A DNA stretch of 64,000 bases. Source: Tragulus kanchil (taxonomy: Eukaryota > Chordata > Mammalia > Artiodactyla > Tragulidae). The translations under genes were made by a program, and so were the position numbers. Of the stretch, positions 1-64,000 are shown one piece after another (within the stretch, counting starts at the first letter, position 1; each line of letters begins with the position of its first letter). The stretch covers positions 93,647,608 to 93,711,607 of the forward strand of contig JAIOJX010000025.1 of the NCBI GenBank assembly GCA_022376925.1, given 5' to 3'. The notes under the pieces were generated by a model, which saw only the letters and a list, made by a program, of their open reading frames with translations, was not told the origin of the DNA and searched no databases.

Positions 1-2143
1 AAATTCTGGCTGTCCTTAATGTCAGAAGAAAAACCTATGACTTCTGTATGAAATTTGACTTCCTTTTATCTGACTCAAGAACTAGATATGTCCATTTTAG
101 CACTGACTTACACAAATCTATGAGCTTTGGTTTGTGCTAAATTACTATAGCTAACTCCTTTTGAATTACCACTATTTTTCTTTTTCTTACCCATTCACTG
201 TGTACTTTTTTATTTTTAACATTTCAGTGCTAACTCTCTATATTTGGGTTATCTCAACCATTGTTTTAGAAGCATGTAAATCAAAAAATTAAGAGCTCAG
301 ACAGGCAGTACATCTTAGTGAGAAACCTTATGAATACTGGAAACAGTCTCTGGTTTGCCACCTGCCAGTCCTGGAATCTCCACCTGGTTATATAGGATCT
401 TTCACAGATGGAAAATAAGAATAAAAGTCATAGTGACTTTGGTTTTGGATGACTGAAATAGAAATTGAAAAATACAATACTCTGTACTAAGCACTAAGTG
501 TAAATACTAGCTGTGAATAAAGATCATAGTGACTTTGGTTTTGGATGACTGAAATAGAAATTGCAAAGTGCAATACTCTGCACTAAACACTAAGTATAAA
601 TACTAGCTGTGATGTGATTATTTCCTACATCTTTTGTCTAGAAGGAAATACTTGGTCTCTCTCAATTTCTCAAAGGACTCTGAAAGGAGCTAAAAGACAA
701 CAATAGTGCAAAAGGCTAAATTAACCCATACTCACATAATGATATTGTAGAGTGTTGGTAAGAGTGGATTGTGTATCTATGATTGTCATTATAAAGAGAT
801 TCATGAAACTACCTCAGGAATATCTATTAAATATTCATTTCATGAATCCAAAACAGTTGCACATTTTCTTTCTTTGCTTTAATCATATAGAATAAATCAC
901 AGCATATACTATCTTTGGGGCAGACTTTTAGCCTGATTTTAGGTGTCTGAAGGGGATGGTAAACACATACTACTAAAACATGGGTATGGTGCAGTTGACA
1001 GTCTAAACTATGCTTAGTTCATTGGCTTTCCAAGGGGGACATGTAAGAAAAAACCTGCTGAGGAACATCTCTGTATTTAGCCCAACAGATATGGAAAATG
1101 CTTCTCAAGTGTAGTCACTTTCTTAAGGATTCTTGTGATAAATTCTGGCTGTCCTTAATGTCAGAAGAAAAACCTATGACTTCTGTATGAAATTTGACTT
1201 CCTTTTATCTGACTCAAGAACTAGATATGTCCATTTTAGCACTGACTTACACAAATCTATGAGCTTTGGTTTGTGCTAAATTACTATAGCTAACTCCTTT
1301 TGAATTACCACTATTTTTCTTTTTCTTACCCATTCACTGTGTACTTTTTTATTTTTAACATTTCAGTGCTAACTCTCTATATTTGGGTTATCTCAACCAT
1401 TGTTTTAGAAGCATGTAAATCAAAAAATTAAGAGCTCAGACAGGCAGTACATCTTAGTGAGAAACCTTATGAATACTGGAAACAGTCTCTGGTTTGCCAC
1501 CTGCCAGTCCTGGAATCTCCACCTGGTTATATAGGATCTTTCACAGATGGAAAATAAGAATAAAAGTCATAGTGACTTTGGTTTTGGATGACTGAAATAG
1601 AAATTGAAAAATACAATACTCTGTACTAAGCACTAAGTGTAAATACTAGCTGTGAATAAAGATCATAGTGACTTTGGTTTTGGATGACTGAAATAGAAAT
1701 TGCAAAGTGCAATACTCTGCACTAAACACTAAGTATAAATACTAGCTGTGATGTGATTATTTCCTACATCTTTTGTCTAGAAGGAAATACTTGGTCTCTC
1801 TCAATTTCTCAAAGGACTCTGAAAGGAGCTAAAAGACAACAATAGTGCAAAAGGCTAAATTAACCCATACTCACATAATGATATTGTAGAGTGTTGGTAA
1901 GAGTGGATTGTGTATCTATGATTGTCATTATAAAGAGATTCATGAAACTACCTCAGGAATATCTATTAAATATTCATTTCATGAATCCAAAACAGTTGCA
2001 CATTTTCTTTCTTTGCTTTAATCATATAGAATAAATCACAGCATATACTATCTTTGGGGCAGACTTTTAGCCTGATTTTAGGTGTCTGAAGGGGATGGTA
2101 AACACATACTACTAAAACATGGGTATGGTGCAGTTGACAGTCT
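1..2143. repeat. Duplication A: 1-1004 repeated at 1140-2143
   Basis: Offset 1139 with no indel noticed over about 1 kb. The first copy starts at or before the window edge. After 1004 it skips about 30 bases present after 2143, then shares ATGCTTAGTTCATTG with the second copy before diverging. The 1005-1139 spacer is probably the left part of the same unit. Contents otherwise are AT-rich unrecognised DNA plus an internal old 96-bp tandem repeat. Confidence 0.95.
428..612. repeat. Older 96-bp tandem repeat (two units)
   Basis: Units at 428-523 and 524-612 share TCATAGTGACTTTGGTTTTG and the following 70 bases with scattered substitutions. The divergence shows it is a genuine old tandem duplication, unlike the near-identical 1.1-kb blocks. 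Recopied at 1567-1751 by duplication A. Confidence 0.85.
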
Positions 2144-2859
2144 TCAAGGAGAATCCTTTTGGAAATATGTTTGAAATATGCTTAGTTCATTGTTATCCTT
2201 TTTTCCTTCTAAGGTTTAAAAATGAAAATTGGAGAGAAATATTTAAAAATGGTGGAGAACTCTTAACTCTGCCCTTCCTATTTGCTTTTATCTTTCAGTG
2301 TTTATCTGACACTGAAATCCTGCAAGGTGCTGGTAGGTAGTAATTACCTCTTTTCATTGGGTTTTCATATTTTGTTTGTTTCATATGTCTGTGTATACAC
2401 ATATATCAATTTATACATATATGTATGTGTGTATATCTATGTATATATTTTATTGTACCCTTTTGTCTTTATGATGAAACTGTGGATCTCACAAATTTCT
2501 GTCTTCCCTCTCTTTTTTTATCTTTTATGTTGTGGTTTTTTTTCCTTTGGGAATGTAATAGTGGAATTAGCTAGCAATTTGGAAAGCCCCTATCAACACT
2601 GTGCTGAACTGAAATGCAATTACATGATTGCTTATTTAGGAGAAATATATGGATTTAGTAAAAATCCATCATTTTAATGCTGACTAGACTTAGAAAATTT
2701 CTCACTTCAATTGGTAGTTTGTTTCCAGTCAAGTTAAAAAGAAGCAAATGGGCTGATTAACTAAATAACAATCTCTGTTACTGTAACACAGGAATTATTT
2801 TGTCACAGTTGAAAATCAAATGTGTTCCAAAAAGAGATATTTACTGAGTGTAATTTGTT
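2144..2859. other. Unique AT-rich DNA, no gene seen
   Basis: Contains a TA/TG-rich low-complexity run at about 2390-2450. Two open frames here (2119-2340, 2282-2677) have no recognisable protein content and hydrophobic, T-rich composition. Confidence 0.6.
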
Positions 2860-3048
2860 GGATCTATGAGAACACTGGGTTCAGAGAAGCCTGGGTTTGA
2901 ACTTTTTCCATTGTTGGCTGTGTTAAGCCTGAACCTTCATTGAGCCTCAGTCTCTCATTTGATAAACATGAATAATACCTATACTGTGAAATTGTTGCAG
3001 TAACTAAATGAGAGCATATGTGAAAGGTGTTGGCAATAAACAAATGTT
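2860..3048 (+). mobile_element. MIR SINE
   Basis: Ancient tRNA-derived MIR core: CCTGGGTTTGAA, then GCCTCAGTCTCTCATTTGAT, AATACCTA and the AATAAACAAATG 3' end in the expected order. Divergent, with no poly-A. Immediately followed by a low-complexity A-rich run with 20 consecutive A residues around 3129-3149. Confidence 0.75.
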
Positions 3049-3410
3049 AGTGGGGGATGGGATATGCATATGACTAATCTGGGATTATGCATATCTGTAA
3101 AAAACAAAACTCTGTAAAAGCAAAAAAGCAAAAAAAAAAAAAAAAAAAAGGCAAAAAAACCCAAACAAATGTTAGCGATTATTTCTTTCCCCTGCACAAG
3201 TTAAAACTACTTTTAATTCTAGTTCTGGGAATTATTATTGAGTTAATAAGAATATTTTCTTATTTGCTCATGATTTGTTACTTTTTCAGAATTTTTTAAA
3301 AGCATATAAACCACGATATTTACTACAGTCTCACAATGTCAGGCACTGTGCTGGCCATAGTTCATATATTTTTAAAAAATCTAATAAAGAAGTTTAGCTA
3401 GTTATCTTTT
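3049..3410. other. AT-rich DNA with poly-A run, no gene seen
   Basis: Poly-A tract near 3129-3149, otherwise unrecognised. Lysine-rich and phenylalanine-rich frames across it are products of the poly-A. Confidence 0.6.
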
Positions 3411-3487
3411 TTGCTTTTTAATTATTTATTTTGTTGCCTTGGGGCTCAGTTGCAGCAGTTGGGATTCTTTTTTTTTTTTTTTTTTGT

Positions 3488-3742
3488 AATGGCCTCTTTT
3501 ATCGTTTTTTAAATTTATTTATTTTTCATCCATCTTTATTCTTTGGTCTGTGTGGGCCTCCATTGCAGTGGCCTCTCTAGTTGCAGAGCACCAGCTCTGG
3601 GTGCATGCACTCCAGAGCACTGGCTCCCAATTGAACACACTGGTCCAGCCGTTCCGCGTCATGTGAGATCTTCCCAGGCCAGGGATGGGACCAGTGCCCA
3701 CTGCAAGGTGGACTCTACCCACTGGATCACCAGAGAAGCCTG
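3488..3742 (-). mobile_element. CHR-type tRNA-Glu-derived SINE
   Basis: Read on the minus strand it has the usual cetartiodactyl head (GGTGATCCAGTGGGTAGAGT), a B-box-like region and the GGAGGCCCACAC-like body, ending in ATAAAGATGGATGAAAAATA. T-runs at 3469-3486 and 3749-3767 flank it. Confidence 0.8.
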
Positions 3743-4029
3743 ATTCTTATCTTTTTTTTTTTTTTTTTGATTCTTCTTTAAAAAAAAATCAAAAGTAATT
3801 GCTTCAAAGATTTTACTTAACCTTTATTCAGGGTTAAGATTTTAAGAAATTCAGTGAAATCTTCCTGATTGAGGTTGAAAATGAGGAATTTGGATAGTAA
3901 AGACCACAAACGTATGTTCGCATGAGCATTGTACTCCTTATTTCTTTTGTGTTAGATATTTTATATGCTTGCAGAACATCATTATAGAATGTAATTTTGT
4001 GTTCTAATTTCTTATGCAGTTTTTTAAAA

Positions 4030-4359
4030 AATATTGGTTATTTAATTGATTTATTTTTGGCTATCTTGGTTTTAACTTCTGCCACAGGCTCTCCTTTAGT
4101 TGCAGGGAGTGGCGGCTGCTCTCTAGTTGCGGTGAGCAGGCTTCTTGTTGCGGTGACTTTTCCTGTTGTGGAACTCGGGCTCCAGGGCTCAAGGGCTTCA
4201 GTAGTTGTGACTCCGAGGCTCTAGAGCACAGGCTCGATAGTTGTGGCTCATAGGCTTAGTTGCTCCGCAACATGTGGGATTTTCCTGAATTAGGGATCGA
4301 ACTTGTGTTCCGTGCGTTGCCAGGTGAACTCTTTACCAGTGAGCTACCAGGGAAGTCCT
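4030..4359 (-). mobile_element. CHR-family SINE, copy 1
   Basis: Minus-strand head GACTTCCCTGGTAGCTCACT and the CAACAAGAAGCCTGCTCACC-type body of CHR SINEs, tail towards 4030 with TTTATTTTTGGCT. The second copy is at 5115-5444. Confidence 0.8.
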
Positions 4360-4803
4360 AATTTCTTATAAAAATATAACTACTATTTTTCTGGTGGTCT
4401 TGAGATGACATAAACTTTGTGTAAGTTGAAAGTACACAGCTTGATGACTTGATATAGTGGTATATTGTGGAATGAAAACCACAGTAAGTTTAGTTACATC
4501 ATCTCACATAGCTACTTCTTTTTTTCTGTGGTGAGAACTTTTAAGATCTATTCTCTAGCAGTTTTCAAATATACAGCAATATTGTTAACTAAAGTCACCA
4601 TTCTGTGCAATGCATCCCCAGGACCTATTTCTCTTACAACTGGAGAGAAATAAAGTACAACTGTTTGTACCTTTTAACTATCTCTTTTCTTCATCATATA
4701 TTTATTATTCTTGATGCTTTTTCCTCTTTCAGATCTGTGAACTTTTTTCTCTGAAATCCCTTAGAAACTGTTTTCATGTCCACACTATTAAAGTCTTTAA
4801 TAG

Positions 4804-5000
4804 GGGCTTCCCTGGTGGTCCAGTGGGTAAGGACACCCCCTTGCAGTGCAGGGGGCACCAGTTCGATCCCTGGCCTGGGAAGATCCCACGTGCTGTAGAG
4901 CGGCTGGACTGATGTGTCCAATTACCGAGCCGGAGCTCTGGGCGCATGCACCCAGAGCCGGTGCTCTGCGATGACAGAGGCCACCACGATGGGAGGCCCA
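4804..5000 (+). mobile_element. CHR-type SINE, 3'-truncated at the duplication joint
   Basis: Starts GGCTTCCCTGGTGGTCCAGT and stops at GGGAGGCCCA with no 3' body, poly-A or target-site duplication. The complete form is at 5889-6197, so the cut lies exactly at the end of the first copy of duplication B. Confidence 0.85.
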
Positions 5001-5114
5001 AAAAAACGGCCAAGATGCTGTACTTATTTCTTTTGTGTTAGATATTTTATATGCTTGCAGAACATCATTATAGAATGTAATTTTGTGTTCTAATTTCTTA
5101 TGCAGTTTTTAAAA

Positions 5115-5444
5115 AATATTGGTTATTTAATTGATTTATTTTTGGCTATCTTGGTTTTAACTTCTGCCACAGGCTCTCCTTTAGTTGCAGGGAGTGGCGG
5201 CTGCTCTCTAGTTGCGGTGAGCAGGCTTCTTGTTGCGGTGACTTTTCCTGTTGTGGAACTCGGGCTCCAGGGCTCAAGGGCTTCAGTAGTTGTGACTCCG
5301 AGGCTCTAGAGCACAGGCTCGATAGTTGTGGCTCATAGGCTTAGTTGCTCCGCAACATGTGGGATTTTCCTGAATTAGGGATCGAACTTGTGTTCCGTGC
5401 GTTGCCAGGTGAACTCTTTACCAGTGAGCTACCAGGGAAGTCCT
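5115..5444 (-). mobile_element. CHR-family SINE, copy 2 (duplicate)
   Basis: Same element as at 4030-4359, repeated by duplication B with one T fewer in the tail run. Confidence 0.8.
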
Positions 5445-5888
5445 AATTTCTTATAAAAATATAACTACTATTTTTCTGGTGGTCTTGAGATGACATAAAC
5501 TTTGTGTAAGTTGAAAGTACACAGCTTGATGACTTGATATAGTGGTATATTGTGGAATGAAAACCACAGTAAGTTTAGTTACATCATCTCACATAGCTAC
5601 TTCTTTTTTTCTGTGGTGAGAACTTTTAAGATCTATTCTCTAGCAGTTTTCAAATATACAGCAATATTGTTAACTAAAGTCACCATTCTGTGCAATGCAT
5701 CCCCAGGACCTATTTCTCTTACAACGGGAGAGAAATAAAGTACAACTGTTTGTACCTTTTAACTATCTCTTTTCTTCATCATATATTTATTATTCTTGAT
5801 GCTTTTTCCTCTTTCAGATCTGTGAACTTTTTTCTCTGAAATCCCTTAGAAACTGTTTTCATGTCCACACTATTAAAGTCTTTAATAG

Positions 5889-6197
5889 GGGCTTCCCTGG
5901 TGGTCCAGTGGGTAAGGACACCCCCTTGCAGTGCAGGGGGCACCAGTTCGATCCCTGGCCTGGGAAGATCCCACGTGCTGTAGAGCGGCTGGACTGATGT
6001 GTCCAATTACCGAGCCGGAGCTCTGGAGCGCATGCACCCAGAGCCGGTGCTCTGCGATGACAGAGGCCACCACGATGGGAGGCCCACACGGGCCAAAGAA
6101 CAAAGATGGATGAAACTGAGTAAATGAAAGACCAATAGAAGTGGCCCTCCCGCCCCCTCCCTCCCCCACCTCAAAAAAAAAAAAAAAAAAAAAAAAA
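5889..6197 (+). mobile_element. CHR-type SINE, complete, with poly-A and target-site duplication
   Basis: Full element with 5' head, GATCCCTGGCCTGGGAAGAT B-box region, 3' body and an A-tail of over 20 bases. CTTTAATA flanks it at 5880-5887 and 6200-6207, the expected LINE-mediated target-site duplication. Confidence 0.88.
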
Positions 6198-6410
6198 GGC
6201 TTTAATAACTCTCATGTAATCTCTATGTCCTAACTTTTAAATGATGTGAAATGGCTCCCAGGGGCAACCCAAGATTTCATTAACTATTTAACACATTAAT
6301 TGTGCAAATACTTATGTTACGAAGCTTACAAGGAAATTGAATAAGATAATGCCCTATCCTCCAAGGAGTCCTCAATCTAGAAAGCTAGGTTTTCAAACAA
6401 GAGGAATTCT

Positions 6411-6645
6411 GCGTAGTCACATCAGTCGTGTCCAACTCTGTGTGACCCCATAGACTGCAGCTCATTAGGCTCCTCTGTCCGTGGAATTTTCCAGACAGGA
6501 ATACTGGAGTGCATTGCCATGCCCTCCTTCAGGGGGATCTTCCCAACCCTTTGAGACCCCATGGACTGTAACTCACCAGGCTTCTCTGTCCATGGAATTT
6601 TCCAGGCAAAAATACTTGAGTGTGTTGCCATTTCCTTCTCCAAAT
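6411..6645 (-). mobile_element. Bov-A2 SINE (dimer of BovA monomers)
   Basis: Two tandem BovA units read on the minus strand. Each contains a GACCCCATGGACTG-like block and CCATGGAATTTTCCAG, separated by the GGGGGATCTTCCCAA linker. Pecoran-specific. Confidence 0.88.
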
Positions 6646-6888
6646 AAGAGCAGTGCCATGTGTAAATATTATGCTAGTGGTCTAGTGGTTTAAGCCAGGC
6701 ATGGAGTCACTGAAGTGATAGCTTTCATCAGGAATGCTAGTGACACTGGTGCCGAGCAGTGAAGTGAGTGTGTTCATTCCTCAAGTGAAAGGAGGAGACA
6801 GGGACATTCTGACGAACACAAGTTTATGAACAAAGTTTCTGAAGTAGGAAAATGTAAGCCTTACTTAATTCCTGGAGCAACAGTGTAT

Positions 6889-7325
6889 TAATTTCCTATT
6901 GGTGCTGTGATCAGTTACCACCAATTTAGTGACTTAACATAATTTGATTTATTGTTCGGGAGGTCAAAGGTCTTCAGTCAATTTCGCTGGATTAAAATCA
7001 AGGTAATTCTTGTCCCTGTAGAGGCCACGTTTTTTCCTTGGCTGTGACCTCTTCCTTGCTCTGCGATCCAATAGCCTGTACCTTGAAATCTGAGTACAGT
7101 TCCTCATCATTACAGTTCTTCCAACTCTGACCCTCCTGTCTTCTTAGAAGGACTCATGTAGTTACATAGGGCCCGCCTTGTGATTAGAGGATGCAGTATA
7201 ATTGTCTCTAACTCAACATCCTTAATTTAGTTACATCTGCAAAATCCTTTTTTCCATGTAAGGTTACACATTGACAATAGGTATTAGGATGTGGACCTGT
7301 TTGGGTGGTTATTATCCAGCCCACT
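6889..7325 (+). mobile_element. MaLR LTR (MLT1/MST-like), degenerate
   Basis: Begins GTATTAATTTCCTATTGGTG, keeps the GGAGGTCAAAGGTC, GGGCTAAAATCAAGG-like, TGTGATTA and ACATCTGCAAAATCC blocks, and ends with GGATGTGGAC and TATTATCCAGCCCACTATG. Order and orientation match MaLR LTRs. The exact subfamily needs RepeatMasker. Confidence 0.7.
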
Positions 7326-7691
7326 ATGAGCAGTAGACTAGAGTTTAATGTATATAATAGCAATTATAGTATAGAATTTAATTTTGAAAAACCTTGAAGC
7401 TATATTAAGAAGTTTGGAATTTCATCTATAGACCTGCATTTTTTATTCTTATAAAAGTTAAAAATATTATGATGAATCCTCACTTCACTCTGCACATACT
7501 CAGAATCCAAACAGCATTAGATGGATGATCACAAATCCCTTGAACCCCATCTATAGAGCCCTTAGACCTAAAGACAATAAGCAGAAAGGAACAAAGTCAA
7601 ACCTTTTACAGAAATACATGGATGTAGTTGTACCAGAGAGATGCTAATGAGATCCACATTTAAAATTTTTTAAATGGTCATGGGAACAGAG
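7326..7691. other. Unique DNA, nothing recognised
   Basis: AT-rich, no clear repeat or reading frame. Confidence 0.5.
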
Positions 7692-7870
7692 ATAAAGTTG
7701 GTTTGGAAAACTTTTAAGAGATAGAATAAATAGGCGGTGGTGATTTTCTAGGGAGGGGATTAAAAGAAGCCAGAGGAGGCTGAAGAAATCTTTGAAATGT
7801 TTATGAAAATGATCCTACTGTACATTTCCTACCGAAATTTTCTCCCATTTCATGACTGACTTCTAGAGTC

Positions 7871-8190
7871 TGCTGCTGCTGCTTAGTCACTTCAGTTGTG
7901 TTTGACCCTGTGTGACCCCATGGCCTGCGTCCCACCAACTCCTCCGTCTGTGGAATTCTCCAGGCAAGAATACTCAAGTGGATTGCCATGCCCTCCTTCA
8001 GGGGGATCTTCTCAATCAAGGATGGAACCCAGGTCTACTGCACTGCAGGCAGATTCCTCACCAGTGAGCCATCAGGGAAGCTCCATATATATAAATTTGA
8101 GACCCCATAGACTGTAGCTCGCCAGGCTTCTCCAGCCATGGAATTTTTCAGGCAAGAATACTGGAGTGCATTGCCATTTCTTTCTCCAGG
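7871..8190 (-). mobile_element. Bov-tA plus BovA composite SINE, copy 1
   Basis: Minus-strand Bov-tA (tRNA head at the right: GAGCTTCCCTGATGGCTCAC) next to a further BovA monomer at about 8098-8190. CTAGAGTCT occurs on both sides (7863-7871, 8194-8202), a likely target-site duplication. Frames on either strand are SINE-derived. Confidence 0.85.
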
Positions 8191-8202
8191 CTGCTAGAGT
8201 CT

Positions 8203-8866
8203 AGCTAAAACCAAATGCAACTTTCTGTTCAAACACCTTGTTTACCAATTAATTAATGTCTTCTATTAGTATTGTATAATCCATAGTCCCAACTAGGACA
8301 ATGATTTTTAGATTCATCTTAAAAATATTTAAATCAAACTTACTTATGAAACACTAAGTTAACTGTATTTCCATAAAACTTCTGTTGCCAAAGGTATAAT
8401 TGATTAAGTAACACAGTTACTTAAACCAAAGAATTCAAAATTATTTTTGGAGATAAAAAGCCTCAAGTATCTTGTGTTTCTGGATTTATGTAGCAAATTT
8501 GAAGATTGAATCAACATTGGCAGTGGCACACTGATACTTTCATGGCATGGGTGTGCTGGAAGAGAATTTAGCACATGGGAGGATGATAAGAAAACCCCAC
8601 TGCTACTTAAGGTTGTGGTGGTCCCGAAAATCTATTGGTAGATTGTGTTGAGGTGGTCAGCATAGCCCTCCCAGGTCCTCATTTCATGAACTGGCCCATG
8701 GGACCTTGCACTGGAGTTAGTGCATAGGGAGTGAAAAGATCTTTGCAGTGCAAGACAGACTTTTTGGTGAGGCTGGATTCTTTGAGGCCTGGTGGAGAAA
8801 GGGTTCTAAGGCTGGTACCTCCCTTGGCCTCAGCTTTCCTGGAGTACTTGTAAGAGTGTGTGATTC
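8203..8866. other. Unrecognised DNA in duplication C
   Basis: Mixed-composition sequence without a clear repeat match or long frame; repeated at about 9392-10052. Confidence 0.5.
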
Positions 8867-9059
8867 GTAAAAAAGATAAGAATAAAGTTGGTTTGGAAAA
8901 CTTTTAAGAGATAGAATAAATAGGCGGTGGTGATTTTCTAGGGAGGGGATTAAAAGAAGCCAGAGGAGGCTGAAGAAATCTTTGAAATGTTTATGAAAAT
9001 GATCCTACTGTACATTTCCTACGAAATTTTCTCCCATTTCATGACTGACTTCTAGAGTC

Positions 9060-9379
9060 TGCTGCTGCTGCTTAGTCACTTCAGTTGTGTTTGACCCTGT
9101 GTGACCCCATGGCCTGCGTCCCACCAACTCCTCCGTCTGTGGAATTCTCCAGGCAAGAATACTCAAGTGGATTGCCATGCCCTCCTTCAGGGGGATCTTC
9201 TCAATCAAGGATGGAACCCAGGTCTACTGCACTGCAGGCAGATTCCTCACCAGTGAGCCATCAGGGAAGCTCCATATATATAAATTTGAGACCCCATAGA
9301 CTGTAGCTCGCCAGGCTTCTCCAGCCATGGAATTTTTCAGGCAAGAATACTGGAGTGCATTGCCATTTCTTTCTCCAGG
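9060..9379 (-). mobile_element. Bov-tA plus BovA composite SINE, copy 2 (duplicate)
   Basis: Same element as at 7871, repeated by duplication C. Confidence 0.85.
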
Positions 9380-10044
9380 CTGCTAGAGTCTAGCTAAAAC
9401 CAAATGCAACTTTCTGTTCAAACACCTTGTTTACCAATTAATTAATGTCTTCTATTAGTATTGTATAATCCATAGTCCCAACTAGGACAATGATTTTTAG
9501 ATTCATCTTAAAAATATTTAAATCAAACTTACTTATGAAACACTAAGTTAACTGTATTTCCATAAAACTTCTGTTGCCAAAGGTATAATTGATTAACACA
9601 GTTACTTAAACCAAAGAATTCAAAATTATTTTTGGAGATAAAAAGCCTCAAGTATCTTGTGTTTCTGGATTTATGTAGCAAATTTGAAGATTGAATCAAC
9701 ATTGGCAGTGGCACACTGATACTTTCATGGCATGGGTGTGCTGGAAGAGAATTTAGCACATGGGAGGATGATAAGAAAACCCCACTGCTACTTAAGGTTG
9801 TGGTGGTCCCGAAAATCTATTGGTAGAATGTGTTGAGGTGGTCAGCATAGCCCTCCCCAGGTCCTCATTTCATGAACTGGCCCATGGGACCTTGCACTGG
9901 AGTTAGTGCATAGGGAGTGAAAAGATCTTTGCAGTGCAAGACAGACTTTTTGGTGAGGCTGGATTCTTTGAGGCCTGGTGGAGAAAGGGTTCTAAGGCTG
10001 GTACCTCCCTTGGCCTCAGCTTTCCTGGAGTACTTGTAAGAGTG

Positions 10045-10230
10045 TGTGATTCTTTGTGACCCCATGCACTGTAGCCCACCACGCTCCTCTGTCCATGGAA
10101 TTCTCCAGGCCGAGAATACTGGAGTGGGTTGCCATTCCCTTCTCCAGGGGATCTTCCTGACTCAGGGATCAAACCCGGTTCTCCTGCGCTTCAGGCAGAT
10201 TCTTTACCATCTGAGCCACCAGGGAAGCCC
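10045..10230 (-). mobile_element. Bov-tA SINE
   Basis: Head on the minus strand GGCTTCCCTGGTGGCTCAGA, then the GTTTGATCCCTGAGTCAGGA B-box and BovA body down to the duplication C boundary. It is absent after the first copy of C because that copy stops at GATTC. Confidence 0.88.
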
Positions 10231-10472
10231 TAAAGAATGAAAAGAAGACCCTGTTAATAATTACATTAAGTCAACAAGCATAAATCAAAACTCTCCTAGA
10301 CTAACTGGAACACCCTTGTTACTAGACACTGTGCCAATATCCTGGACAATAAAACTTTAGAATCATCTTTCATGCTTCTCTTACCTTGACTAGGATGACA
10401 TCTTTTTTGCCTCTTATTTAAAGTCAGTTATCCATCTTACAAGCTTTTTCTACCAAATTCATGTGGCTCATC
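10231..10472. other. Unique DNA, nothing recognised
   Basis: Short spacer between two SINEs. Confidence 0.5.
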
Positions 10473-10704
10473 CTTCCCAGGTGTCACTAGTGGTAAAGAA
10501 CCCACCTGTCAATGCAGTAGACATAAGAGACGCGGGTTTGATCCCTTATTTGGGAAGATCCCATGAAGAAGGAAATAGAAACCCACTCCAGTGTTCTTGC
10601 CTGGAGAATCCCCATGAAAAGAGAAGCCTGGCGGAGTGCAGTTCACGGGGTTGCGAAAGAGTGGGACACAACCGAAGCAACTTAGCACAGCATAGCACAG
10701 CACA
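10473..10704 (+). mobile_element. Bov-tA SINE
   Basis: Plus-strand CTTCCCAGGTGTCACTAGTG head, GGGTTTGATCCCTTATTTGG B-box, CCACTCCAGTGTTCTTGCCT BovA core and an AGCACAGCATAGCACAGCAC tail. Confidence 0.88.
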
Positions 10705-10784
10705 CATACATTTAAGACCTGTTTATCTCATCTGGAGTTTTATGAACAGAGTCCATTTATCAATGAGGAGTCTCCTTCCTGTCC

Positions 10785-11635
10785 TGTTGTGGGCACCGTG
10801 TTCGGAGCTTACTCTGATTACTATTCTCACTAGTTCTCGCTAAGAGAAACTACATTAAATAGCTCAGAGACTTCTCCACGAACACGGCGTGGTCCCCTCA
10901 GGGTGTGAGCCTTGGACCTCAACAATAAAGTATCCTGGTCTCAAGTATTGTCAAACTGAGAGTGGGTTTATTAATCATCAAATAAAGGCAAGCACAAGTA
11001 ATCAGAAATAATCAGAAATAATCAGAACTCAATCAAATGTAAACAGATGTTCTTGCCCCAGAGCTGGAGAGTCTCAACCCCATCGGGCTCAGCCGATCTC
11101 CGTGGGCGAGGCTAAGGCACAATCTTCCCCCACCCCTTTTTATATTTTTTCCCCAACTAGAAATCTCAAGCTAATTAATAATCATGAAGAAGCTTTTATC
11201 TCTCTAGCGATGCAAAAAAGGTCATCACCGGAGCCCTTTGCTCCTCTATCAATACCTTTGCTCTTGAGGGGAAACATTTGTTTATAGAAAAAACAGTCTT
11301 ACAATTCTTAGTTACCAAGGGAACCCGAGTTGCAAAAAGCATATTTCATTAGCATTGAAAAGGGGTAAGAGGAAGAGGTTTTGCGCTCTTCATTAGCATT
11401 TCTATTGATGTTTGCTAAAGGTAATAGTTTGAAATTGTTAATCTTATGAGTGGGGCTATTTCGGCCCAGGCTTTTGTCAGTAACTAGCTACCTATTCTTC
11501 CTCGGAGGAGGTTTCAGAGAAGCGAGGCTTGTAGGCAGCACTTATCGTTAGGGTAAGGAGACAACTGTCTGTTCAGCCTGGATATCTTCTCTTAATTTTT
11601 GTGAGAAATGAACATGCCTCCAGTTGTCCACAACA
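10785..11635 (-). mobile_element. Solo LTR of an endogenous retrovirus
   Basis: About 851 bp bounded by the inverted terminal repeat TGTTGTGG...CCACAACA. Read on the minus strand it has, in order, a U3-like region, a TATA box (ATATAAAAAGGGG, about 11139), then an AATAAA polyadenylation signal about 170 bases downstream and a U5-like end. No gag, pol or env reading frame and no primer-binding site lie next to it, so it is a solo LTR left by recombination. A clear target-site duplication is not visible (AGGAT versus AGGAC at best). The family is not identified; class II (beta-like) is a guess from length and signals. Confidence 0.72.
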
Positions 11636-11756
11636 ATCCTAGCACCTTCTAGCTAGACATGTAGATGAATCTGGCACTAGTTTGCTCGAGCTTCATTGCA
11701 TTTAAGAACTTACAGTAGTTTCTGATTGTTGATGAAGTTAAGCCTAGGTTTCTTTG

Positions 11757-12044
11757 GTGTTCAGTTCAGTCACTCAGTCATGTCCGACTTTGTGACCACA
11801 TGGACTGCAACACACCAGGCTTCCCTGTCCTTTACCATCTCTCCCGAGCTTGCTCAGACTAATGTCCATTGACTCAGTGATGCCATCCAGCCTGTTGGCC
11901 CCTTCTCTTTCTGCCTTCTATTTTTTCCAGTATCATGGTCTTTTGTAATGAGTTGTCTCTTCTCATCAGGTGGCCAAAGTATTGGAGCTTCAGCTTCAGC
12001 ATCAGTCCTTCCAATGAATATTCAGGCTTGATTTCCTTTAGGAT
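11757..12044 (-). mobile_element. BovB (RTE) 3' end / ART2A
   Basis: GTTCAGTTCAGTCACTCAGT, GACTGCAACACACCAGGC, AGTGATGCCATCCAGCC and GGTGGCCAAAGTATTGGAGC in that order are the antisense of the BovB/ART2A 3' region. Confidence 0.9.
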
Positions 12045-12406
12045 TGCAATTTAAAGCTCCTTGCTTTTCTTGTTAGTGTCTGTCTCCCTGCTCAGCACAG
12101 AGACCCACATTAGATGTCCTCTGCTTCCTGTGCTATTCCAGTCACCTCTGTAGAAATCAGCTCAGCACTTGCCTTCTTGATGCTCTAGCTCCAGTCACTT
12201 CCAGCTATCACATCTTTTCCTGGCTTCTATTTTAGAATTTTCTCAAAAACTAAGGACACACATTTCAGATTTGATGATACAATTTAGTGTATTGTATTTG
12301 GTAATTGAAGGATTAAGACTCAAGTGTATTCAGGGTCCATGAGATAGTCATAAACTGAAGCTGGCAGAATGACAAACAGTAAGTATTAAATAAAGTGCTG
12401 GATAAT

Positions 12407-12496
12407 CCTGTGGACAGAGGAGCCTGGTGGACTACAGTCCATGGGGTCAGAAAGAGTTGGACACAATTGAGCAACTGAATACGCACACATGTGTTG
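12407..12496 (+). mobile_element. BovA/Bov-tA 3' fragment, copy 1
   Basis: CTGTGGACAGAGGAGCCTGG, CAGTCCATGGGGTCAGAAAG and TTGGACACAATTGAGCAACT are the 3' part of the BovA unit. Repeated at 13525-13614. Confidence 0.82.
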
Positions 12497-12784
12497 ATTG
12501 CTAGCAATAATAATTACCATTCAGATACATGGTCTTTCAAGTCTCTATGCCAGTAAGACAAAATGGTCAAACAGGATACCTTCACAAATTGTGCAGTTGA
12601 TGCCCTAAACATTTTTACATATTCTTCACAGTTTAAGTAGTACACCATTTCCTGAACATCTCTTTGGTCAAAATTCCTGAAATATTAATTAGTGCACATT
12701 GTGTTTTGTATGAGTGCTTATGAAATGGAAAAATTAAAATATGGTTTTACAAGCTTATTGGGAAAATAAAACTTTTCCAAAAAA

Positions 12785-12962
12785 TCAAGAATAACATAAA
12801 TAAGCTATGAGGATATATTGTACAACACAGGTAATAAAGCCAGTATTTCATAGTAACTATAAATGGAGTATTGCCTTTAGAGTTGTGAATCACTTTGTTG
12901 TACACCTGAAACTTATATAATGTTATAAATCAACTATACTTCAATTAAAAAAGAAAAGAAAA
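12785..12962 (+). mobile_element. L1 3' UTR end with A-rich tail, copy 1
   Basis: GATATATTGTACAACACAGG, GTTGTACACCTGAAACTTAT and ATCAACTATACTTCAATTAA followed by A-rich sequence are the sense 3' terminus of artiodactyl L1. Repeated at 13904-14081. Confidence 0.82.
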
Positions 12963-13524
12963 TGTGGCTATTCTCTTGTTTGCCGGGCCTGAGCTTGGAG
13001 GATTACCATGGATATCTAGTGCTTCCTCTTCCCAAGTCAGCTCTCTTGTTGACTTCCTAGTGGTCTGGGTCCTGATTTTCTTCTGCTATAGAGAGCGATG
13101 TAGTGGAACTGCTTTGGCTTCCAAGGCAGAAGGAAATGATGCTGAGCGGTTTCCTTTAGGATTGCAATTTAAAGCTCCTTGCTTTTCTTGTTAGTGTCTG
13201 TCTCCTGCTCAGCACAGAGACCCACATTAGATGTCCTCTGCTTCCTGTGCTATTCCAGTCACCTCTGTAGAAATCAGCTCAGCACTTGCCTTCTTGATGC
13301 TCTAGCTCCAGTCACTTCCAGCTATCACATCTTTTCCTGGCTTCTATTTTAGAATTTTCTCAAAAACTAAGGACACACATTTCAGATTTGATGATACAAT
13401 TTAGTGTATTGTATTTGGTAATTGAAGGATTAAGACTCAAGTGTATTCAGGGTCCATGAGATAGTCATAAACTGAAGCTGGCAGAATGACAAACAGTAAG
13501 TATTAAATAAAGTGCTGGATAATC

Positions 13525-13614
13525 CTGTGGACAGAGGAGCCTGGTGGACTACAGTCCATGGGGTCAGAAAGAGTTGGACACAATTGAGCAACTGAATACG
13601 CACACATGTGTTGA
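13525..13614 (+). mobile_element. BovA/Bov-tA 3' fragment, copy 2 (duplicate)
   Basis: Same fragment as at 12407, copied by duplication D. Confidence 0.82.
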
Positions 13615-13903
13615 TTGCTAGCAATAATAATTACCATTCAGATACATGGTCTTTCAAGTCTCTATGCCAGTAAGACAAAATGGTCAAACAGGATACCTTC
13701 ACAAATTGTGCAGTTGATGCCCTAAACATTTTTACATATTCTTCACAGTTTAAGTAGTACACCATTTCCTGAACATCTCTTTGGTCAAAATTCCTGAAAT
13801 ATTAATTAGTGCACATTGTGTTTTGTATGAGTGCTTATGAAATGGAAAAATTAAAATATGGTTTTTACAAGCTTATTGGGAAAATAAAACTTTTCCAAAA
13901 AAT

Positions 13904-14081
13904 CAAGAATAACATAAATAAGCTATGAGGATATATTGTACAACACAGGTAATAAAGCCAGTATTTCATAGTAACTATAAATGGAGTATTGCCTTTAGAG
14001 TTGTGAATCACTTTGTTGTACACCTGAAACTTATATAATGTTATAAATCAACTATACTTCAATTAAAAAAGAAAAGAAAAT
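13904..14081 (+). mobile_element. L1 3' UTR end, copy 2 (duplicate)
   Basis: Same fragment as at 12785, copied by duplication D. Confidence 0.82.
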
Positions 14082-14270
14082 GTGGCTATTCTCTTGTTTG
14101 CCGGGCCTGAGCTTGGAGGATTACCATGGATATCTAGTGCTTCCTCTTCCCAAGTCAGCTCTCTTGTTGACTTCCTAGTGGTCTGGGTCCTGATTTTCTT
14201 CTGCTATAGAGAGCGATGTAGTGGAACTGCTTTGGCTTCCAAGGCAGAAGGAAATGATGCTGAGCGGTTT

Positions 14271-15022
14271 AGCTTCAGCCAAGGGGCATGCTGAGAGTTG
14301 AAGCAGAGCTATAAATAGGACTAGAAGAAGGGGAAGTAGGAAGCTAGTGAGGAAGTAATAGAAACGCAGGTCAGAAATTCAGCTTAAAAAATGACCCACA
14401 AATTCAGGGTTTCTAAACTTTGGGTTGTGTCCAAGAGTAACGAGACCCACAGTCAATACCTGAAAGAAAAAGCTGAATTTTTGACTATTGTGTTAAGGGA
14501 AAGCTATGCTGGTCAGGCAGGTTTCTGAGTAGAGCAGACTGCTATCTTTTATAGGAAATAGGGATTAGGATTGGTGCATTTTAGGGGGATGTTGACATCA
14601 TGTGAAGGAGAGTGATTATTCAAATAGGGCGTTTATTTTTTGGTTGACACTCAGAAGCATGTTTATTTGAGCTTTCTTCCTTGGCCAGAAATGATGGGCT
14701 GTCAGTGAGGAGTTGGCTTGCAAAATCAGTTGCTTTATTGCACCAAGTTACCAGTTGAAAAGGTTTTAAATTAGTTGTTTTGGCTGTTGGTTTCCATGGC
14801 TATAAAGTAGTCAGTTTTTTCCTAGGATTCTCCTGAAGTGGAATGCATGGATCTAGAATTCAGAGCAGAAATGAGATCATTAAGTTTAAACTGAATCTCT
14901 TTCAGGGAAACCTTTCAGAAAATACTTAAGGAGAAAGTAAGAGTAGGTCTCATCCCACATAATGAAGATGTTACAACAAAGCAGATTAACAAACCCAATT
15001 GAGATTTTATTCCTACTATTTT
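14271..15022. other. Unique DNA, nothing recognised
   Basis: About 750 bases without a recognisable gene or repeat. Confidence 0.5.
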
Positions 15023-15067
15023 CTAAGGAACCAAAGCTCATAGACTAGTCTGTTACAGTGCCCAATA

Positions 15068-15484
15068 ATATCTAGAGCAAGGGTCAGTGAACTTGATAAA
15101 GGGTCAGATGGTAAATATTTTAGGCTTCGGGGGTCATGGGTTCTGTGTGGCAGCTACTCAGCTCTGCCTGGAGCTGCCAGAGTAGTCGTGTGCATATGGA
15201 AACAGGTGGATGTGACCAGATTTGGTCTATAAAAGCTGCATTTGGCAGAGCTTCCCTGGTGACTCAGTGTCTGCCTACCAGTGCAGGAGACCCAGAAGAC
15301 GCAGATATGATCCCCTAAAGAAGGAAATGGCAACCCACTCCAGTATTCTTGCCTGGTAAATCCCATGAACATAAACAGAAGCTGGGTGGGCTTCAGACCG
15401 TAGGATAGAGTTGGACATAACTTAGCAACTAAACAACAACAGCAAAGCTGCATTTGGCACGCAGGCTAGTTTGTTGACCCTGGG
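15068..15484. mobile_element. hAT-like (MER-type) DNA transposon remnant split by a SINE, copy 1
   Basis: GGGTCAGTGAACTTGATAAA, GGGTCAGATGGTAAATATTT, TAGGCTTCGGGGGTCATGGG, ACCAGATTTGGTC and, after the SINE, GGCTAGTTTGTTGACCC follow the order of a common non-autonomous hAT element. The exact family name is not certain. Repeated at about 16196-16610. Confidence 0.6.
15248..15443 (+). mobile_element. Bov-tA SINE with perfect 16-bp target-site duplication, copy 1
   Basis: Head GCTTCCCTGGTGACTCAGTG, CACTCCAGTATTCTTGCCTG core and AACTAAACAACAACAGC tail. AAAGCTGCATTTGGCA flanks it exactly at 15232-15247 and 15444-15459, marking insertion into the hAT-like remnant. Confidence 0.92.
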
Positions 15485-16373
15485 AAAGAGCAAGTTATCT
15501 TTCAGGTACATCCATTGTGAGGGATCCAAACAACAAAAATATCTGAACCCTTCTGTCAGAGAGAGAGTATATAAATGCAAAATAGTCGCTGATACCCTGT
15601 CTAGCTGGATGTCATTGATTCTGGGCCAGGGTGGGAGTCTCATTGAGAAATAGCTGAGATTGGGCAGGACCTGGAGTAACGAGCAACTTTGGACCCCCCC
15701 AAAAGCCTCCACTGTCCATTTCCAATGGGCCTAGGGTACTTCATGTTATAGTTGACACCCACCACCACCAGTCACCCTGAAATTTGCTGGTCCCTGCTAC
15801 GTGGCTAACAGTACTGTGTCTGCAGGCTACTCTCTTCCTCTGGCATCCATTGTATCTACTCCAGGTTAAGAGATTTTGTCCTTTGGAAATTGGTAGTTCT
15901 GCTAGCTGCCATCAGAGGGATTGACTTTGAAGCATTTTTAGTTGTTTTGGGGGCTGGAGGATGACCTGGTCCTTTTAGCTTCCTCCATCAATCTTCCCAG
16001 TCAAATGGTGATTTAACTGACAGGTTCCTAGGGGCCTGAGCATCCATTTTGAAGTAACCTTGATATCTTCCTCCAGGGTACCCAGGGATCTTCTTGAAAA
16101 TAGGACACCGTTTGTCCTGCCATGGCATTTCAGCATCTCTGCCCAAAAAGGACTAAGGAACCAAAGCTCATAGACTAGTCTGAGTGCCCAATAATATCTA
16201 GAGCAAGGGTCAGTGAACTTGATAAAGGGTCAGATGGTAAATATTTTAGGCTTCGGGGGTCATGGGTTCTGTGTGGCAGCTACTCAGCTCTGCCTGGAGC
16301 TGCCAGAGTAGTCGTGTGCATATGGAAACAGGTGGATGTGACCAGATTTGGTCTATAAAAGCTGCATTTGGCA

Positions 16374-16569
16374 GAGCTTCCCTGGTGACTCAGTGTCTGC
16401 CTACCAGTGCAGGAGACCCAGAAGACGCAGATATGATCCCCTAAAGAAGGAAATGGCAACCCACTCCAGTATTCTTGCCTGGTAAATCCCATGAACATAA
16501 ACAGAAGCTGGGTGGGCTTCAGACCGTAGGATAGAGTTGGACATAACTTAGCAACTAAACAACAACAGC
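16374..16569 (+). mobile_element. Bov-tA SINE, copy 2 (duplicate)
   Basis: Same insertion with the same target-site duplication, repeated 1126 bases downstream by duplication E. Confidence 0.9.
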
Positions 16570-17267
16570 AAAGCTGCATTTGGCACGCAGGCTAGTTTGT
16601 TGACCCTGGGAAAGAGCAAGTTATCTTTCAGGTACATCCATTGTGAGGGATCCAAACAACAAAAATATCTGAACCCTTCTGTCAGAGAGAGAGTATATAA
16701 ATGCAAAATAGTCGCTGATACCCTGTCTAGCTGGATGTCATTGATTCTGGGCCAGGGTGGGAGTCTCATTGAGAAATAGCTGAGATTGGGCAGGACCTGG
16801 AGTAACGAGCAACTTTGGACCCCCCCAAAAGCCTCCACTGTCCATTTCCAATGGGCCTAGGGTACTTCATGTTATAGTTGACACCCACCACCACCAGTCA
16901 CCCTGAAATTTGCTGGTCCCTGCTACGTGGCTAACAGTACTGTGTCTGCAGGCTACTCTCTTCCTCTGGCATCCATTGTATCTACTCCAGGTTAAGAGAT
17001 TTTGTCCTTTGGAAATTGGTAGTTCTGCTAGCTGCCATCAGAGGGATTGACTTTGAAGCATTTTTAGTTGTTTTGGGGGCTGGAGGATGACCTGGTCCTT
17101 TTAGCTTCCTCCATCAATCTTCCCAGTCAAATGGTGATTTAACTGACAGGTTCCTAGGGGCCTGAGCATCCATTTTGAAGTAACCTTGATATCTTCCTCC
17201 AGGGTACCCAGGGATCTTCTTGAAAATAGGACACCGTTTGTCCTGCCATGGCATTTCAGCATCTCTG

Positions 17268-17770
17268 AAAGTAGTCATGGAATTAGCCTATCGTAATGGA
17301 CTATTCAGAAAAGCACTTTAAGAAACTCCTTTATCCTTTCTAGGACAAAATCAGTAGCTCATATAAGCAAATCTCTTGACTGTGGCTTGTATATCTTAGG
17401 GTTCTTTGTAAATCAGTAGTCAGGAATATATGTGTGACAGCTCAGAACTTTCTGAAATGAATTGGACACTGATATTGTTTTCATTCATTTTCGGGCCCTG
17501 AAAATATAATATTTCAGGCTCTAATCACAGCTATATTCCATGGAGACACAAACTTTGTAGTGAAGGGTTTTCTGGTGCTTTTTGTTAAATGGCCTATTCA
17601 AGATTTATTTTTGCAAGTGATATCTAGTCACCACAGAAAAATAAGCAATGACAAAAATTTGTTATCACAGTACTAATTTTACTTTATAATGGTGTATAAG
17701 AAGTTATGGAAATTAGGACTAGATTTTTTTCCTCGTTACATCATCCTTATATAGTATTATCCAAAACTAG
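17268..17770. other. Unique AT-rich DNA, nothing recognised
   Basis: No repeat or coding signal seen. Confidence 0.5.
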
Positions 17771-19856
17771 AAAAAAAAAAAATATACCTTTTAGAGACAA
17801 TAGCAGAAAGTATAATTTTGGATTCTCAAATTTGATATTATAGAATATTTTTTAAATTCATCATTAAAATTTGATTGGAAGGTCGAGCAACACAATTATG
17901 AAAGAGGTGCAGAATGAAAAAAAGGCTATTTTTTATAGCTATTTAAATCAATTATGGAATTATATTTATTCAAGTATTTTAAAATTAATATAGAACTAGG
18001 ATAAAAAATTAGAATATACTAGCCTGAAAAATACCCTAGTTTGTGCATGTATGTATATGTATATACCTATACATGAATTTAATATTAATATGAATTTAAT
18101 ATTAATATATAGTATTAACTTAATATTAATGTAAAGCATGGTTAGTATCACAAGTGAGAAATGAAAAATTTGCCCAATAAATGGGGCTGAGTCCTTTTGT
18201 TGAGTATGTGAGTGAAGCTAAAGACAAACTTGTTGTATATATATATATGTATATTCGCATATTGGACATTCAAATATAATATCTTACTGGGAGTCTTATT
18301 TCATCCCCACATAAAAGTTTACTTGGTCTAGTCTTGTGAGGATGCTGTATTCCTCAAGGTCATTCAGAGGTCTAGGTTCCTTCCACAGGGTTACTCTGTC
18401 ATGCTCTGGGACATTGTCTTCCCCATGATTGGAGCTAGGTTTCTGGTGCCGCCTCATTCCAGGCTGTGATGAAGGGGAAGGAGAGTAAGTGTGGAGCAAG
18501 GGATCTCCTGTTAAACACAGGACACAGAACGTGAACATACCCTATTTGTATATGTTCTGTCAGCGTGCATCTAGTTACTTGGCCCTGTCTACCTGTGTGA
18601 ATGGTGGTCAAATGCAGTCTCTAGCTGGAGACCTGTGGGCTTAGCCACAACTCAGGAGAGAAAGAGTTCCAGTATTATCAGAAAGAGAGATCATATGCTG
18701 GAGACAGTTAACAATCTGGGCCACAGTATTATATGAAAGTAAAACATCAGTTTAGGTCCTCATCTTTTATCATACTTAGAAATAATTCCACATTGATATA
18801 TATAGTCAAACTGGGAAAAAAAAATATACCTTTTAGAGACAATAGCAGAAAGTATAATTTTGGATTCTCAAATTTGATATTATAGAATATTTTTTAAATT
18901 CATCATTAAAATTTGATTGGAAGGTCGAGCAACACAATTATGAAAGAGGTGCAGAATGAAAAAAAGGCTATTTTTTATAGCTATTTAAATCAATTATGGA
19001 ATTATATTTATTCAAGTATTTTAAAATTAATATAGAACTAGGATAAAAAATTAGAATATACTAGCCTGAAAAATACCCTAGTTTGTGCATGTATGTATAT
19101 GTATATACCTATACATGAATTTAATATTAATATGAATTTAATATTAATATATAGTATTAACTTAATATTAATGTAAAGCATGGTTAGTATCACAAGTGAG
19201 AAATGAAAAATTTGCCCAATAAATGGGGCTGAGTCCTTTTGTTGAGTATGTGAGTGAAGCTAAAGACAAACTTGTTGTATATATATATATGTATATTCGC
19301 ATATTGGACATTCAAATATAATATCTTACTGGGAGTCTTATTTCATCCCCACATAAAAGTTTACTTGGTCTAGTCTTGTGAGGATGCTGTATTCCTCAAG
19401 GTCATTCAGAGGTCTAGGTTCCTTCCACAGGGTTACTCTGTCATGCTCTGGGACATTGTTTTCCCCCATGATTGGAGCTAGGTTTCTGGTGCCGCCTCAT
19501 TCCAGGCTGTGATGAAGGGGAAGGAGAGTAAGTGTGGAGCAAGGGATCTCCTGTTAAACACAGGACACAGAACGTGAACATACCCTATTTGTATATGTTC
19601 TGTCAGCGTGCATCTAGTTACTTGGCCCTGTCTACCTGTGTGAATGGTGGTCAAATGCAGTCTCTAGCTGGAGACCTGTGGGCTTAGCCACAACTCAGGA
19701 GAGAAAGAGTTCCAGTATTATCAGAAAGAGAGATCATATGCTGGAGACAGTTAACAATCTGGGCCACAGTATTATATGAAAGTAAAACATCAGTTTAGGT
19801 CCTCATCTTTTATCATACTTAGAAATAATTCCACATTGATATATATAGTCAAACTG
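17771..19856. repeat. Duplication F: 17771-18813 repeated at 18814-19856
   Basis: Offset 1042-1043, the copies essentially adjacent. The joint lies in an A run before AATATACCTTTTAGAGAC. Small length changes occur in A/T runs and a (TA)n run. Confidence 0.95.
18060..18130. repeat. AT-rich cluster of TTAATATTAA palindromes
   Basis: Four closely spaced TTAATATTAA-type palindromes in tandem-like order; a (TA)n run follows at about 18235-18255. Repeated near 19105-19175 by duplication F. Confidence 0.7.
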
Positions 19857-20200
19857 TATGGTAAACATCCCAAATTATTAGTAGAGCACCTGGAAAATGG
19901 TAATAAAAGCAAGTGCTTTTTATGGATTGTATCATTTGATTTTACAATGACCCTATAAAAAAGACTCCAATGGATAGGGCTCCATTTGGTAAACAAAGGA
20001 TATAGATCAAAGACAGTTCACAGAACAGAAAATACAAATGACTAATAAGGATTTTTCATATCTTTAATGTTATTATAAAAAAGAAATTAAGTTTGACAGT
20101 GAGAAATCGTTTTCACTAAATTAGGAAATACCTTACAAAATATTCAGACCTGGGTAGGGTGAGTTGAAGAATAGAAAGTGCTGGAACCAGTGTGGGTTAG
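19857..20200. other. Unique DNA, nothing recognised
   Basis: AT-rich spacer. Confidence 0.5.
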
Positions 20201-20530
20201 GAGCCTTGATACATATTCATATCCTCTGTGATCCAGAAACTTCACATTTAGGAGTCTTTACTAGAAGGAAAAAATCAGATTGAGAACAAAGCATTATTTG
20301 AAATCATACATACATAAAATTGGAAACCATGTAAATGTCTAAAAATAGGAGAATAAGTGGTTAAATATACAGAATGTAGTATTGCGCATGATTAAAATAG
20401 TTTGTGGTGCTAACAATAAAGGATCAAACCTCTGATGAAATGTTAAGTGAAAAAAATTTGAATGTAACATGATCAGAAATTAGACTTAAACTACTTAAAA
20501 AAAAGCATAGAAAATATTCTGGAAGTAAAT
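20201..20530 (+). mobile_element. Old L1 (L1ME-like) 3' fragment
   Basis: ATTGGAAACCATGTAAATGT, ATAGGAGAATAAGTGGTTAA and GTTAAGTGAAAAAAATTTGA follow the conserved 3'-end order of ancient L1 elements on the sense strand. Confidence 0.65.
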
Positions 20531-20536
20531 ATATTA

Positions 20537-22719
20537 AATGCTGCTGGGTGTCCTCTGTTATTTTTCTCACTTCATCTTGACTTCATTATTAGCACCTGTA
20601 CATGTACTAATCTAAAGGTTTATTTACCTACTTCTTCCACACAGCCTCCCATTGGATGATCCAGGAGAGAAGGTACATGCATTATCAGTAAGGTGCATAG
20701 CATGGCACCTGGCCCAGTGTAGTAATACATATTGATTGGGTGACGTTGGATGAATGATAGGCCTTGAGGTGACCTAATCTTTTTATTTTTCACCACAGAC
20801 CAGCAATATTTATGTAATCAGAAAAAGAAGACAAATTTTCTAAGTACTAGAAAAAGTTTATTTTATGATTTTATTAATGAGCCTGGTTTTCTAATGGTTG
20901 AATGGGAAGCAAAGTGATAAAAATCTATATTAAGGTAGAAGTAGAAAAAAATTCTCTAATAGAGAGGATTCTGTCCTTTCTCCCACCACCATTCAGTTTG
21001 TGGCCTTGGGACTGTGTTACTCTGCCTTGGGAAAGTAAAATCTGTGTAGTATTATGTGGGCACATATGGAAACCAAACCTCCTCTGTCATGTTCTGTGGC
21101 TTATTTAGCACGATTTGTTATCTTGGCTCCTTTGCAGGTAGTGTTGGTAGTGTAGTTAAACAAAGAGTATTAGATTTGAAGAAAAGTATTGTAATAGCAG
21201 CTGATTGCCTTTTCATTTTTCCTCTCCCTTCTTCCACTTAAAATAAAATATTATTTATATGTTGTGTAGTGGGGGGCAATTTAAGTCTTTTAAAGTTGGG
21301 TCAAGTGAAACTTCCAGTGTAATATTCATCAGCATTCTCTTAAATGTGCCATTAAAAAAAATTAGAAAAGAGATAATAAAAAAAAAAGTATAGTTTCCTT
21401 CTGACTTGTATGAAATGGATATTTAAGCTATCCATACAAATATTTGGAAATTGTCAAATCAGATTTTTTAAGGACAGAGCACGTGGGATAGAAAATTCTT
21501 GAAAGGTCAGCTAGAGGCTACTTTTCCACACTGTAAAGCACATACATAGAATTGTGGATGTCTAGAAATACGTGGTTTTATGTTTAGAAGTAGTACAGTT
21601 TAAAAAAGTTTTCATTTAGAAGAACATATTAATGCTGCTGGGTGTCCTCTGTTATTTTTCACTTGACTTCATTATTAGCACCTGTACATGTACTAATCTA
21701 AAGGTTTATTTACCTACTTCTTCCACACAGCCTCCCATTGGATGATCCAGGAGAGAAGGTACATGCATTATCAGTAAGGTGCATAGCATGGCACCTGGCC
21801 CAGTGTAGTAATACATATTGATTGGGTGACGTTGGATGAATGATAGGCCTTGAGGTGACCTAATCTTTTTATTTTTCACCACAGACCAGCAATATTTATG
21901 TAATCAGAAAAAGAAGACAAATTTTCTAAGTACTAGAAAAAGTTTATTTTATGATTTTATTAATGAGCCTGGTTTTCTAATGGTTGAATGGGAAGCAAAG
22001 TGATAAAAATCTATATTAAGGTAGAAGTAGAAAAAAATTCTCTAATAGAGAGGATTCTGTCCTTTCTCCCACCACCATTCAGTTTGTGGCCTTGGGACTG
22101 TGTTACTCTGCCTTGGGAAAGTAAAATCTGTGTAGTATTATGTGGGCACATATGGAAACCAAACCTCCTCTGTCATGTTCTGTGGCTTATTTAGCACGAT
22201 TTGTTATCTTGGCTCCTTTGCAGGTAGTGTTGGTAGTGTAGTTAAACAAAGAGTATTAGATTTGAAGAAAAGTATTGTAATAGCAGCTGATTGCCTTTTT
22301 CACTTTTCCTCTCACTTCTTCCACTTAAAATAAAATATTATTTATATGTTGTGTAGTTGGGGGCAATTTAAGTCTTTTAAAGTTGGGTCAAGTGAAACTT
22401 CCAGTGTAATATTCATCAGCATTCTCTTAAATGTGCCAGTTAAAAAGATTAGAAAAGAGATAATAAAAAAAAAAGTATAGTTTCCTTCTGACTTGTATGA
22501 AATGGATATTTAAGCTATCCATACAAATATTTGGAAATTGTCAAATCAGATTTTTTAAGGACAGAGCACGTGGGATAGAAAATTCTTGAAAGGTCAGCTA
22601 GAGGCTACTTTTCCACACTGTAAAGCACATACATAGAATTGTGGATGTCTAGAAATACGTGGTTTTATGTTTAGAAGTAGTAAGTAACAGTTACATAAAA
22701 CAGTTTTCATTTAGAAGAA
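20537..22719. repeat. Duplication G: 20537-21624 repeated at 21631-22719
   Basis: Offset about 1094. Small indels (CTCACTTCATCTTGAC shortened near 21660, an extra A or T in runs). The last 30 bases of the first copy are gapped relative to the second: AGTAGTACAGTTT versus AGTAGTAAGTAACAGTTACA. The tail of this unit occurs a third time in duplication H. Confidence 0.95.
20675..20762 (+). mobile_element. MIR 3' fragment, copy 1
   Basis: GGTGCATAGCATGGCACCTG, then AGTAATACATATTGATTGGG is the MIR 3' end. Repeated at about 21769-21850. Confidence 0.55.
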
Positions 22720-22800
22720 TGCTAATAGAATAAAGGTGGAAGGAAGAAAATTTTAATAGAATTTAACTGATTTTTAGGGGGGTGATAAGTGAATACTGCT

Positions 22801-23281
22801 TTGGAAAAGTGAGGAATATATTAAACCTGAGTATAAATAGGTGAATTTTTCTTAGAGACAAGTAGTGACTGAAAGCAAGTGTGTTTTTACTTTCTGCCCT
22901 TAGTTAAGCTCTGTTAAAGAGCACCACCGGGTAACTGGCATTTTTTAAACTGTAGAAGCCTGTGTGTGGCATCTAACAAGTCAGGTTTAAGAAAAAGATG
23001 TCAGCGACTTAAGACTCAGGTCACATGACTCTGTCTGCTCACCAGTCCTGGAAGCTGCGGATCAGATTTCAACTTCAGGCAGCCCTCCCAGCCATGTGGG
23101 TTTAGCCAAATCAAAAGCAAGCTCACACTTCCGAAAATGTTAGGCGCTGCTTTCAGCTCACTGCGGGGCCTCTAGATCTAGAGCTGCGTTTTACGTTAGA
23201 GCATATCGACCGAAGGGAGTTTTAGCGAGTGACTGTTGTTTTGATGTTTTCATCTGGCCTTCGTCAGACCTACCGGGCGAG
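22801..23281 (+). promoter_or_regulatory. Candidate FAM13A promoter and 5' UTR, copy 1
   Basis: Upstream of the exon 1 ATG, a TATAAATA motif lies at 22832-22839, about 440 bases before the start codon. It is followed by a GC-richer stretch with several CpGs (23110-23280). A TCACATGA E-box (MITF/TFE/USF-type) lies at 23021-23028. Several upstream ATGs occur between TATA and the start codon, which makes a TSS right after this TATA less certain; the true start may lie closer to 23160-23200. Inference from motifs only. Confidence 0.4.
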
Positions 23282-23308
23282 ATGGGGGCTGGAGCTCTTG
23301 CCATCTGT
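23282..23308 (+). CDS. FAM13A: FAM13A coding exon 1, copy 1 (nine residues)
   Basis: ATG followed by eight codons reads MGAGALAIC, then GTAAGT, a near-consensus donor at 23309. This short N-terminus is the known start of the long FAM13A isoform, and exon 2 begins with Gln as expected. The exon ends on a codon boundary (phase 0). The frame stays open past the donor through the intron to a stop near 23528, but that extension is intron read-through. The segment around it is moderately CpG-rich, unlike the AT-rich surroundings. It recurs unchanged at 24416 and 25480 because duplications H and I overlap here, and at most one of the three is likely to exist in the animal. Confidence 0.9.
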
Positions 23309-23934
23309 GTAAGTACAGGCCGCCGGCTCCGTGGACGCTGCCGGGGCTCAGGAGAGGCCTCTGCCCTCCTGGTCTGGGGAGATGTCTGTGTGACTTTGTT
23401 CTTCCTTCCTAGGAGGTGTGGGGGATATGTGTTAAATTCCTTACAGTTCACAAGGATGTTAAACCATGTTTGGTGTGGTAGTCCGTATTTTTATCCACTC
23501 TTTCTCTGCGTGAAGGAGGATGTGTGTTGAGTTTATTCAGTTAAGTAAACTTATATACTATTGGTCACCCGCTTTTCTTTTTTAGTTTATTTTCAGGATT
23601 AAAAAGAGTATAGTTTTCCTTCTGACTTGTATGAAATGGATATTTAAGCTATCCATACAAATATTTGGAAATTGTCAAATCAGATTTTTTAAGGACAGAG
23701 CACGTGGGATAGAAAATTCTTGAAAGGTCAGCTAGAGGCTACTTTTCCACACTGTAAAGCACATACATAGAATTGTGGATGTCTAGAAATACGTGGTTTT
23801 ATGTTTAGAAGTAGTAAGTAACAGTTACATAAAACAGTTTTCATTTAGAAGAATGCTAATAGAATAAAGGTGGAAGGAAGAAAATTTTAATAGAATTTAA
23901 CTGATTTTTAGGGGGGTGATAAGTGAATACTGCT

Positions 23935-24415
23935 TTGGAAAAGTGAGGAATATATTAAACCTGAGTATAAATAGGTGAATTTTTCTTAGAGACAAGTAGT
24001 GACTGAAAGCAAGTGTGTTTTTACTTTCTGCCCTTAGTTAAGCTCTGTTAAAGAGCACCACCGGGTAACTGGCATTTTTTAAACTGTAGAAGCCTGTGTG
24101 TGGCATCTAACAAGTCAGGTTTAAGAAAAAGATGTCAGCGACTTAAGACTCAGGTCACATGACTCTGTCTGCTCACCAGTCCTGGAAGCTGCGGATCAGA
24201 TTTCAACTTCAGGCAGCCCTCCCAGCCATGTGGGTTTAGCCAAATCAAAAGCAAGCTCACACTTCCGAAAATGTTAGGCGCTGCTTTCAGCTCACTGCGG
24301 GGCCTCTAGATCTAGAGCTGCGTTTTACGTTAGAGCATATCGACCGAAGGGAGTTTTAGCGAGTGACTGTTGTTTTGATGTTTTCATCTGGCCTTCGTCA
24401 GACCTACCGGGCGAG
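23935..24415 (+). promoter_or_regulatory. Candidate FAM13A promoter and 5' UTR, copy 2 (duplicate)
   Basis: Exact repeat of the region before exon 1, with the TATAAATA motif at 23966-23973 and the E-box 1134 bases downstream of the first. Part of the second half of duplication H. Confidence 0.35.
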
Positions 24416-24442
24416 ATGGGGGCTGGAGCTCTTGCCATCTGT
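24416..24442 (+). CDS. FAM13A: FAM13A coding exon 1, copy 2 (duplicate)
   Basis: Identical nine codons and identical GTAAGT donor, 1134 bases downstream of copy 1. It has the same upstream 5' region, including the TATA-like motif. It belongs to the second half of duplication H and the first half of duplication I. Two identical start exons would each splice in frame to exon 2, so the protein would not change, but the copy is most probably an assembly duplicate. Confidence 0.8.
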
Positions 24443-25479
24443 GTAAGTACAGGCCGCCGGCTCCGTGGACGCTGCCGGGGCTCAGGAGAGGCCTCTGCCC
24501 TCCTGGTCTGGGGAGATGTCTGTGTGACTTTGTTCTTCCTTCCTAGGAGGTGTGGGGGATATGTGTTAAATTCCTTACAGTTCACAAGGATGTTAAACCA
24601 TGTTTGGTGTGGTAGTCCGTATTTTTATCCACTCTTTCTCTGCGTGAAGGAGGATGTGTGTTGAGTTTATTCAGTTAAGTAAACTTATATACTATTGGTC
24701 ACTCTCTAGCATTTTAGACTTTCTTAAATTGAAGTTACTGGAAATATCTTGTTCTTTGAGAACAGATTAAAAGAATTAAAATAATCATCAGTTTATTTGC
24801 TTCCAAGAATGGATGTAACGTTTTCTGTCTCAGATTTTTGTTTTCATTTAGTGATTCTAGAATCTGTTTTAGCATGGTTGCTAAATGTGATGGTGAAAGA
24901 GCTAAGTTGGCAAATGTGTGTGAATCCTTAACTGAATAAACTTCTGGTTATAATACAGTAGCAGCAGTAAGCAACATTGATACAAAATCCACGGGAATAT
25001 CTAGGACTGAAATTCGTGACTTTCAAAAGCAGTTCTGTTGGTGCCTACATGTAACTGTTTCGCAATAATCAAATATATCTTTAATTATATAACTTACAGA
25101 ATGCTGTTATTAAATTTTTGATCAATATACAGAATATAACAAATCTCAAGTAGGTACTGTATTCCAAGGTGCATTTTATTTGTTCCTAGAAGTCTACTAA
25201 GTGAGAAATATCTTATTTTGTATCATCTTTGACCACTCTCTAATGTTTCATCACTTTTCAATCAGATCCAACTAATTGTCAGAAAGAACTGTATTTTATT
25301 GTGGTTTTGTTGGCATCCTAAAATATCTAGAAACATCTGGGAAAATTTTGACACATAGGCCTCAAATGACCACCAGATGGTGCACCAGCCCCACGGATCC
25401 CGGTAGGATGACCCAGCTTTTAGCGAGTGACTGTTGTTTTGATGTTTTCATCTGGCCTTCGTCAGACCTACCGGGCGAG

Positions 25480-25506
25480 ATGGGGGCTGGAGCTCTTGCC
25501 ATCTGT
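25480..25506 (+). CDS. FAM13A: FAM13A coding exon 1, copy 3 (duplicate without its promoter)
   Basis: Third identical copy of the nine-codon exon and its donor. Only about 62 bases of the upstream region are kept, because the repeat restarts at about 25418. The TATA-like motif and the rest of the 5' region are therefore missing, and the sequence in front of it belongs to the far end of the first copy of duplication I. A gene finder reads a longer false frame from about 25276 into this exon. Best treated as an assembly duplicate. Confidence 0.78.
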
Positions 25507-26463
25507 GTAAGTACAGGCCGCCGGCTCCGTGGACGCTGCCGGGGCTCAGGAGAGGCCTCTGCCCTCCTGGTCTGGGGAGATGTCTGTGTGACTTTGTTCT
25601 TCCTTCCTAGGAGGTGTGGGGGATATGTGTTAAATTCCTTACAGTTCACAAGGATGTTAAACCATGTTTGGTGTGGTAGTCCGTATTTTTATCCACTCTT
25701 TCTCTGCGTGAAGGAGGATGTGTGTTGAGTTTATTCAGTTAAGTAAACTTATATACTATTGGTCACTCTCTAGCATTTTAGACTTTCTTAAATTGAAGTT
25801 ACTGGAAATATCTTGTTCTTTGAGAACAGATTAAAAGAATTAAAATAATCATCAGTTTATTTGCTTCCAAGAATGGATGTAACGTTTTCTGTCTCAGATT
25901 TTTGTTTTCATTTAGTGATTCTAGAATCTGTTTTAGCATGGTTGCTAAATGTGATGGTGAAAGAGCTAAGTTGGCAAATGTGTGTGAATCCTTAACTGAA
26001 TAAACTTCTGGTTATAATACAGTAGCAGCAGTAAGCAACATTGATACAAAATCCACGGGAATATCTAGGACTGAAATTCGTGACTTTCAAAAGCAGTTCT
26101 GTTGGTGCCTACATGTAACTGTTTCGCAATAATCAAATATATCTTTAATTATATAACTTACAGAATGCTGTTATTAAATTTTTGATCAATATACAGAATA
26201 TAACAAATCTCAAGTAGGTACTGTATTCCAAGGTGCATTTTATTTGTTCCTAGAAGTCTACTAAGTGAGAAATATCTTATTTTGTATCATCTTTGACCAC
26301 TCTCTAATGTTTCATCACTTTTCAATCAGATCCAACTAATTGTCAGAAAGAACTGTATTTTATTGTGGTTTTGTTGGCATCCTAAAATATCTAGAAACAT
26401 CTGGGAAAATTTTGACACATAGGCCTCAAATGACCACCAGATGGTGCACCAGCCCCACGGATC

Positions 26464-28280
26464 TAATGTTCTAGGTAAACCTGGTAGGATGACCCCCAGC
26501 TTTTCAGCTTCAGAACATCTCAGCATCCTGTGTTCCTGTCTTTCTGACACTTTTCCTTTCAGGCCCGATGCTTGGATACCTTGTATCTTTTTATCACTCC
26601 AAAGCGTTTCCTTCAAAATCTTATTTTTCTGTGTGGAAAGCACTGAGCTTTTATTTGACTACAGGCATAGATCTGCATTTTTCCAGCTTTATGAGATTTT
26701 AGGGCTGGAAATGCGAAGATTCAAGTGGCAGATTGAGATTTAGTCCTGAGATTTGCAGACATGTGATTGTTTGATTGGATCATTACTAATTGTTCTTTGT
26801 CTGCATATATTGATCTTTGCTTTAACTAAAATGCAGACTGACCCATGTATGAAATTCCATATTTCTCCTTAATTTATATCTAAAATATGTACGAAATTCC
26901 ATTTAATGCTGACATAAAAATCATACAATTTAAGAGATTATTCGCTCCCTGGAGGAATAATTCTCAGTAATTCCTTAATCTTTGACTTTAGCTTGGTCTT
27001 TTTTTAATTTTTAATTTTTTTTAACACCAAAAGCATTTTATATTTGGGTATAGCCAATAAATAATTCTGTGGTAATTTCAAGTAAACAGTGAAGGGGCTT
27101 GACCATACATACCTTGGTCTTTGTGCTTTGTCCCAATTTTTCTGTAGGAGGAAATACATTTTTAGGAATTGAAGCATAGTATTTCTGGGAAAAGGACGAT
27201 TAAAGAACAAAACACTTTAAGTTTATGACAGAAAAGTGAGAATTAAGTCACATAAATGAGTACATGTGGGCTCATAAACTATTTTTTAGTTTAGAGCTTT
27301 TATACTTAGACATATATGTAGGAACTTCTTAGTATTCTGTTACTGAAGATAGTCATTCAAAACATAATTGAGTACCAGATGTCTGTAAAGTGTGTGCATG
27401 GGAGTGTGTGTTCACAGATTCTTGAAGTGGGACCGACAGGTTTATAGATTTTCAGTTCCTGTTTGACTCACCAGCTTTCTCGACCTCGTTCCTTTCGTTT
27501 TTTCCCTTTCCCAAATTGCTAGTGCTGTTAGTAAAATTGTAATGGACTCAGAAGCTTCGGTAAATTACAGAGAAGAGGTTGGTTGTTTACTGTAAAATAC
27601 TTTTCCTCAATAATCACCCCCAGGCAGAACAGGAAACTTACACTTGCCAGTTGGTGTTATCTTAGTCTCTTTTAGTTTTAATTACACTTTTGAATGACTC
27701 AAGCCTTCCCAGGTGAATTCTGAGTTTTTCACACTCCCCATCCCTCCAGTTAGTTTTCCTGTCCAAGGTGCCATATGATCCTTTTGAGGAGAGGTTGGCT
27801 CAGACTGGGGAGTTTGCCTGTTCTAGTGGATGAAGAAAGGGGGGCCTCAAGTGCTTATGTGTAGGCCCTTATGCTTTGAATGTTCTGCTGTGTGAGTGAC
27901 TTTGGAGATTAAGTCTGTGACTGATGAATTTGGGGATCAGGTCTCTTGGTATTGTCAGGCTCCAGCTATCTATCTGTCATGACTTAGCCCCAGTTCTTGG
28001 TAGTGCTGGCTACAATTCGAGGGGCTATCCCAGGCTTCATAGTCTTTGTTCCTAATGCAGGTAGCTCCACTCCTGTGGGCTCACCATGACCTGGTGCTAT
28101 CAGCCACCTTCCACATACCCTCTAGTGCAGACAGGCTCACAGACCCAATCAAGATACTCTTGATAGACTGACTGAACCAACCTAAAACATAATATGAACC
28201 AAGGCGGGAAAGATGGGGTAGGTTTACCTACTTAGAAAGGGTTTAAGTGGGACCAAAAGACCATATTCCCCAAATCCTGT
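26464..28280. other. FAM13A intron 1, unrecognised DNA
   Basis: About 1.8 kb of unique intron with no supported exon; frames at 26326-26743 are not recognisable as protein. Confidence 0.55.
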
Positions 28281-28810
28281 GTTAACATAATGTCCATCTT
28301 TCCTGTCTTTCTTGCCCTTTTGGTCATATCAGTCACCTTCAGTCATGGTGCATTTTTGCAGACCGTTATTGAGTGTGAGCAGGCTCAGCAGATGGAGTGT
28401 CTGGTCAGTGCATAGCTTTCCCTTAGGAGGGCATGTAACTTGTCTCAATCGAGGTAATTTGCCCTGCATGTCCCAGTAGATAAACTCTGAAATCCCAGTA
28501 GCTCAGAGACACAAAAATTAATTGGTATATACTCAGAGTGTCATACAAATTGTCAGGATCTCCCTTCAGTCTGGTGGTTCTGGGATGCAGGCTTCCTCGA
28601 TTCTGTGATTTTATTTTAACATATTACCGTGTATCTCCAAAGTTGTATATCAGGGAAAGAAATGGAGGAGGAACCCTTGCTTTTCATTTGCCTCATTCTG
28701 GAAGTGACTCATGACTTTTCTCACGGTCCACTGCTTTGAGCTAGTCTTATGTTCCCACCTAAATGCGAAGGTAATTGAGACATGTGTAAATACTCTCTGA
28801 TCATAACCTG
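28281..28810. other. Possible old MaLR LTR fragment in intron 1
   Basis: AGTAGCTCAGAGACACAAAA, TCTGGTGGTTCTGGGATGCA and GGAAGTGACTCATGACTTTT in order resemble the body of an MLT1-type LTR. Weak; otherwise unclassified. Confidence 0.3.
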
Positions 28811-29199
28811 AATTACTCAAACCAAACAAAAAGAAGGGCATGTGTTCCATGATTAGGGTAGCAGTCTGTTTGCCACTCCCCTACTGATGTAAACAATGAA
28901 TTAAACACCCCAGGTTCTGCTGGCAGACGTTGAATCTGTGGGTCAAGAGAGAAGGCATCCTAATATCTGTTGTTAGTTAATCGATCAATAAATGGAAAAG
29001 TAGTGGTGACATTCATGAGCCATTGCATCTGCTAACTTAGTCTTCCATTCCCCCAAACTCCTTTATAGTATTATAATGTGTTAATACATGTTGTTTTATT
29101 TTAACTAGTTCAAGCTGGAATTTCAGTTGCTTGCGTCAGAAACAACTAATACACCTCAGCATTTGGTGGTTTACTGTTCTGTGGTTTGGGGAAACTTGT

Positions 29200-29385
29200 C
29201 AGGCATTGGAATGAGGCAGGATTTAAAAGCACAAAACATGACTTTGAGTCTTGGTTCAGTCACATCCTGGCTGTATGACCCAGGGCGAGATGTTTAACCT
29301 CTCGCTTTCCGTTTATCACAAGGGGGTAAGCAGCTAAATGGATTGTTACGAGAAACCAAACAAACGCTAATGTGAAAATACATCA
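29200..29385 (+). mobile_element. MIR SINE, copy 1
   Basis: CATCCTGGCTGTATGACCCA, GTTTAACCTCTCGCTTTCCG and the following ATGGATTGTTACGAGA block are a divergent sense MIR. Repeated at 30330-30515. Confidence 0.7.
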
Positions 29386-30329
29386 TAAATAATACAGAAT
29401 CATAAAACAAGGCTGCCTGCTTGCCTTAAGGTGATTTCCTTAATACTATCATCATCTGTTTTAAACAAAAGAAACTCTATATCTGAAGGGACTATTTATA
29501 TTGTTGGATTTAGGCCACATTTTAAATGGGATTAAACATTTAATTTGGCTTTTTAAAACAGTAAATCAATTCTGAAGTATTAGAAGAAACCTAGATTAAT
29601 AGTCACACAAAGACATGTTTATCTTCACATTTGAATTGTGTTGCAAGAAGAATTTTCATTTTTGACATTCAGAATCAGAAATCAAACAAAGAATGGTTGA
29701 TAACAGTGATGGATAAGTGTTTATAAACTGAATATGGGTAAAATCAATAGGATCTAGTTATTTCGGGTTTTTTTTTTTTTTAAGCACAGTTGGTTGTGTG
29801 GACAGGTTTAATGTCAATGCTTGTGCAGAATCAGTGACAGTGGTGGAGTGCAACCTAGGAGGAGAGAATTGGGCCCCTGCGTAGGGAAGACTGGCTAAAA
29901 TGGTAACTTTGATTAATTCCGTTCCATATCCTAAAGCTGAGTTAGGGAAATTTCAGAGAAGCTGGTGTCCAGTAGTTTCTGAAACAGAGATCATAAGAAA
30001 CCATATTTGACTTGGTCTCTGATGAACATGTTAAACACCCCAGGTTCTGCTGGCAGACGTTGAATCTGTGGGTCAAGAGAGAAGGCATCCTAATATCTGT
30101 TGTTAGTTAATCGATCAATAAATGGAAAAGTAGTGGTGACATTCATGAGCCATTGCATCTGCTAACTTAGTCTTCCATTCCCCCAAACTCCTTTATAGTA
30201 TTATAATGTGTTAATACATGTTGTTTTATTTTAACTAGTTCAAGCTGGAATTTCAGTTGCTTGCGTCAGAAACAACTAATACACCTCAGCATTTGGTGGT
30301 TTACTGTTCTGTGGTTTGGGGAAACTTGT

Positions 30330-30515
30330 CAGGCATTGGAATGAGGCAGGATTTAAAAGCACAAAACATGACTTTGAGTCTTGGTTCAGTCACATCCTGG
30401 CTGTATGACCCAGGGCGAGATGTTTAACCTCTCGCTTTCCGTTTATCACAAGGGGGTAAGCAGCTAAATGGATTGTTACGAGAAACCAAACAAACGCTAA
30501 TGTGAAAATACATCA
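30330..30515 (+). mobile_element. MIR SINE, copy 2 (duplicate)
   Basis: Same element as at 29200, copied by duplication J. Confidence 0.7.
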
Positions 30516-31151
30516 TAAATAATACAGAATCATAAAACAAGGCTGCCTGCTTGCCTTAAGGTGATTTCCTTAATACTATCATCATCTGTTTTAAACAAAA
30601 GAAACTCTATATCTGAAGGGACTATTTATATTGTTGGATTTAGGCCACATTTTAAATGGGATTAAACATTTAATTTGGCTTTTTAAAACAGTAAATCAAT
30701 TCTGAAGTATTAGAAGAAACCTAGATTAATAGTCACACAAAGACATGTTTATCTTCACATTTGAATTGTGTTGCAAGAAGAATTTTCATTTTTGACATTC
30801 AGAATCAGAAATCAAACAAAGAATGGTTGATAACAGTGATGGATAAGTGTTTATAAACTGAATATGGGTAAAATCAATAGGATCTAGTTATTTCGGGCTT
30901 TTTTTTTTTTTAAGCACAGTTGGTTGTGTGGACAGGTTTAATGTCAATGCTTGTGCAGAATCAGTGACAGTGGTGGAGTGCAACCTAGGAGGAGAGAATT
31001 GGGCCCCTGCGTAGGGAAGACTGGCTAAAATGGTAACTTTGATTAATTCCGTTCCATATCCTAAAGCTGAGTTAGGGAAATTTCAGAGAAGCTGGTGTCC
31101 AGTAGTTTCTGAAACAGAGATCATAAGAAACCATATTTGACTTGGTCTCTG

Positions 31152-31700
31152 TAACCATGAATTGACAATGGCTGATGAAGAGGTACTGCAGCAAGTCACA
31201 GCACAGTTAGGTTTAAGATTTATGTAATTAAATATAAGTTCCTATAAGTAGCAACCAGTTTTAGAGATTTTTACTTAAGTTTATCATTCAAAATGAGTGT
31301 TTCATGGAAAGATATTCTATGACAACTATGAATTATTACAGTTACTCCTTTAAGACTAACCTTAGAGAGTTTAGTGTATCAGGTACTAATGGCAGGAATT
31401 AAAACAGTTTAATAATGACTAGCTACTTGAAGGAAGATAATGGCTATATTTCTTCCTAACTCTTTAGAGATGTATCCAAGTATAAATATCAAAATAAAAT
31501 CATAAAAACACCAGAAGAACACATGTGTGACTATGAAGATTAATTTTGGATCAAGGAATGTGTTTCACAGGAAACCCAGGCTACAAGCCCTGAGAAAAAG
31601 ATCGGTAAAGTTTTCTGCTAAATAACCAAGATGTCTGCACAACTCCAAATATAGTAATTAAATGCCAAAAAAACTTAGAACAGTTATTTACAACACACAT
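31152..31700. other. FAM13A intron 1, AT-rich, nothing recognised
   Basis: No exon or clear repeat. Confidence 0.5.
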
Positions 31701-32400
31701 GACAAATAGAAATTAATTTTTTAAATATACAAAACAATTCCTGCTATGAAACAGTAAGAAAAAGAAAACTTACCCAATTAAAACTAGGCAGAGCTTATGA
31801 CTAGGAGGCTCACAAACAAGAAACTTAAGTGCAAATTCACGAAGCGAATTGCTCAATCTTATTCATAGTTAAGTATTCATGATTTTTTTTTAATACTCAG
31901 GGATGATAGAATGGGAAACAGGCACTCTCATATGCTATGAATTAAGCAGTAAACTATGGAAACATTTTTGTAGGACAATGTGGTAATACATATTAAAATT
32001 TATGATTTATGCAGTAGTTTAAGTTAAAGGAAAATTTATTTTTCTTTCATATAATGTGATTCCAAGAAGCTCCTCACTTAACTCTTGGAGATAGTGTAAA
32101 AAACTTACAGCTTATAAGCCTGTTCCTCTAGCGATTTTGCTTCAAAGAAGTTATTGTATGGGTGTTCATACAATTATGTGGAAATGTTTGCATGAATGCT
32201 TATTGCTGAAATGCTTGTTATATCAGAAATTGTAAATAACCTAAACATTAGTAAATAAGATTAAGTCAGTTATAATCATCCTTTATAATGTAGTATTAAC
32301 AAGTATATGTGCTAATATGGAGAGACCTCCAAAGTAGATGAAGTAGTAAAAACAAGGTAAGTATACAAGTAGTACTAGTTATGTTTGCCTTTATATGCTT
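31701..32400 (+). mobile_element. Old L1 (L1ME-like) fragment
   Basis: GAATGGGAAACAGGCACTCT with TATGCTATGAATTAA, TGTGGTAATACATATTAAAA, CAGAAATTGTAAATAACCTA and GGAGAGACCTCCAAAG follow the 3' part of an ancient L1 in sense orientation. Heavily decayed. Confidence 0.6.
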
Positions 32401-32444
32401 GTGTGTGTAAACATTCACACACATCCAAGATTTCATTTATTCAT

Positions 32445-33250
32445 TTTTGATAGGCTTTTTTTTTTTTTTTTAGCTTCTCTACTTTTTAACTTTTGTGAAT
32501 GATGCTGCTATGAACATTACTCTGTAGGTACCTGTTTTAGTTCCTGATTTTAGGTTATATACTCAGAAGTGTAACTGATGGATCATATGGTAATTCTATA
32601 TTTAACTTTTTGAGGAATCACCTATTTGGCGTAGTGCTATATCGTTTTACATCATCACCAGCGATGTATAAGGATTCCAGTTTTTCTACATCCTACCCAG
32701 CTCTTTTTTTTCTGATTGATTTTTGAAAATAACTATCTTAATGGGTGTGAAGTGTATCTAATTGTGGTTCTGATTTGCATACAGTTAATGTGTAGTGAAA
32801 TTGAGCATTTTGTGTGTGCTTATTAGCCATTTGCGTACCACTTTTGGAGAAGTGTCTATTCATTTTTGAAATGATTTTTGTTGTAGTGTTGAGCTGTAGG
32901 TGTTCTTAAACATGTTTTGGATATTAAACCTATATCAGATACGTGATTTGCAAATCTTTCTATTCTGTGGATTGTCTTTTCACCCTATTGATAGTAACAC
33001 ATGAAAGTTTTTCATTTGGATGAAATAATTTTTGTCATTGTTGCATGTGCCTTTTGGTATCCTTATTAACTTTTTTATCTTGTTAGGTTACAGTTTTCAT
33101 TTGTTTCTTGACAACATTTTTCTAATGAGTTATTTCAAGAAAGTCGTGATACTCTTTGATACTTTTAAAAAATACCATCTGTTAGTTGCTGACTATGTTC
33201 CTTTTTTCTACTTTTCAATGAGATGGACTTTTGTAAGTCAGTATCAAGAG
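32445..33250 (-). mobile_element. L1 (L1M-like) 3' part, antisense
   Basis: GAATGATGCTGCTATGAACA, GTAACTGATGGATCATATGG, GGGTGTGAAGTGTATCTAAT, TTGAGCATTTTGTGTGTGCT and GATTTGCAAATCTTTCTATT are in the standard antisense order of L1 ORF2 C-terminus to 3' end. The frame at 33032-33286 comes from this element. Confidence 0.85.
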
Positions 33251-34292
33251 GGTCCTGTAGGGTGCAGTGCTGAGAAACCAAGATAGCTTTTTAAGCTTTA
33301 CAGCCCTGAGACTCTCTCCTCTATTGCTGCCAAGGGACTATCTTCTTAAATGTGGCCCTTGTTTGCCCATCTCTCCTCCTCTCAGAAGCTCACCTGGTCA
33401 GGAGAGCTCTACTGCCTTTTCTTCATGAACTGGCCCCCCAAGTTCATGTACTTACTATCAGACAGTGGGTTTTCCTGGAGCTTCCTGATTTCTGCCTTGT
33501 GGGGTCCCTTTAGGTACCTTTTATGTCTTCTTCTTCTAAGCATTTGAGCCCTGTTCAGCTTCCAAAGTGTGCTCTATTCTTAAAGTAATAAATATTTGTA
33601 GGAGATTTTAAAGAACACCCACTGATGAGCTCCTACTGATCCTCCCCAGACTCTTCATAGTGCTGGTGTGATTGATATCTGCCTTAACTTTCCTGCCCCA
33701 TCTTTGCCTTTAGCAACAATAATGCACAGATTGCAGTTTATGGCTTTCTGTCTTCAGTTGATTTAGTTTTCTGCTTAGTCTGCTTTGTATGTCTCTGAAA
33801 ATATAGCTGTTCTCATTGTGATTGGTTTTAAACAGTATCTACCTTTTAAAAGTATTAACCTAATTAGATTACCAATTAGAAGTGATAATCAAGTATTCCT
33901 TTATTGCTATGATTACATATAAACTTGCTGTGTAATGTGGCTCTATATTGAGTAAACATGTAGTGTAATTTGCAATCAGTTCAAAATGGGAGAGGTTAAT
34001 TACATGTCTCATCCTTGAAAATATTGAGCTGTAATGCCACAATTGCTTATTTACACTGTCTGCTAATATTAGACAGAACATGCCAACTGTACTTGAGTAA
34101 AGGACAGAATAAAGAACAGGGCTATTATCAGGAACAATGTTAGTTTAGGTTTCAAACATATAGACAGGATTCCTTAAAAAAGCTTGAATTTCTCATTAAA
34201 AACTTAAGAAATTCTTATACTAATGTGCAAAATGATTTTATCTTATGCTTTCCAAAGCCATACCTGTATATTTTAAGAAATTGAGATACACG
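33251..34292. other. FAM13A intron 1, nothing recognised
   Basis: About 1 kb; hydrophobic frames at 33350-33547 and 33869-34081 carry no recognisable domain. Confidence 0.5.
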
Positions 34293-34439
34293 GGAAATAG
34301 TTAGGTTATTATTATGTACCAACCACAAGCTTCAGCCTTGGTGGCTTCTTCAACAGCAGTTTTTAGTTCACATAAACGATTGAGTACAAAAGTAGCTAAG
34401 AATCTCTCCGTTGTTTTGAGAAGAAATCAGAGTAATTTG

Positions 34440-34715
34440 CTGGAAGAAGGATGATGATGATGATGATGCTGACAGTCGGTACTTACTAAGTGTGCCAGAC
34501 ACTTTTCTCATTCTTCCTTATATATGAGCTCCTTCCAACCTCATATATTCCTGTGAGCCAGAAACTCCTGGTATCCCCATTTCGTAGATGGGAGAACCAA
34601 GTACAAGTGACTTGTGCAAGTTTGCATGGCTAATGAGATTGAACCAGGTTTTGAAACAGTCTGGTTCAGCGGTCCATGCTCTGAACCACTATGCTATGTT
34701 GTGTCTGTAAAGACA
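34440..34715 (-). mobile_element. MIR SINE with GAT microsatellite, copy 1
   Basis: On the plus strand reads GTATCCCCATTTCGTAGATG, GACTTGTGCAAGTTTGCATG, GAACCAGGTTTTGAA and GAACCACTATGCTATG. The MIR consensus is sense MIR here when read left to right from its core to the reversed tRNA head, that is, the element lies on the minus strand. A (GAT)n run is at 34451-34468. Repeated at 35552-35827. Confidence 0.82.
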
Positions 34716-35040
34716 TAAAATGATAGAAATTGTGTGACTTGATTTCATCGTTAGCTGTTTCTGATGCTACATTTAAGAGTGCTTTCAAAGTTTCATTATT
34801 AACAGGTTACTTGTTGGCTGATTACTCACCAATTAGATCTGGCTGACTGAAATTTTCCATGTGTTCTCTTGAAAGATATTTTTAGGTTTTCAAACTCACC
34901 AAAATAGCAACAATTACAGATTTTACTTAGTAACTTCCTTAGTAACAGAGGTGGCAGTTCTTGGCCATACTACTTTGTACGAGGTAACACTATGCCTTAT
35001 TTAGAATATTAATAGTTAATAAAATTATACTATAACTTTA

Positions 35041-35130
35041 TTGTTGTTGTTCAGTAGCTCAGTCATGTCTGACTTCTGCAGCACCCCAGGTTACCCTGTC
35101 CTTCACTGTCTCCTGGAGTTTGCTTAAATT
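35041..35130 (-). mobile_element. BovB/ART2A terminal fragment, copy 1
   Basis: TTGTTGTTCAGTAGCTCAGT, CATGTCTGACTTCTGC and CCCTGTCCTTCACTGTCTCC are the antisense end of BovB. Repeated at 36153-36242. Confidence 0.75.
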
Positions 35131-35551
35131 CATGTGTAGCTTTATATATATATATAAATTTGCTTAATTTTTACTAGGGAAATCTGACTTTCATGTATGA
35201 CCTATTAAAAGTTGTAAAGATGTCCATGAAAGTTGGTCTAATTCTATACATAGTAAGATTCTAAATCAAACCGAAACTACAGAAATCCTACTAAAAATCA
35301 CAATTGTAGAATTATCTTTGTATAACTGTCATGTGTCAAATGTACTGGTTATCATAGTTCGTTACTATAGCTATAATGTTAATTTAAATTTAAAAATTAG
35401 TCACGGAAATAGTTAGGTTATTATTATGTACCAACCACAAGCTTCAGCCTTGGTGGCTTCTTCAACAGCAGTTTTTAGTTCACATAAACGATTGAGTACA
35501 AAAGTAGCTAAGAATCTCTCCGTTGTTTTGAGAAGAAATCAGAGTAATTTG

Positions 35552-35827
35552 CTGGAAGAAGGATGATGATGATGATGATGCTGACAGTCGGTACTTACTA
35601 AGTGTGCCAGACACTTTTCTCATTCTTCCTTATATATGAGCTCCTTCCAACCTCATATATTCCTGTGAGCCAGAAACTCCTGGTATCCCCATTTCGTAGA
35701 TGGGAGAACCAAGTACAAGTGACTTGTGCAAGTTTGCATGGCTAATGAGATTGAACCAGGTTTTGAAACAGTCTGGTTCAGCGGTCCATGCTCTGAACCA
35801 CTATGCTATGTTGTGTCTGTAAAGACA
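35552..35827 (-). mobile_element. MIR SINE, copy 2 (duplicate)
   Basis: Same element as at 34440, copied by duplication K. Confidence 0.82.
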
Positions 35828-36152
35828 TAAAATGATAGAAATTGTGTGACTTGATTTCATCGTTAGCTGTTTCTGATGCTACATTTAAGAGTGCTTTCAA
35901 AGTTTCATTATTAACAGGTTACTTGTTGGCTGATTACTCACCAATTAGATCTGGCTGACTGAAATTTTCCATGTGTTCTCTTGAAAGATATTTTTAGGTT
36001 TTCAAACTCACCAAAATAGCAACAATTACAGATTTTACTTAGTAACTTCCTTAGTAACAGAGGTGGCAGTTCTTGGCCATACTACTTTGTACGAGGTAAC
36101 ACTATGCCTTATTTAGAATATTAATAGTTAATAAAATTATACTATAACTTTA

Positions 36153-36242
36153 TTGTTGTTGTTCAGTAGCTCAGTCATGTCTGACTTCTGCAGCACCCCA
36201 GGTTACCCTGTCCTTCACTGTCTCCTGGAGTTTGCTTAAATT
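36153..36242 (-). mobile_element. BovB/ART2A terminal fragment, copy 2 (duplicate)
   Basis: Same fragment as at 35041, copied by duplication K. Confidence 0.75.
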
Positions 36243-36506
36243 CATGTGTAGCTTTATATATATATATAAATTTGCTTAATTTTTACTAGGGAAATCTGAC
36301 TTTCATGTATGACCTATTAAAAGTTGTAAAGATGTCCATGAAAGTTGGTCTAATTCTATACATAGTAAGATTCTAAATCAAACCGAAACTACAGAAATCC
36401 TACTAAAAATCACAATTGTAGAATTATCTTTGTATAACTGTCATGTGTCAAATGTACTGGTTATCATAGTTCGTTACTATAGCTATAATGTTAATTTAAA
36501 TTTAAA

Positions 36507-37014
36507 TTAAGGAGAGGATCATGGACTTAGAAGATGATGAAACTCTTACCAGATCTATGACTTTACCAGGTTACTTCTTAACATTCTGATCTTTGTTTCC
36601 TGGAGGTAGTGTTTCCCTTTTTAGATTGTAAGAGCTACATGAACCTGTGCTTATAATATTGACATTTTAGTTAGTTGCATTCATTCTCAAAAGGCTGTAT
36701 TTCCCATAATCTGCTCTCCCTGACCTCAAATAACTTTTTGTCCTTTTTCCCGTGTTTTCAGTGTTCAGAGTTACAGATCTATACATTTATATAGGACACA
36801 TGCATTATATATATAAAAAAATCCTTTCACTTAGTTATGTTAAACCATATTAAAATTTATCTTTTACTTCCTTGGGGAAAATTTTTCTGTTAAAAGGAAG
36901 AAACAAATTTTACTGTGGTGACAACTTTAATTAACTGTAAGTTGCATTTCTTCTTTATAATATGTTACAGTCTTGACATTCTTTAAGTTGGGATTACCTG
37001 AAACATTGATATTT
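36507..37014. other. FAM13A intron 1, nothing recognised
   Basis: AT-rich spacer before the exon 2 block. Confidence 0.5.
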
Positions 37015-37600
37015 CAGCGATTGTAGTGTTTCGAACATCAAAGAGAATTGAATTGATTTTATGTGGCAAAATATCACTGAGAAAGTCAGATTTAATCAAA
37101 TCAGAGAAATAAATGATCATTCTACATGTTTATATATTCTAATTCTTCCAGTTAAAGCTACCTTAAGATGACATCTAGGTAAATTTTCATCTTCAGTAAT
37201 ATCTTACTATTTCAGAATCTGCATGGAATTTCAGTGTTCTGACAAATGTTTTATTTTCCTGTTAGCCAGGTACTTGTGAGTCACACCCCTGGTTACTGTA
37301 GTAATGGATCTTAGATACGGCAGTGTATTGCTCCCTCTCTTAGCTACGGTTAAATTGTGGCTTTAGGTTTCTCATTATCTTTCACTCCTTTTAATCATTA
37401 TATCAGTGTGCGCCATTCCTAACACTGAGCAGCATGTGAGAGACGTTAGGGATTTAGGTTTGAGTTGACATAAAAATAAGTGAAGCCCACTTCCCTACAG
37501 CCTCCAACGCTTACCCTTTTGCTCAGGTGATTGTCTAGTAACCATGCAGCCTCCTGTGGTAAATGTAACTGACTGCTCTTTTTTCTCACGCTATTTTAAG

Positions 37601-37790
37601 CAAAGTAAAACAGCGGTTCGGCTGAAAGAAGACATGAAAAAGATAGTGGCAGTGCCACTACAGGATCAGAGGAATCCCACCTACACGAAGTTGTTTGGCG
37701 TGAGTCTCCAGGACCTTCACCAGCAGGGGCTGACTGAGAACGGCGTTCCAGCTATTGTGGGGAGCCTAGTGGAGTACCTGACCATGCACG
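37601..37790 (+). CDS. FAM13A: FAM13A coding exon 2, copy 1 (residues 10-73)
   Basis: 190-nt exon after a pyrimidine-rich tract and AG at 37599-37600, ending CACG before GTGAGT at 37791. It encodes residues 10-72 and the first base of Gly73: a basic helix-like stretch (VRLKEDMKKIVAVPL) and then the beginning of the RhoGAP fold (KLFGVSLQDL, GLTENGVPAIVGSLVEYL). Both segments are FAM13A-specific. Compared with human, several positions differ, for example QDQRNP after the VPL and GSLVEYLTMH near the end. An upstream ATG at 37544 is in frame with the exon, but the 57 bases between contain the acceptor and polypyrimidine tract, so this is probably intron read-through. The stop at 37844 lies in the following intron. 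Confidence 0.93.
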
Positions 37791-38731
37791 GTGAGTCGGG
37801 TCCTGTGGCAGCTCTGCTGTTTTTACTGAAGAATGTTTCGGTGTGAATGACTTCATCGTGCATTATTAAAATAGTTCCTAAAACACCTCAATCAGAATAT
37901 CGAATTACCACATAATGCCCTCAACCCTTATAAAAAGATGTTAAGAGCATGAGGACTGTTTAACATTATTTTGAAAATACTTAATTCAACCTACCATGGA
38001 GCAATCACTTTAATTGTCAAAGTTTCTACTTTGGAATGATTCCTAGTGTTAAGTGCTAAAATACACTGTTTTAATATTAATGCTGCATTCTCTTGATTCA
38101 TTAAACTCCCACTGATAACTGAATGACATTGATTTTATTGGGTTGGCAGCGATTGTAGTGTTTGAACATCAAAGAGAATTGAATTGATTTTATGTGGCAA
38201 AATATCACTGAGAAAGTCAGATTTAATCAAATCAGAGAAATAAATGATCATTCTACATGTTTATATATTCTAATTCTTCCAGTTAAAGCTACCTTAAGAT
38301 GACATCTAGGTAAATTTTCATCTTCAGTAATATCTTACTATTTCAGAATCTGCATGGAATTTCAGTGTTCTGACAAATGTTTTATTTTCCTGTTAGCCAG
38401 GTACTTGTGAGTCACACCCCTGGTTACTGTAGTAATGGATCTTAGATACGGCAGTGTATTGCTCCCTCTCTTAGCTACGGTTAAATTGTGGCTTTAGGTT
38501 TCTCATTATCTTTCACTCCTTTTAATCATTATATCAGTGTGCGCCATTCCTAACACTGAGCAGCATGTGAGAGACGTTAGGGATTTAGGTTTGAGTTGAC
38601 ATAAAAATAAGTGAAGCCCACTTCCCTACAGCCTCCAACGCTTACCCTTTTGCTCAGGTGATTGTCTAGTAACCATGCAGCCTCCTGTGGTAAATGTAAC
38701 TGACTGCTCTTTTTTCTCACGCTATTTTAAG

Positions 38732-38921
38732 CAAAGTAAAACAGCGGTTCGGCTGAAAGAAGACATGAAAAAGATAGTGGCAGTGCCACTACAGGATCAG
38801 AGGAATCCCACCTACACGAAGTTGTTTGGCGTGAGTCTCCAGGACCTTCACCAGCAGGGGCTGACTGAGAACGGCGTTCCAGCTATTGTGGGGAGCCTAG
38901 TGGAGTACCTGACCATGCACG
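38732..38921 (+). CDS. FAM13A: FAM13A coding exon 2, copy 2 (duplicate)
   Basis: All 190 bases, acceptor and donor match the copy at 37601, 1131 bases away. If both copies were spliced, the phases would be wrong: exon 2 ends in phase 1 but starts in phase 0, so tandem inclusion would shift the frame. That argues against a functional exon duplication and fits an assembly duplicate (duplication L). Confidence 0.82.
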
Positions 38922-39751
38922 GTGAGTCGGGTCCTGTGGCAGCTCTGCTGTTTTTACTGAAGAATGTTTCGGTGTGAATGACTTCATCGTGCATTATTAA
39001 AATAGTTCCTAAAACACCTCAATCAGAATATCGAATTACCACATAATGCCCTCAACCCTTATAAAAAGATGTTAAGAGCATGAGGACTGTTTAACATTAT
39101 TTTGAAAATACTTAATTCAACCTACCATGGAGCAATCACTTTAATTGTCAAAGTTTCTACTTTGGAATGATTCCTAGTGTTAAGTGCTAAAATACACTGT
39201 TTTAATATTAATGCTGCATTCTCTTGATTCATTAAACTCCCACTGAGAGTCAGTACCTCTTAATGCAACAGAATACTTTGAGTATCTCTTTCATGAACTT
39301 ATTGAATACCTTGATTGCCTTCAAAGCTCAGTGGAAATACCAAAAGAAAGTATGATATATAACCTACTATGGTGTCAGGAGGTGGCATTAAGTTTTGGAA
39401 TGGTGAAATTGTGTGAAATAACTGCAGAGTGCCTCAGAACTTGCATAATAAAAAGAAAATCATCTCTCTCTTTGTTAGTGAGAGTTAGTAATGTTTTACA
39501 GCTTTTTAAATTATTTTATTTAAAATAAAACTTCAACATCTAGTTGGTTTGAGAGAATGTGCTGCTTATCAAACGAGGACCTCATGGTGGGAGAAGTCCA
39601 AACTATATAATAGATATCAGTAAACTTTTAAGAGATTGGCAAAGAAGCTGTTCTGAGGGAAAAGCTTGGAATTTTCATTTTCTATGCTAAAACAACATTT
39701 CAGTACCAAAACAAGAGTCCTTGCAGAGTAAAACATAAAACTTGGGGGCAG

Positions 39752-39949
39752 GGCTTCTCTGGTGGTCCAGTGGGTAGACAGTCCACGTTGCAGTGCAAGG
39801 GACACCGGTTCAATCCCTGACCCGGGAAGATCCCATGTGCTGCAGAGCACCTGGACCGGTGTGTTCAATTGCGAGCCAGCACTCTGGAGCACATGCGCCC
39901 AGAGCCAGAGCTCTGCAACAAGAGAGGCCACTGCAATGGGAGGCCCACA
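39752..39949 (+). mobile_element. CHR-type SINE, 3'-truncated at a duplication joint
   Basis: Head GGCTTCTCTGGTGGTCCAGT to GGAGGCCCACA with no tail or right-hand target-site duplication. The complete form is at 40842. Confidence 0.86.
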
Positions 39950-39956
39950 AAAAAGT

Positions 39957-40011
39957 GAGAACGGCGTTCCAGCTATTGTGGGGAGCCTAGTGGAGTACCT
40001 GACCATGCACG
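39957..40011 (+). pseudogene. 55-bp 3' fragment of FAM13A exon 2 joined to a truncated SINE
   Basis: Third, partial copy of exon 2, covering only the part from GAGAACGGCG to CACG plus the normal GTGAGT donor. It has no splice acceptor of its own: the base before it is the end of a CHR-type SINE cut off in the middle (39752-39949), with a few A residues at the joint. A false reading frame from 39762 runs through the SINE into this fragment. It marks the start of the second copy of duplication M and is most likely an assembly joint rather than a real truncated exon. Confidence 0.85.
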
Positions 40012-40841
40012 GTGAGTCGGGTCCTGTGGCAGCTCTGCTGTTTTTACTGAAGAATGTTTCGGTGTGAATGACTTCATCGTGCATTATTAAAATAGTTCCT
40101 AAAACACCTCAATCAGAATATCGAATTACCACATAATGCCCTCAACCCTTATAAAAAGATGTTAAGAGCATGAGGACTGTTTAACATTATTTTGAAAATA
40201 CTTAATTCAACCTACCATGGAGCAATCACTTTAATTGTCAAAGTTTCTACTTTGGAATGATTCCTAGTGTTAAGTGCTAAAATACACTGTTTTAATATTA
40301 ATGCTGCATTCTCTTGATTCATTAAACTCCCACTGAGAGTCAGTACCTCTTAATGCAACAGAATACTTTGAGTATCTCTTTCATGAACTTATTGAATACC
40401 TTGATTGCCTTCAAAGCTCAGTGGAAATACCAAAAGAAAGTATGATATATAACCTACTATGGTGTCAGGAGGTGGCATTAAGTTTTGGAATGGTGAAATT
40501 GTGTGAAATAACTGCAGAGTGCCTCAGAACTTGCATAATAAAAAGAAAATCATCTCTCTCTTTGTTAGTGAGAGTTAGTAATGTTTTACAGCTTTTTAAA
40601 TTATTTTATTTAAAATAAAACTTCAACATCTAGTTGGTTTGAGAGAATGTGCTGCTTATCAAACGAGGACCTCATGGTGGGAGAAGTCCAAACTATATAA
40701 TAGATATCAGTAAACTTTTAAGAGATTGGCAAAGAAGCTGTTCTGAGGGAAAAGCTTGGAATTTTCATTTTCTATGCTAAAACAACATTTCAGTACCAAA
40801 ACAAGAGTCCTTGCAGAGTAAAACATAAAACTTGGGGGCAG

Positions 40842-41121
40842 GGCTTCTCTGGTGGTCCAGTGGGTAGACAGTCCACGTTGCAGTGCAAGGGACACCGGTT
40901 CAATCCCTGACCCGGGAAGATCCCATGTGCTGCAGAGCACCTGGACCGGTGTGTTCAATTGCGAGCCAGCACTCTGGAGCACATGCGCCCAGAGCCAGAG
41001 CTCTGCAACAAGAGAGGCCACTGCAATGGGAGGCCCACACAGTCCAAAGACTAAAGATGGGTGAAAATAAACAAATACAAAACTAATAAAAGAGGCCAAA
41101 TTTAAAAAAAAAAAAGAAAAA
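40842..41121 (+). mobile_element. CHR-type SINE, complete, with target-site duplication
   Basis: Full element ending in an A-rich tail. TTGGGGGCA flanks it at 40832-40840 and 41124-41132. The 3' half (from CCCAGAGCC) appears again at 42054-42190 as the start of the second copy of duplication N. Confidence 0.9.
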
Positions 41122-43126
41122 ATTTGGGGGCATTTTTAAAGAAATTCTGTCCTTTGCACAGTTTGAGTATGAATTCAGTCACCTGAATCCTGGTGTGATT
41201 CTGAGTCAACTCCCCCTGCTGGAGAGGAGGCTGCAGGGGAAGGCCTGAGAAGGCTGGTTCCACCTTTCCTCTGTAGGAAACTGAATATGCTGTGACAGGG
41301 ACTGGATGGCAGACAATTCGGGCTTCAGAAGGTTGTCAGGTGCTCTATGTTCATTGAAAAAGACAGCCATTTGCTCAGGTTCCGTGGTATGCAGATGACA
41401 CAGTGTTTTTGTTTTGAAAACTGGAGAGCCAGGTTTGCATTCTCACCTCACAGGTGTTACTGTTTGAGGAGGAAGATCACAGGAGGGTGAGTTATTAGGA
41501 GGACAGCTCTGGGTTTGTTCAAACACTTGAAGCAGGTTAACACAAAGGTGTTACATTCTGCCTGGCAGGAAGCCGGGCCCTTGGCCTTCAAGGTCCTGAA
41601 GCCAGGTGTTACAGAGTTAGAGCTTTGATAGGACTCAGTCACACACTCACTATTGAGTAAAACTGTATCCTCTGACTTGGATACAAGCCAATCACCTGAT
41701 CATTCATTTAATATCTTAAATAGGATTGTTTGGGATTACTCATTTGGATGCCAAAGTGTGATCACATAAATAATATTTTTATTTTGGTGTCATTGGTATT
41801 CTGACTTTTTACCCAACGATGATTAAATAATAGCCTTTTGAGATTGCTCTTATGTAAAATCAGGCTTCCCAGGTGACTCAGCCCATAAAAGAATCTGCCT
41901 GTAGTGTGAGAGAACTGGATTTGATCCCTGGGTCAGGAAGATCCCCTGAAGAAGGGAATGGCTGCCCACTCCAGTATTCTTGCCTGGTGAAGCCCATGGA
42001 CAGAGGAAGTTGGAGGGCTACAGCCCATGTGGCAAAAGCGTTGGACATGACTTCCCAGAGCCAGAGCTCTGCAACAAGAGAGGCCACTGCAATGGGAGGC
42101 CCACACAGTCCAAAGACTAAAGATGGGTGAAAATAAACAAATACAAAACTAATAAAAGAGGCCAAATTTAAAAAAAAAAAAGAAAGAAAAAATTTGGGGG
42201 CATTTTTAAAGAAATTCTGTCCTTTGCACAGTTTGAGTATGAATTCAGTCACCTGAATCCTGGTGTGATTCTGAGTCAACTCCCCCTGCTGGAGAGGAGG
42301 CTGCAGGGGAAGGCCTGAGAAGGCTGGTTCCACCTTTCCTCTGTAGGAAACTGAATATGCTGTGACAGGGACTGGATGGCAGACAATTCGGGCTTCAGAA
42401 GGTTGTCAGGTGCTCTATGTTCATTGAAAAAGACAGCCATTTGCTCAGGTTCCGTGGTATGCAGATGACACAGTGTTTTTGTTTTGAAAACTGGAGAGCC
42501 AGGTTTGCATTCTCACCTCACAGGTGTTACTGTTTGAGGAGGAAGATCACAGGAGGGTGAGTTATTAGGAGGACAGCTCTGGGTTTGTTCAAACACTTGA
42601 AGCAGGTTAACACAAAGGTGTTACATTCTGCCTGGCAGGAAGCCGGGCCCTTGGCCTTCAAGGTCCTGAAGCCAGGTGTTACAGAGTTAGAGCTTTGATA
42701 GGACTCAGTCACACACTCACTATTGAGTAAAACTGTATCCTCTGACTTGGATACAAGCCAATCACCTGATCATTCATTTAATATCTTAAATAGGATTGTT
42801 TGGGATTACTCATTTGGATGCCAAAGTGTGATCACATAAATAATATTTTTATTTTGGTGTCATTGGTATTCTGACTTTTTACCCAACGATGATTAAATAA
42901 TAGCCTTTTGAGATTGCTCTTATGTAAAATCAGGCTTCCCAGGTGACTCAGCCCATAAAAGAATCTGCCTGTAGTGTGAGAGAACTGGATTTGATCCCTG
43001 GGTCAGGAAGATCCCCTGAAGAAGGGAATGGCTGCCCACTCCAGTATTCTTGCCTGGTGAAGCCCATGGACAGAGGAAGTTGGAGGGCTACAGCCCATGT
43101 GGCCGCAAAAGCGTTGGACATGACTT
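40988..43126. repeat. Duplication N: 40988-42053 repeated at 42054-43126
   Basis: Copies directly adjacent. Offset 1066 rising to 1073 through an extra six bases in the A-rich tail and a CG present only in the second copy (GTGGCCGCAAAAG versus GTGGCAAAAG). The joint fuses two different SINEs. Confidence 0.96.
41863..42053 (+). mobile_element. Bov-tA SINE, 3'-truncated, copy 1 of 3
   Basis: GGCTTCCCAGGTGACTCAGC head, GGATTTGATCCCTGGGTCAG B-box and BovA core ending abruptly at GACATGACTT, where a CHR SINE 3' half begins. Confidence 0.86.
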
Positions 43127-43149
43127 AGTGACCAAACAACAAAAACAGC
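42933..43149 (+). mobile_element. Bov-tA SINE, complete, copy 2 of 3
   Basis: Same element with its normal AGTGACCAAACAACAAAAAC tail. Confidence 0.88.
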
Positions 43150-43429
43150 AGTGGAATTTGAGGGAAAGATACTTGAGTTAGTTTCGTTCAACCGTTTCGT
43201 AGTGTAAGTCACCAAGTGTTTATTGTGCGGCTGTGAGACAGTAGGCACTCTGTCAGATACAGGATTAGGGATGATTGGTTGTATAATTAACCATATTTAG
43301 ATGTTGTGGTCATACTTTGTTGTGTAATGTAAATGTAGATATCTAACAGCCTGCCATGAAGGAAACCTTTCATAAAGGAATTTTAGAACAGAAAGCATTT
43401 ATCAAGCACACTATTAATACTTTTTAAAT

Positions 43430-43668
43430 AGACTTTGCTTTGGCCACGTGATGCGAAGAGCCAACTGATTGGAAGTGATCCTGATGCTGGGAAAGATTGA
43501 GGGCTAGAAGAGAAGAGGGCAACAGAGGATGAGATGGTTGAATGGCATCAGCGACTCAATGGACATGAGTTTGAGCAATCTCTGGGAGCTGGTGAAGGAT
43601 AGGGAAGCCTGGCATGCTGTAGTCCATGGGGTCGCAACGAATCAGACACATCTGAGCAGCTGAATGAA
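43430..43668 (+). mobile_element. BovB 3' end / ART2A, copy 1
   Basis: GGCCACGTGATGCGAAGAGC, GATCCTGATGCTGGGAAAGA, ATGGCATCAGCGACTCAATG and CATGGGGTCGCAACGAATCA are the sense BovB/ART2A 3' region. Repeated at 44515-44753. Confidence 0.92.
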
Positions 43669-44017
43669 AAACATAGACTTTGTGTTTTTTCCTTTAAAAA
43701 ACACCCCAAAATAAAATATGCATGTATTTTTCCATTCAAAGGAAAATCTTAAAAGTTATAAGGCATATCATCTTTATCCTTTTTTAAAGTAACCTTCTTG
43801 ACCGGTGTTACTTGGAAAAGTGTCAGAATATGCTTCTACTGTCATGACTGTCTGGGCCAGTGTGCCATCTTAATTTAGGATTGTTTGGGATTACTCATTT
43901 GGATGCCAAAGTGTGATCACATAAATAATATTTTTATTTTGGTGTCATTGGTATTCTGACTTTTTACCCAACGATGATTAAATAATAGCCTTTTGAGATT
44001 GCTCTTATGTAAAATCA

Positions 44018-44234
44018 GGCTTCCCAGGTGACTCAGCCCATAAAAGAATCTGCCTGTAGTGTGAGAGAACTGGATTTGATCCCTGGGTCAGGAAGATCCC
44101 CTGAAGAAGGGAATGGCTGCCCACTCCAGTATTCTTGCCTGGTGAAGCCCATGGACAGAGGAAGTTGGAGGGCTACAGCCCATGTGGCCGCAAAAGCGTT
44201 GGACATGACTTAGTGACCAAACAACAAAAACAGC
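44018..44234 (+). mobile_element. Bov-tA SINE, complete, copy 3 of 3
   Basis: Third copy, produced because duplications N and O overlap. Confidence 0.88.
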
Positions 44235-44514
44235 AGTGGAATTTGAGGGAAAGATACTTGAGTTAGTTTCGTTCAACCGTTTCGTAGTGTAAGTCACCAA
44301 GTGTTTATTGTGCGGCTGTGAGACAGTAGGCACTCTGTCAGATACAGGATTAGGGATGATTGGTTGTATAATTAACCATATTTAGATGTTGTGGTCATAC
44401 TTTGTTGTGTAATGTAAATGTAGATATCTAACAGCCTGCCATGAAGGAAACCTTTCATAAAGGAATTTTAGAACAGAAAGCATTTATCAAGCACACTATT
44501 AATACTTTTTAAAT

Positions 44515-44753
44515 AGACTTTGCTTTGGCCACGTGATGCGAAGAGCCAACTGATTGGAAGTGATCCTGATGCTGGGAAAGATTGAGGGCTAGAAGAGAAG
44601 AGGGCAACAGAGGATGAGATGGTTGAATGGCATCAGCGACTCAATGGACATGAGTTTGAGCAATCTCTGGGAGCTGGTGAAGGATAGGGAAGCCTGGCAT
44701 GCTGTAGTCCATGGGGTCGCAACGAATCAGACACATCTGAGCAGCTGAATGAA
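44515..44753 (+). mobile_element. BovB 3' end / ART2A, copy 2 (duplicate)
   Basis: Same element as at 43430, copied by duplication O. Confidence 0.92.
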
Positions 44754-45018
44754 AAACATAGACTTTGTGTTTTTTCCTTTAAAAAACACCCCAAAATAAA
44801 ATATGCATGTATTTTTCCATTCAAAGGAAAATCTTAAAAGTTATAAGGCATATCATCTTTATCCTTTTTTAAAGTAACCTTCTTGACCGTGTTACTGGAT
44901 CGCTTCTACTTTAACATGAAGATGCTGTGGGATATTCAAATAGTGTAGGATTCTCCCCTTACCACCAGGTGTCAGAATATGCTTACTTACTGTCATGACT
45001 GTCTGGGCCAGTGTGCCA

Positions 45019-45985
45019 ATAAGAAAAATTCTGACTCCAGGCATTTTTAGTTTCTGTTGATGCATTCCTATACCTATATTCGTCCGCGTTTGAAATGACT
45101 ATTTCAGTTGTAGCGGTCAGTGTTGTATTTTTTGGCATTACTAAACCATTGAGTTGATGTTTCATGAGGACTAACCTACATCTCATGAAATCAAATATGA
45201 CAGAAACTCAAATGTGTAAGAGTGACTCCATAAAGCTTTTGAAACATCTCCTCCCTCTGGTCATTTCTGTTGTGATCATTTCCTACGAATTTAGACTAGA
45301 AAAGATCAGAGATTATATAGTATGGTAAGCCTCATATGGGTATTGTATATATTATAAGGGACTTGGAAAAAACTATGGATTCTTTTTGCCTGAGTATCCA
45401 TGTCCTGAGTGAAAAATCACTAAGTATCCTAGTTGCTGTTGGGGTGAGAGAAGTTCCTTAGGGAAGAGAGTTGTACAAATAAGTGAAATCAGAGCAGAAA
45501 AAAATGGTTGAGAAGCATGACTTTGACTTCTATTTGTAGCTTCTGTTTCATCTGGTAAGGTCCAGTGGGATCAGGAATGTTTAAGACTAAAGCCAGTTCT
45601 TGGAGCTGGCTAGTTATTTTTTGAATAACTGAGTATATTTATTTGAGGGAAGGGTCAAAAAACCTTGTTGGAAGAGGGAATCTCAGGTCAAAACTATAAA
45701 AACACTGTGAATGCAGATCCATGGGGCATTTGCTGGGCCAAGAGCAGGCTCTGGGGAGCTGGGAAGATAGAATACTGTGCTATAAAGTTCTGTATCTTCA
45801 GAGTTTGGGCCTTGACCAGGAATGGGATTCTCTTTTATTGGGTGCTATCTGCTTGATGCAAGAATGTTTCCAAAGTTACTGAGGAAGTTTTGTAGAGGAA
45901 ACAGACCTTGAAAGCTTTAAAAATGGCTTAGCTGAAGTCTCCCAATCGTAAGTGATATTCTACAGTATTAAAGCTAATGGCCTGT
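45019..45985. other. FAM13A intron 2, nothing recognised
   Basis: Single-copy intron DNA with no clear repeat or exon. Confidence 0.5.
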
Positions 45986-46560
45986 CACATTAGTTATCTG
46001 TTGGTGCAAAACAGATGACCTCAAAACATAGTAGATTAAGACTGTTTCTTATCTCACAGTTCCTGTGGGTCGGGAATTCAGGCACAGCCTAGTTATGTCT
46101 TCTGTTTTAGGGTCTCTTTTAAGGTTGCAGTCACAGTGTTGGCTGAGGCTATCAGTCATATCAGGACTTGACTGGGGAAAGGTTCACTTCCAAGCTCATT
46201 CACGTGGTTGTTGGCAGGATCCAGTTCCTTGTGGGCTGTTGACCTGAGGGTCTGGGTTACTCACTGGCTGTTGTCCATAAACTACCCTCAGTTCCTTGCC
46301 ACGTGGGCCTTGTAAGGGAGCCCACAAAATAGCAGTTGATTCATCGTAGTGAGCAAGCAAGAACAGTCAGAGAACACAAGCAAGCAGACATCACAGTCTT
46401 GTATAACCTAATCTCAGAAGTGAGACTGGAATCCCATCACATTCTCTTGCTTAGAAACAAGTCACTAGGTCTAGACCACACTCAGCATGGGAGGGGATTC
46501 CACACGGTGTGGATACCGAGAGGTAAGGATCACTAGAGCCAGCTGAGAGGCTGCCTAGCT
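45986..46560 (+). mobile_element. MLT1 (ERVL-MaLR) LTR
   Basis: GTTATCTGTTGGTGCAAAAC, CTCACAGTTCCTGTGGGTCG, GGACTTGACTGGGGAAAGGT, CACGTGGTTGTTGGCAGGAT, CCACGTGGGCCTTGTAAGGG and GTCACTAGGTCTAGACCACA follow MLT1 order from 5' to 3'. Almost full length. Confidence 0.85.
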
Positions 46561-46639
46561 TACTAACTAGTGTCTCCTCTGGTGGCCTTGCCATACCGAT
46601 TGTAAAATATATATATATATATTGTTTAATTAATTAATT

Positions 46640-46933
46640 TATTTTGGCGGGAGTGGGGAGGGAGGGGGGTAGGCGGGCCACTTCCACTGGTCTTTCATTT
46701 GTCTAGTTTCGTCCATCTTTGTTCTTTGGCCCGTGTGGGCCTCCCATCGCGGTGGCCTCTGTTGTCGCAGAGCACCGGCTCTGGGCACATGCGCTCCAGA
46801 GCTCCGGCTCGGTAATTGGACACATCGGTCCAGCCGCTCCGCGGCACGTGGGATCTTCCCAGGCCAGGGATCGAACCGGCGCCCCTTGCACTGCAAGGCG
46901 GTGTCCTTACCCACTGGACCACCAGGGAAGCCC
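46640..46933 (-). mobile_element. CHR-type SINE with target-site duplication
   Basis: Minus-strand head GGCTTCCCTGGTGGTCCAGT to a tail near 46640; GTAAAATAT flanks at 46602-46610 and 46934-46942. GC-rich and less decayed than the other CHR-type copies, which produces several spurious frames on both strands. An (AT)n run lies at 46604-46622. Confidence 0.9.
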
Positions 46934-46942
46934 GTAAAATAT

Positions 46943-48716
46943 TTTTAATATAATCCCTGGTTTCACAAACTTTTGTCAAGATTGAGCTAAAATTCATGTC
47001 AATTTTTGATATTTATATTCTTCATAGCCCATTGATATGTGTGTATGTAGAAGTACCAAAACATCTTCCCAGACAACAAATTCCCTAAGGATCCTGGTGA
47101 TGTTGGAAGTTTTTTTTCTCATGGTTGCTTTTTTGTGTTAGTACCTAACAGAGTGCAGGGTACTTTGCTGAGTTAAAGGATTCATAAATGTTTTATCAAA
47201 TTACAAAGCAAAATGAGATTAGCTTCCTTTTTTCTTTAGATAGAGAAATACAGTTAGAGGAAAGAGAGAGAAAGCAAGTCTGATAGAAGCAAACACCTGC
47301 CTTCAAAATAATTCAGATAGGCTTCAATGCTTCGGTCATTGGCTGAAATTCACCATTAGACTTGCAAAGAGTGATGAGTTGAGTCTATGGGCTACTCTTT
47401 TTTTAGATTGTTTCTCACACCACATTCTTTCACCCTCTGACTTCCTTGCTTTCTTGGTACTCTGTCTCCTTGAACCCAGCACACTGAGCTGGGAATCATT
47501 TTCCTCTACCTCAGACCAGCTGCCACCCTCCCACTGCCTCCACTCACCGCACCCCCACCCCTGCCAACCTCATTCTTTACAGTGCTTTTTCCTGGGTTTC
47601 TTGTTTGTAAGTATTAAAGTTACTCTTCAGTCTCCCCCAGTTCTCTCGTTTCTTTGTATACTGAGTTCCCAAGTCATCGTTTTTCTCTCCTTTTCACCTC
47701 CTTCCCACCATAATCTCTGTTTTACTGCCTTACATAGACTGTAATGCCCCTAAGGCAATGTCTCTGCCCTCTGCATTCTCTACTATTTAGCTAGCTGGGT
47801 CTTCCTTAAACCTCAATCATATTGTCTTCCACGGTCACACATGTTTAATACTCCACTGATAGATAATGATAAGGTCTTTGTCCTTTATCTTGACATTCAT
47901 GGCCCTATACTTAACATTTCTTCCATTTTATTACCCCATGACTCTTTGATCTAAATACTCCATATTTTCATCTGCCTACCTTCCTTTCTGTTCTTCTGTC
48001 TCAACTTCTCAATTCATATATTTGTTTCTCTTAGGGATAAGTCAAGTTTTGTGGGTCGTGATGCTTAATCCTTTAGGGGCCCTCTTTAAGAAAAAGAACA
48101 CAAAATTAAGAGTACAGAAACAGGGACAGAGCACTGGAGAGGGCCCCGTGAAGCCTTCCCTGCTGACTCCAGCCAATACTACTAATCAGAGATCAATTGA
48201 CTGAAGGCAAGAATCTTGTCTTACACTACAGTCTCTGTCTTACTGTTTGTATTTATTGATTACTAAAGAATAGTTCTTTATCAAATAATTGCAAAGGTAA
48301 TCACATAAAGTTAAGAATTTTCTTACCTACATGTTATTCTTTTTAAAATAATTGTTCTCAAAATGATAAGCTGCTTTTGGAGCCCAGGGTACATTTCTGT
48401 TGTATACTATAGAAGATTGTATGAATGAAATTTCTTTGTAGAGTAGTGTGTGTTCTGTGTTTGTTGCATCCTAACCTTACAGAGGTCAGCTTTTACAACA
48501 GTCCTATTGCTTTTTGGGGTTGATATATAATAAATGGACAAACTTATTATTCTAAGAAAACATTTTCATCAGATGTGAAAGTCTTCCAGTGCTTGATAGT
48601 TACTCAGGAAGTTCTATACTGAGTTTTATCTGTTACATGCTCTTTAGAGTTTGTGGGAGACCTCTGTCTGTGGGAGACCTCTGTTTATTTCCTGTGTGTC
48701 ATCTCTGCTGTTTTAG
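46943..48716. other. FAM13A intron 2, 3' part, nothing recognised
   Basis: Includes a C/T-rich stretch (about 47400-47760) with a 121-residue frame of low-complexity Pro/Ser/His/Phe composition. I see no gene there. The intron ends with the exon 3 polypyrimidine tract. Confidence 0.5.
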
Positions 48717-48926
48717 GACTCACCCAGGAAGGCCTCTTTCGGGTGAATGGCAACGTCAAGGTGGTGGAACAGCTTCGATGGAAGTTTGAAAGCGGGGTGC
48801 CCGTGGAGCTGGGGCGCGATGGGGATGTGTGCGCGGCGGCCAGCCTGTTAAAGCTCTTCCTGCGGGAGCTGCCCGAGAGCGTGATCACCTCTGCGCTGCA
48901 GCCTCGCTTCCTTCAGCTCGTCCAGG
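48717..48926 (+). CDS. FAM13A: FAM13A coding exon 3 (RhoGAP arginine-finger exon, residues 73-142)
   Basis: 210-nt exon preceded by a long pyrimidine tract ending TTTTAG. It starts with GA, which completes Gly73, and ends CAGG before GTCAGT, a usable but weaker donor (phase 1). It contains the RhoGAP signature: EGLFRVNGN with Arg81 in the place of the catalytic arginine finger, then the SLLKLFLRELPESVI block that packs the GTPase-binding face. Residues differ from human at a few places (LRWKFES, ELGRDGDVCAAAS, PRFLQLV), and none removes the finger. Without splicing the frame stops at a TAG 18 bases past the donor. This is the only coding exon here present once; no duplication overlaps it, so its surroundings (about 45019-49011) are the most trustworthy part of the gene region. 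Confidence 0.95.
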
Positions 48927-49011
48927 GTCAGTCCACCCCATCCTGCTAGGAATTAAAGCAATTTTAGTTTTCACCTAATGCTAAGATTTTAAACATTTCC
49001 TATTTCTCTGT

Positions 49012-51252
49012 TACCACCGCATTGCTGCCTTATTCTAGATCCTCACCTTCTACCCTAAGATAATACTAAACTGATTATAAAATGACTAAATTGATTAAGA
49101 CCTAAACGTAGGACTATCGGCATATGAATACATACATAAATAACATAGTATTTAAAAGCCCTGAAGGGCCAAAGAAATTCTTTTCTGACTAGGTAGTGAC
49201 AGCTATCAAAGTACTGAGACTGAGGCATTAACTTCTGTGTAGGGAATATTAAGTAAATTGTATTTGGTAGTGACCTTTGAGACTGAAAAGTCACTAGTGT
49301 GCTTTCCTTTATAAATAATAAATATTAAAATAAATAAATAAATAAATAAAACGGTATTCATTTTATATAGTTGAGGTTAAAACAATTGTTGAGAAGTTCT
49401 TAAGCATCTATTTTTAATTAAAGTAGACTTCGTTTGCAATATTACTTTCAGGTGTACAACGAGCGATTCAAAATGTTTATATGTTATAGTTCATTTAAAG
49501 TTACTATAAAATATTGGCTATCGTGTGCTATCCAGTATATCCCTATAGCCTATTTTATATGTAATAGTCTGTGCCTCTTAATCCCTTACGCGCCTGTCTT
49601 GCGCCTTCTCTCTTCTTTCTCCCTGTTGGTAGCCACTAGGATGTCCTCTCCTTCTCTGAGTCAGTTTCTGTTCTCTTGTGTGTATTCATTTGTTTCATGG
49701 TTTTAGATTTCACATGTAAGTGATAAGACATTATTTGTGTTTCTCTATCTGACTGATTTAACTAAGCATGATATTTTCCAGGTTCATCTGTGTTGTTGCA
49801 AATGGCAAAATTAAATCCGTATTTTATGACTGAGGTATACACACCACACATTCTTTATAGATTTTCCTATTGAAGGACACTGAGTTGGCTTATATATTTT
49901 GGCTATAGTAAATAATGCCACTGTGAACACTGAGGTATGTGTATCTTTTCAGTTTAGTGTTTACATTTCTTTTTTGGATATATATCTAGGAGTGGAATTG
50001 CTGAATCATAACAGTAGTTCTGTTTTTTTGAGAAGCCTTTATACTCATTTTCTTATAGTGGGTGCACCAGTTCCCACCATCATTGTACAAGGGTTCCGTT
50101 TTCCACATCCTCAGCAACATTTGTTATTTGTACCACCGCATTGCTGCCTTATTCTAGATCCTCACCTTCTACCCTAAGATAATACTAAACTGATTATAAA
50201 ATGACTAAATTGATTAAGACCTAAACGTAGGACTATCGGCATATGAATACATACATAAATAACATAGTATTTAAAAGCCCTGAAGGGCCAAAGAAATTCT
50301 TTTCTGACTAGGTAGTGACAGCTATCAAAGTACTGAGACTGAGGCATTAACTTCTGTGTAGGGAATATTAAGTAAATTGTATTTGGTAGTGACCTTTGAG
50401 ACTGAAAAGTCACTAGTGTGCTTTCCTTTATAAATAATAAATATTAAAATAAATAAATAAATAAATAAAACGGTATTCATTTTATATAGTTGAGGTTAAA
50501 ACAATTGTTGAGAAGTTCTTAAGCATCTATTTTTAATTAAAGTAGACTTCGTTTGCAATATTACTTTCAGGTGTACAACGTAGCGATTCAAAATGTTTAT
50601 ATGTTATAGTTCATTTAAAGTTACTATAAAATATTGGCTATCGTGTGCTATCCAGTATATCCCTATAGCCTATTTTATATGTAATAGTCTGTGCCTCTTA
50701 ATCCCTTACGCCGCCTGTCTTGCGCCTTCTCTCTTCTTTCTCCCTGTTGGTAGCCACTAGGATGTCCTCTCCTTCTCTGAGTCAGTTTCTGTTCTCTTGT
50801 GTGTATTCATTTGTTTCATGGTTTTAGATTTCACATGTAAGTGATAAGACATTATTTGTGTTTCTCTATCTGACTGATTTAACTAAGCATGATATTTTCC
50901 AGGTTCATCTGTGTTGTTGCAAATGGCAAAATTAAATCCGTATTTTATGACTGAGGTATACACACCACACATTCTTTATAGATTTTCCTATTGAAGGACA
51001 CTGAGTTGGCTTATATATTTTGGCTATAGTAAATAATGCCACTGTGAACACTGAGGTATGTGTATCTTTTCAGTTTAGTGTTTACATTTCTTTTTTGGAT
51101 ATATATCTAGGAGTGGAATTGCTGAATCATAACAGTAGTTCTGTTTTTTTGAGAAGCCTTTATACTCATTTTCTTATAGTGGGTGCACCAGTTCCCACCA
51201 TCATTGTACAAGGGTTCCGTTTTCCACATCCTCAGCAACATTTGTTATTTGT
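49012..51252. repeat. Duplication P: 49012-50131 repeated at 50131-51252
   Basis: Offset 1119-1121; copies abut. Two single-base insertions in the second copy (ACAACGTAGCG, ACGCCGCC). Begins in unique intron and ends inside an L1. Confidence 0.96.
49321..49351. repeat. (TAAA)n microsatellite, copy 1
   Basis: About six AAAT/TAAA units; repeated at 50441-50470 by duplication P with the same unit number. Confidence 0.85.
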
Positions 51253-52136
51253 GTTCTTCCTCATGATAGCCATTCTAACAGATATGAGGTGATAGCTCAT
51301 TGCGATTTTGTTTTGCACTTCTCTGGTGATGTTTAGCATCTTTTCATATGTTAGCCTGTTGGCCATGTGTATGTCTTTGGGAAAATATCTGTCTATTCAG
51401 GTCTTTTGCCCATTTTTTAATTAGTTTGGGTTTTATTGATACTGAATTATATGAGCTATTTATATATTTTGGATATTAATCCCTTGTTGGTCATATCTTT
51501 TACAGGTATTTATCTCATTGAATAAGTTGTCGTTTTGTCAATGGTTTCCTTTGCTGTGCTGCAGCTTTTAAGTTTAATTAGATCCCGTTTGTCTATTTTC
51601 GCTTTTGTTTGCTTTGCTTTAGGAAATTGATCCAAAACAATACTGCTGCAGTTTATGTGTTTTCACCATGTTTTTTCCTAGGAGTTCTTTGGTTTTGGTC
51701 TTAGCGTTAGGTCTTTAATCAATATGAGTTTATTTTTTATATGGTGTGAGAAAATGATCTAGTTTTACTCTTTTAGATGTAACTATCTAGTTTTAATAGC
51801 ACCAGTTATTGAAGAAATTGTCATTTCTCATTACATAGTCTTGCCTCTTTTATCATAGATTGATAAGTGTGTGAGTTTATTTCTGGGCTGTTTTTTTCTG
51901 TTAAATTAATTTATGTGTCTGTTTTTGTACTGGTACCATAGTGTTTTGATAACTGTAGCTTTGTTTTAAAGTCTGAAGTCAGGGTGATTCCTCCAGCTCC
52001 GTTTTTCTTTTTCAAAATTGCTTTGGCTATTTGGGGCCTTTTGTTCCTCCATACAGATTTTAAGATTGTTTTGTTCTAGTTCTGTGAAAAATGCCCTGGT
52101 AATTTGATAAGATTGCATTGAATCTGTAGATTGTCT
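49426..52136 (-). mobile_element. L1 element, antisense, 3' UTR to ORF2 (interrupted by duplication P)
   Basis: Antisense 3' UTR near 49430 (TTTCAGGTGTACAACG, ATCCCTATAGCC), then CTATCTGACTGATTTAACTA, GAGTGGAATTGCTGAATCAT, ATCATTGTACAAGGGTTCCG, GTTGGCCATGTGTATGTCTT, TATATTTTGGATATTAATCC and TTAAGTTTAATTAGATCCCG, ending near GTAGATTGTCTTAGAG. This is the standard L1 order. About 0.6 kb of the element is present twice. ORF2 is broken by many stops. Confidence 0.9.
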
Positions 52137-52272
52137 TAGAGTCTCACCTTTATGACCTCATGTAAGTTTAATTACAGGCCTGTAAAAGCCCTGATTCCAA
52201 ATATAGTCACACTGGGGCTTGGGGGTTTAACCTCTGAACTTTGTAGGGACAGAATTCAGTCAATAGCACTGT
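52137..52272 (+). mobile_element. MaLR-type LTR 3' fragment, copy 1
   Basis: CTCATGTAAGTTTAATTACA, CCAAATATAGTCACACTGGG and CAGAATTCAGTCAATAGCAC match the 3' end of a MaLR LTR. Repeated at about 53262-53395. Confidence 0.6.
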
Positions 52273-52687
52273 TTTTTTTAATTACCAAAGTTTGATGTAT
52301 GTATTATTACATATTAATTAGTAAAATGCCCACAATGGATGCTAATTAGATAGTGTCTGGAATAGAAATCGTTACTACAAACTTGATGGTTTTTCTTAGA
52401 AATCTTTAAGGACTAGCAGAGATAGGAGTAAGGAATGCATTTAAAATAAATGATAAGCTGTGGAAAAAATATTACTGGGGTGTATTTTTATGGGATTTTT
52501 TGTATGATTTTCTGTATTGTTTGAATTTTAATATTGATTCTCTGTAAGAATTCATTCCTACTAGTGATAATATGTGCCAGTTAGTGACTACTCACTGCAT
52601 AATACCTAGAAGAATTTCTTTTTATATAACCTCTTTTGATCCCAGCATCAACTCTAATAAGATACAGAGAGAATAATATTCATTTTG

Positions 52688-52803
52688 AAGGAAGAAGTTA
52701 TAGCCTGTGGTTTAGAGCGTGGGCTCTGAGTCCATTCTGACTAGTTTGCCTGCTGCCAGCTACATTAGTATAGACAGGTTGCTTAACCTTTCTGTGTCTT
52801 AGT
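52688..52803 (+). mobile_element. MIR fragment, copy 1
   Basis: GTGGTTTAGAGCGTGGGCTC and AGGTTGCTTAACCTTTCTGT are the 5' and middle of sense MIR. Repeated at 53817-53933. Confidence 0.75.
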
Positions 52804-53174
52804 TTATTAGGTATCTATTGCTACAGAACAGTTGTCTTAAAAGCTACATTAAACATGTATTTTCTGAAAGCTCTCAAGGGTTGTGAGAGGGCTGCATTTA
52901 TGTGAAGGCTTGACCGAGGCTGGGAGACCTGCTTCCAGGGTGGTTCATTCACATGGCTGGCAATGTTGTGCTGGCTGTTGGTGAGAGTTCCTTTCTCTGT
53001 GAGCCTCTCCTGATGGCTGCTAGAGTGTTGCCGTAACATGTAGCTGGCTTCTCAGCAGAAATAAGCACATCAAGAGAGATGGAAGCTATCCTTTCAATGG
53101 CCTAACCTCAGAAATCAAATAGCATCATATCTACCACATCATATTCATTAAGAGCAAGCCCTAATTGGCATATT
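52804..53174 (+). mobile_element. MLT1 LTR, cut at the duplication joint
   Basis: TTATTAGGTATCTATTGCTA, AGGCTTGACCGAGGCTGGGA, CATTCACATGGCTGGCAATG and GCTATCCTTTCAATGG follow MLT1 order, stopping at CCCTAATTGGCATATT. Confidence 0.8.
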
Positions 53175-53933
53175 CTCCATACAGATTTTAAGATTGTTTT
53201 GTTCTAGTTCTGTGAAAAATGCCCTGGTAATTTGATAAGATTGCATTGAATCTGAGTTGTCTTAGAGTCTCACCTTTATGACCTCATGTAAGTTTAATTA
53301 CAGGCCTGTAAAAGCCCTGATTCCAAATATAGTCACACTGGGGCTTGGGGGTTTAACCTCTGAACTTTGTAGGGACAGAATTCAGTCAATAGCACTGTTT
53401 TTTTTAATTACCAAAGTTTGATGTATGTATTATTACATATTAATTAGTAAAATGCCCACAATGGATGCTAATTAGATAGTGTCTGGAATAGAAATCGTTA
53501 CTACAAACTTGATGGTTTTTCTTAGAAATCTTTAAGGACTAGCAGAGATAGGAGTAAGGAATGCATTTAAAATAAATGATAAGCTGTGGAAAAAATATTA
53601 CTGGGGTGTATTTTTATGGGATTTTTTGTATGATTTTCTGTATTGTTTGAATTTTAATATTGATTCTCTGTAAGAATTCATTCCTACTAGTGATAATATG
53701 TGCCAGTTAGTGACTACTCACTGCATAATACCTAGAAGAATTTCTTTTTATATAACCTCTTTTGATCCCAGCATCAACTCTAATAAGATACAGAGAGAAT
53801 AATATTCATTTTGAAGGAAGAAGTTATAGCCTGTGGTTTAGAGCGTGGGCTCTGAGTCCATTCTGACTAGTTTGCCTGCTGCCAGCTACATTAGTATAGA
53901 CAGGTTGCTTAACCTTTCTGTGTCTTAGTTTAT

Positions 53934-54345
53934 TAGGTATCTATTGCTACAGAACAGTTGTCTTAAAAGCTACATTAAACATGTATTTTCTGAAAGCTCT
54001 CAAGGGTTGTGAGAGGGCTGCATTTATGTGAAGGCTTGACCGAGGCTGGGAGACCTGCTTCCAGGGTGGTTCATTCACATGGCTGGCAATGTTGTGCTGG
54101 CTGTTGGTGAGAGTTCCTTTCTCTGTGAGCCTCTCCTGATGGCTGCTAGAGTGTTGCCGTAACATGTAGCTGGCTTCTCAGCAGAAATAAGCACATCAAG
54201 AGAGATGGAAGCTATCCTTTCAATGGCCTAACCTCAGAAATCAAATAGCATCATATCTACCACATCATATTCATTAAGAGCAAGCCCTAAATTTGGGCCA
54301 TATTCAAGAGGAGAGGAATTAAGCACCATCTTTTGAAGGAAAGCA
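53934..54345 (+). mobile_element. MLT1 LTR, more complete copy
   Basis: Same element as at 52804 but continuing through GGCCATATTCAAGAGGAGAG to its 3' end, as expected for the intact locus. Confidence 0.82.
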
Positions 54346-55077
54346 TGTCAGACTTTGTGGACATTGTAAAACCAGCTCACATAGTACTACTGTGGAGTGC
54401 ATAGTAGTGCGCACTTCCTGAGCTTGTGTGGATACTGAGTTTATCCACTCAAGCACTTAGAACAATGTCAGCCATGTGATATGTATTTAATAAATGTTTC
54501 ACGGTGCTCCTTATTTGTGGCAGCCTGGAGGAATTATCTAGGAGACCTTGAAAAATCCCAGGTATCACTATATCCTATACCAGTTAAATCTTCGTCTCGA
54601 GATGAGACGCAGACATCCGCAGTTTCACTGCAGCCTTCCATCCCCATGCTTATGTCCCAGTTCACACTCGGGCCTTGCCCCCACCCCTCGGTTTCTTGGT
54701 TATATGAAGGCGAACCATTTAGTGGAATTCCCCTTAAGTTTTCCACTTTTAACCTTGAAGTTAATCCCTTTAACCTCTCTGTATCCTAATTCCCTGTCTC
54801 TTAAAAAAAATTACAGAAGTTACAGAATAGTGAGTGTACCTACCTGCCTAATGATGAAGGCAGAGGAAGGAAAAGGGAAAGGTGAGTTCTAGTTTATAGT
54901 TAAATGAAGATTTCAAAATTCTTGCCAAATTAATTGAAACTACTTGAACTTTGATTATTGTTTTGGCTGGTAAATCACACAAAATGGACTAGATCTTCCA
55001 TAAATTCATTTGGAATATTTTCGGAATGGCTGCCATTGTCAGTTTTTATATTTTAAAAATATTTTATATAATTTTAT
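54346..55077. other. FAM13A intron 3, nothing recognised
   Basis: Frames at 54481-54892 have no recognisable domain and no matching splice-phase evidence. Confidence 0.5.
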
Positions 55078-55345
55078 GGCTTCCCTGGTGGTCCAGTGGG
55101 TAGGGAGTCTGCCTTGCAGTGCAGGGACCACTGGATGGATCCCTGGCCCCAGAGGATCCCACGTGCCACGGAGTGGCTGGATTGGTGTGTCCAATTAAGA
55201 GCCGGTGCTCTGGAGCGCATGTGCTCAGAGCCAGTGCTCTGTGACGAGAGAAGCCACTGCAATGGGAGGCCCACTCAAGCCAAAGAATAAAGATGGATGA
55301 AAATAAGTAAATAAAAAATCAATAAAAGAGGCCAAAATTAAAAAA
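55078..55345 (+). mobile_element. CHR-type SINE
   Basis: Head GGCTTCCCTGGTGGTCCAGT at 55078, 3' body with AATAAAGATGGATGAAAATA and an A-rich end. A TATAATTTTA-like sequence lies on both sides. Confidence 0.88.
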
Positions 55346-55483
55346 TATATTTTTAATATAATTTTAAGGTGTAAGCCTGCAAATATTATATATATAGTAT
55401 ATGTTATATATAGTATAAGACTCTTATATGAAATCAGTGATTAAAATTCTTTTACATATTAAATTGAAGTAAAGGCATTGTTG

Positions 55484-55608
55484 CTTCCCAGGTGGCTCAG
55501 TGGTAAAGAATCCACCTGCTAATGCAGGAGACGTGTGTTTGATCTGGCAGGCTACAACCCGTGGAGTCACAAAGAGTCTGGCATTACTGAGTGACTGAGC
55601 ACACATAC
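55484..55608 (+). mobile_element. Bov-tA SINE, internally deleted
   Basis: Head GCTTCCCAGGTGGCTCAGTG, then B-box GTGTTTGATCTGG, directly followed by the 3' part GGCTACAACCCGTGGAGTCA. The BovA core between is missing. Confidence 0.82.
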
Positions 55609-55667
55609 CGGCAAAGACATTGTATGGTATTTTATTGCTCGCATAGGATACTGTCCTGCCAACAGTG

Positions 55668-55875
55668 CTGTGCTTAGTCATTCAGTCGTGTCTGATACTT
55701 TGTGACCCCATGAACTGTAGTCCCCTAGGCTCCTCTATCCATGGAGATTCTCCAGGCAGGAATACTGGAGTGAGTTGCCATTTCCTTCTCCTGGGGATTT
55801 TCCGGATCCAGGAATCGAATCTGTCTCTTGCATTGCAGGCAAATTCTTTATCCACTGAGCTATTGGGGAAGTCTG
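55668..55875 (-). mobile_element. Bov-tA SINE
   Basis: Minus-strand head AGACTTCCCCAATAGCTCAG, B-box near 55815 and BovA core to 55668. Confidence 0.86.
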
Positions 55876-58580
55876 CTGTAACAGATATAATAATATTTAA
55901 TTTATATTAAGCCTCAGCATAATGCCTTTTGAGTCTCTGGTGACCAAATTATTTATACTTTGTTGAATCAGTGAAGAGAAAGGGCGAGAGGTCCATGTTC
56001 ATAAAAACAGTGAGCTTATAGTTTTATTAGGGAAATAGAAGAGATACATAGAGAACCAGGATACACAGAACAAAGTGAATTTGAGGAGGAATGATTACTA
56101 AATCAGATGATAGGGAAGGTTTATGAAAGAAGGAAGTAATACTTGAACTGGGTGTTTTGGAGGACTGGTAGAATTAGCATAGATGGTGTGTGGTTTAGGA
56201 AGAAAGGATTATATAAACAAAGGTGTTTGGAAAACGGGTACATGATTGCAACAGTGAGCACAGTGTGTTTGGGAAGGTGAGGGGAGATGTGTGGTTAATT
56301 TAATATTATGGGTTTGGTGGTTTGTCAGTAACATTAATCAAATACTGAAGTGACACATTCTTCAGTAATTTTATTACTTAGTAAAATTCATCATTTTATT
56401 GGTTCTAAAATTTTTCCTCTATTTAAAGAAATATTTTGTCAAACTAATACATGCATACAGTTTTATGAAAAACTCAAATAAAGTGAAAAGATTTATGTAG
56501 TAGAACCCTAACTGTAGGCAATTAACACTTTGGGAGCCCTTAATTTTCTTTCCCAGAGGAAATAATTTTTCACTTGTCTAGCTATTCTTTGGGTGTTTGC
56601 TTCCAGTTGATAATATGATGTCTTGATTTCTCACTTTCAGACATTATCTCACTGCATCTACTTATGAAATATGCAATTAGCTCTATTATGTTGTTACTTA
56701 CTACAGTATCATTCTGCCACAAGTTTAGCTGTTGATTTTGTATGTATTTAATTAATTTATGCCTTGTTAACAGTATATAAGGATGTGTACATGCGTGAAG
56801 TGTATTGCCTGATGTTAATATGTCTTAGATTTATAGAATATTATGTGAATGAAAATAGTCCGCAGTTTTTTTAGATTGGTCCAATCCACCATTTTGCCTA
56901 TTTTTCAAAATATCAACTCATTTATCAGGTCTTTATTTCTGGAGAAATTCCTCTTGACCCTTTTTCTTCTTCTCCCACCTGAACCCAGTAGTAGGTGTCA
57001 CCCTGAGGCTCTTTCCACAGTCTTCCTGTAGCTGCCCTTCCTGGCAGTTTGTTTTTGTCTCTTGTGTTGGACACTCAGCAGATCCCTGCAACCTGGAAAA
57101 TACTGTCTCTTGGTCTTGGAAATGTGCTTGTATTTTATTATTCCTTTAGAGAATTGATCTTTGTTTTAAAATTCTGTTACCCATGAAATTTAATCAACTT
57201 TATTTTCCATCCTTGTTTGTTTTAAAATTTTGGCTTTTTGAAGTATCAGTGTATTCATGCTCTGTTTCTTTTCCAAGTACTCTATTTTGTTTTATTGTAT
57301 TTTTACTCTTTCTGTGATACAAGTAAAGCATTGGAGAATGTTTGTGCACTGGTTTGGTTTTCTATCCCCCTGTGTTTCTGTCCATGGGATTTCTTTTTGC
57401 CTCTCTTTACTCAAACATAGGAGGACCTTTGGCTGCTGTGAGTTAGGAATCGTATTTTGTACATAGACCAGTGGGCTTGTCTACTGGCATGCTTCACTTC
57501 AGGAGAATTAGATGGTGGGGATAGAGGGAAACCTAACTGTCTCATTGGGCGCCCACAAATGTCATTATGTGGGCATGTTTTTCTCTTCAGCCATTGAGTT
57601 CCTTGAGCAAGAGTGGAAGAGACGTGGGAAGTGTGTTAATGGGGCTGTTATTTCTTAGCACATTTTCACTCATCTGCACATTTTCAGCTGTGTTCCTTGC
57701 TCTCGACTTTAGCTATTTCAGATGGCCAAGAATCCACTGACATTGTGCGAAGCCTGAGCCTCAGCATCCTGCCTGCCAGCACACGCGCCTGGGAGCTGGG
57801 GTGGCCGAGGCTGCTTGAGTTTGACAGGCTTTCAGGCAGTCTGTCTGTTTTCAGTCATTGGCATTCACTTCCAAATGGCTTTGAAATCTCCCCTCCTTCT
57901 GTTCTTTTCTGCTGTTCTTTTTTTGCCCGCGGGTGCTTGTACTTTTTAAACACCATTTTAATGTCATTTTAGTGGGATCTTAAGAAGAATATGGGATCAG
58001 TTTGTCTGTTTAAATGGACATTCTTTGTCTTCCACTCATCCCTGTTTGATTTTAAATGGGAAGAATTTTATAATAGCAGGTGTGTAAACAGTGTGAGAGT
58101 CAAGTGCCTATGATTTTTAGCTTATGAGCATGAGCATTGATAATTTAGATAGCATCTGTTTTTCTTAAGAAAGCTGCCCTCGTAATGCTATTTTAATCAG
58201 CACAATGCCTTCATATCTTAATGTACTAGTTATTAAGTTATCACTCCATGTGTAATAAGAGCTCCATAAGAAGTGTGTGCAGTATTTCCTTCGCTTGGTT
58301 CATTCCTTACTGAGAAGTTCCTTTCCTTTGAAAATTATTAAACTCTCACAAATTTGTTCCTATGAAAAACAGAATCATTATATTAGACTCCACTTTCAGG
58401 CCCTTTCCATTTCCAGTATGTGTCTTTTAGGTGTTTTATAAGCAGTGCCAAATATATAAATTATGCATTTTGTCCTGGGTAAAGACCTAAACACAGAGCA
58501 GAATTAAAGCGTTGCCATCTGCGTTTCTGTTCAAGCTGCCAGTCAATCAGAAGTGTGAAACCTCCACTGCAATAAATTGA
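55876..58580. other. FAM13A intron 3, nothing recognised
   Basis: About 2.7 kb of single-copy DNA. Frames near 57238-57466 and 57697-57972 are not recognised. Confidence 0.5.
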
Positions 58581-60699
58581 AAATGTGGTGCCAGGAAATA
58601 CAGGTTTCCACACATGACTTTATACATTTTGATGATATTCGAGTTATTTTGGCTTCCACCCAGATCCATGTGACAGGAAAACCTCATTCTTATTTGTTAT
58701 CCCGTGATCTCTTAAGGTTGTAGATCCTAATAACTAGATGATCTTCAATTTACTGAGTACATATATGAATATCCTCATGATGGTCTTTGACACTTTGAGA
58801 TAGTGTGAGGTAATGGGTGGGAGGATGCAAATTTGGGAAGATCATGACTGAGCCAAGTTACTCTGCATTAGAACTGGTCCTGAGGCATGCGTGTGTTGTG
58901 AATGTGCGTGTGTGTAAATTTGTTGAAATCCTTCATCTACTCTTGGCGTTTCAGCTGTATTCTCTTTATCGTTGATGGCTCATACCTTAAGGAATTCTTG
59001 TCATCTTTGTGAGGTATTAAGAGGAAAAGTAGATTAACTCATCTTTAACTGAAAGTTCTCTTATGACTTTTTCCTACACTGGATTTTAAATACAACAGAA
59101 TTGACTTATTTTTTACCGAAATACAATGTACATATGATAAAACTGACCCTTTTAAAGTGTACACTTCGGTGGAATTTACTGTGTTCACTGAGGGCAATCA
59201 TCACTATCTGGATTTAGAATATTTTTATCACTTCCAAAAGAAATTCCAAGCCCATTAGTATACACTCCACATCCCTTCCCCAGGTCCCCCTTCTACTCCT
59301 GCTAGCCCTAGGCAAGCACTTCTTTCTGTCTATGTAGATTTGCCTATTATGGCCATTTCTTATAAATGGAATCACATAATATGTTGTTTTTTGTGACTTC
59401 TTTGGCTTAGCACAAGTTTCAAAGTTCATTATGTTGGAATGTGTATCAGTACTTCGTTCTTTTATGGCCGGGTAATATTCTGTTGCATGACTATACTACA
59501 TTGTACTTACACATTCGTCCATTGATGGGCATTTGGGTTGTTTTCACTTGTTGACTCATACAGTTATTGCTGCTGTGAACATTTTATACAAGTTCTTCTA
59601 TGAACATATGTGTTAATTTCTCTTGAGTATCTGCTTATTGGAAATGTGGTGCCAGGAAATACAGGTTTCCACACATGACTTTATACATTTTGATGATATT
59701 CGAGTTATTTTGGCTTCCACCCAGATCCATGTGACAGGAAAACCTCATTCTTATTTGTTATCCCGTGATCTCTTAAGGTTGTAGATCCTAATAACTAGAT
59801 GATCTTCAATTTACTGAGTACATATATGAATATCCTCATGATGGTCTTTGACACTTTGAGATAGTGTGAGGTAATGGGTGGGAGGATGCAAATTTGGGAA
59901 GATCATGACTGAGCCAAGTTACTCTGCATTAGAACTGGTCCTGAGGCATGCGTGTGTTGTGAATGTGCGTGTGTGTAAATTTGTTGAAATCCTTCATCTA
60001 CTCTTGGCGTTTCAGCTGTATTCTCTTTATCGTTGATGGCTCATACCTTAAGGAATTCTTGTCATCTTTGTGAGGTATTAAGAGGAAAAGTAGATTAACT
60101 CATCTTTAACTGAAAGTTCTCTTATGACTTTTTCCTACACTGGATTTTAAATACAACAGAATTGACTTATTTTTTACCGAAATACAATGTACATATGATA
60201 AAACTGACCCTTTTAAAGTGTACACTTCGGTGGAATTTACTGTGTTCACTGAGGGCAATCATCACTATCTGGATTTAGAATATTTTTATCACTTCCAAAA
60301 GAAATTCCAAGCCCATTAGTATACACTCCACATCCCTTCCCCAGGTCCCCCTTCTACTCCTGCTAGCCCTAGGCAAGCACTTCTTTCTGTCTATGTAGAT
60401 TTGCCTATTATGGCCATTTCTTATAAATGGAATCACATAATATGTTGTTTTTTGTGACTTCTTTGGCTTAGCACAAGTTTCAAAGTTCATTATGTTGGAA
60501 TGTGTATCAGTACTTCGTTCTTTTATGGCCGGGTAATATTCTGTTGCATGACTATACTACATTGTACTTACACATTCGTCCATTGATGGGCATTTGGGTT
60601 GTTTTCACTTGTTGACTCATACAGTTATTGCTGCTGTGAACATTTTTATACAAGTTCTTCTATGAACATATGTGTTAATTTCTCTTGAGTATCTGCTTA
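58581..60699. repeat. Duplication R: 58581-59637 repeated at 59642-60699
   Basis: Offset 1061-1062 (one extra T in ATTTTTATACAAG). A 4-base joint; ends inside an L1. Confidence 0.96.
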
Positions 60700-60860
60700 G
60701 GAGTGAGACTACTGAGTAAGGTGGTGACTTAAACATTTTACGATACAATTTTCTAACGTAGTTGTACTATTTTACATTCTCCTCAGCAATGAATAGAAGT
60801 CATAATTTCTTTACATCATCAACAATACCTATTATTGTCTGTGGTTTTTATTTTTGTTAT
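59095..60860 (-). mobile_element. L1M-type 3' end, antisense (interrupted by duplication R)
   Basis: CTTTTAAAGTGTACACTTCG, GGGCAATCATCACTATCTGG, TATAAATGGAATCACATAAT, TTCTTTTATGGCCGGGTAAT and TTTGGGTTGTTTTCACTTGT match the antisense order of old L1M 3' ends. After 60699 the element continues (GGAGTGAGACTACTGAGTAA) in the second copy only. Confidence 0.85.
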
Positions 60861-60953
60861 CTTCATAGTACAGGCATATAATTTCTTTACGTCATCAACA
60901 ATACCTATTATTGTCTGTGATTTTTATTTTCGTTATCCTCCTGGTACAGGCAG
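60802..60953. repeat. 76-bp tandem repeat, slightly diverged
   Basis: Units at 60802-60877 and 60878-60953, both with ATAATTTCTTTAC, CAACAATACCTATTATTGTC and GGTACAGGCA/AGTACAGGCA. A few substitutions show it predates the 1.1-kb duplications. Confidence 0.88.
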
Positions 60954-61743
60954 TAGACTTTTGTAATAGCGTGAAGATTATAGGCTTGAAGGGGGAAAAA
61001 GAGAGATCCAGTAGCTCCAGGGTCATGAAAATAATGTCTGTTGGGGATTTTTAGAATGAATTATCACAAACTGAGTGAGATACTCAGTAAATTCTGTACC
61101 TTTCATGAATGCTTTCATGAGGAGGTCTTCTTTAGACCGAGCTGGAGGCAGGAAAGAGAGAATAGCCAACAAAGAAGTTACTAAAAAAAAAGTAAAACCA
61201 CCTGTATCAATAGGATCAACTCATAAAATACTGAAAATTTGCTAAAATAGTGTCAGTTTGAAGGGATGCCAACTGACATGCTTGAAGGCACCTGCAGCTC
61301 TCCCTGAACTGTGTTAATCTATGCCCCAAAACCCTCCTTTGCTGAGCTGATGGACTTAGTCAGCGCTTACACTGATTTCATAAACCATTTGAAGACGTCA
61401 GGGGAAGGAGGAGACATCCAAACAGTCTTAAATAACTTGGGCTGTGGCTTAGGTAACAGGACACCAAGTCAGTCCCGTCCTCTTACAGCTGAGCAATCGT
61501 GTCCCCTGGATCAGTACTGAGGGGTGGGTAGAAGAGGAGTAATATGATTTGCACTGAATCTACGTACTTCCTGTACTTTGCTCACTTACAATATCACTAG
61601 ATTTATGGAGAAAGCAAAGTTTTATTGGCTGGGATATTGCCGGTATTGTTGAAGATTAACATCCTTGTGGGAGGCTCCCCCTCCTATATGGTCTGACAGT
61701 TCTTCCCACTCGCTTGTGTACAGACTTTCCCACACTATAAACA
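60954..61743. other. FAM13A intron 3, nothing recognised
   Basis: A 69-residue frame at 61311-61520 shows no recognisable family. Confidence 0.5.
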
Positions 61744-63915
61744 AGATCTTTGGGTGTTACATGTTTGTGTCTCACATTTAGCCAAGATGTGAGCTCCCAG
61801 TTTTGCTATTTAGATAGAGTATTTTACATGCTTGCTATATTTTTAATTGAGGTCTTTGTCCCCACTGAGTGGCATTCAGCACTCAGTAAATGCCCACAGA
61901 ATAGATTTGCTGATGTACTGCTTGACGTCAAGAGTTCGTTTTTAGTTTTAGGACTGAAATGTAAAGCATCACCCAGTTCTTTGTTCTTCCCGTGCCCCTT
62001 GCCTTGCCTTTCACATGTTGGTCCATTCGGGGAGTGGGAGTGTCAATCTAGATACCAGCTAACTTGGCAGTAAACACACCTCTGCATCTTGCAGAAGCTA
62101 ATCAGAAATGATAAGATTTGTAGTTTCATTAATGACATCTAGGAGTAGGCTGTCATTTATTAATTTTTATTAGTTACTTTATCATCCTGTCCTTTGAGAA
62201 ATTTGTGTGAGAACTTTGTCATGGGAAAGGGTTGCAAAAAAGCTGTAAGAATATAACCTCTCCTTTCACATGGAAAAATACCAGTTCCATTAATCATAAG
62301 ATGGAATTATGTACATAAACTTCTCATCACTCTAAAGACGTGATCCCACTCATGAGGAATGAAACACAGAGGGAAAACCCAGTCTAATGTAGGAGAGCTG
62401 ACATTTTATAATTGTTTTCCCATTCTTCTGTGCTTGCATGTTTAGAAAGCAACCGAATTCATGTGTTGTTTATTGTTAGAGGTTTCATGAAGCATTTTGA
62501 GTCCACACATTCTTAGACGCTTTTGTACAATGTTAAGCTATTTTCCCCACATAGGCCCCAGGACCTAAGAAGTTATATTTGATTGTAAATGAATGAAGAC
62601 TTCTCCTTCCTACTGCTCACCAGTTTTGCTTGTTTGTTTGTGGACTCAAAAAACACTTCTTAAGTACCGACATGTCTGAGACAGCGTGCTGGGTGCTGTA
62701 TGATTATGACACAATAGTAATCTTTATCGGTGTGCATTGGTCAGATCATGTGCTCTGAGGTCAGAATGCCGGATTTGAGAGGCAGGCTACTTGGTAGTGG
62801 TGTGAACATGGAAAAGCCTCTTATTTGCTATTTAGAATAAAAGATCTTTGGGTGTTACATGTTTGTGTCTCACATTTAGCCAAGATGTGAGCTCCCAGTT
62901 TTGCTATTTAGATAGAGTATTTTACATGCTTGCTATATTTTTAATTGAGGTCTTTGTCCCCACTGAGTGGCATTCAGCACTCAGTAAATGCCCACAGAAT
63001 AGATTTGCTGATGTACTGCTTGACGTCAAGAGTTCGTTTTTAGTTTTAGGACTGAAATGTAAAGCATCACCCAGTTCTTTGTTCTTCCCGTGCCCCTTGC
63101 CTTGCCTTTCACATGTTGGTCCATTCGGGGAGTGGGAGTGTCAATCTAGATACCAGCTAACTTGGCAGTAAACACACCTCTGCATCTTGCAGAAGCTAAT
63201 CAGAAATGATAAGATTTGTAGTTTCATTAATGACATCTAGGAGTAGGCTGTCATTTATTAATTTTTATTAGTTACTTTATCATCCTGTCCTTTGAGAAAT
63301 TTGTGTGAGAACTTTGTCATGGGAAAGGGTTGCAAAAAAGCTGTAAGAATATAACCTCTCCTTTCACATGGAAAAATACCAGTTCCATTAATCATAAGAT
63401 GGAATTATGTACATAAACTTCTCATCACTCTAAAGACGTGATCCCACTCATGAGGAATGAAACACAGAGGGAAAACCCAGTCTAATGTAGGAGAGCTGAC
63501 ATTTTATAATTGTTTTCCCATTCTTCTGTGCTTGCATGTTTAGAAAGCAACCGAATTCATGTGTTGTTTATTGTTAGAGGTTTCATGAAGCATTTTGAGT
63601 CCACACATTCTTAGACGCTTTTGTACAATGTTAAGCTATTTTCCCCACATAGGCCCCAGGACCTAAGAAGTTATATTTGATTGTAAATGAATGAAGACTT
63701 CTCCTTCCTACTGCTCACCAGTTTTGCTTGTTTGTTTGTGGACTCAAAAAACACTTCTTAAGTACCGACATGTCTGAGACAGCGTGCTGGGTGCTGTATG
63801 ATTATGACACAATAGTAATCTTTATCGGTGTGCATTGGTCAGATCATGTGCTCTGAGGTCAGAATGCCGGATTTGAGAGGCAGGCTACTTGGTAGTGGTG
63901 TGAACATGGAAAAGT
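61744..63915. repeat. Duplication S: 61744-62817 repeated at 62842-63915
   Basis: Offset exactly 1098 with no difference seen; a 24-base joint (62818-62841). The identical 107-residue frames at 61750 and 62848 are read-outs of this unit, not a gene pair. The first copy stops within an MIR. Confidence 0.96.
62740..62817 (+). mobile_element. MIR 5' fragment, cut at a duplication joint
   Basis: GATCATGTGCTCTGAGGTCA, GGTAGTGGTGTGAACATGGA stops at GAAAAG where the joint begins. The intact form is at 63838. Confidence 0.65.
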
Positions 63916-63950
63916 TATTTAATGTCTCTGTTTCAGCCTAGTCATCTCTA
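63838..63950 (+). mobile_element. MIR SINE, longer copy
   Basis: As the fragment at 62740, but followed by the expected GTTATTTAATGTCTCTGTTT middle part of MIR. Confidence 0.72.
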
Positions 63951-64000
63951 GGTAGGGATGTGTGAGATTGCTACTTCTGCTGTGACAATTTACCAGAAAT

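What the first reader, a model, noticed from the sequence alone, without database searches (positions are those of the whole stretch)
1..63915. Nineteen near-identical ~1.1-kb tandem duplications cover the whole window
Direct pairs (first copy / second copy): 1-1004/1140-2143; 3938-5000/5024-6086; 7692-8866/8882-10052; 12032-13152/13150-14270; 15023-16141/16153-17267; 17771-18813/18814-19856; 20537-21624/21631-22719; 22471-23568/23604-24702; 24354-25399/25418-26463; 28901-30021/30031-31151; 34293-35394/35405-36506; 37015-38115/38147-39246; 38866-39949/39956-41039; 40988-42053/42054-43126; 42791-43867/43876-45018; 49012-50131/50131-51252; 52047-53174/53175-54304; 58581-59637/59642-60699; 61744-62817/62842-63915. 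Boundaries are by eye, good to a few bases. The units share no sequence with each other, only a size (about 1.04-1.19 kb), and they ignore exon, SINE and LINE borders. No known biological process gives this, whereas contig ends or gap-fill flanks that overlap by about 1 kb and were concatenated would. About 21 kb is redundant.
Basis: partly seen in the sequence, partly recalled or inferred. Interest (0 to 1): 0.9.

Follow-up and report, generated by a model that had tools for sequence, protein, structure and literature searches.

The report
Untrimmed assembly overlaps, not real duplications
The nineteen tandem copies are really in this sequence file, but their pattern shows they are most likely an assembly error in which neighbouring pieces overlapping by about 1.1 kb were pasted end to end without trimming, so they say nothing about the animal's DNA.

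Summary
In detail: 19 of 19 direct pairs were recovered by self-alignment, offset 1042-1191 bp, and 18,978 of 18,980 successive repeated 40-mer pairs lie at offset 1000-1199. About 21.0 of 64.0 kb is redundant. (1) Near unit ends, bases are missing on the joint side: leaving out the outermost 15 bp, gaps are in copy 2 at unit starts (10 events to 0) and in copy 1 at unit ends (5 to 0). (2) Some linkers at the joints are degraded echoes of flanking sequence (4 of 11; summed p 0.0005), though an earlier anchored test found none. (3) No unit contains another unit's joint; five neighbouring pairs overlap, giving triplicated segments. (4) SINE homology crosses three outer borders but 0 of 19 joints. 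(5) A joint cuts a probable exon and fuses the remainder to a SINE. Most likely, consensus blocks that each overlap the next by ~1.1 kb were concatenated untrimmed, probably by a long-read assembler whose joining step failed; a wtdbg-type layout is an unproven guess. The class of error is known; no biology is indicated.

The parts
1..2143 (.). Pair 1: 1-1004 / 1140-2143, 100% identical; linker 1005-1139 echoes the sequence after 2143
3937..6086 (.). Pair 2: 3937-5000 / 5023-6086; joint truncates a SINE that is continuous through 6086
7688..10052 (.). Pair 3: 7688-8866 / 8879-10052
12032..14270 (.). Pair 4: 12032-13152 / 13150-14270
15023..17267 (.). Pair 5: 15023-16141 / 16153-17267; copy 2 lacks 4 bases near the joint
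17774..19856 (.). Pair 6: 17774-18813 / 18816-19856
20528..22719 (.). Pair 7: 20528-21624 / 21623-22719; most diverged pair (97.6%), with missing bases next to the joint on both sides
22468..24702 (.). Pair 8: 22468-23568 / 23601-24702; overlaps pair 7, so a segment occurs three times
24354..26463 (.). Pair 9: 24354-25399 / 25418-26463, 100%; linker echoes the sequence after 26463; overlaps pair 8
28901..31151 (.). Pair 10: 28901-30021 / 30031-31151
34272..36506 (.). Pair 11: 34272-35394 / 35389-36506; five 1-bp losses at the joint side of copy 2 (the first 21 bp may be a chance extension by BLAST)
37015..39246 (.). Pair 12: 37015-38115 / 38147-39246; contains a probable coding exon (FAM13A by recall); linker echoes the sequence before 37015
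38866..41039 (.). Pair 13: 38866-39949 / 39956-41039, 100%; unit starts inside the exon, so the exon's third copy is cut and fused to a SINE
40988..43126 (.). Pair 14: 40988-42053 / 42054-43126; overlaps pairs 13 and 15
42783..45018 (.). Pair 15: 42783-43867 / 43867-45018; copy 1 lacks about 66 bp near the joint
49012..51252 (.). Pair 16: 49012-50131 / 50131-51252
52047..54305 (.). Pair 17: 52047-53175 / 53175-54305
58576..60699 (.). Pair 18: 58576-59637 / 59637-60699
61743..63914 (.). Pair 19: 61743-62816 / 62841-63914, 100%

Best explanation
The window is a chain of separately built pieces, 1.8-6.5 kb between joints. Each overlaps the next by a nearly constant ~1.1 kb, and they were written end to end without removing the overlap. 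Each overlap therefore appears twice, and a segment covered by two successive overlaps appears three times. Piece ends are error-rich (mostly missing bases), plausibly because few reads support them; this may have made the overlap alignment fail and left noisy linkers. Shown: the constant overlap, losses on the joint side, flank echoes in 4 of 11 linkers, no nested joints. Inferred: that the pieces are consensus blocks of a noisy-long-read assembler, later polished; my leading guess is a wtdbg-type program, recalled to join units sharing a ~1,024-bp node. No such duplication exists in the animal. The confidence given is for the untrimmed-overlap artefact as a whole; the pipeline step is less certain (the gap-fill version, listed as a rival, is one form of it).
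For: All 19 offsets lie within 1042-1191 bp while collapsed steps between units vary from 719 to 5401 bp. 31 of 50 difference events fall in the outer 100 bp at the two unit ends (18% of the bases; binomial p=1.1e-11). Gaps are in copy 2 at unit starts (15 vs 2) and in copy 1 at unit ends (7 vs 2), Fisher p=0.0016; counted once per pair 8 vs 2 and 5 vs 1, p=0.035; with the outermost 15 bp left out, where BLAST may have extended by chance, 10 vs 0 and 5 vs 0 events (p=0.0003), 7 vs 0 and 4 vs 0 pairs (p=0.003). Of 11 linkers of 6 bp or more, 4 (pairs 1, 9, 12, 15) match the adjoining flank better than random window segments (p<=0.0035 each; summed p=0.0005, the floor of 2,000 draws). 0 of 19 units contain another joint: p=0.02 under random sequential tandem duplication; minimum step of 719 bp or more has p=0.0011 under uniform placement. 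Repeat homology spans an outer border in pairs 2, 13 and 14 (two SINEs) and 0 of 19 joints. A joint fuses part of a probable exon to a SINE. Tandem false duplications from overlapping contig boundaries are described in PMC8081667 (passages).
Against: No reads, second assembly or assembly record could be consulted. 7 of 11 linkers show no significant echo, and an anchored form of the linker test found none (0 of 11). Before trimming, 4 of 26 end-zone gaps are on the wrong side (pairs 8 and 15). Mid-unit gaps lean to copy 1 (7 vs 2), which the model does not predict. Repeat homology also ends within 12 bp of two outer borders (pair 3 right, pair 14 right). Against the wtdbg guess: a benchmark lists only 158 structural errors in a human wtdbg2 CLR assembly (PMC8590762, passages), so this would need an old, misused or failing run; the wtdbg parameters are recalled, not sourced.
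Confidence: 0.98

Rival explanations
1. Gap-fill or scaffold-join form of the same artefact: patches carrying ~1-kb flanks, or scaffold neighbours overlapping by ~1 kb, were inserted without trimming, at a later pipeline step than the assembler's own consensus.
For: Also gives a constant overlap length and poor sequence at piece ends.
Against: Two flanks per patch predict duplications in pairs with joints at least ~2.2 kb apart; five of 18 spacings are 1.79-2.10 kb. It would need a gap about every 2.3 kb of true sequence (mean step 2,323 bp).
Confidence: 0.25
2. Haplotype (heterotype) false duplication: the two copies are the two parental alleles placed side by side.
For: A few substitutions between copies (15 in 20,685 bp).
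Against: Four pairs are 100% identical over 1.0-1.1 kb (pairs 1, 9, 13, 19), differences concentrate near unit ends, and allelic duplications would not be expected to share one fixed length.
Confidence: 0.02
3. Real germline or somatic tandem duplications of about 1.1 kb, produced by an unknown size-fixed process.
For: The copies lie in one N-free sequence; several joints have no linker or an overlap of 1-6 bp, which could be read as blunt joins or microhomology.
Against: Losses on the joint side, flank echoes in linkers, no nested joints, a joint through a probable exon. I know of no mechanism that would make 19 near-identical, same-size duplications of unrelated sequence in 43 kb.
Confidence: 0.01

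Closest known systems
False homotype duplications at contig boundaries (Rhie et al. 2021, PMC8081667; passages seen)
   Same: [quoted passage not shown] one example was traced to an assembler bug.
   Different: Here the window is N-free and the overlaps recur about every 2.3 kb of true sequence with a fixed ~1.1 kb size; in that paper scaffolding leaves a gap between the copies.
Duplicated overlapping contigs in draft genomes, including cow UMD1.6 (Kelley and Salzberg 2010, PMC2864568; passages seen)
   Same: Neighbouring contigs that overlap but were not merged; most mis-assembled contigs under 2 kb.
   Different: Those are attributed to heterozygosity, with median identity 98.1% and few above 99.5%; here 15 of 19 pairs exceed 99.5%.
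wtdbg/wtdbg2 layout units that share a ~1,024-bp node (recalled; the paper is not held)
   Same: Recalled parameters predict an overlap of about 1 kb plus slop and a minimum step of about 768 raw bases; observed overlaps 1042-1191, shortest steps 719, 729 and 753.
   Different: wtdbg2 assemblies in one benchmark carry few structural errors (PMC8590762, passages), so joining normally works; program and settings for this window are unknown.

Membership tests
False homotype duplication (assembly error class) | Two tandem copies of one locus, near-identical | tested here: met
   19 of 19 pairs, 97.6-100% identity
[quoted passage not shown]
   No reads available; four pairs are 100% identical
False homotype duplication (assembly error class) | Lies at a boundary between assembled pieces | tested here: inconclusive
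   Joint-side losses, linker echoes and repeat continuity indicate piece ends, but no assembly record could be read
False homotype duplication (assembly error class) | Gap of N between the copies after scaffolding (typical, not required) | tested here: not met
   The window contains only A, C, G and T; this points to joining within a contig or to later gap closing
False heterotype duplication | Copies differ as two alleles do, spread along the unit | tested here: not met
   31 of 50 events are in the outer 100 bp; 19 events in 16,885 middle bases
wtdbg-type untrimmed layout units | Overlap of one ~1,024-bp node plus slop; step at least ~768 raw bp (recalled parameters) | tested here: inconclusive
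   Overlaps 1042-1191 and shortest steps 719, 729, 753 are compatible; program not known
Biological tandem duplication | Joint joins intact copy end to intact copy start; later events may include earlier joints | tested here: not met
   Joint-side losses in part of the pairs, noisy linkers in 4 of 11, 0 of 19 units with a foreign joint; pairs 9, 13 and 19 alone would not decide it

The most novel reading that the evidence does not exclude
The duplications are real and this animal carries a burst of size-fixed ~1.1-kb tandem duplications. The evidence speaks strongly against it but, without reads, cannot exclude it formally.
Probability: 0.01. Interest if true: 0.9.

Novelty: not a real feature. 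Interest (0 to 1): 0.1.

Why it matters
For biology it does not matter. For users of this assembly it does: about a third of the window is false sequence, a probable coding exon appears up to three times with one copy cut, and counts of tandem duplications, exon gains or copy-number differences made from such sequence would be wrong. The signature (fixed-length tandem pairs, losses on the joint side, no nested joints) can be found from sequence alone and could serve as a quick filter.

Tried and rejected
Rejected: haplotype duplication (differences sit near unit ends, four pairs identical); real tandem duplication; classic gap-fill flanks as the main reading (joint spacing). A first linker test anchored at the match ends gave no significant result in any of 11 linkers, perhaps because several linkers begin with a deletion; an unanchored local test, designed after seeing the alignments, gave 4 of 11. 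Both are reported. The difference tally could be inflated by chance BLAST extension at unit ends and by several events in one pair; a check by pair and with 15 or 25 bp trimmed kept the direction: 10 vs 0 and 5 vs 0 events at 15 bp, 7 vs 0 and 3 vs 0 at 25 bp; total end-zone events fell from 31 of 50 to 16 of 35 and 10 of 29.

Pfam scans of ORFs (10, 2) and a PDB sequence search did not identify the exon; one sub-threshold TMEM52 match to a neighbouring frame was ignored. Nine literature searches gave the general error class; in their listings and the passages seen of five papers I saw none that describes this gap-free ~1.1-kb pattern every few kb. That is not proof of absence; most subscription papers are not held.
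Full report
OBSERVATION. The window (64,000 bases, only A, C, G and T) was aligned to itself. Identity is 97.6-100%; pairs 1, 9, 13 and 19 are identical over 1.0-1.1 kb, and 15 of 19 exceed 99.5%. A k-mer count shows 36,856 of 63,961 positions with a repeated 40-mer, and 18,978 of 18,980 successive repeat pairs at offset 1000-1199; one mononucleotide shuffle has no repeated 20-mer. So the pattern is in the file and far beyond chance. Subtracting one offset per pair leaves about 43.0 kb (arithmetic only, the sequence was not built).

WHERE THE COPIES DIFFER. The copies were aligned pair by pair (pair 15 was counted within its BLAST limits 42783-43816/43867-44899). Of 50 difference events, 31 lie in the first or last 100 bp of a unit, 18% of the bases (p=1.1e-11). 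At unit starts the gap is in copy 2 in 15 events and in copy 1 in 2; at unit ends it is in copy 1 in 7 and in copy 2 in 2 (Fisher p=0.0016). The start of copy 2 and the end of copy 1 are the two sides of the joint, so the missing bases are mostly on the joint side, as expected if each joint is where two poorly supported piece ends meet. Events within a pair are not independent, and BLAST may extend a few bases by chance. A check therefore counted each pair once (8 vs 2 and 5 vs 1; p=0.035) and left out the outermost 15 bp (10 vs 0 and 5 vs 0 events, p=0.0003; 7 vs 0 and 4 vs 0 pairs, p=0.003) or 25 bp (7 vs 0 and 3 vs 0 events, p=0.008). The direction becomes complete. In the middle zone (16,885 bases) there are 19 events: 10 substitutions, 7 gaps in copy 1 and 2 in copy 2. 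That last lean is not explained.

WHAT LIES BETWEEN THE COPIES. Eleven of 19 joints carry 6-135 bp between the matched copies; the other eight have 0-2 bp or a slight overlap. A local comparison of each linker with 100 bp beyond the overlap on either side (one side only for pair 1), against 2,000 draws of random window segments, gave p=0.0005 for pairs 1, 9 and 15, 0.0035 for pair 12, and nothing significant for the other seven; summed over the 11, p=0.0005, the floor of the test. An earlier anchored version found nothing, and the local version was chosen after seeing the alignments. Where the echo is present it is a damaged copy of the flanking sequence, so the true overlap extends past the clean match into noise. 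Pair 15 can also be read as copy 1 lacking about 66 bp close to its end.

ARRANGEMENT. No unit contains the joint of another (0 of 19). Under random sequential tandem duplication this has probability 0.02; under uniform placement a minimum collapsed step of 719 bp or more has probability 0.0011. In five places neighbouring units overlap (7/8, 8/9, 12/13, 13/14, 14/15) and the shared segment occurs three times. A chain of pieces that each overlap the next by ~1.1 kb gives all of this: triplication wherever a piece is shorter than two overlaps, and never a joint inside an overlap.

INTERNAL OUTGROUPS. Interspersed repeats elsewhere in the window show which borders are natural. Homology to other SINE copies runs continuously across an outer border in pairs 2, 13 and 14 (the borders of 13 and 14 lie in one and the same SINE); it crosses 0 of 19 joints, and at the joints of those three pairs it stops. 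The other outer borders are not spanned and so are uninformative; at two of them (pair 3 right, pair 14 right) repeat hits end within 12 bp, at scattered positions, which I take for natural repeat ends but cannot prove. A probable coding exon (ending ...ENGVPAIVGSLVEYLTMHG) occurs near 37.7 and 38.85 kb; its third copy near 39.98 kb starts in mid-exon and continues, in frame, a SINE. A cut piece would give this.

MECHANISM. Best reading: pieces 1.8-6.5 kb between joints, overlapping by ~1.1 kb, were concatenated without trimming. The near-constant overlap beside widely varying steps (719-5401 bp) suggests that the overlap is a program constant plus slop, not a property of the DNA. Indel-type, loss-biased errors at the ends suggest noisy long reads followed by polishing (inference). 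From recall, wtdbg-type assemblers build consensus for units that share a node of about 1,024 bp and keep neighbouring nodes at least about 768 raw bases apart; the observed overlaps and shortest steps (719, 729, 753 bp) are compatible. I put this attribution at about 0.4: the tool's paper is not held, and a benchmark counts only 158 structural errors in a human wtdbg2 CLR assembly (PMC8590762, passages). If joins failed at this rate genome-wide the assembly would be about 1.5 times too large (64.0/43.0), so the failure may be confined to some contigs; the genome could not be searched.

COMPARISON WITH THE KNOWN. The Vertebrate Genomes Project describes homotype false duplications at contig boundaries, often as long as the reads, one case due to an assembler bug (PMC8081667, passages). 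Kelley and Salzberg counted duplicated overlapping contigs in draft cow, chimpanzee, chicken and dog genomes (PMC2864568, passages). Ko et al. describe the resulting false exon and gene gains (PMC9516828, passages). This window works like the homotype class. It differs in having no N between copies, a fixed size and a high density. The read-depth and k-mer criteria of the class could not be tested.

VERDICT. It is not a biological feature. The 0.98 is for the untrimmed-overlap artefact in any form; the gap-fill form (0.25) is part of it.

Noticed in passing
window 39732-40064 (+): An open frame runs from a SINE into the second part of the probable FAM13A exon (RhoGAP-type by recall; no Pfam match); it exists only because of the joint at about 39950 and could be annotated as a false chimeric exon.
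   Followed up: partly
window 419-612 and 60802-60952: Short local direct repeats (98 bp at offset 96, 92%; 75 bp at offset 76, 92%), unlike the 19 units in size and identity; they look like ordinary local duplications.
   Followed up: no
window 3469-3740, 5886-6166, 40842-41122, 46655-46936, 55078-55345: Related SINE copies (81-92% alike) that serve as internal outgroups for which unit borders are natural.
   Followed up: yes
middle of the units, e.g. window 12745, 41113, 49462, 49591: Mid-unit differences are few (19 events in 16,885 bases: 10 substitutions, 9 gaps) and the gaps lean to copy 1 (7 vs 2), suggesting that the two copies were built or polished separately; the lean is unexplained.
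   Followed up: partly
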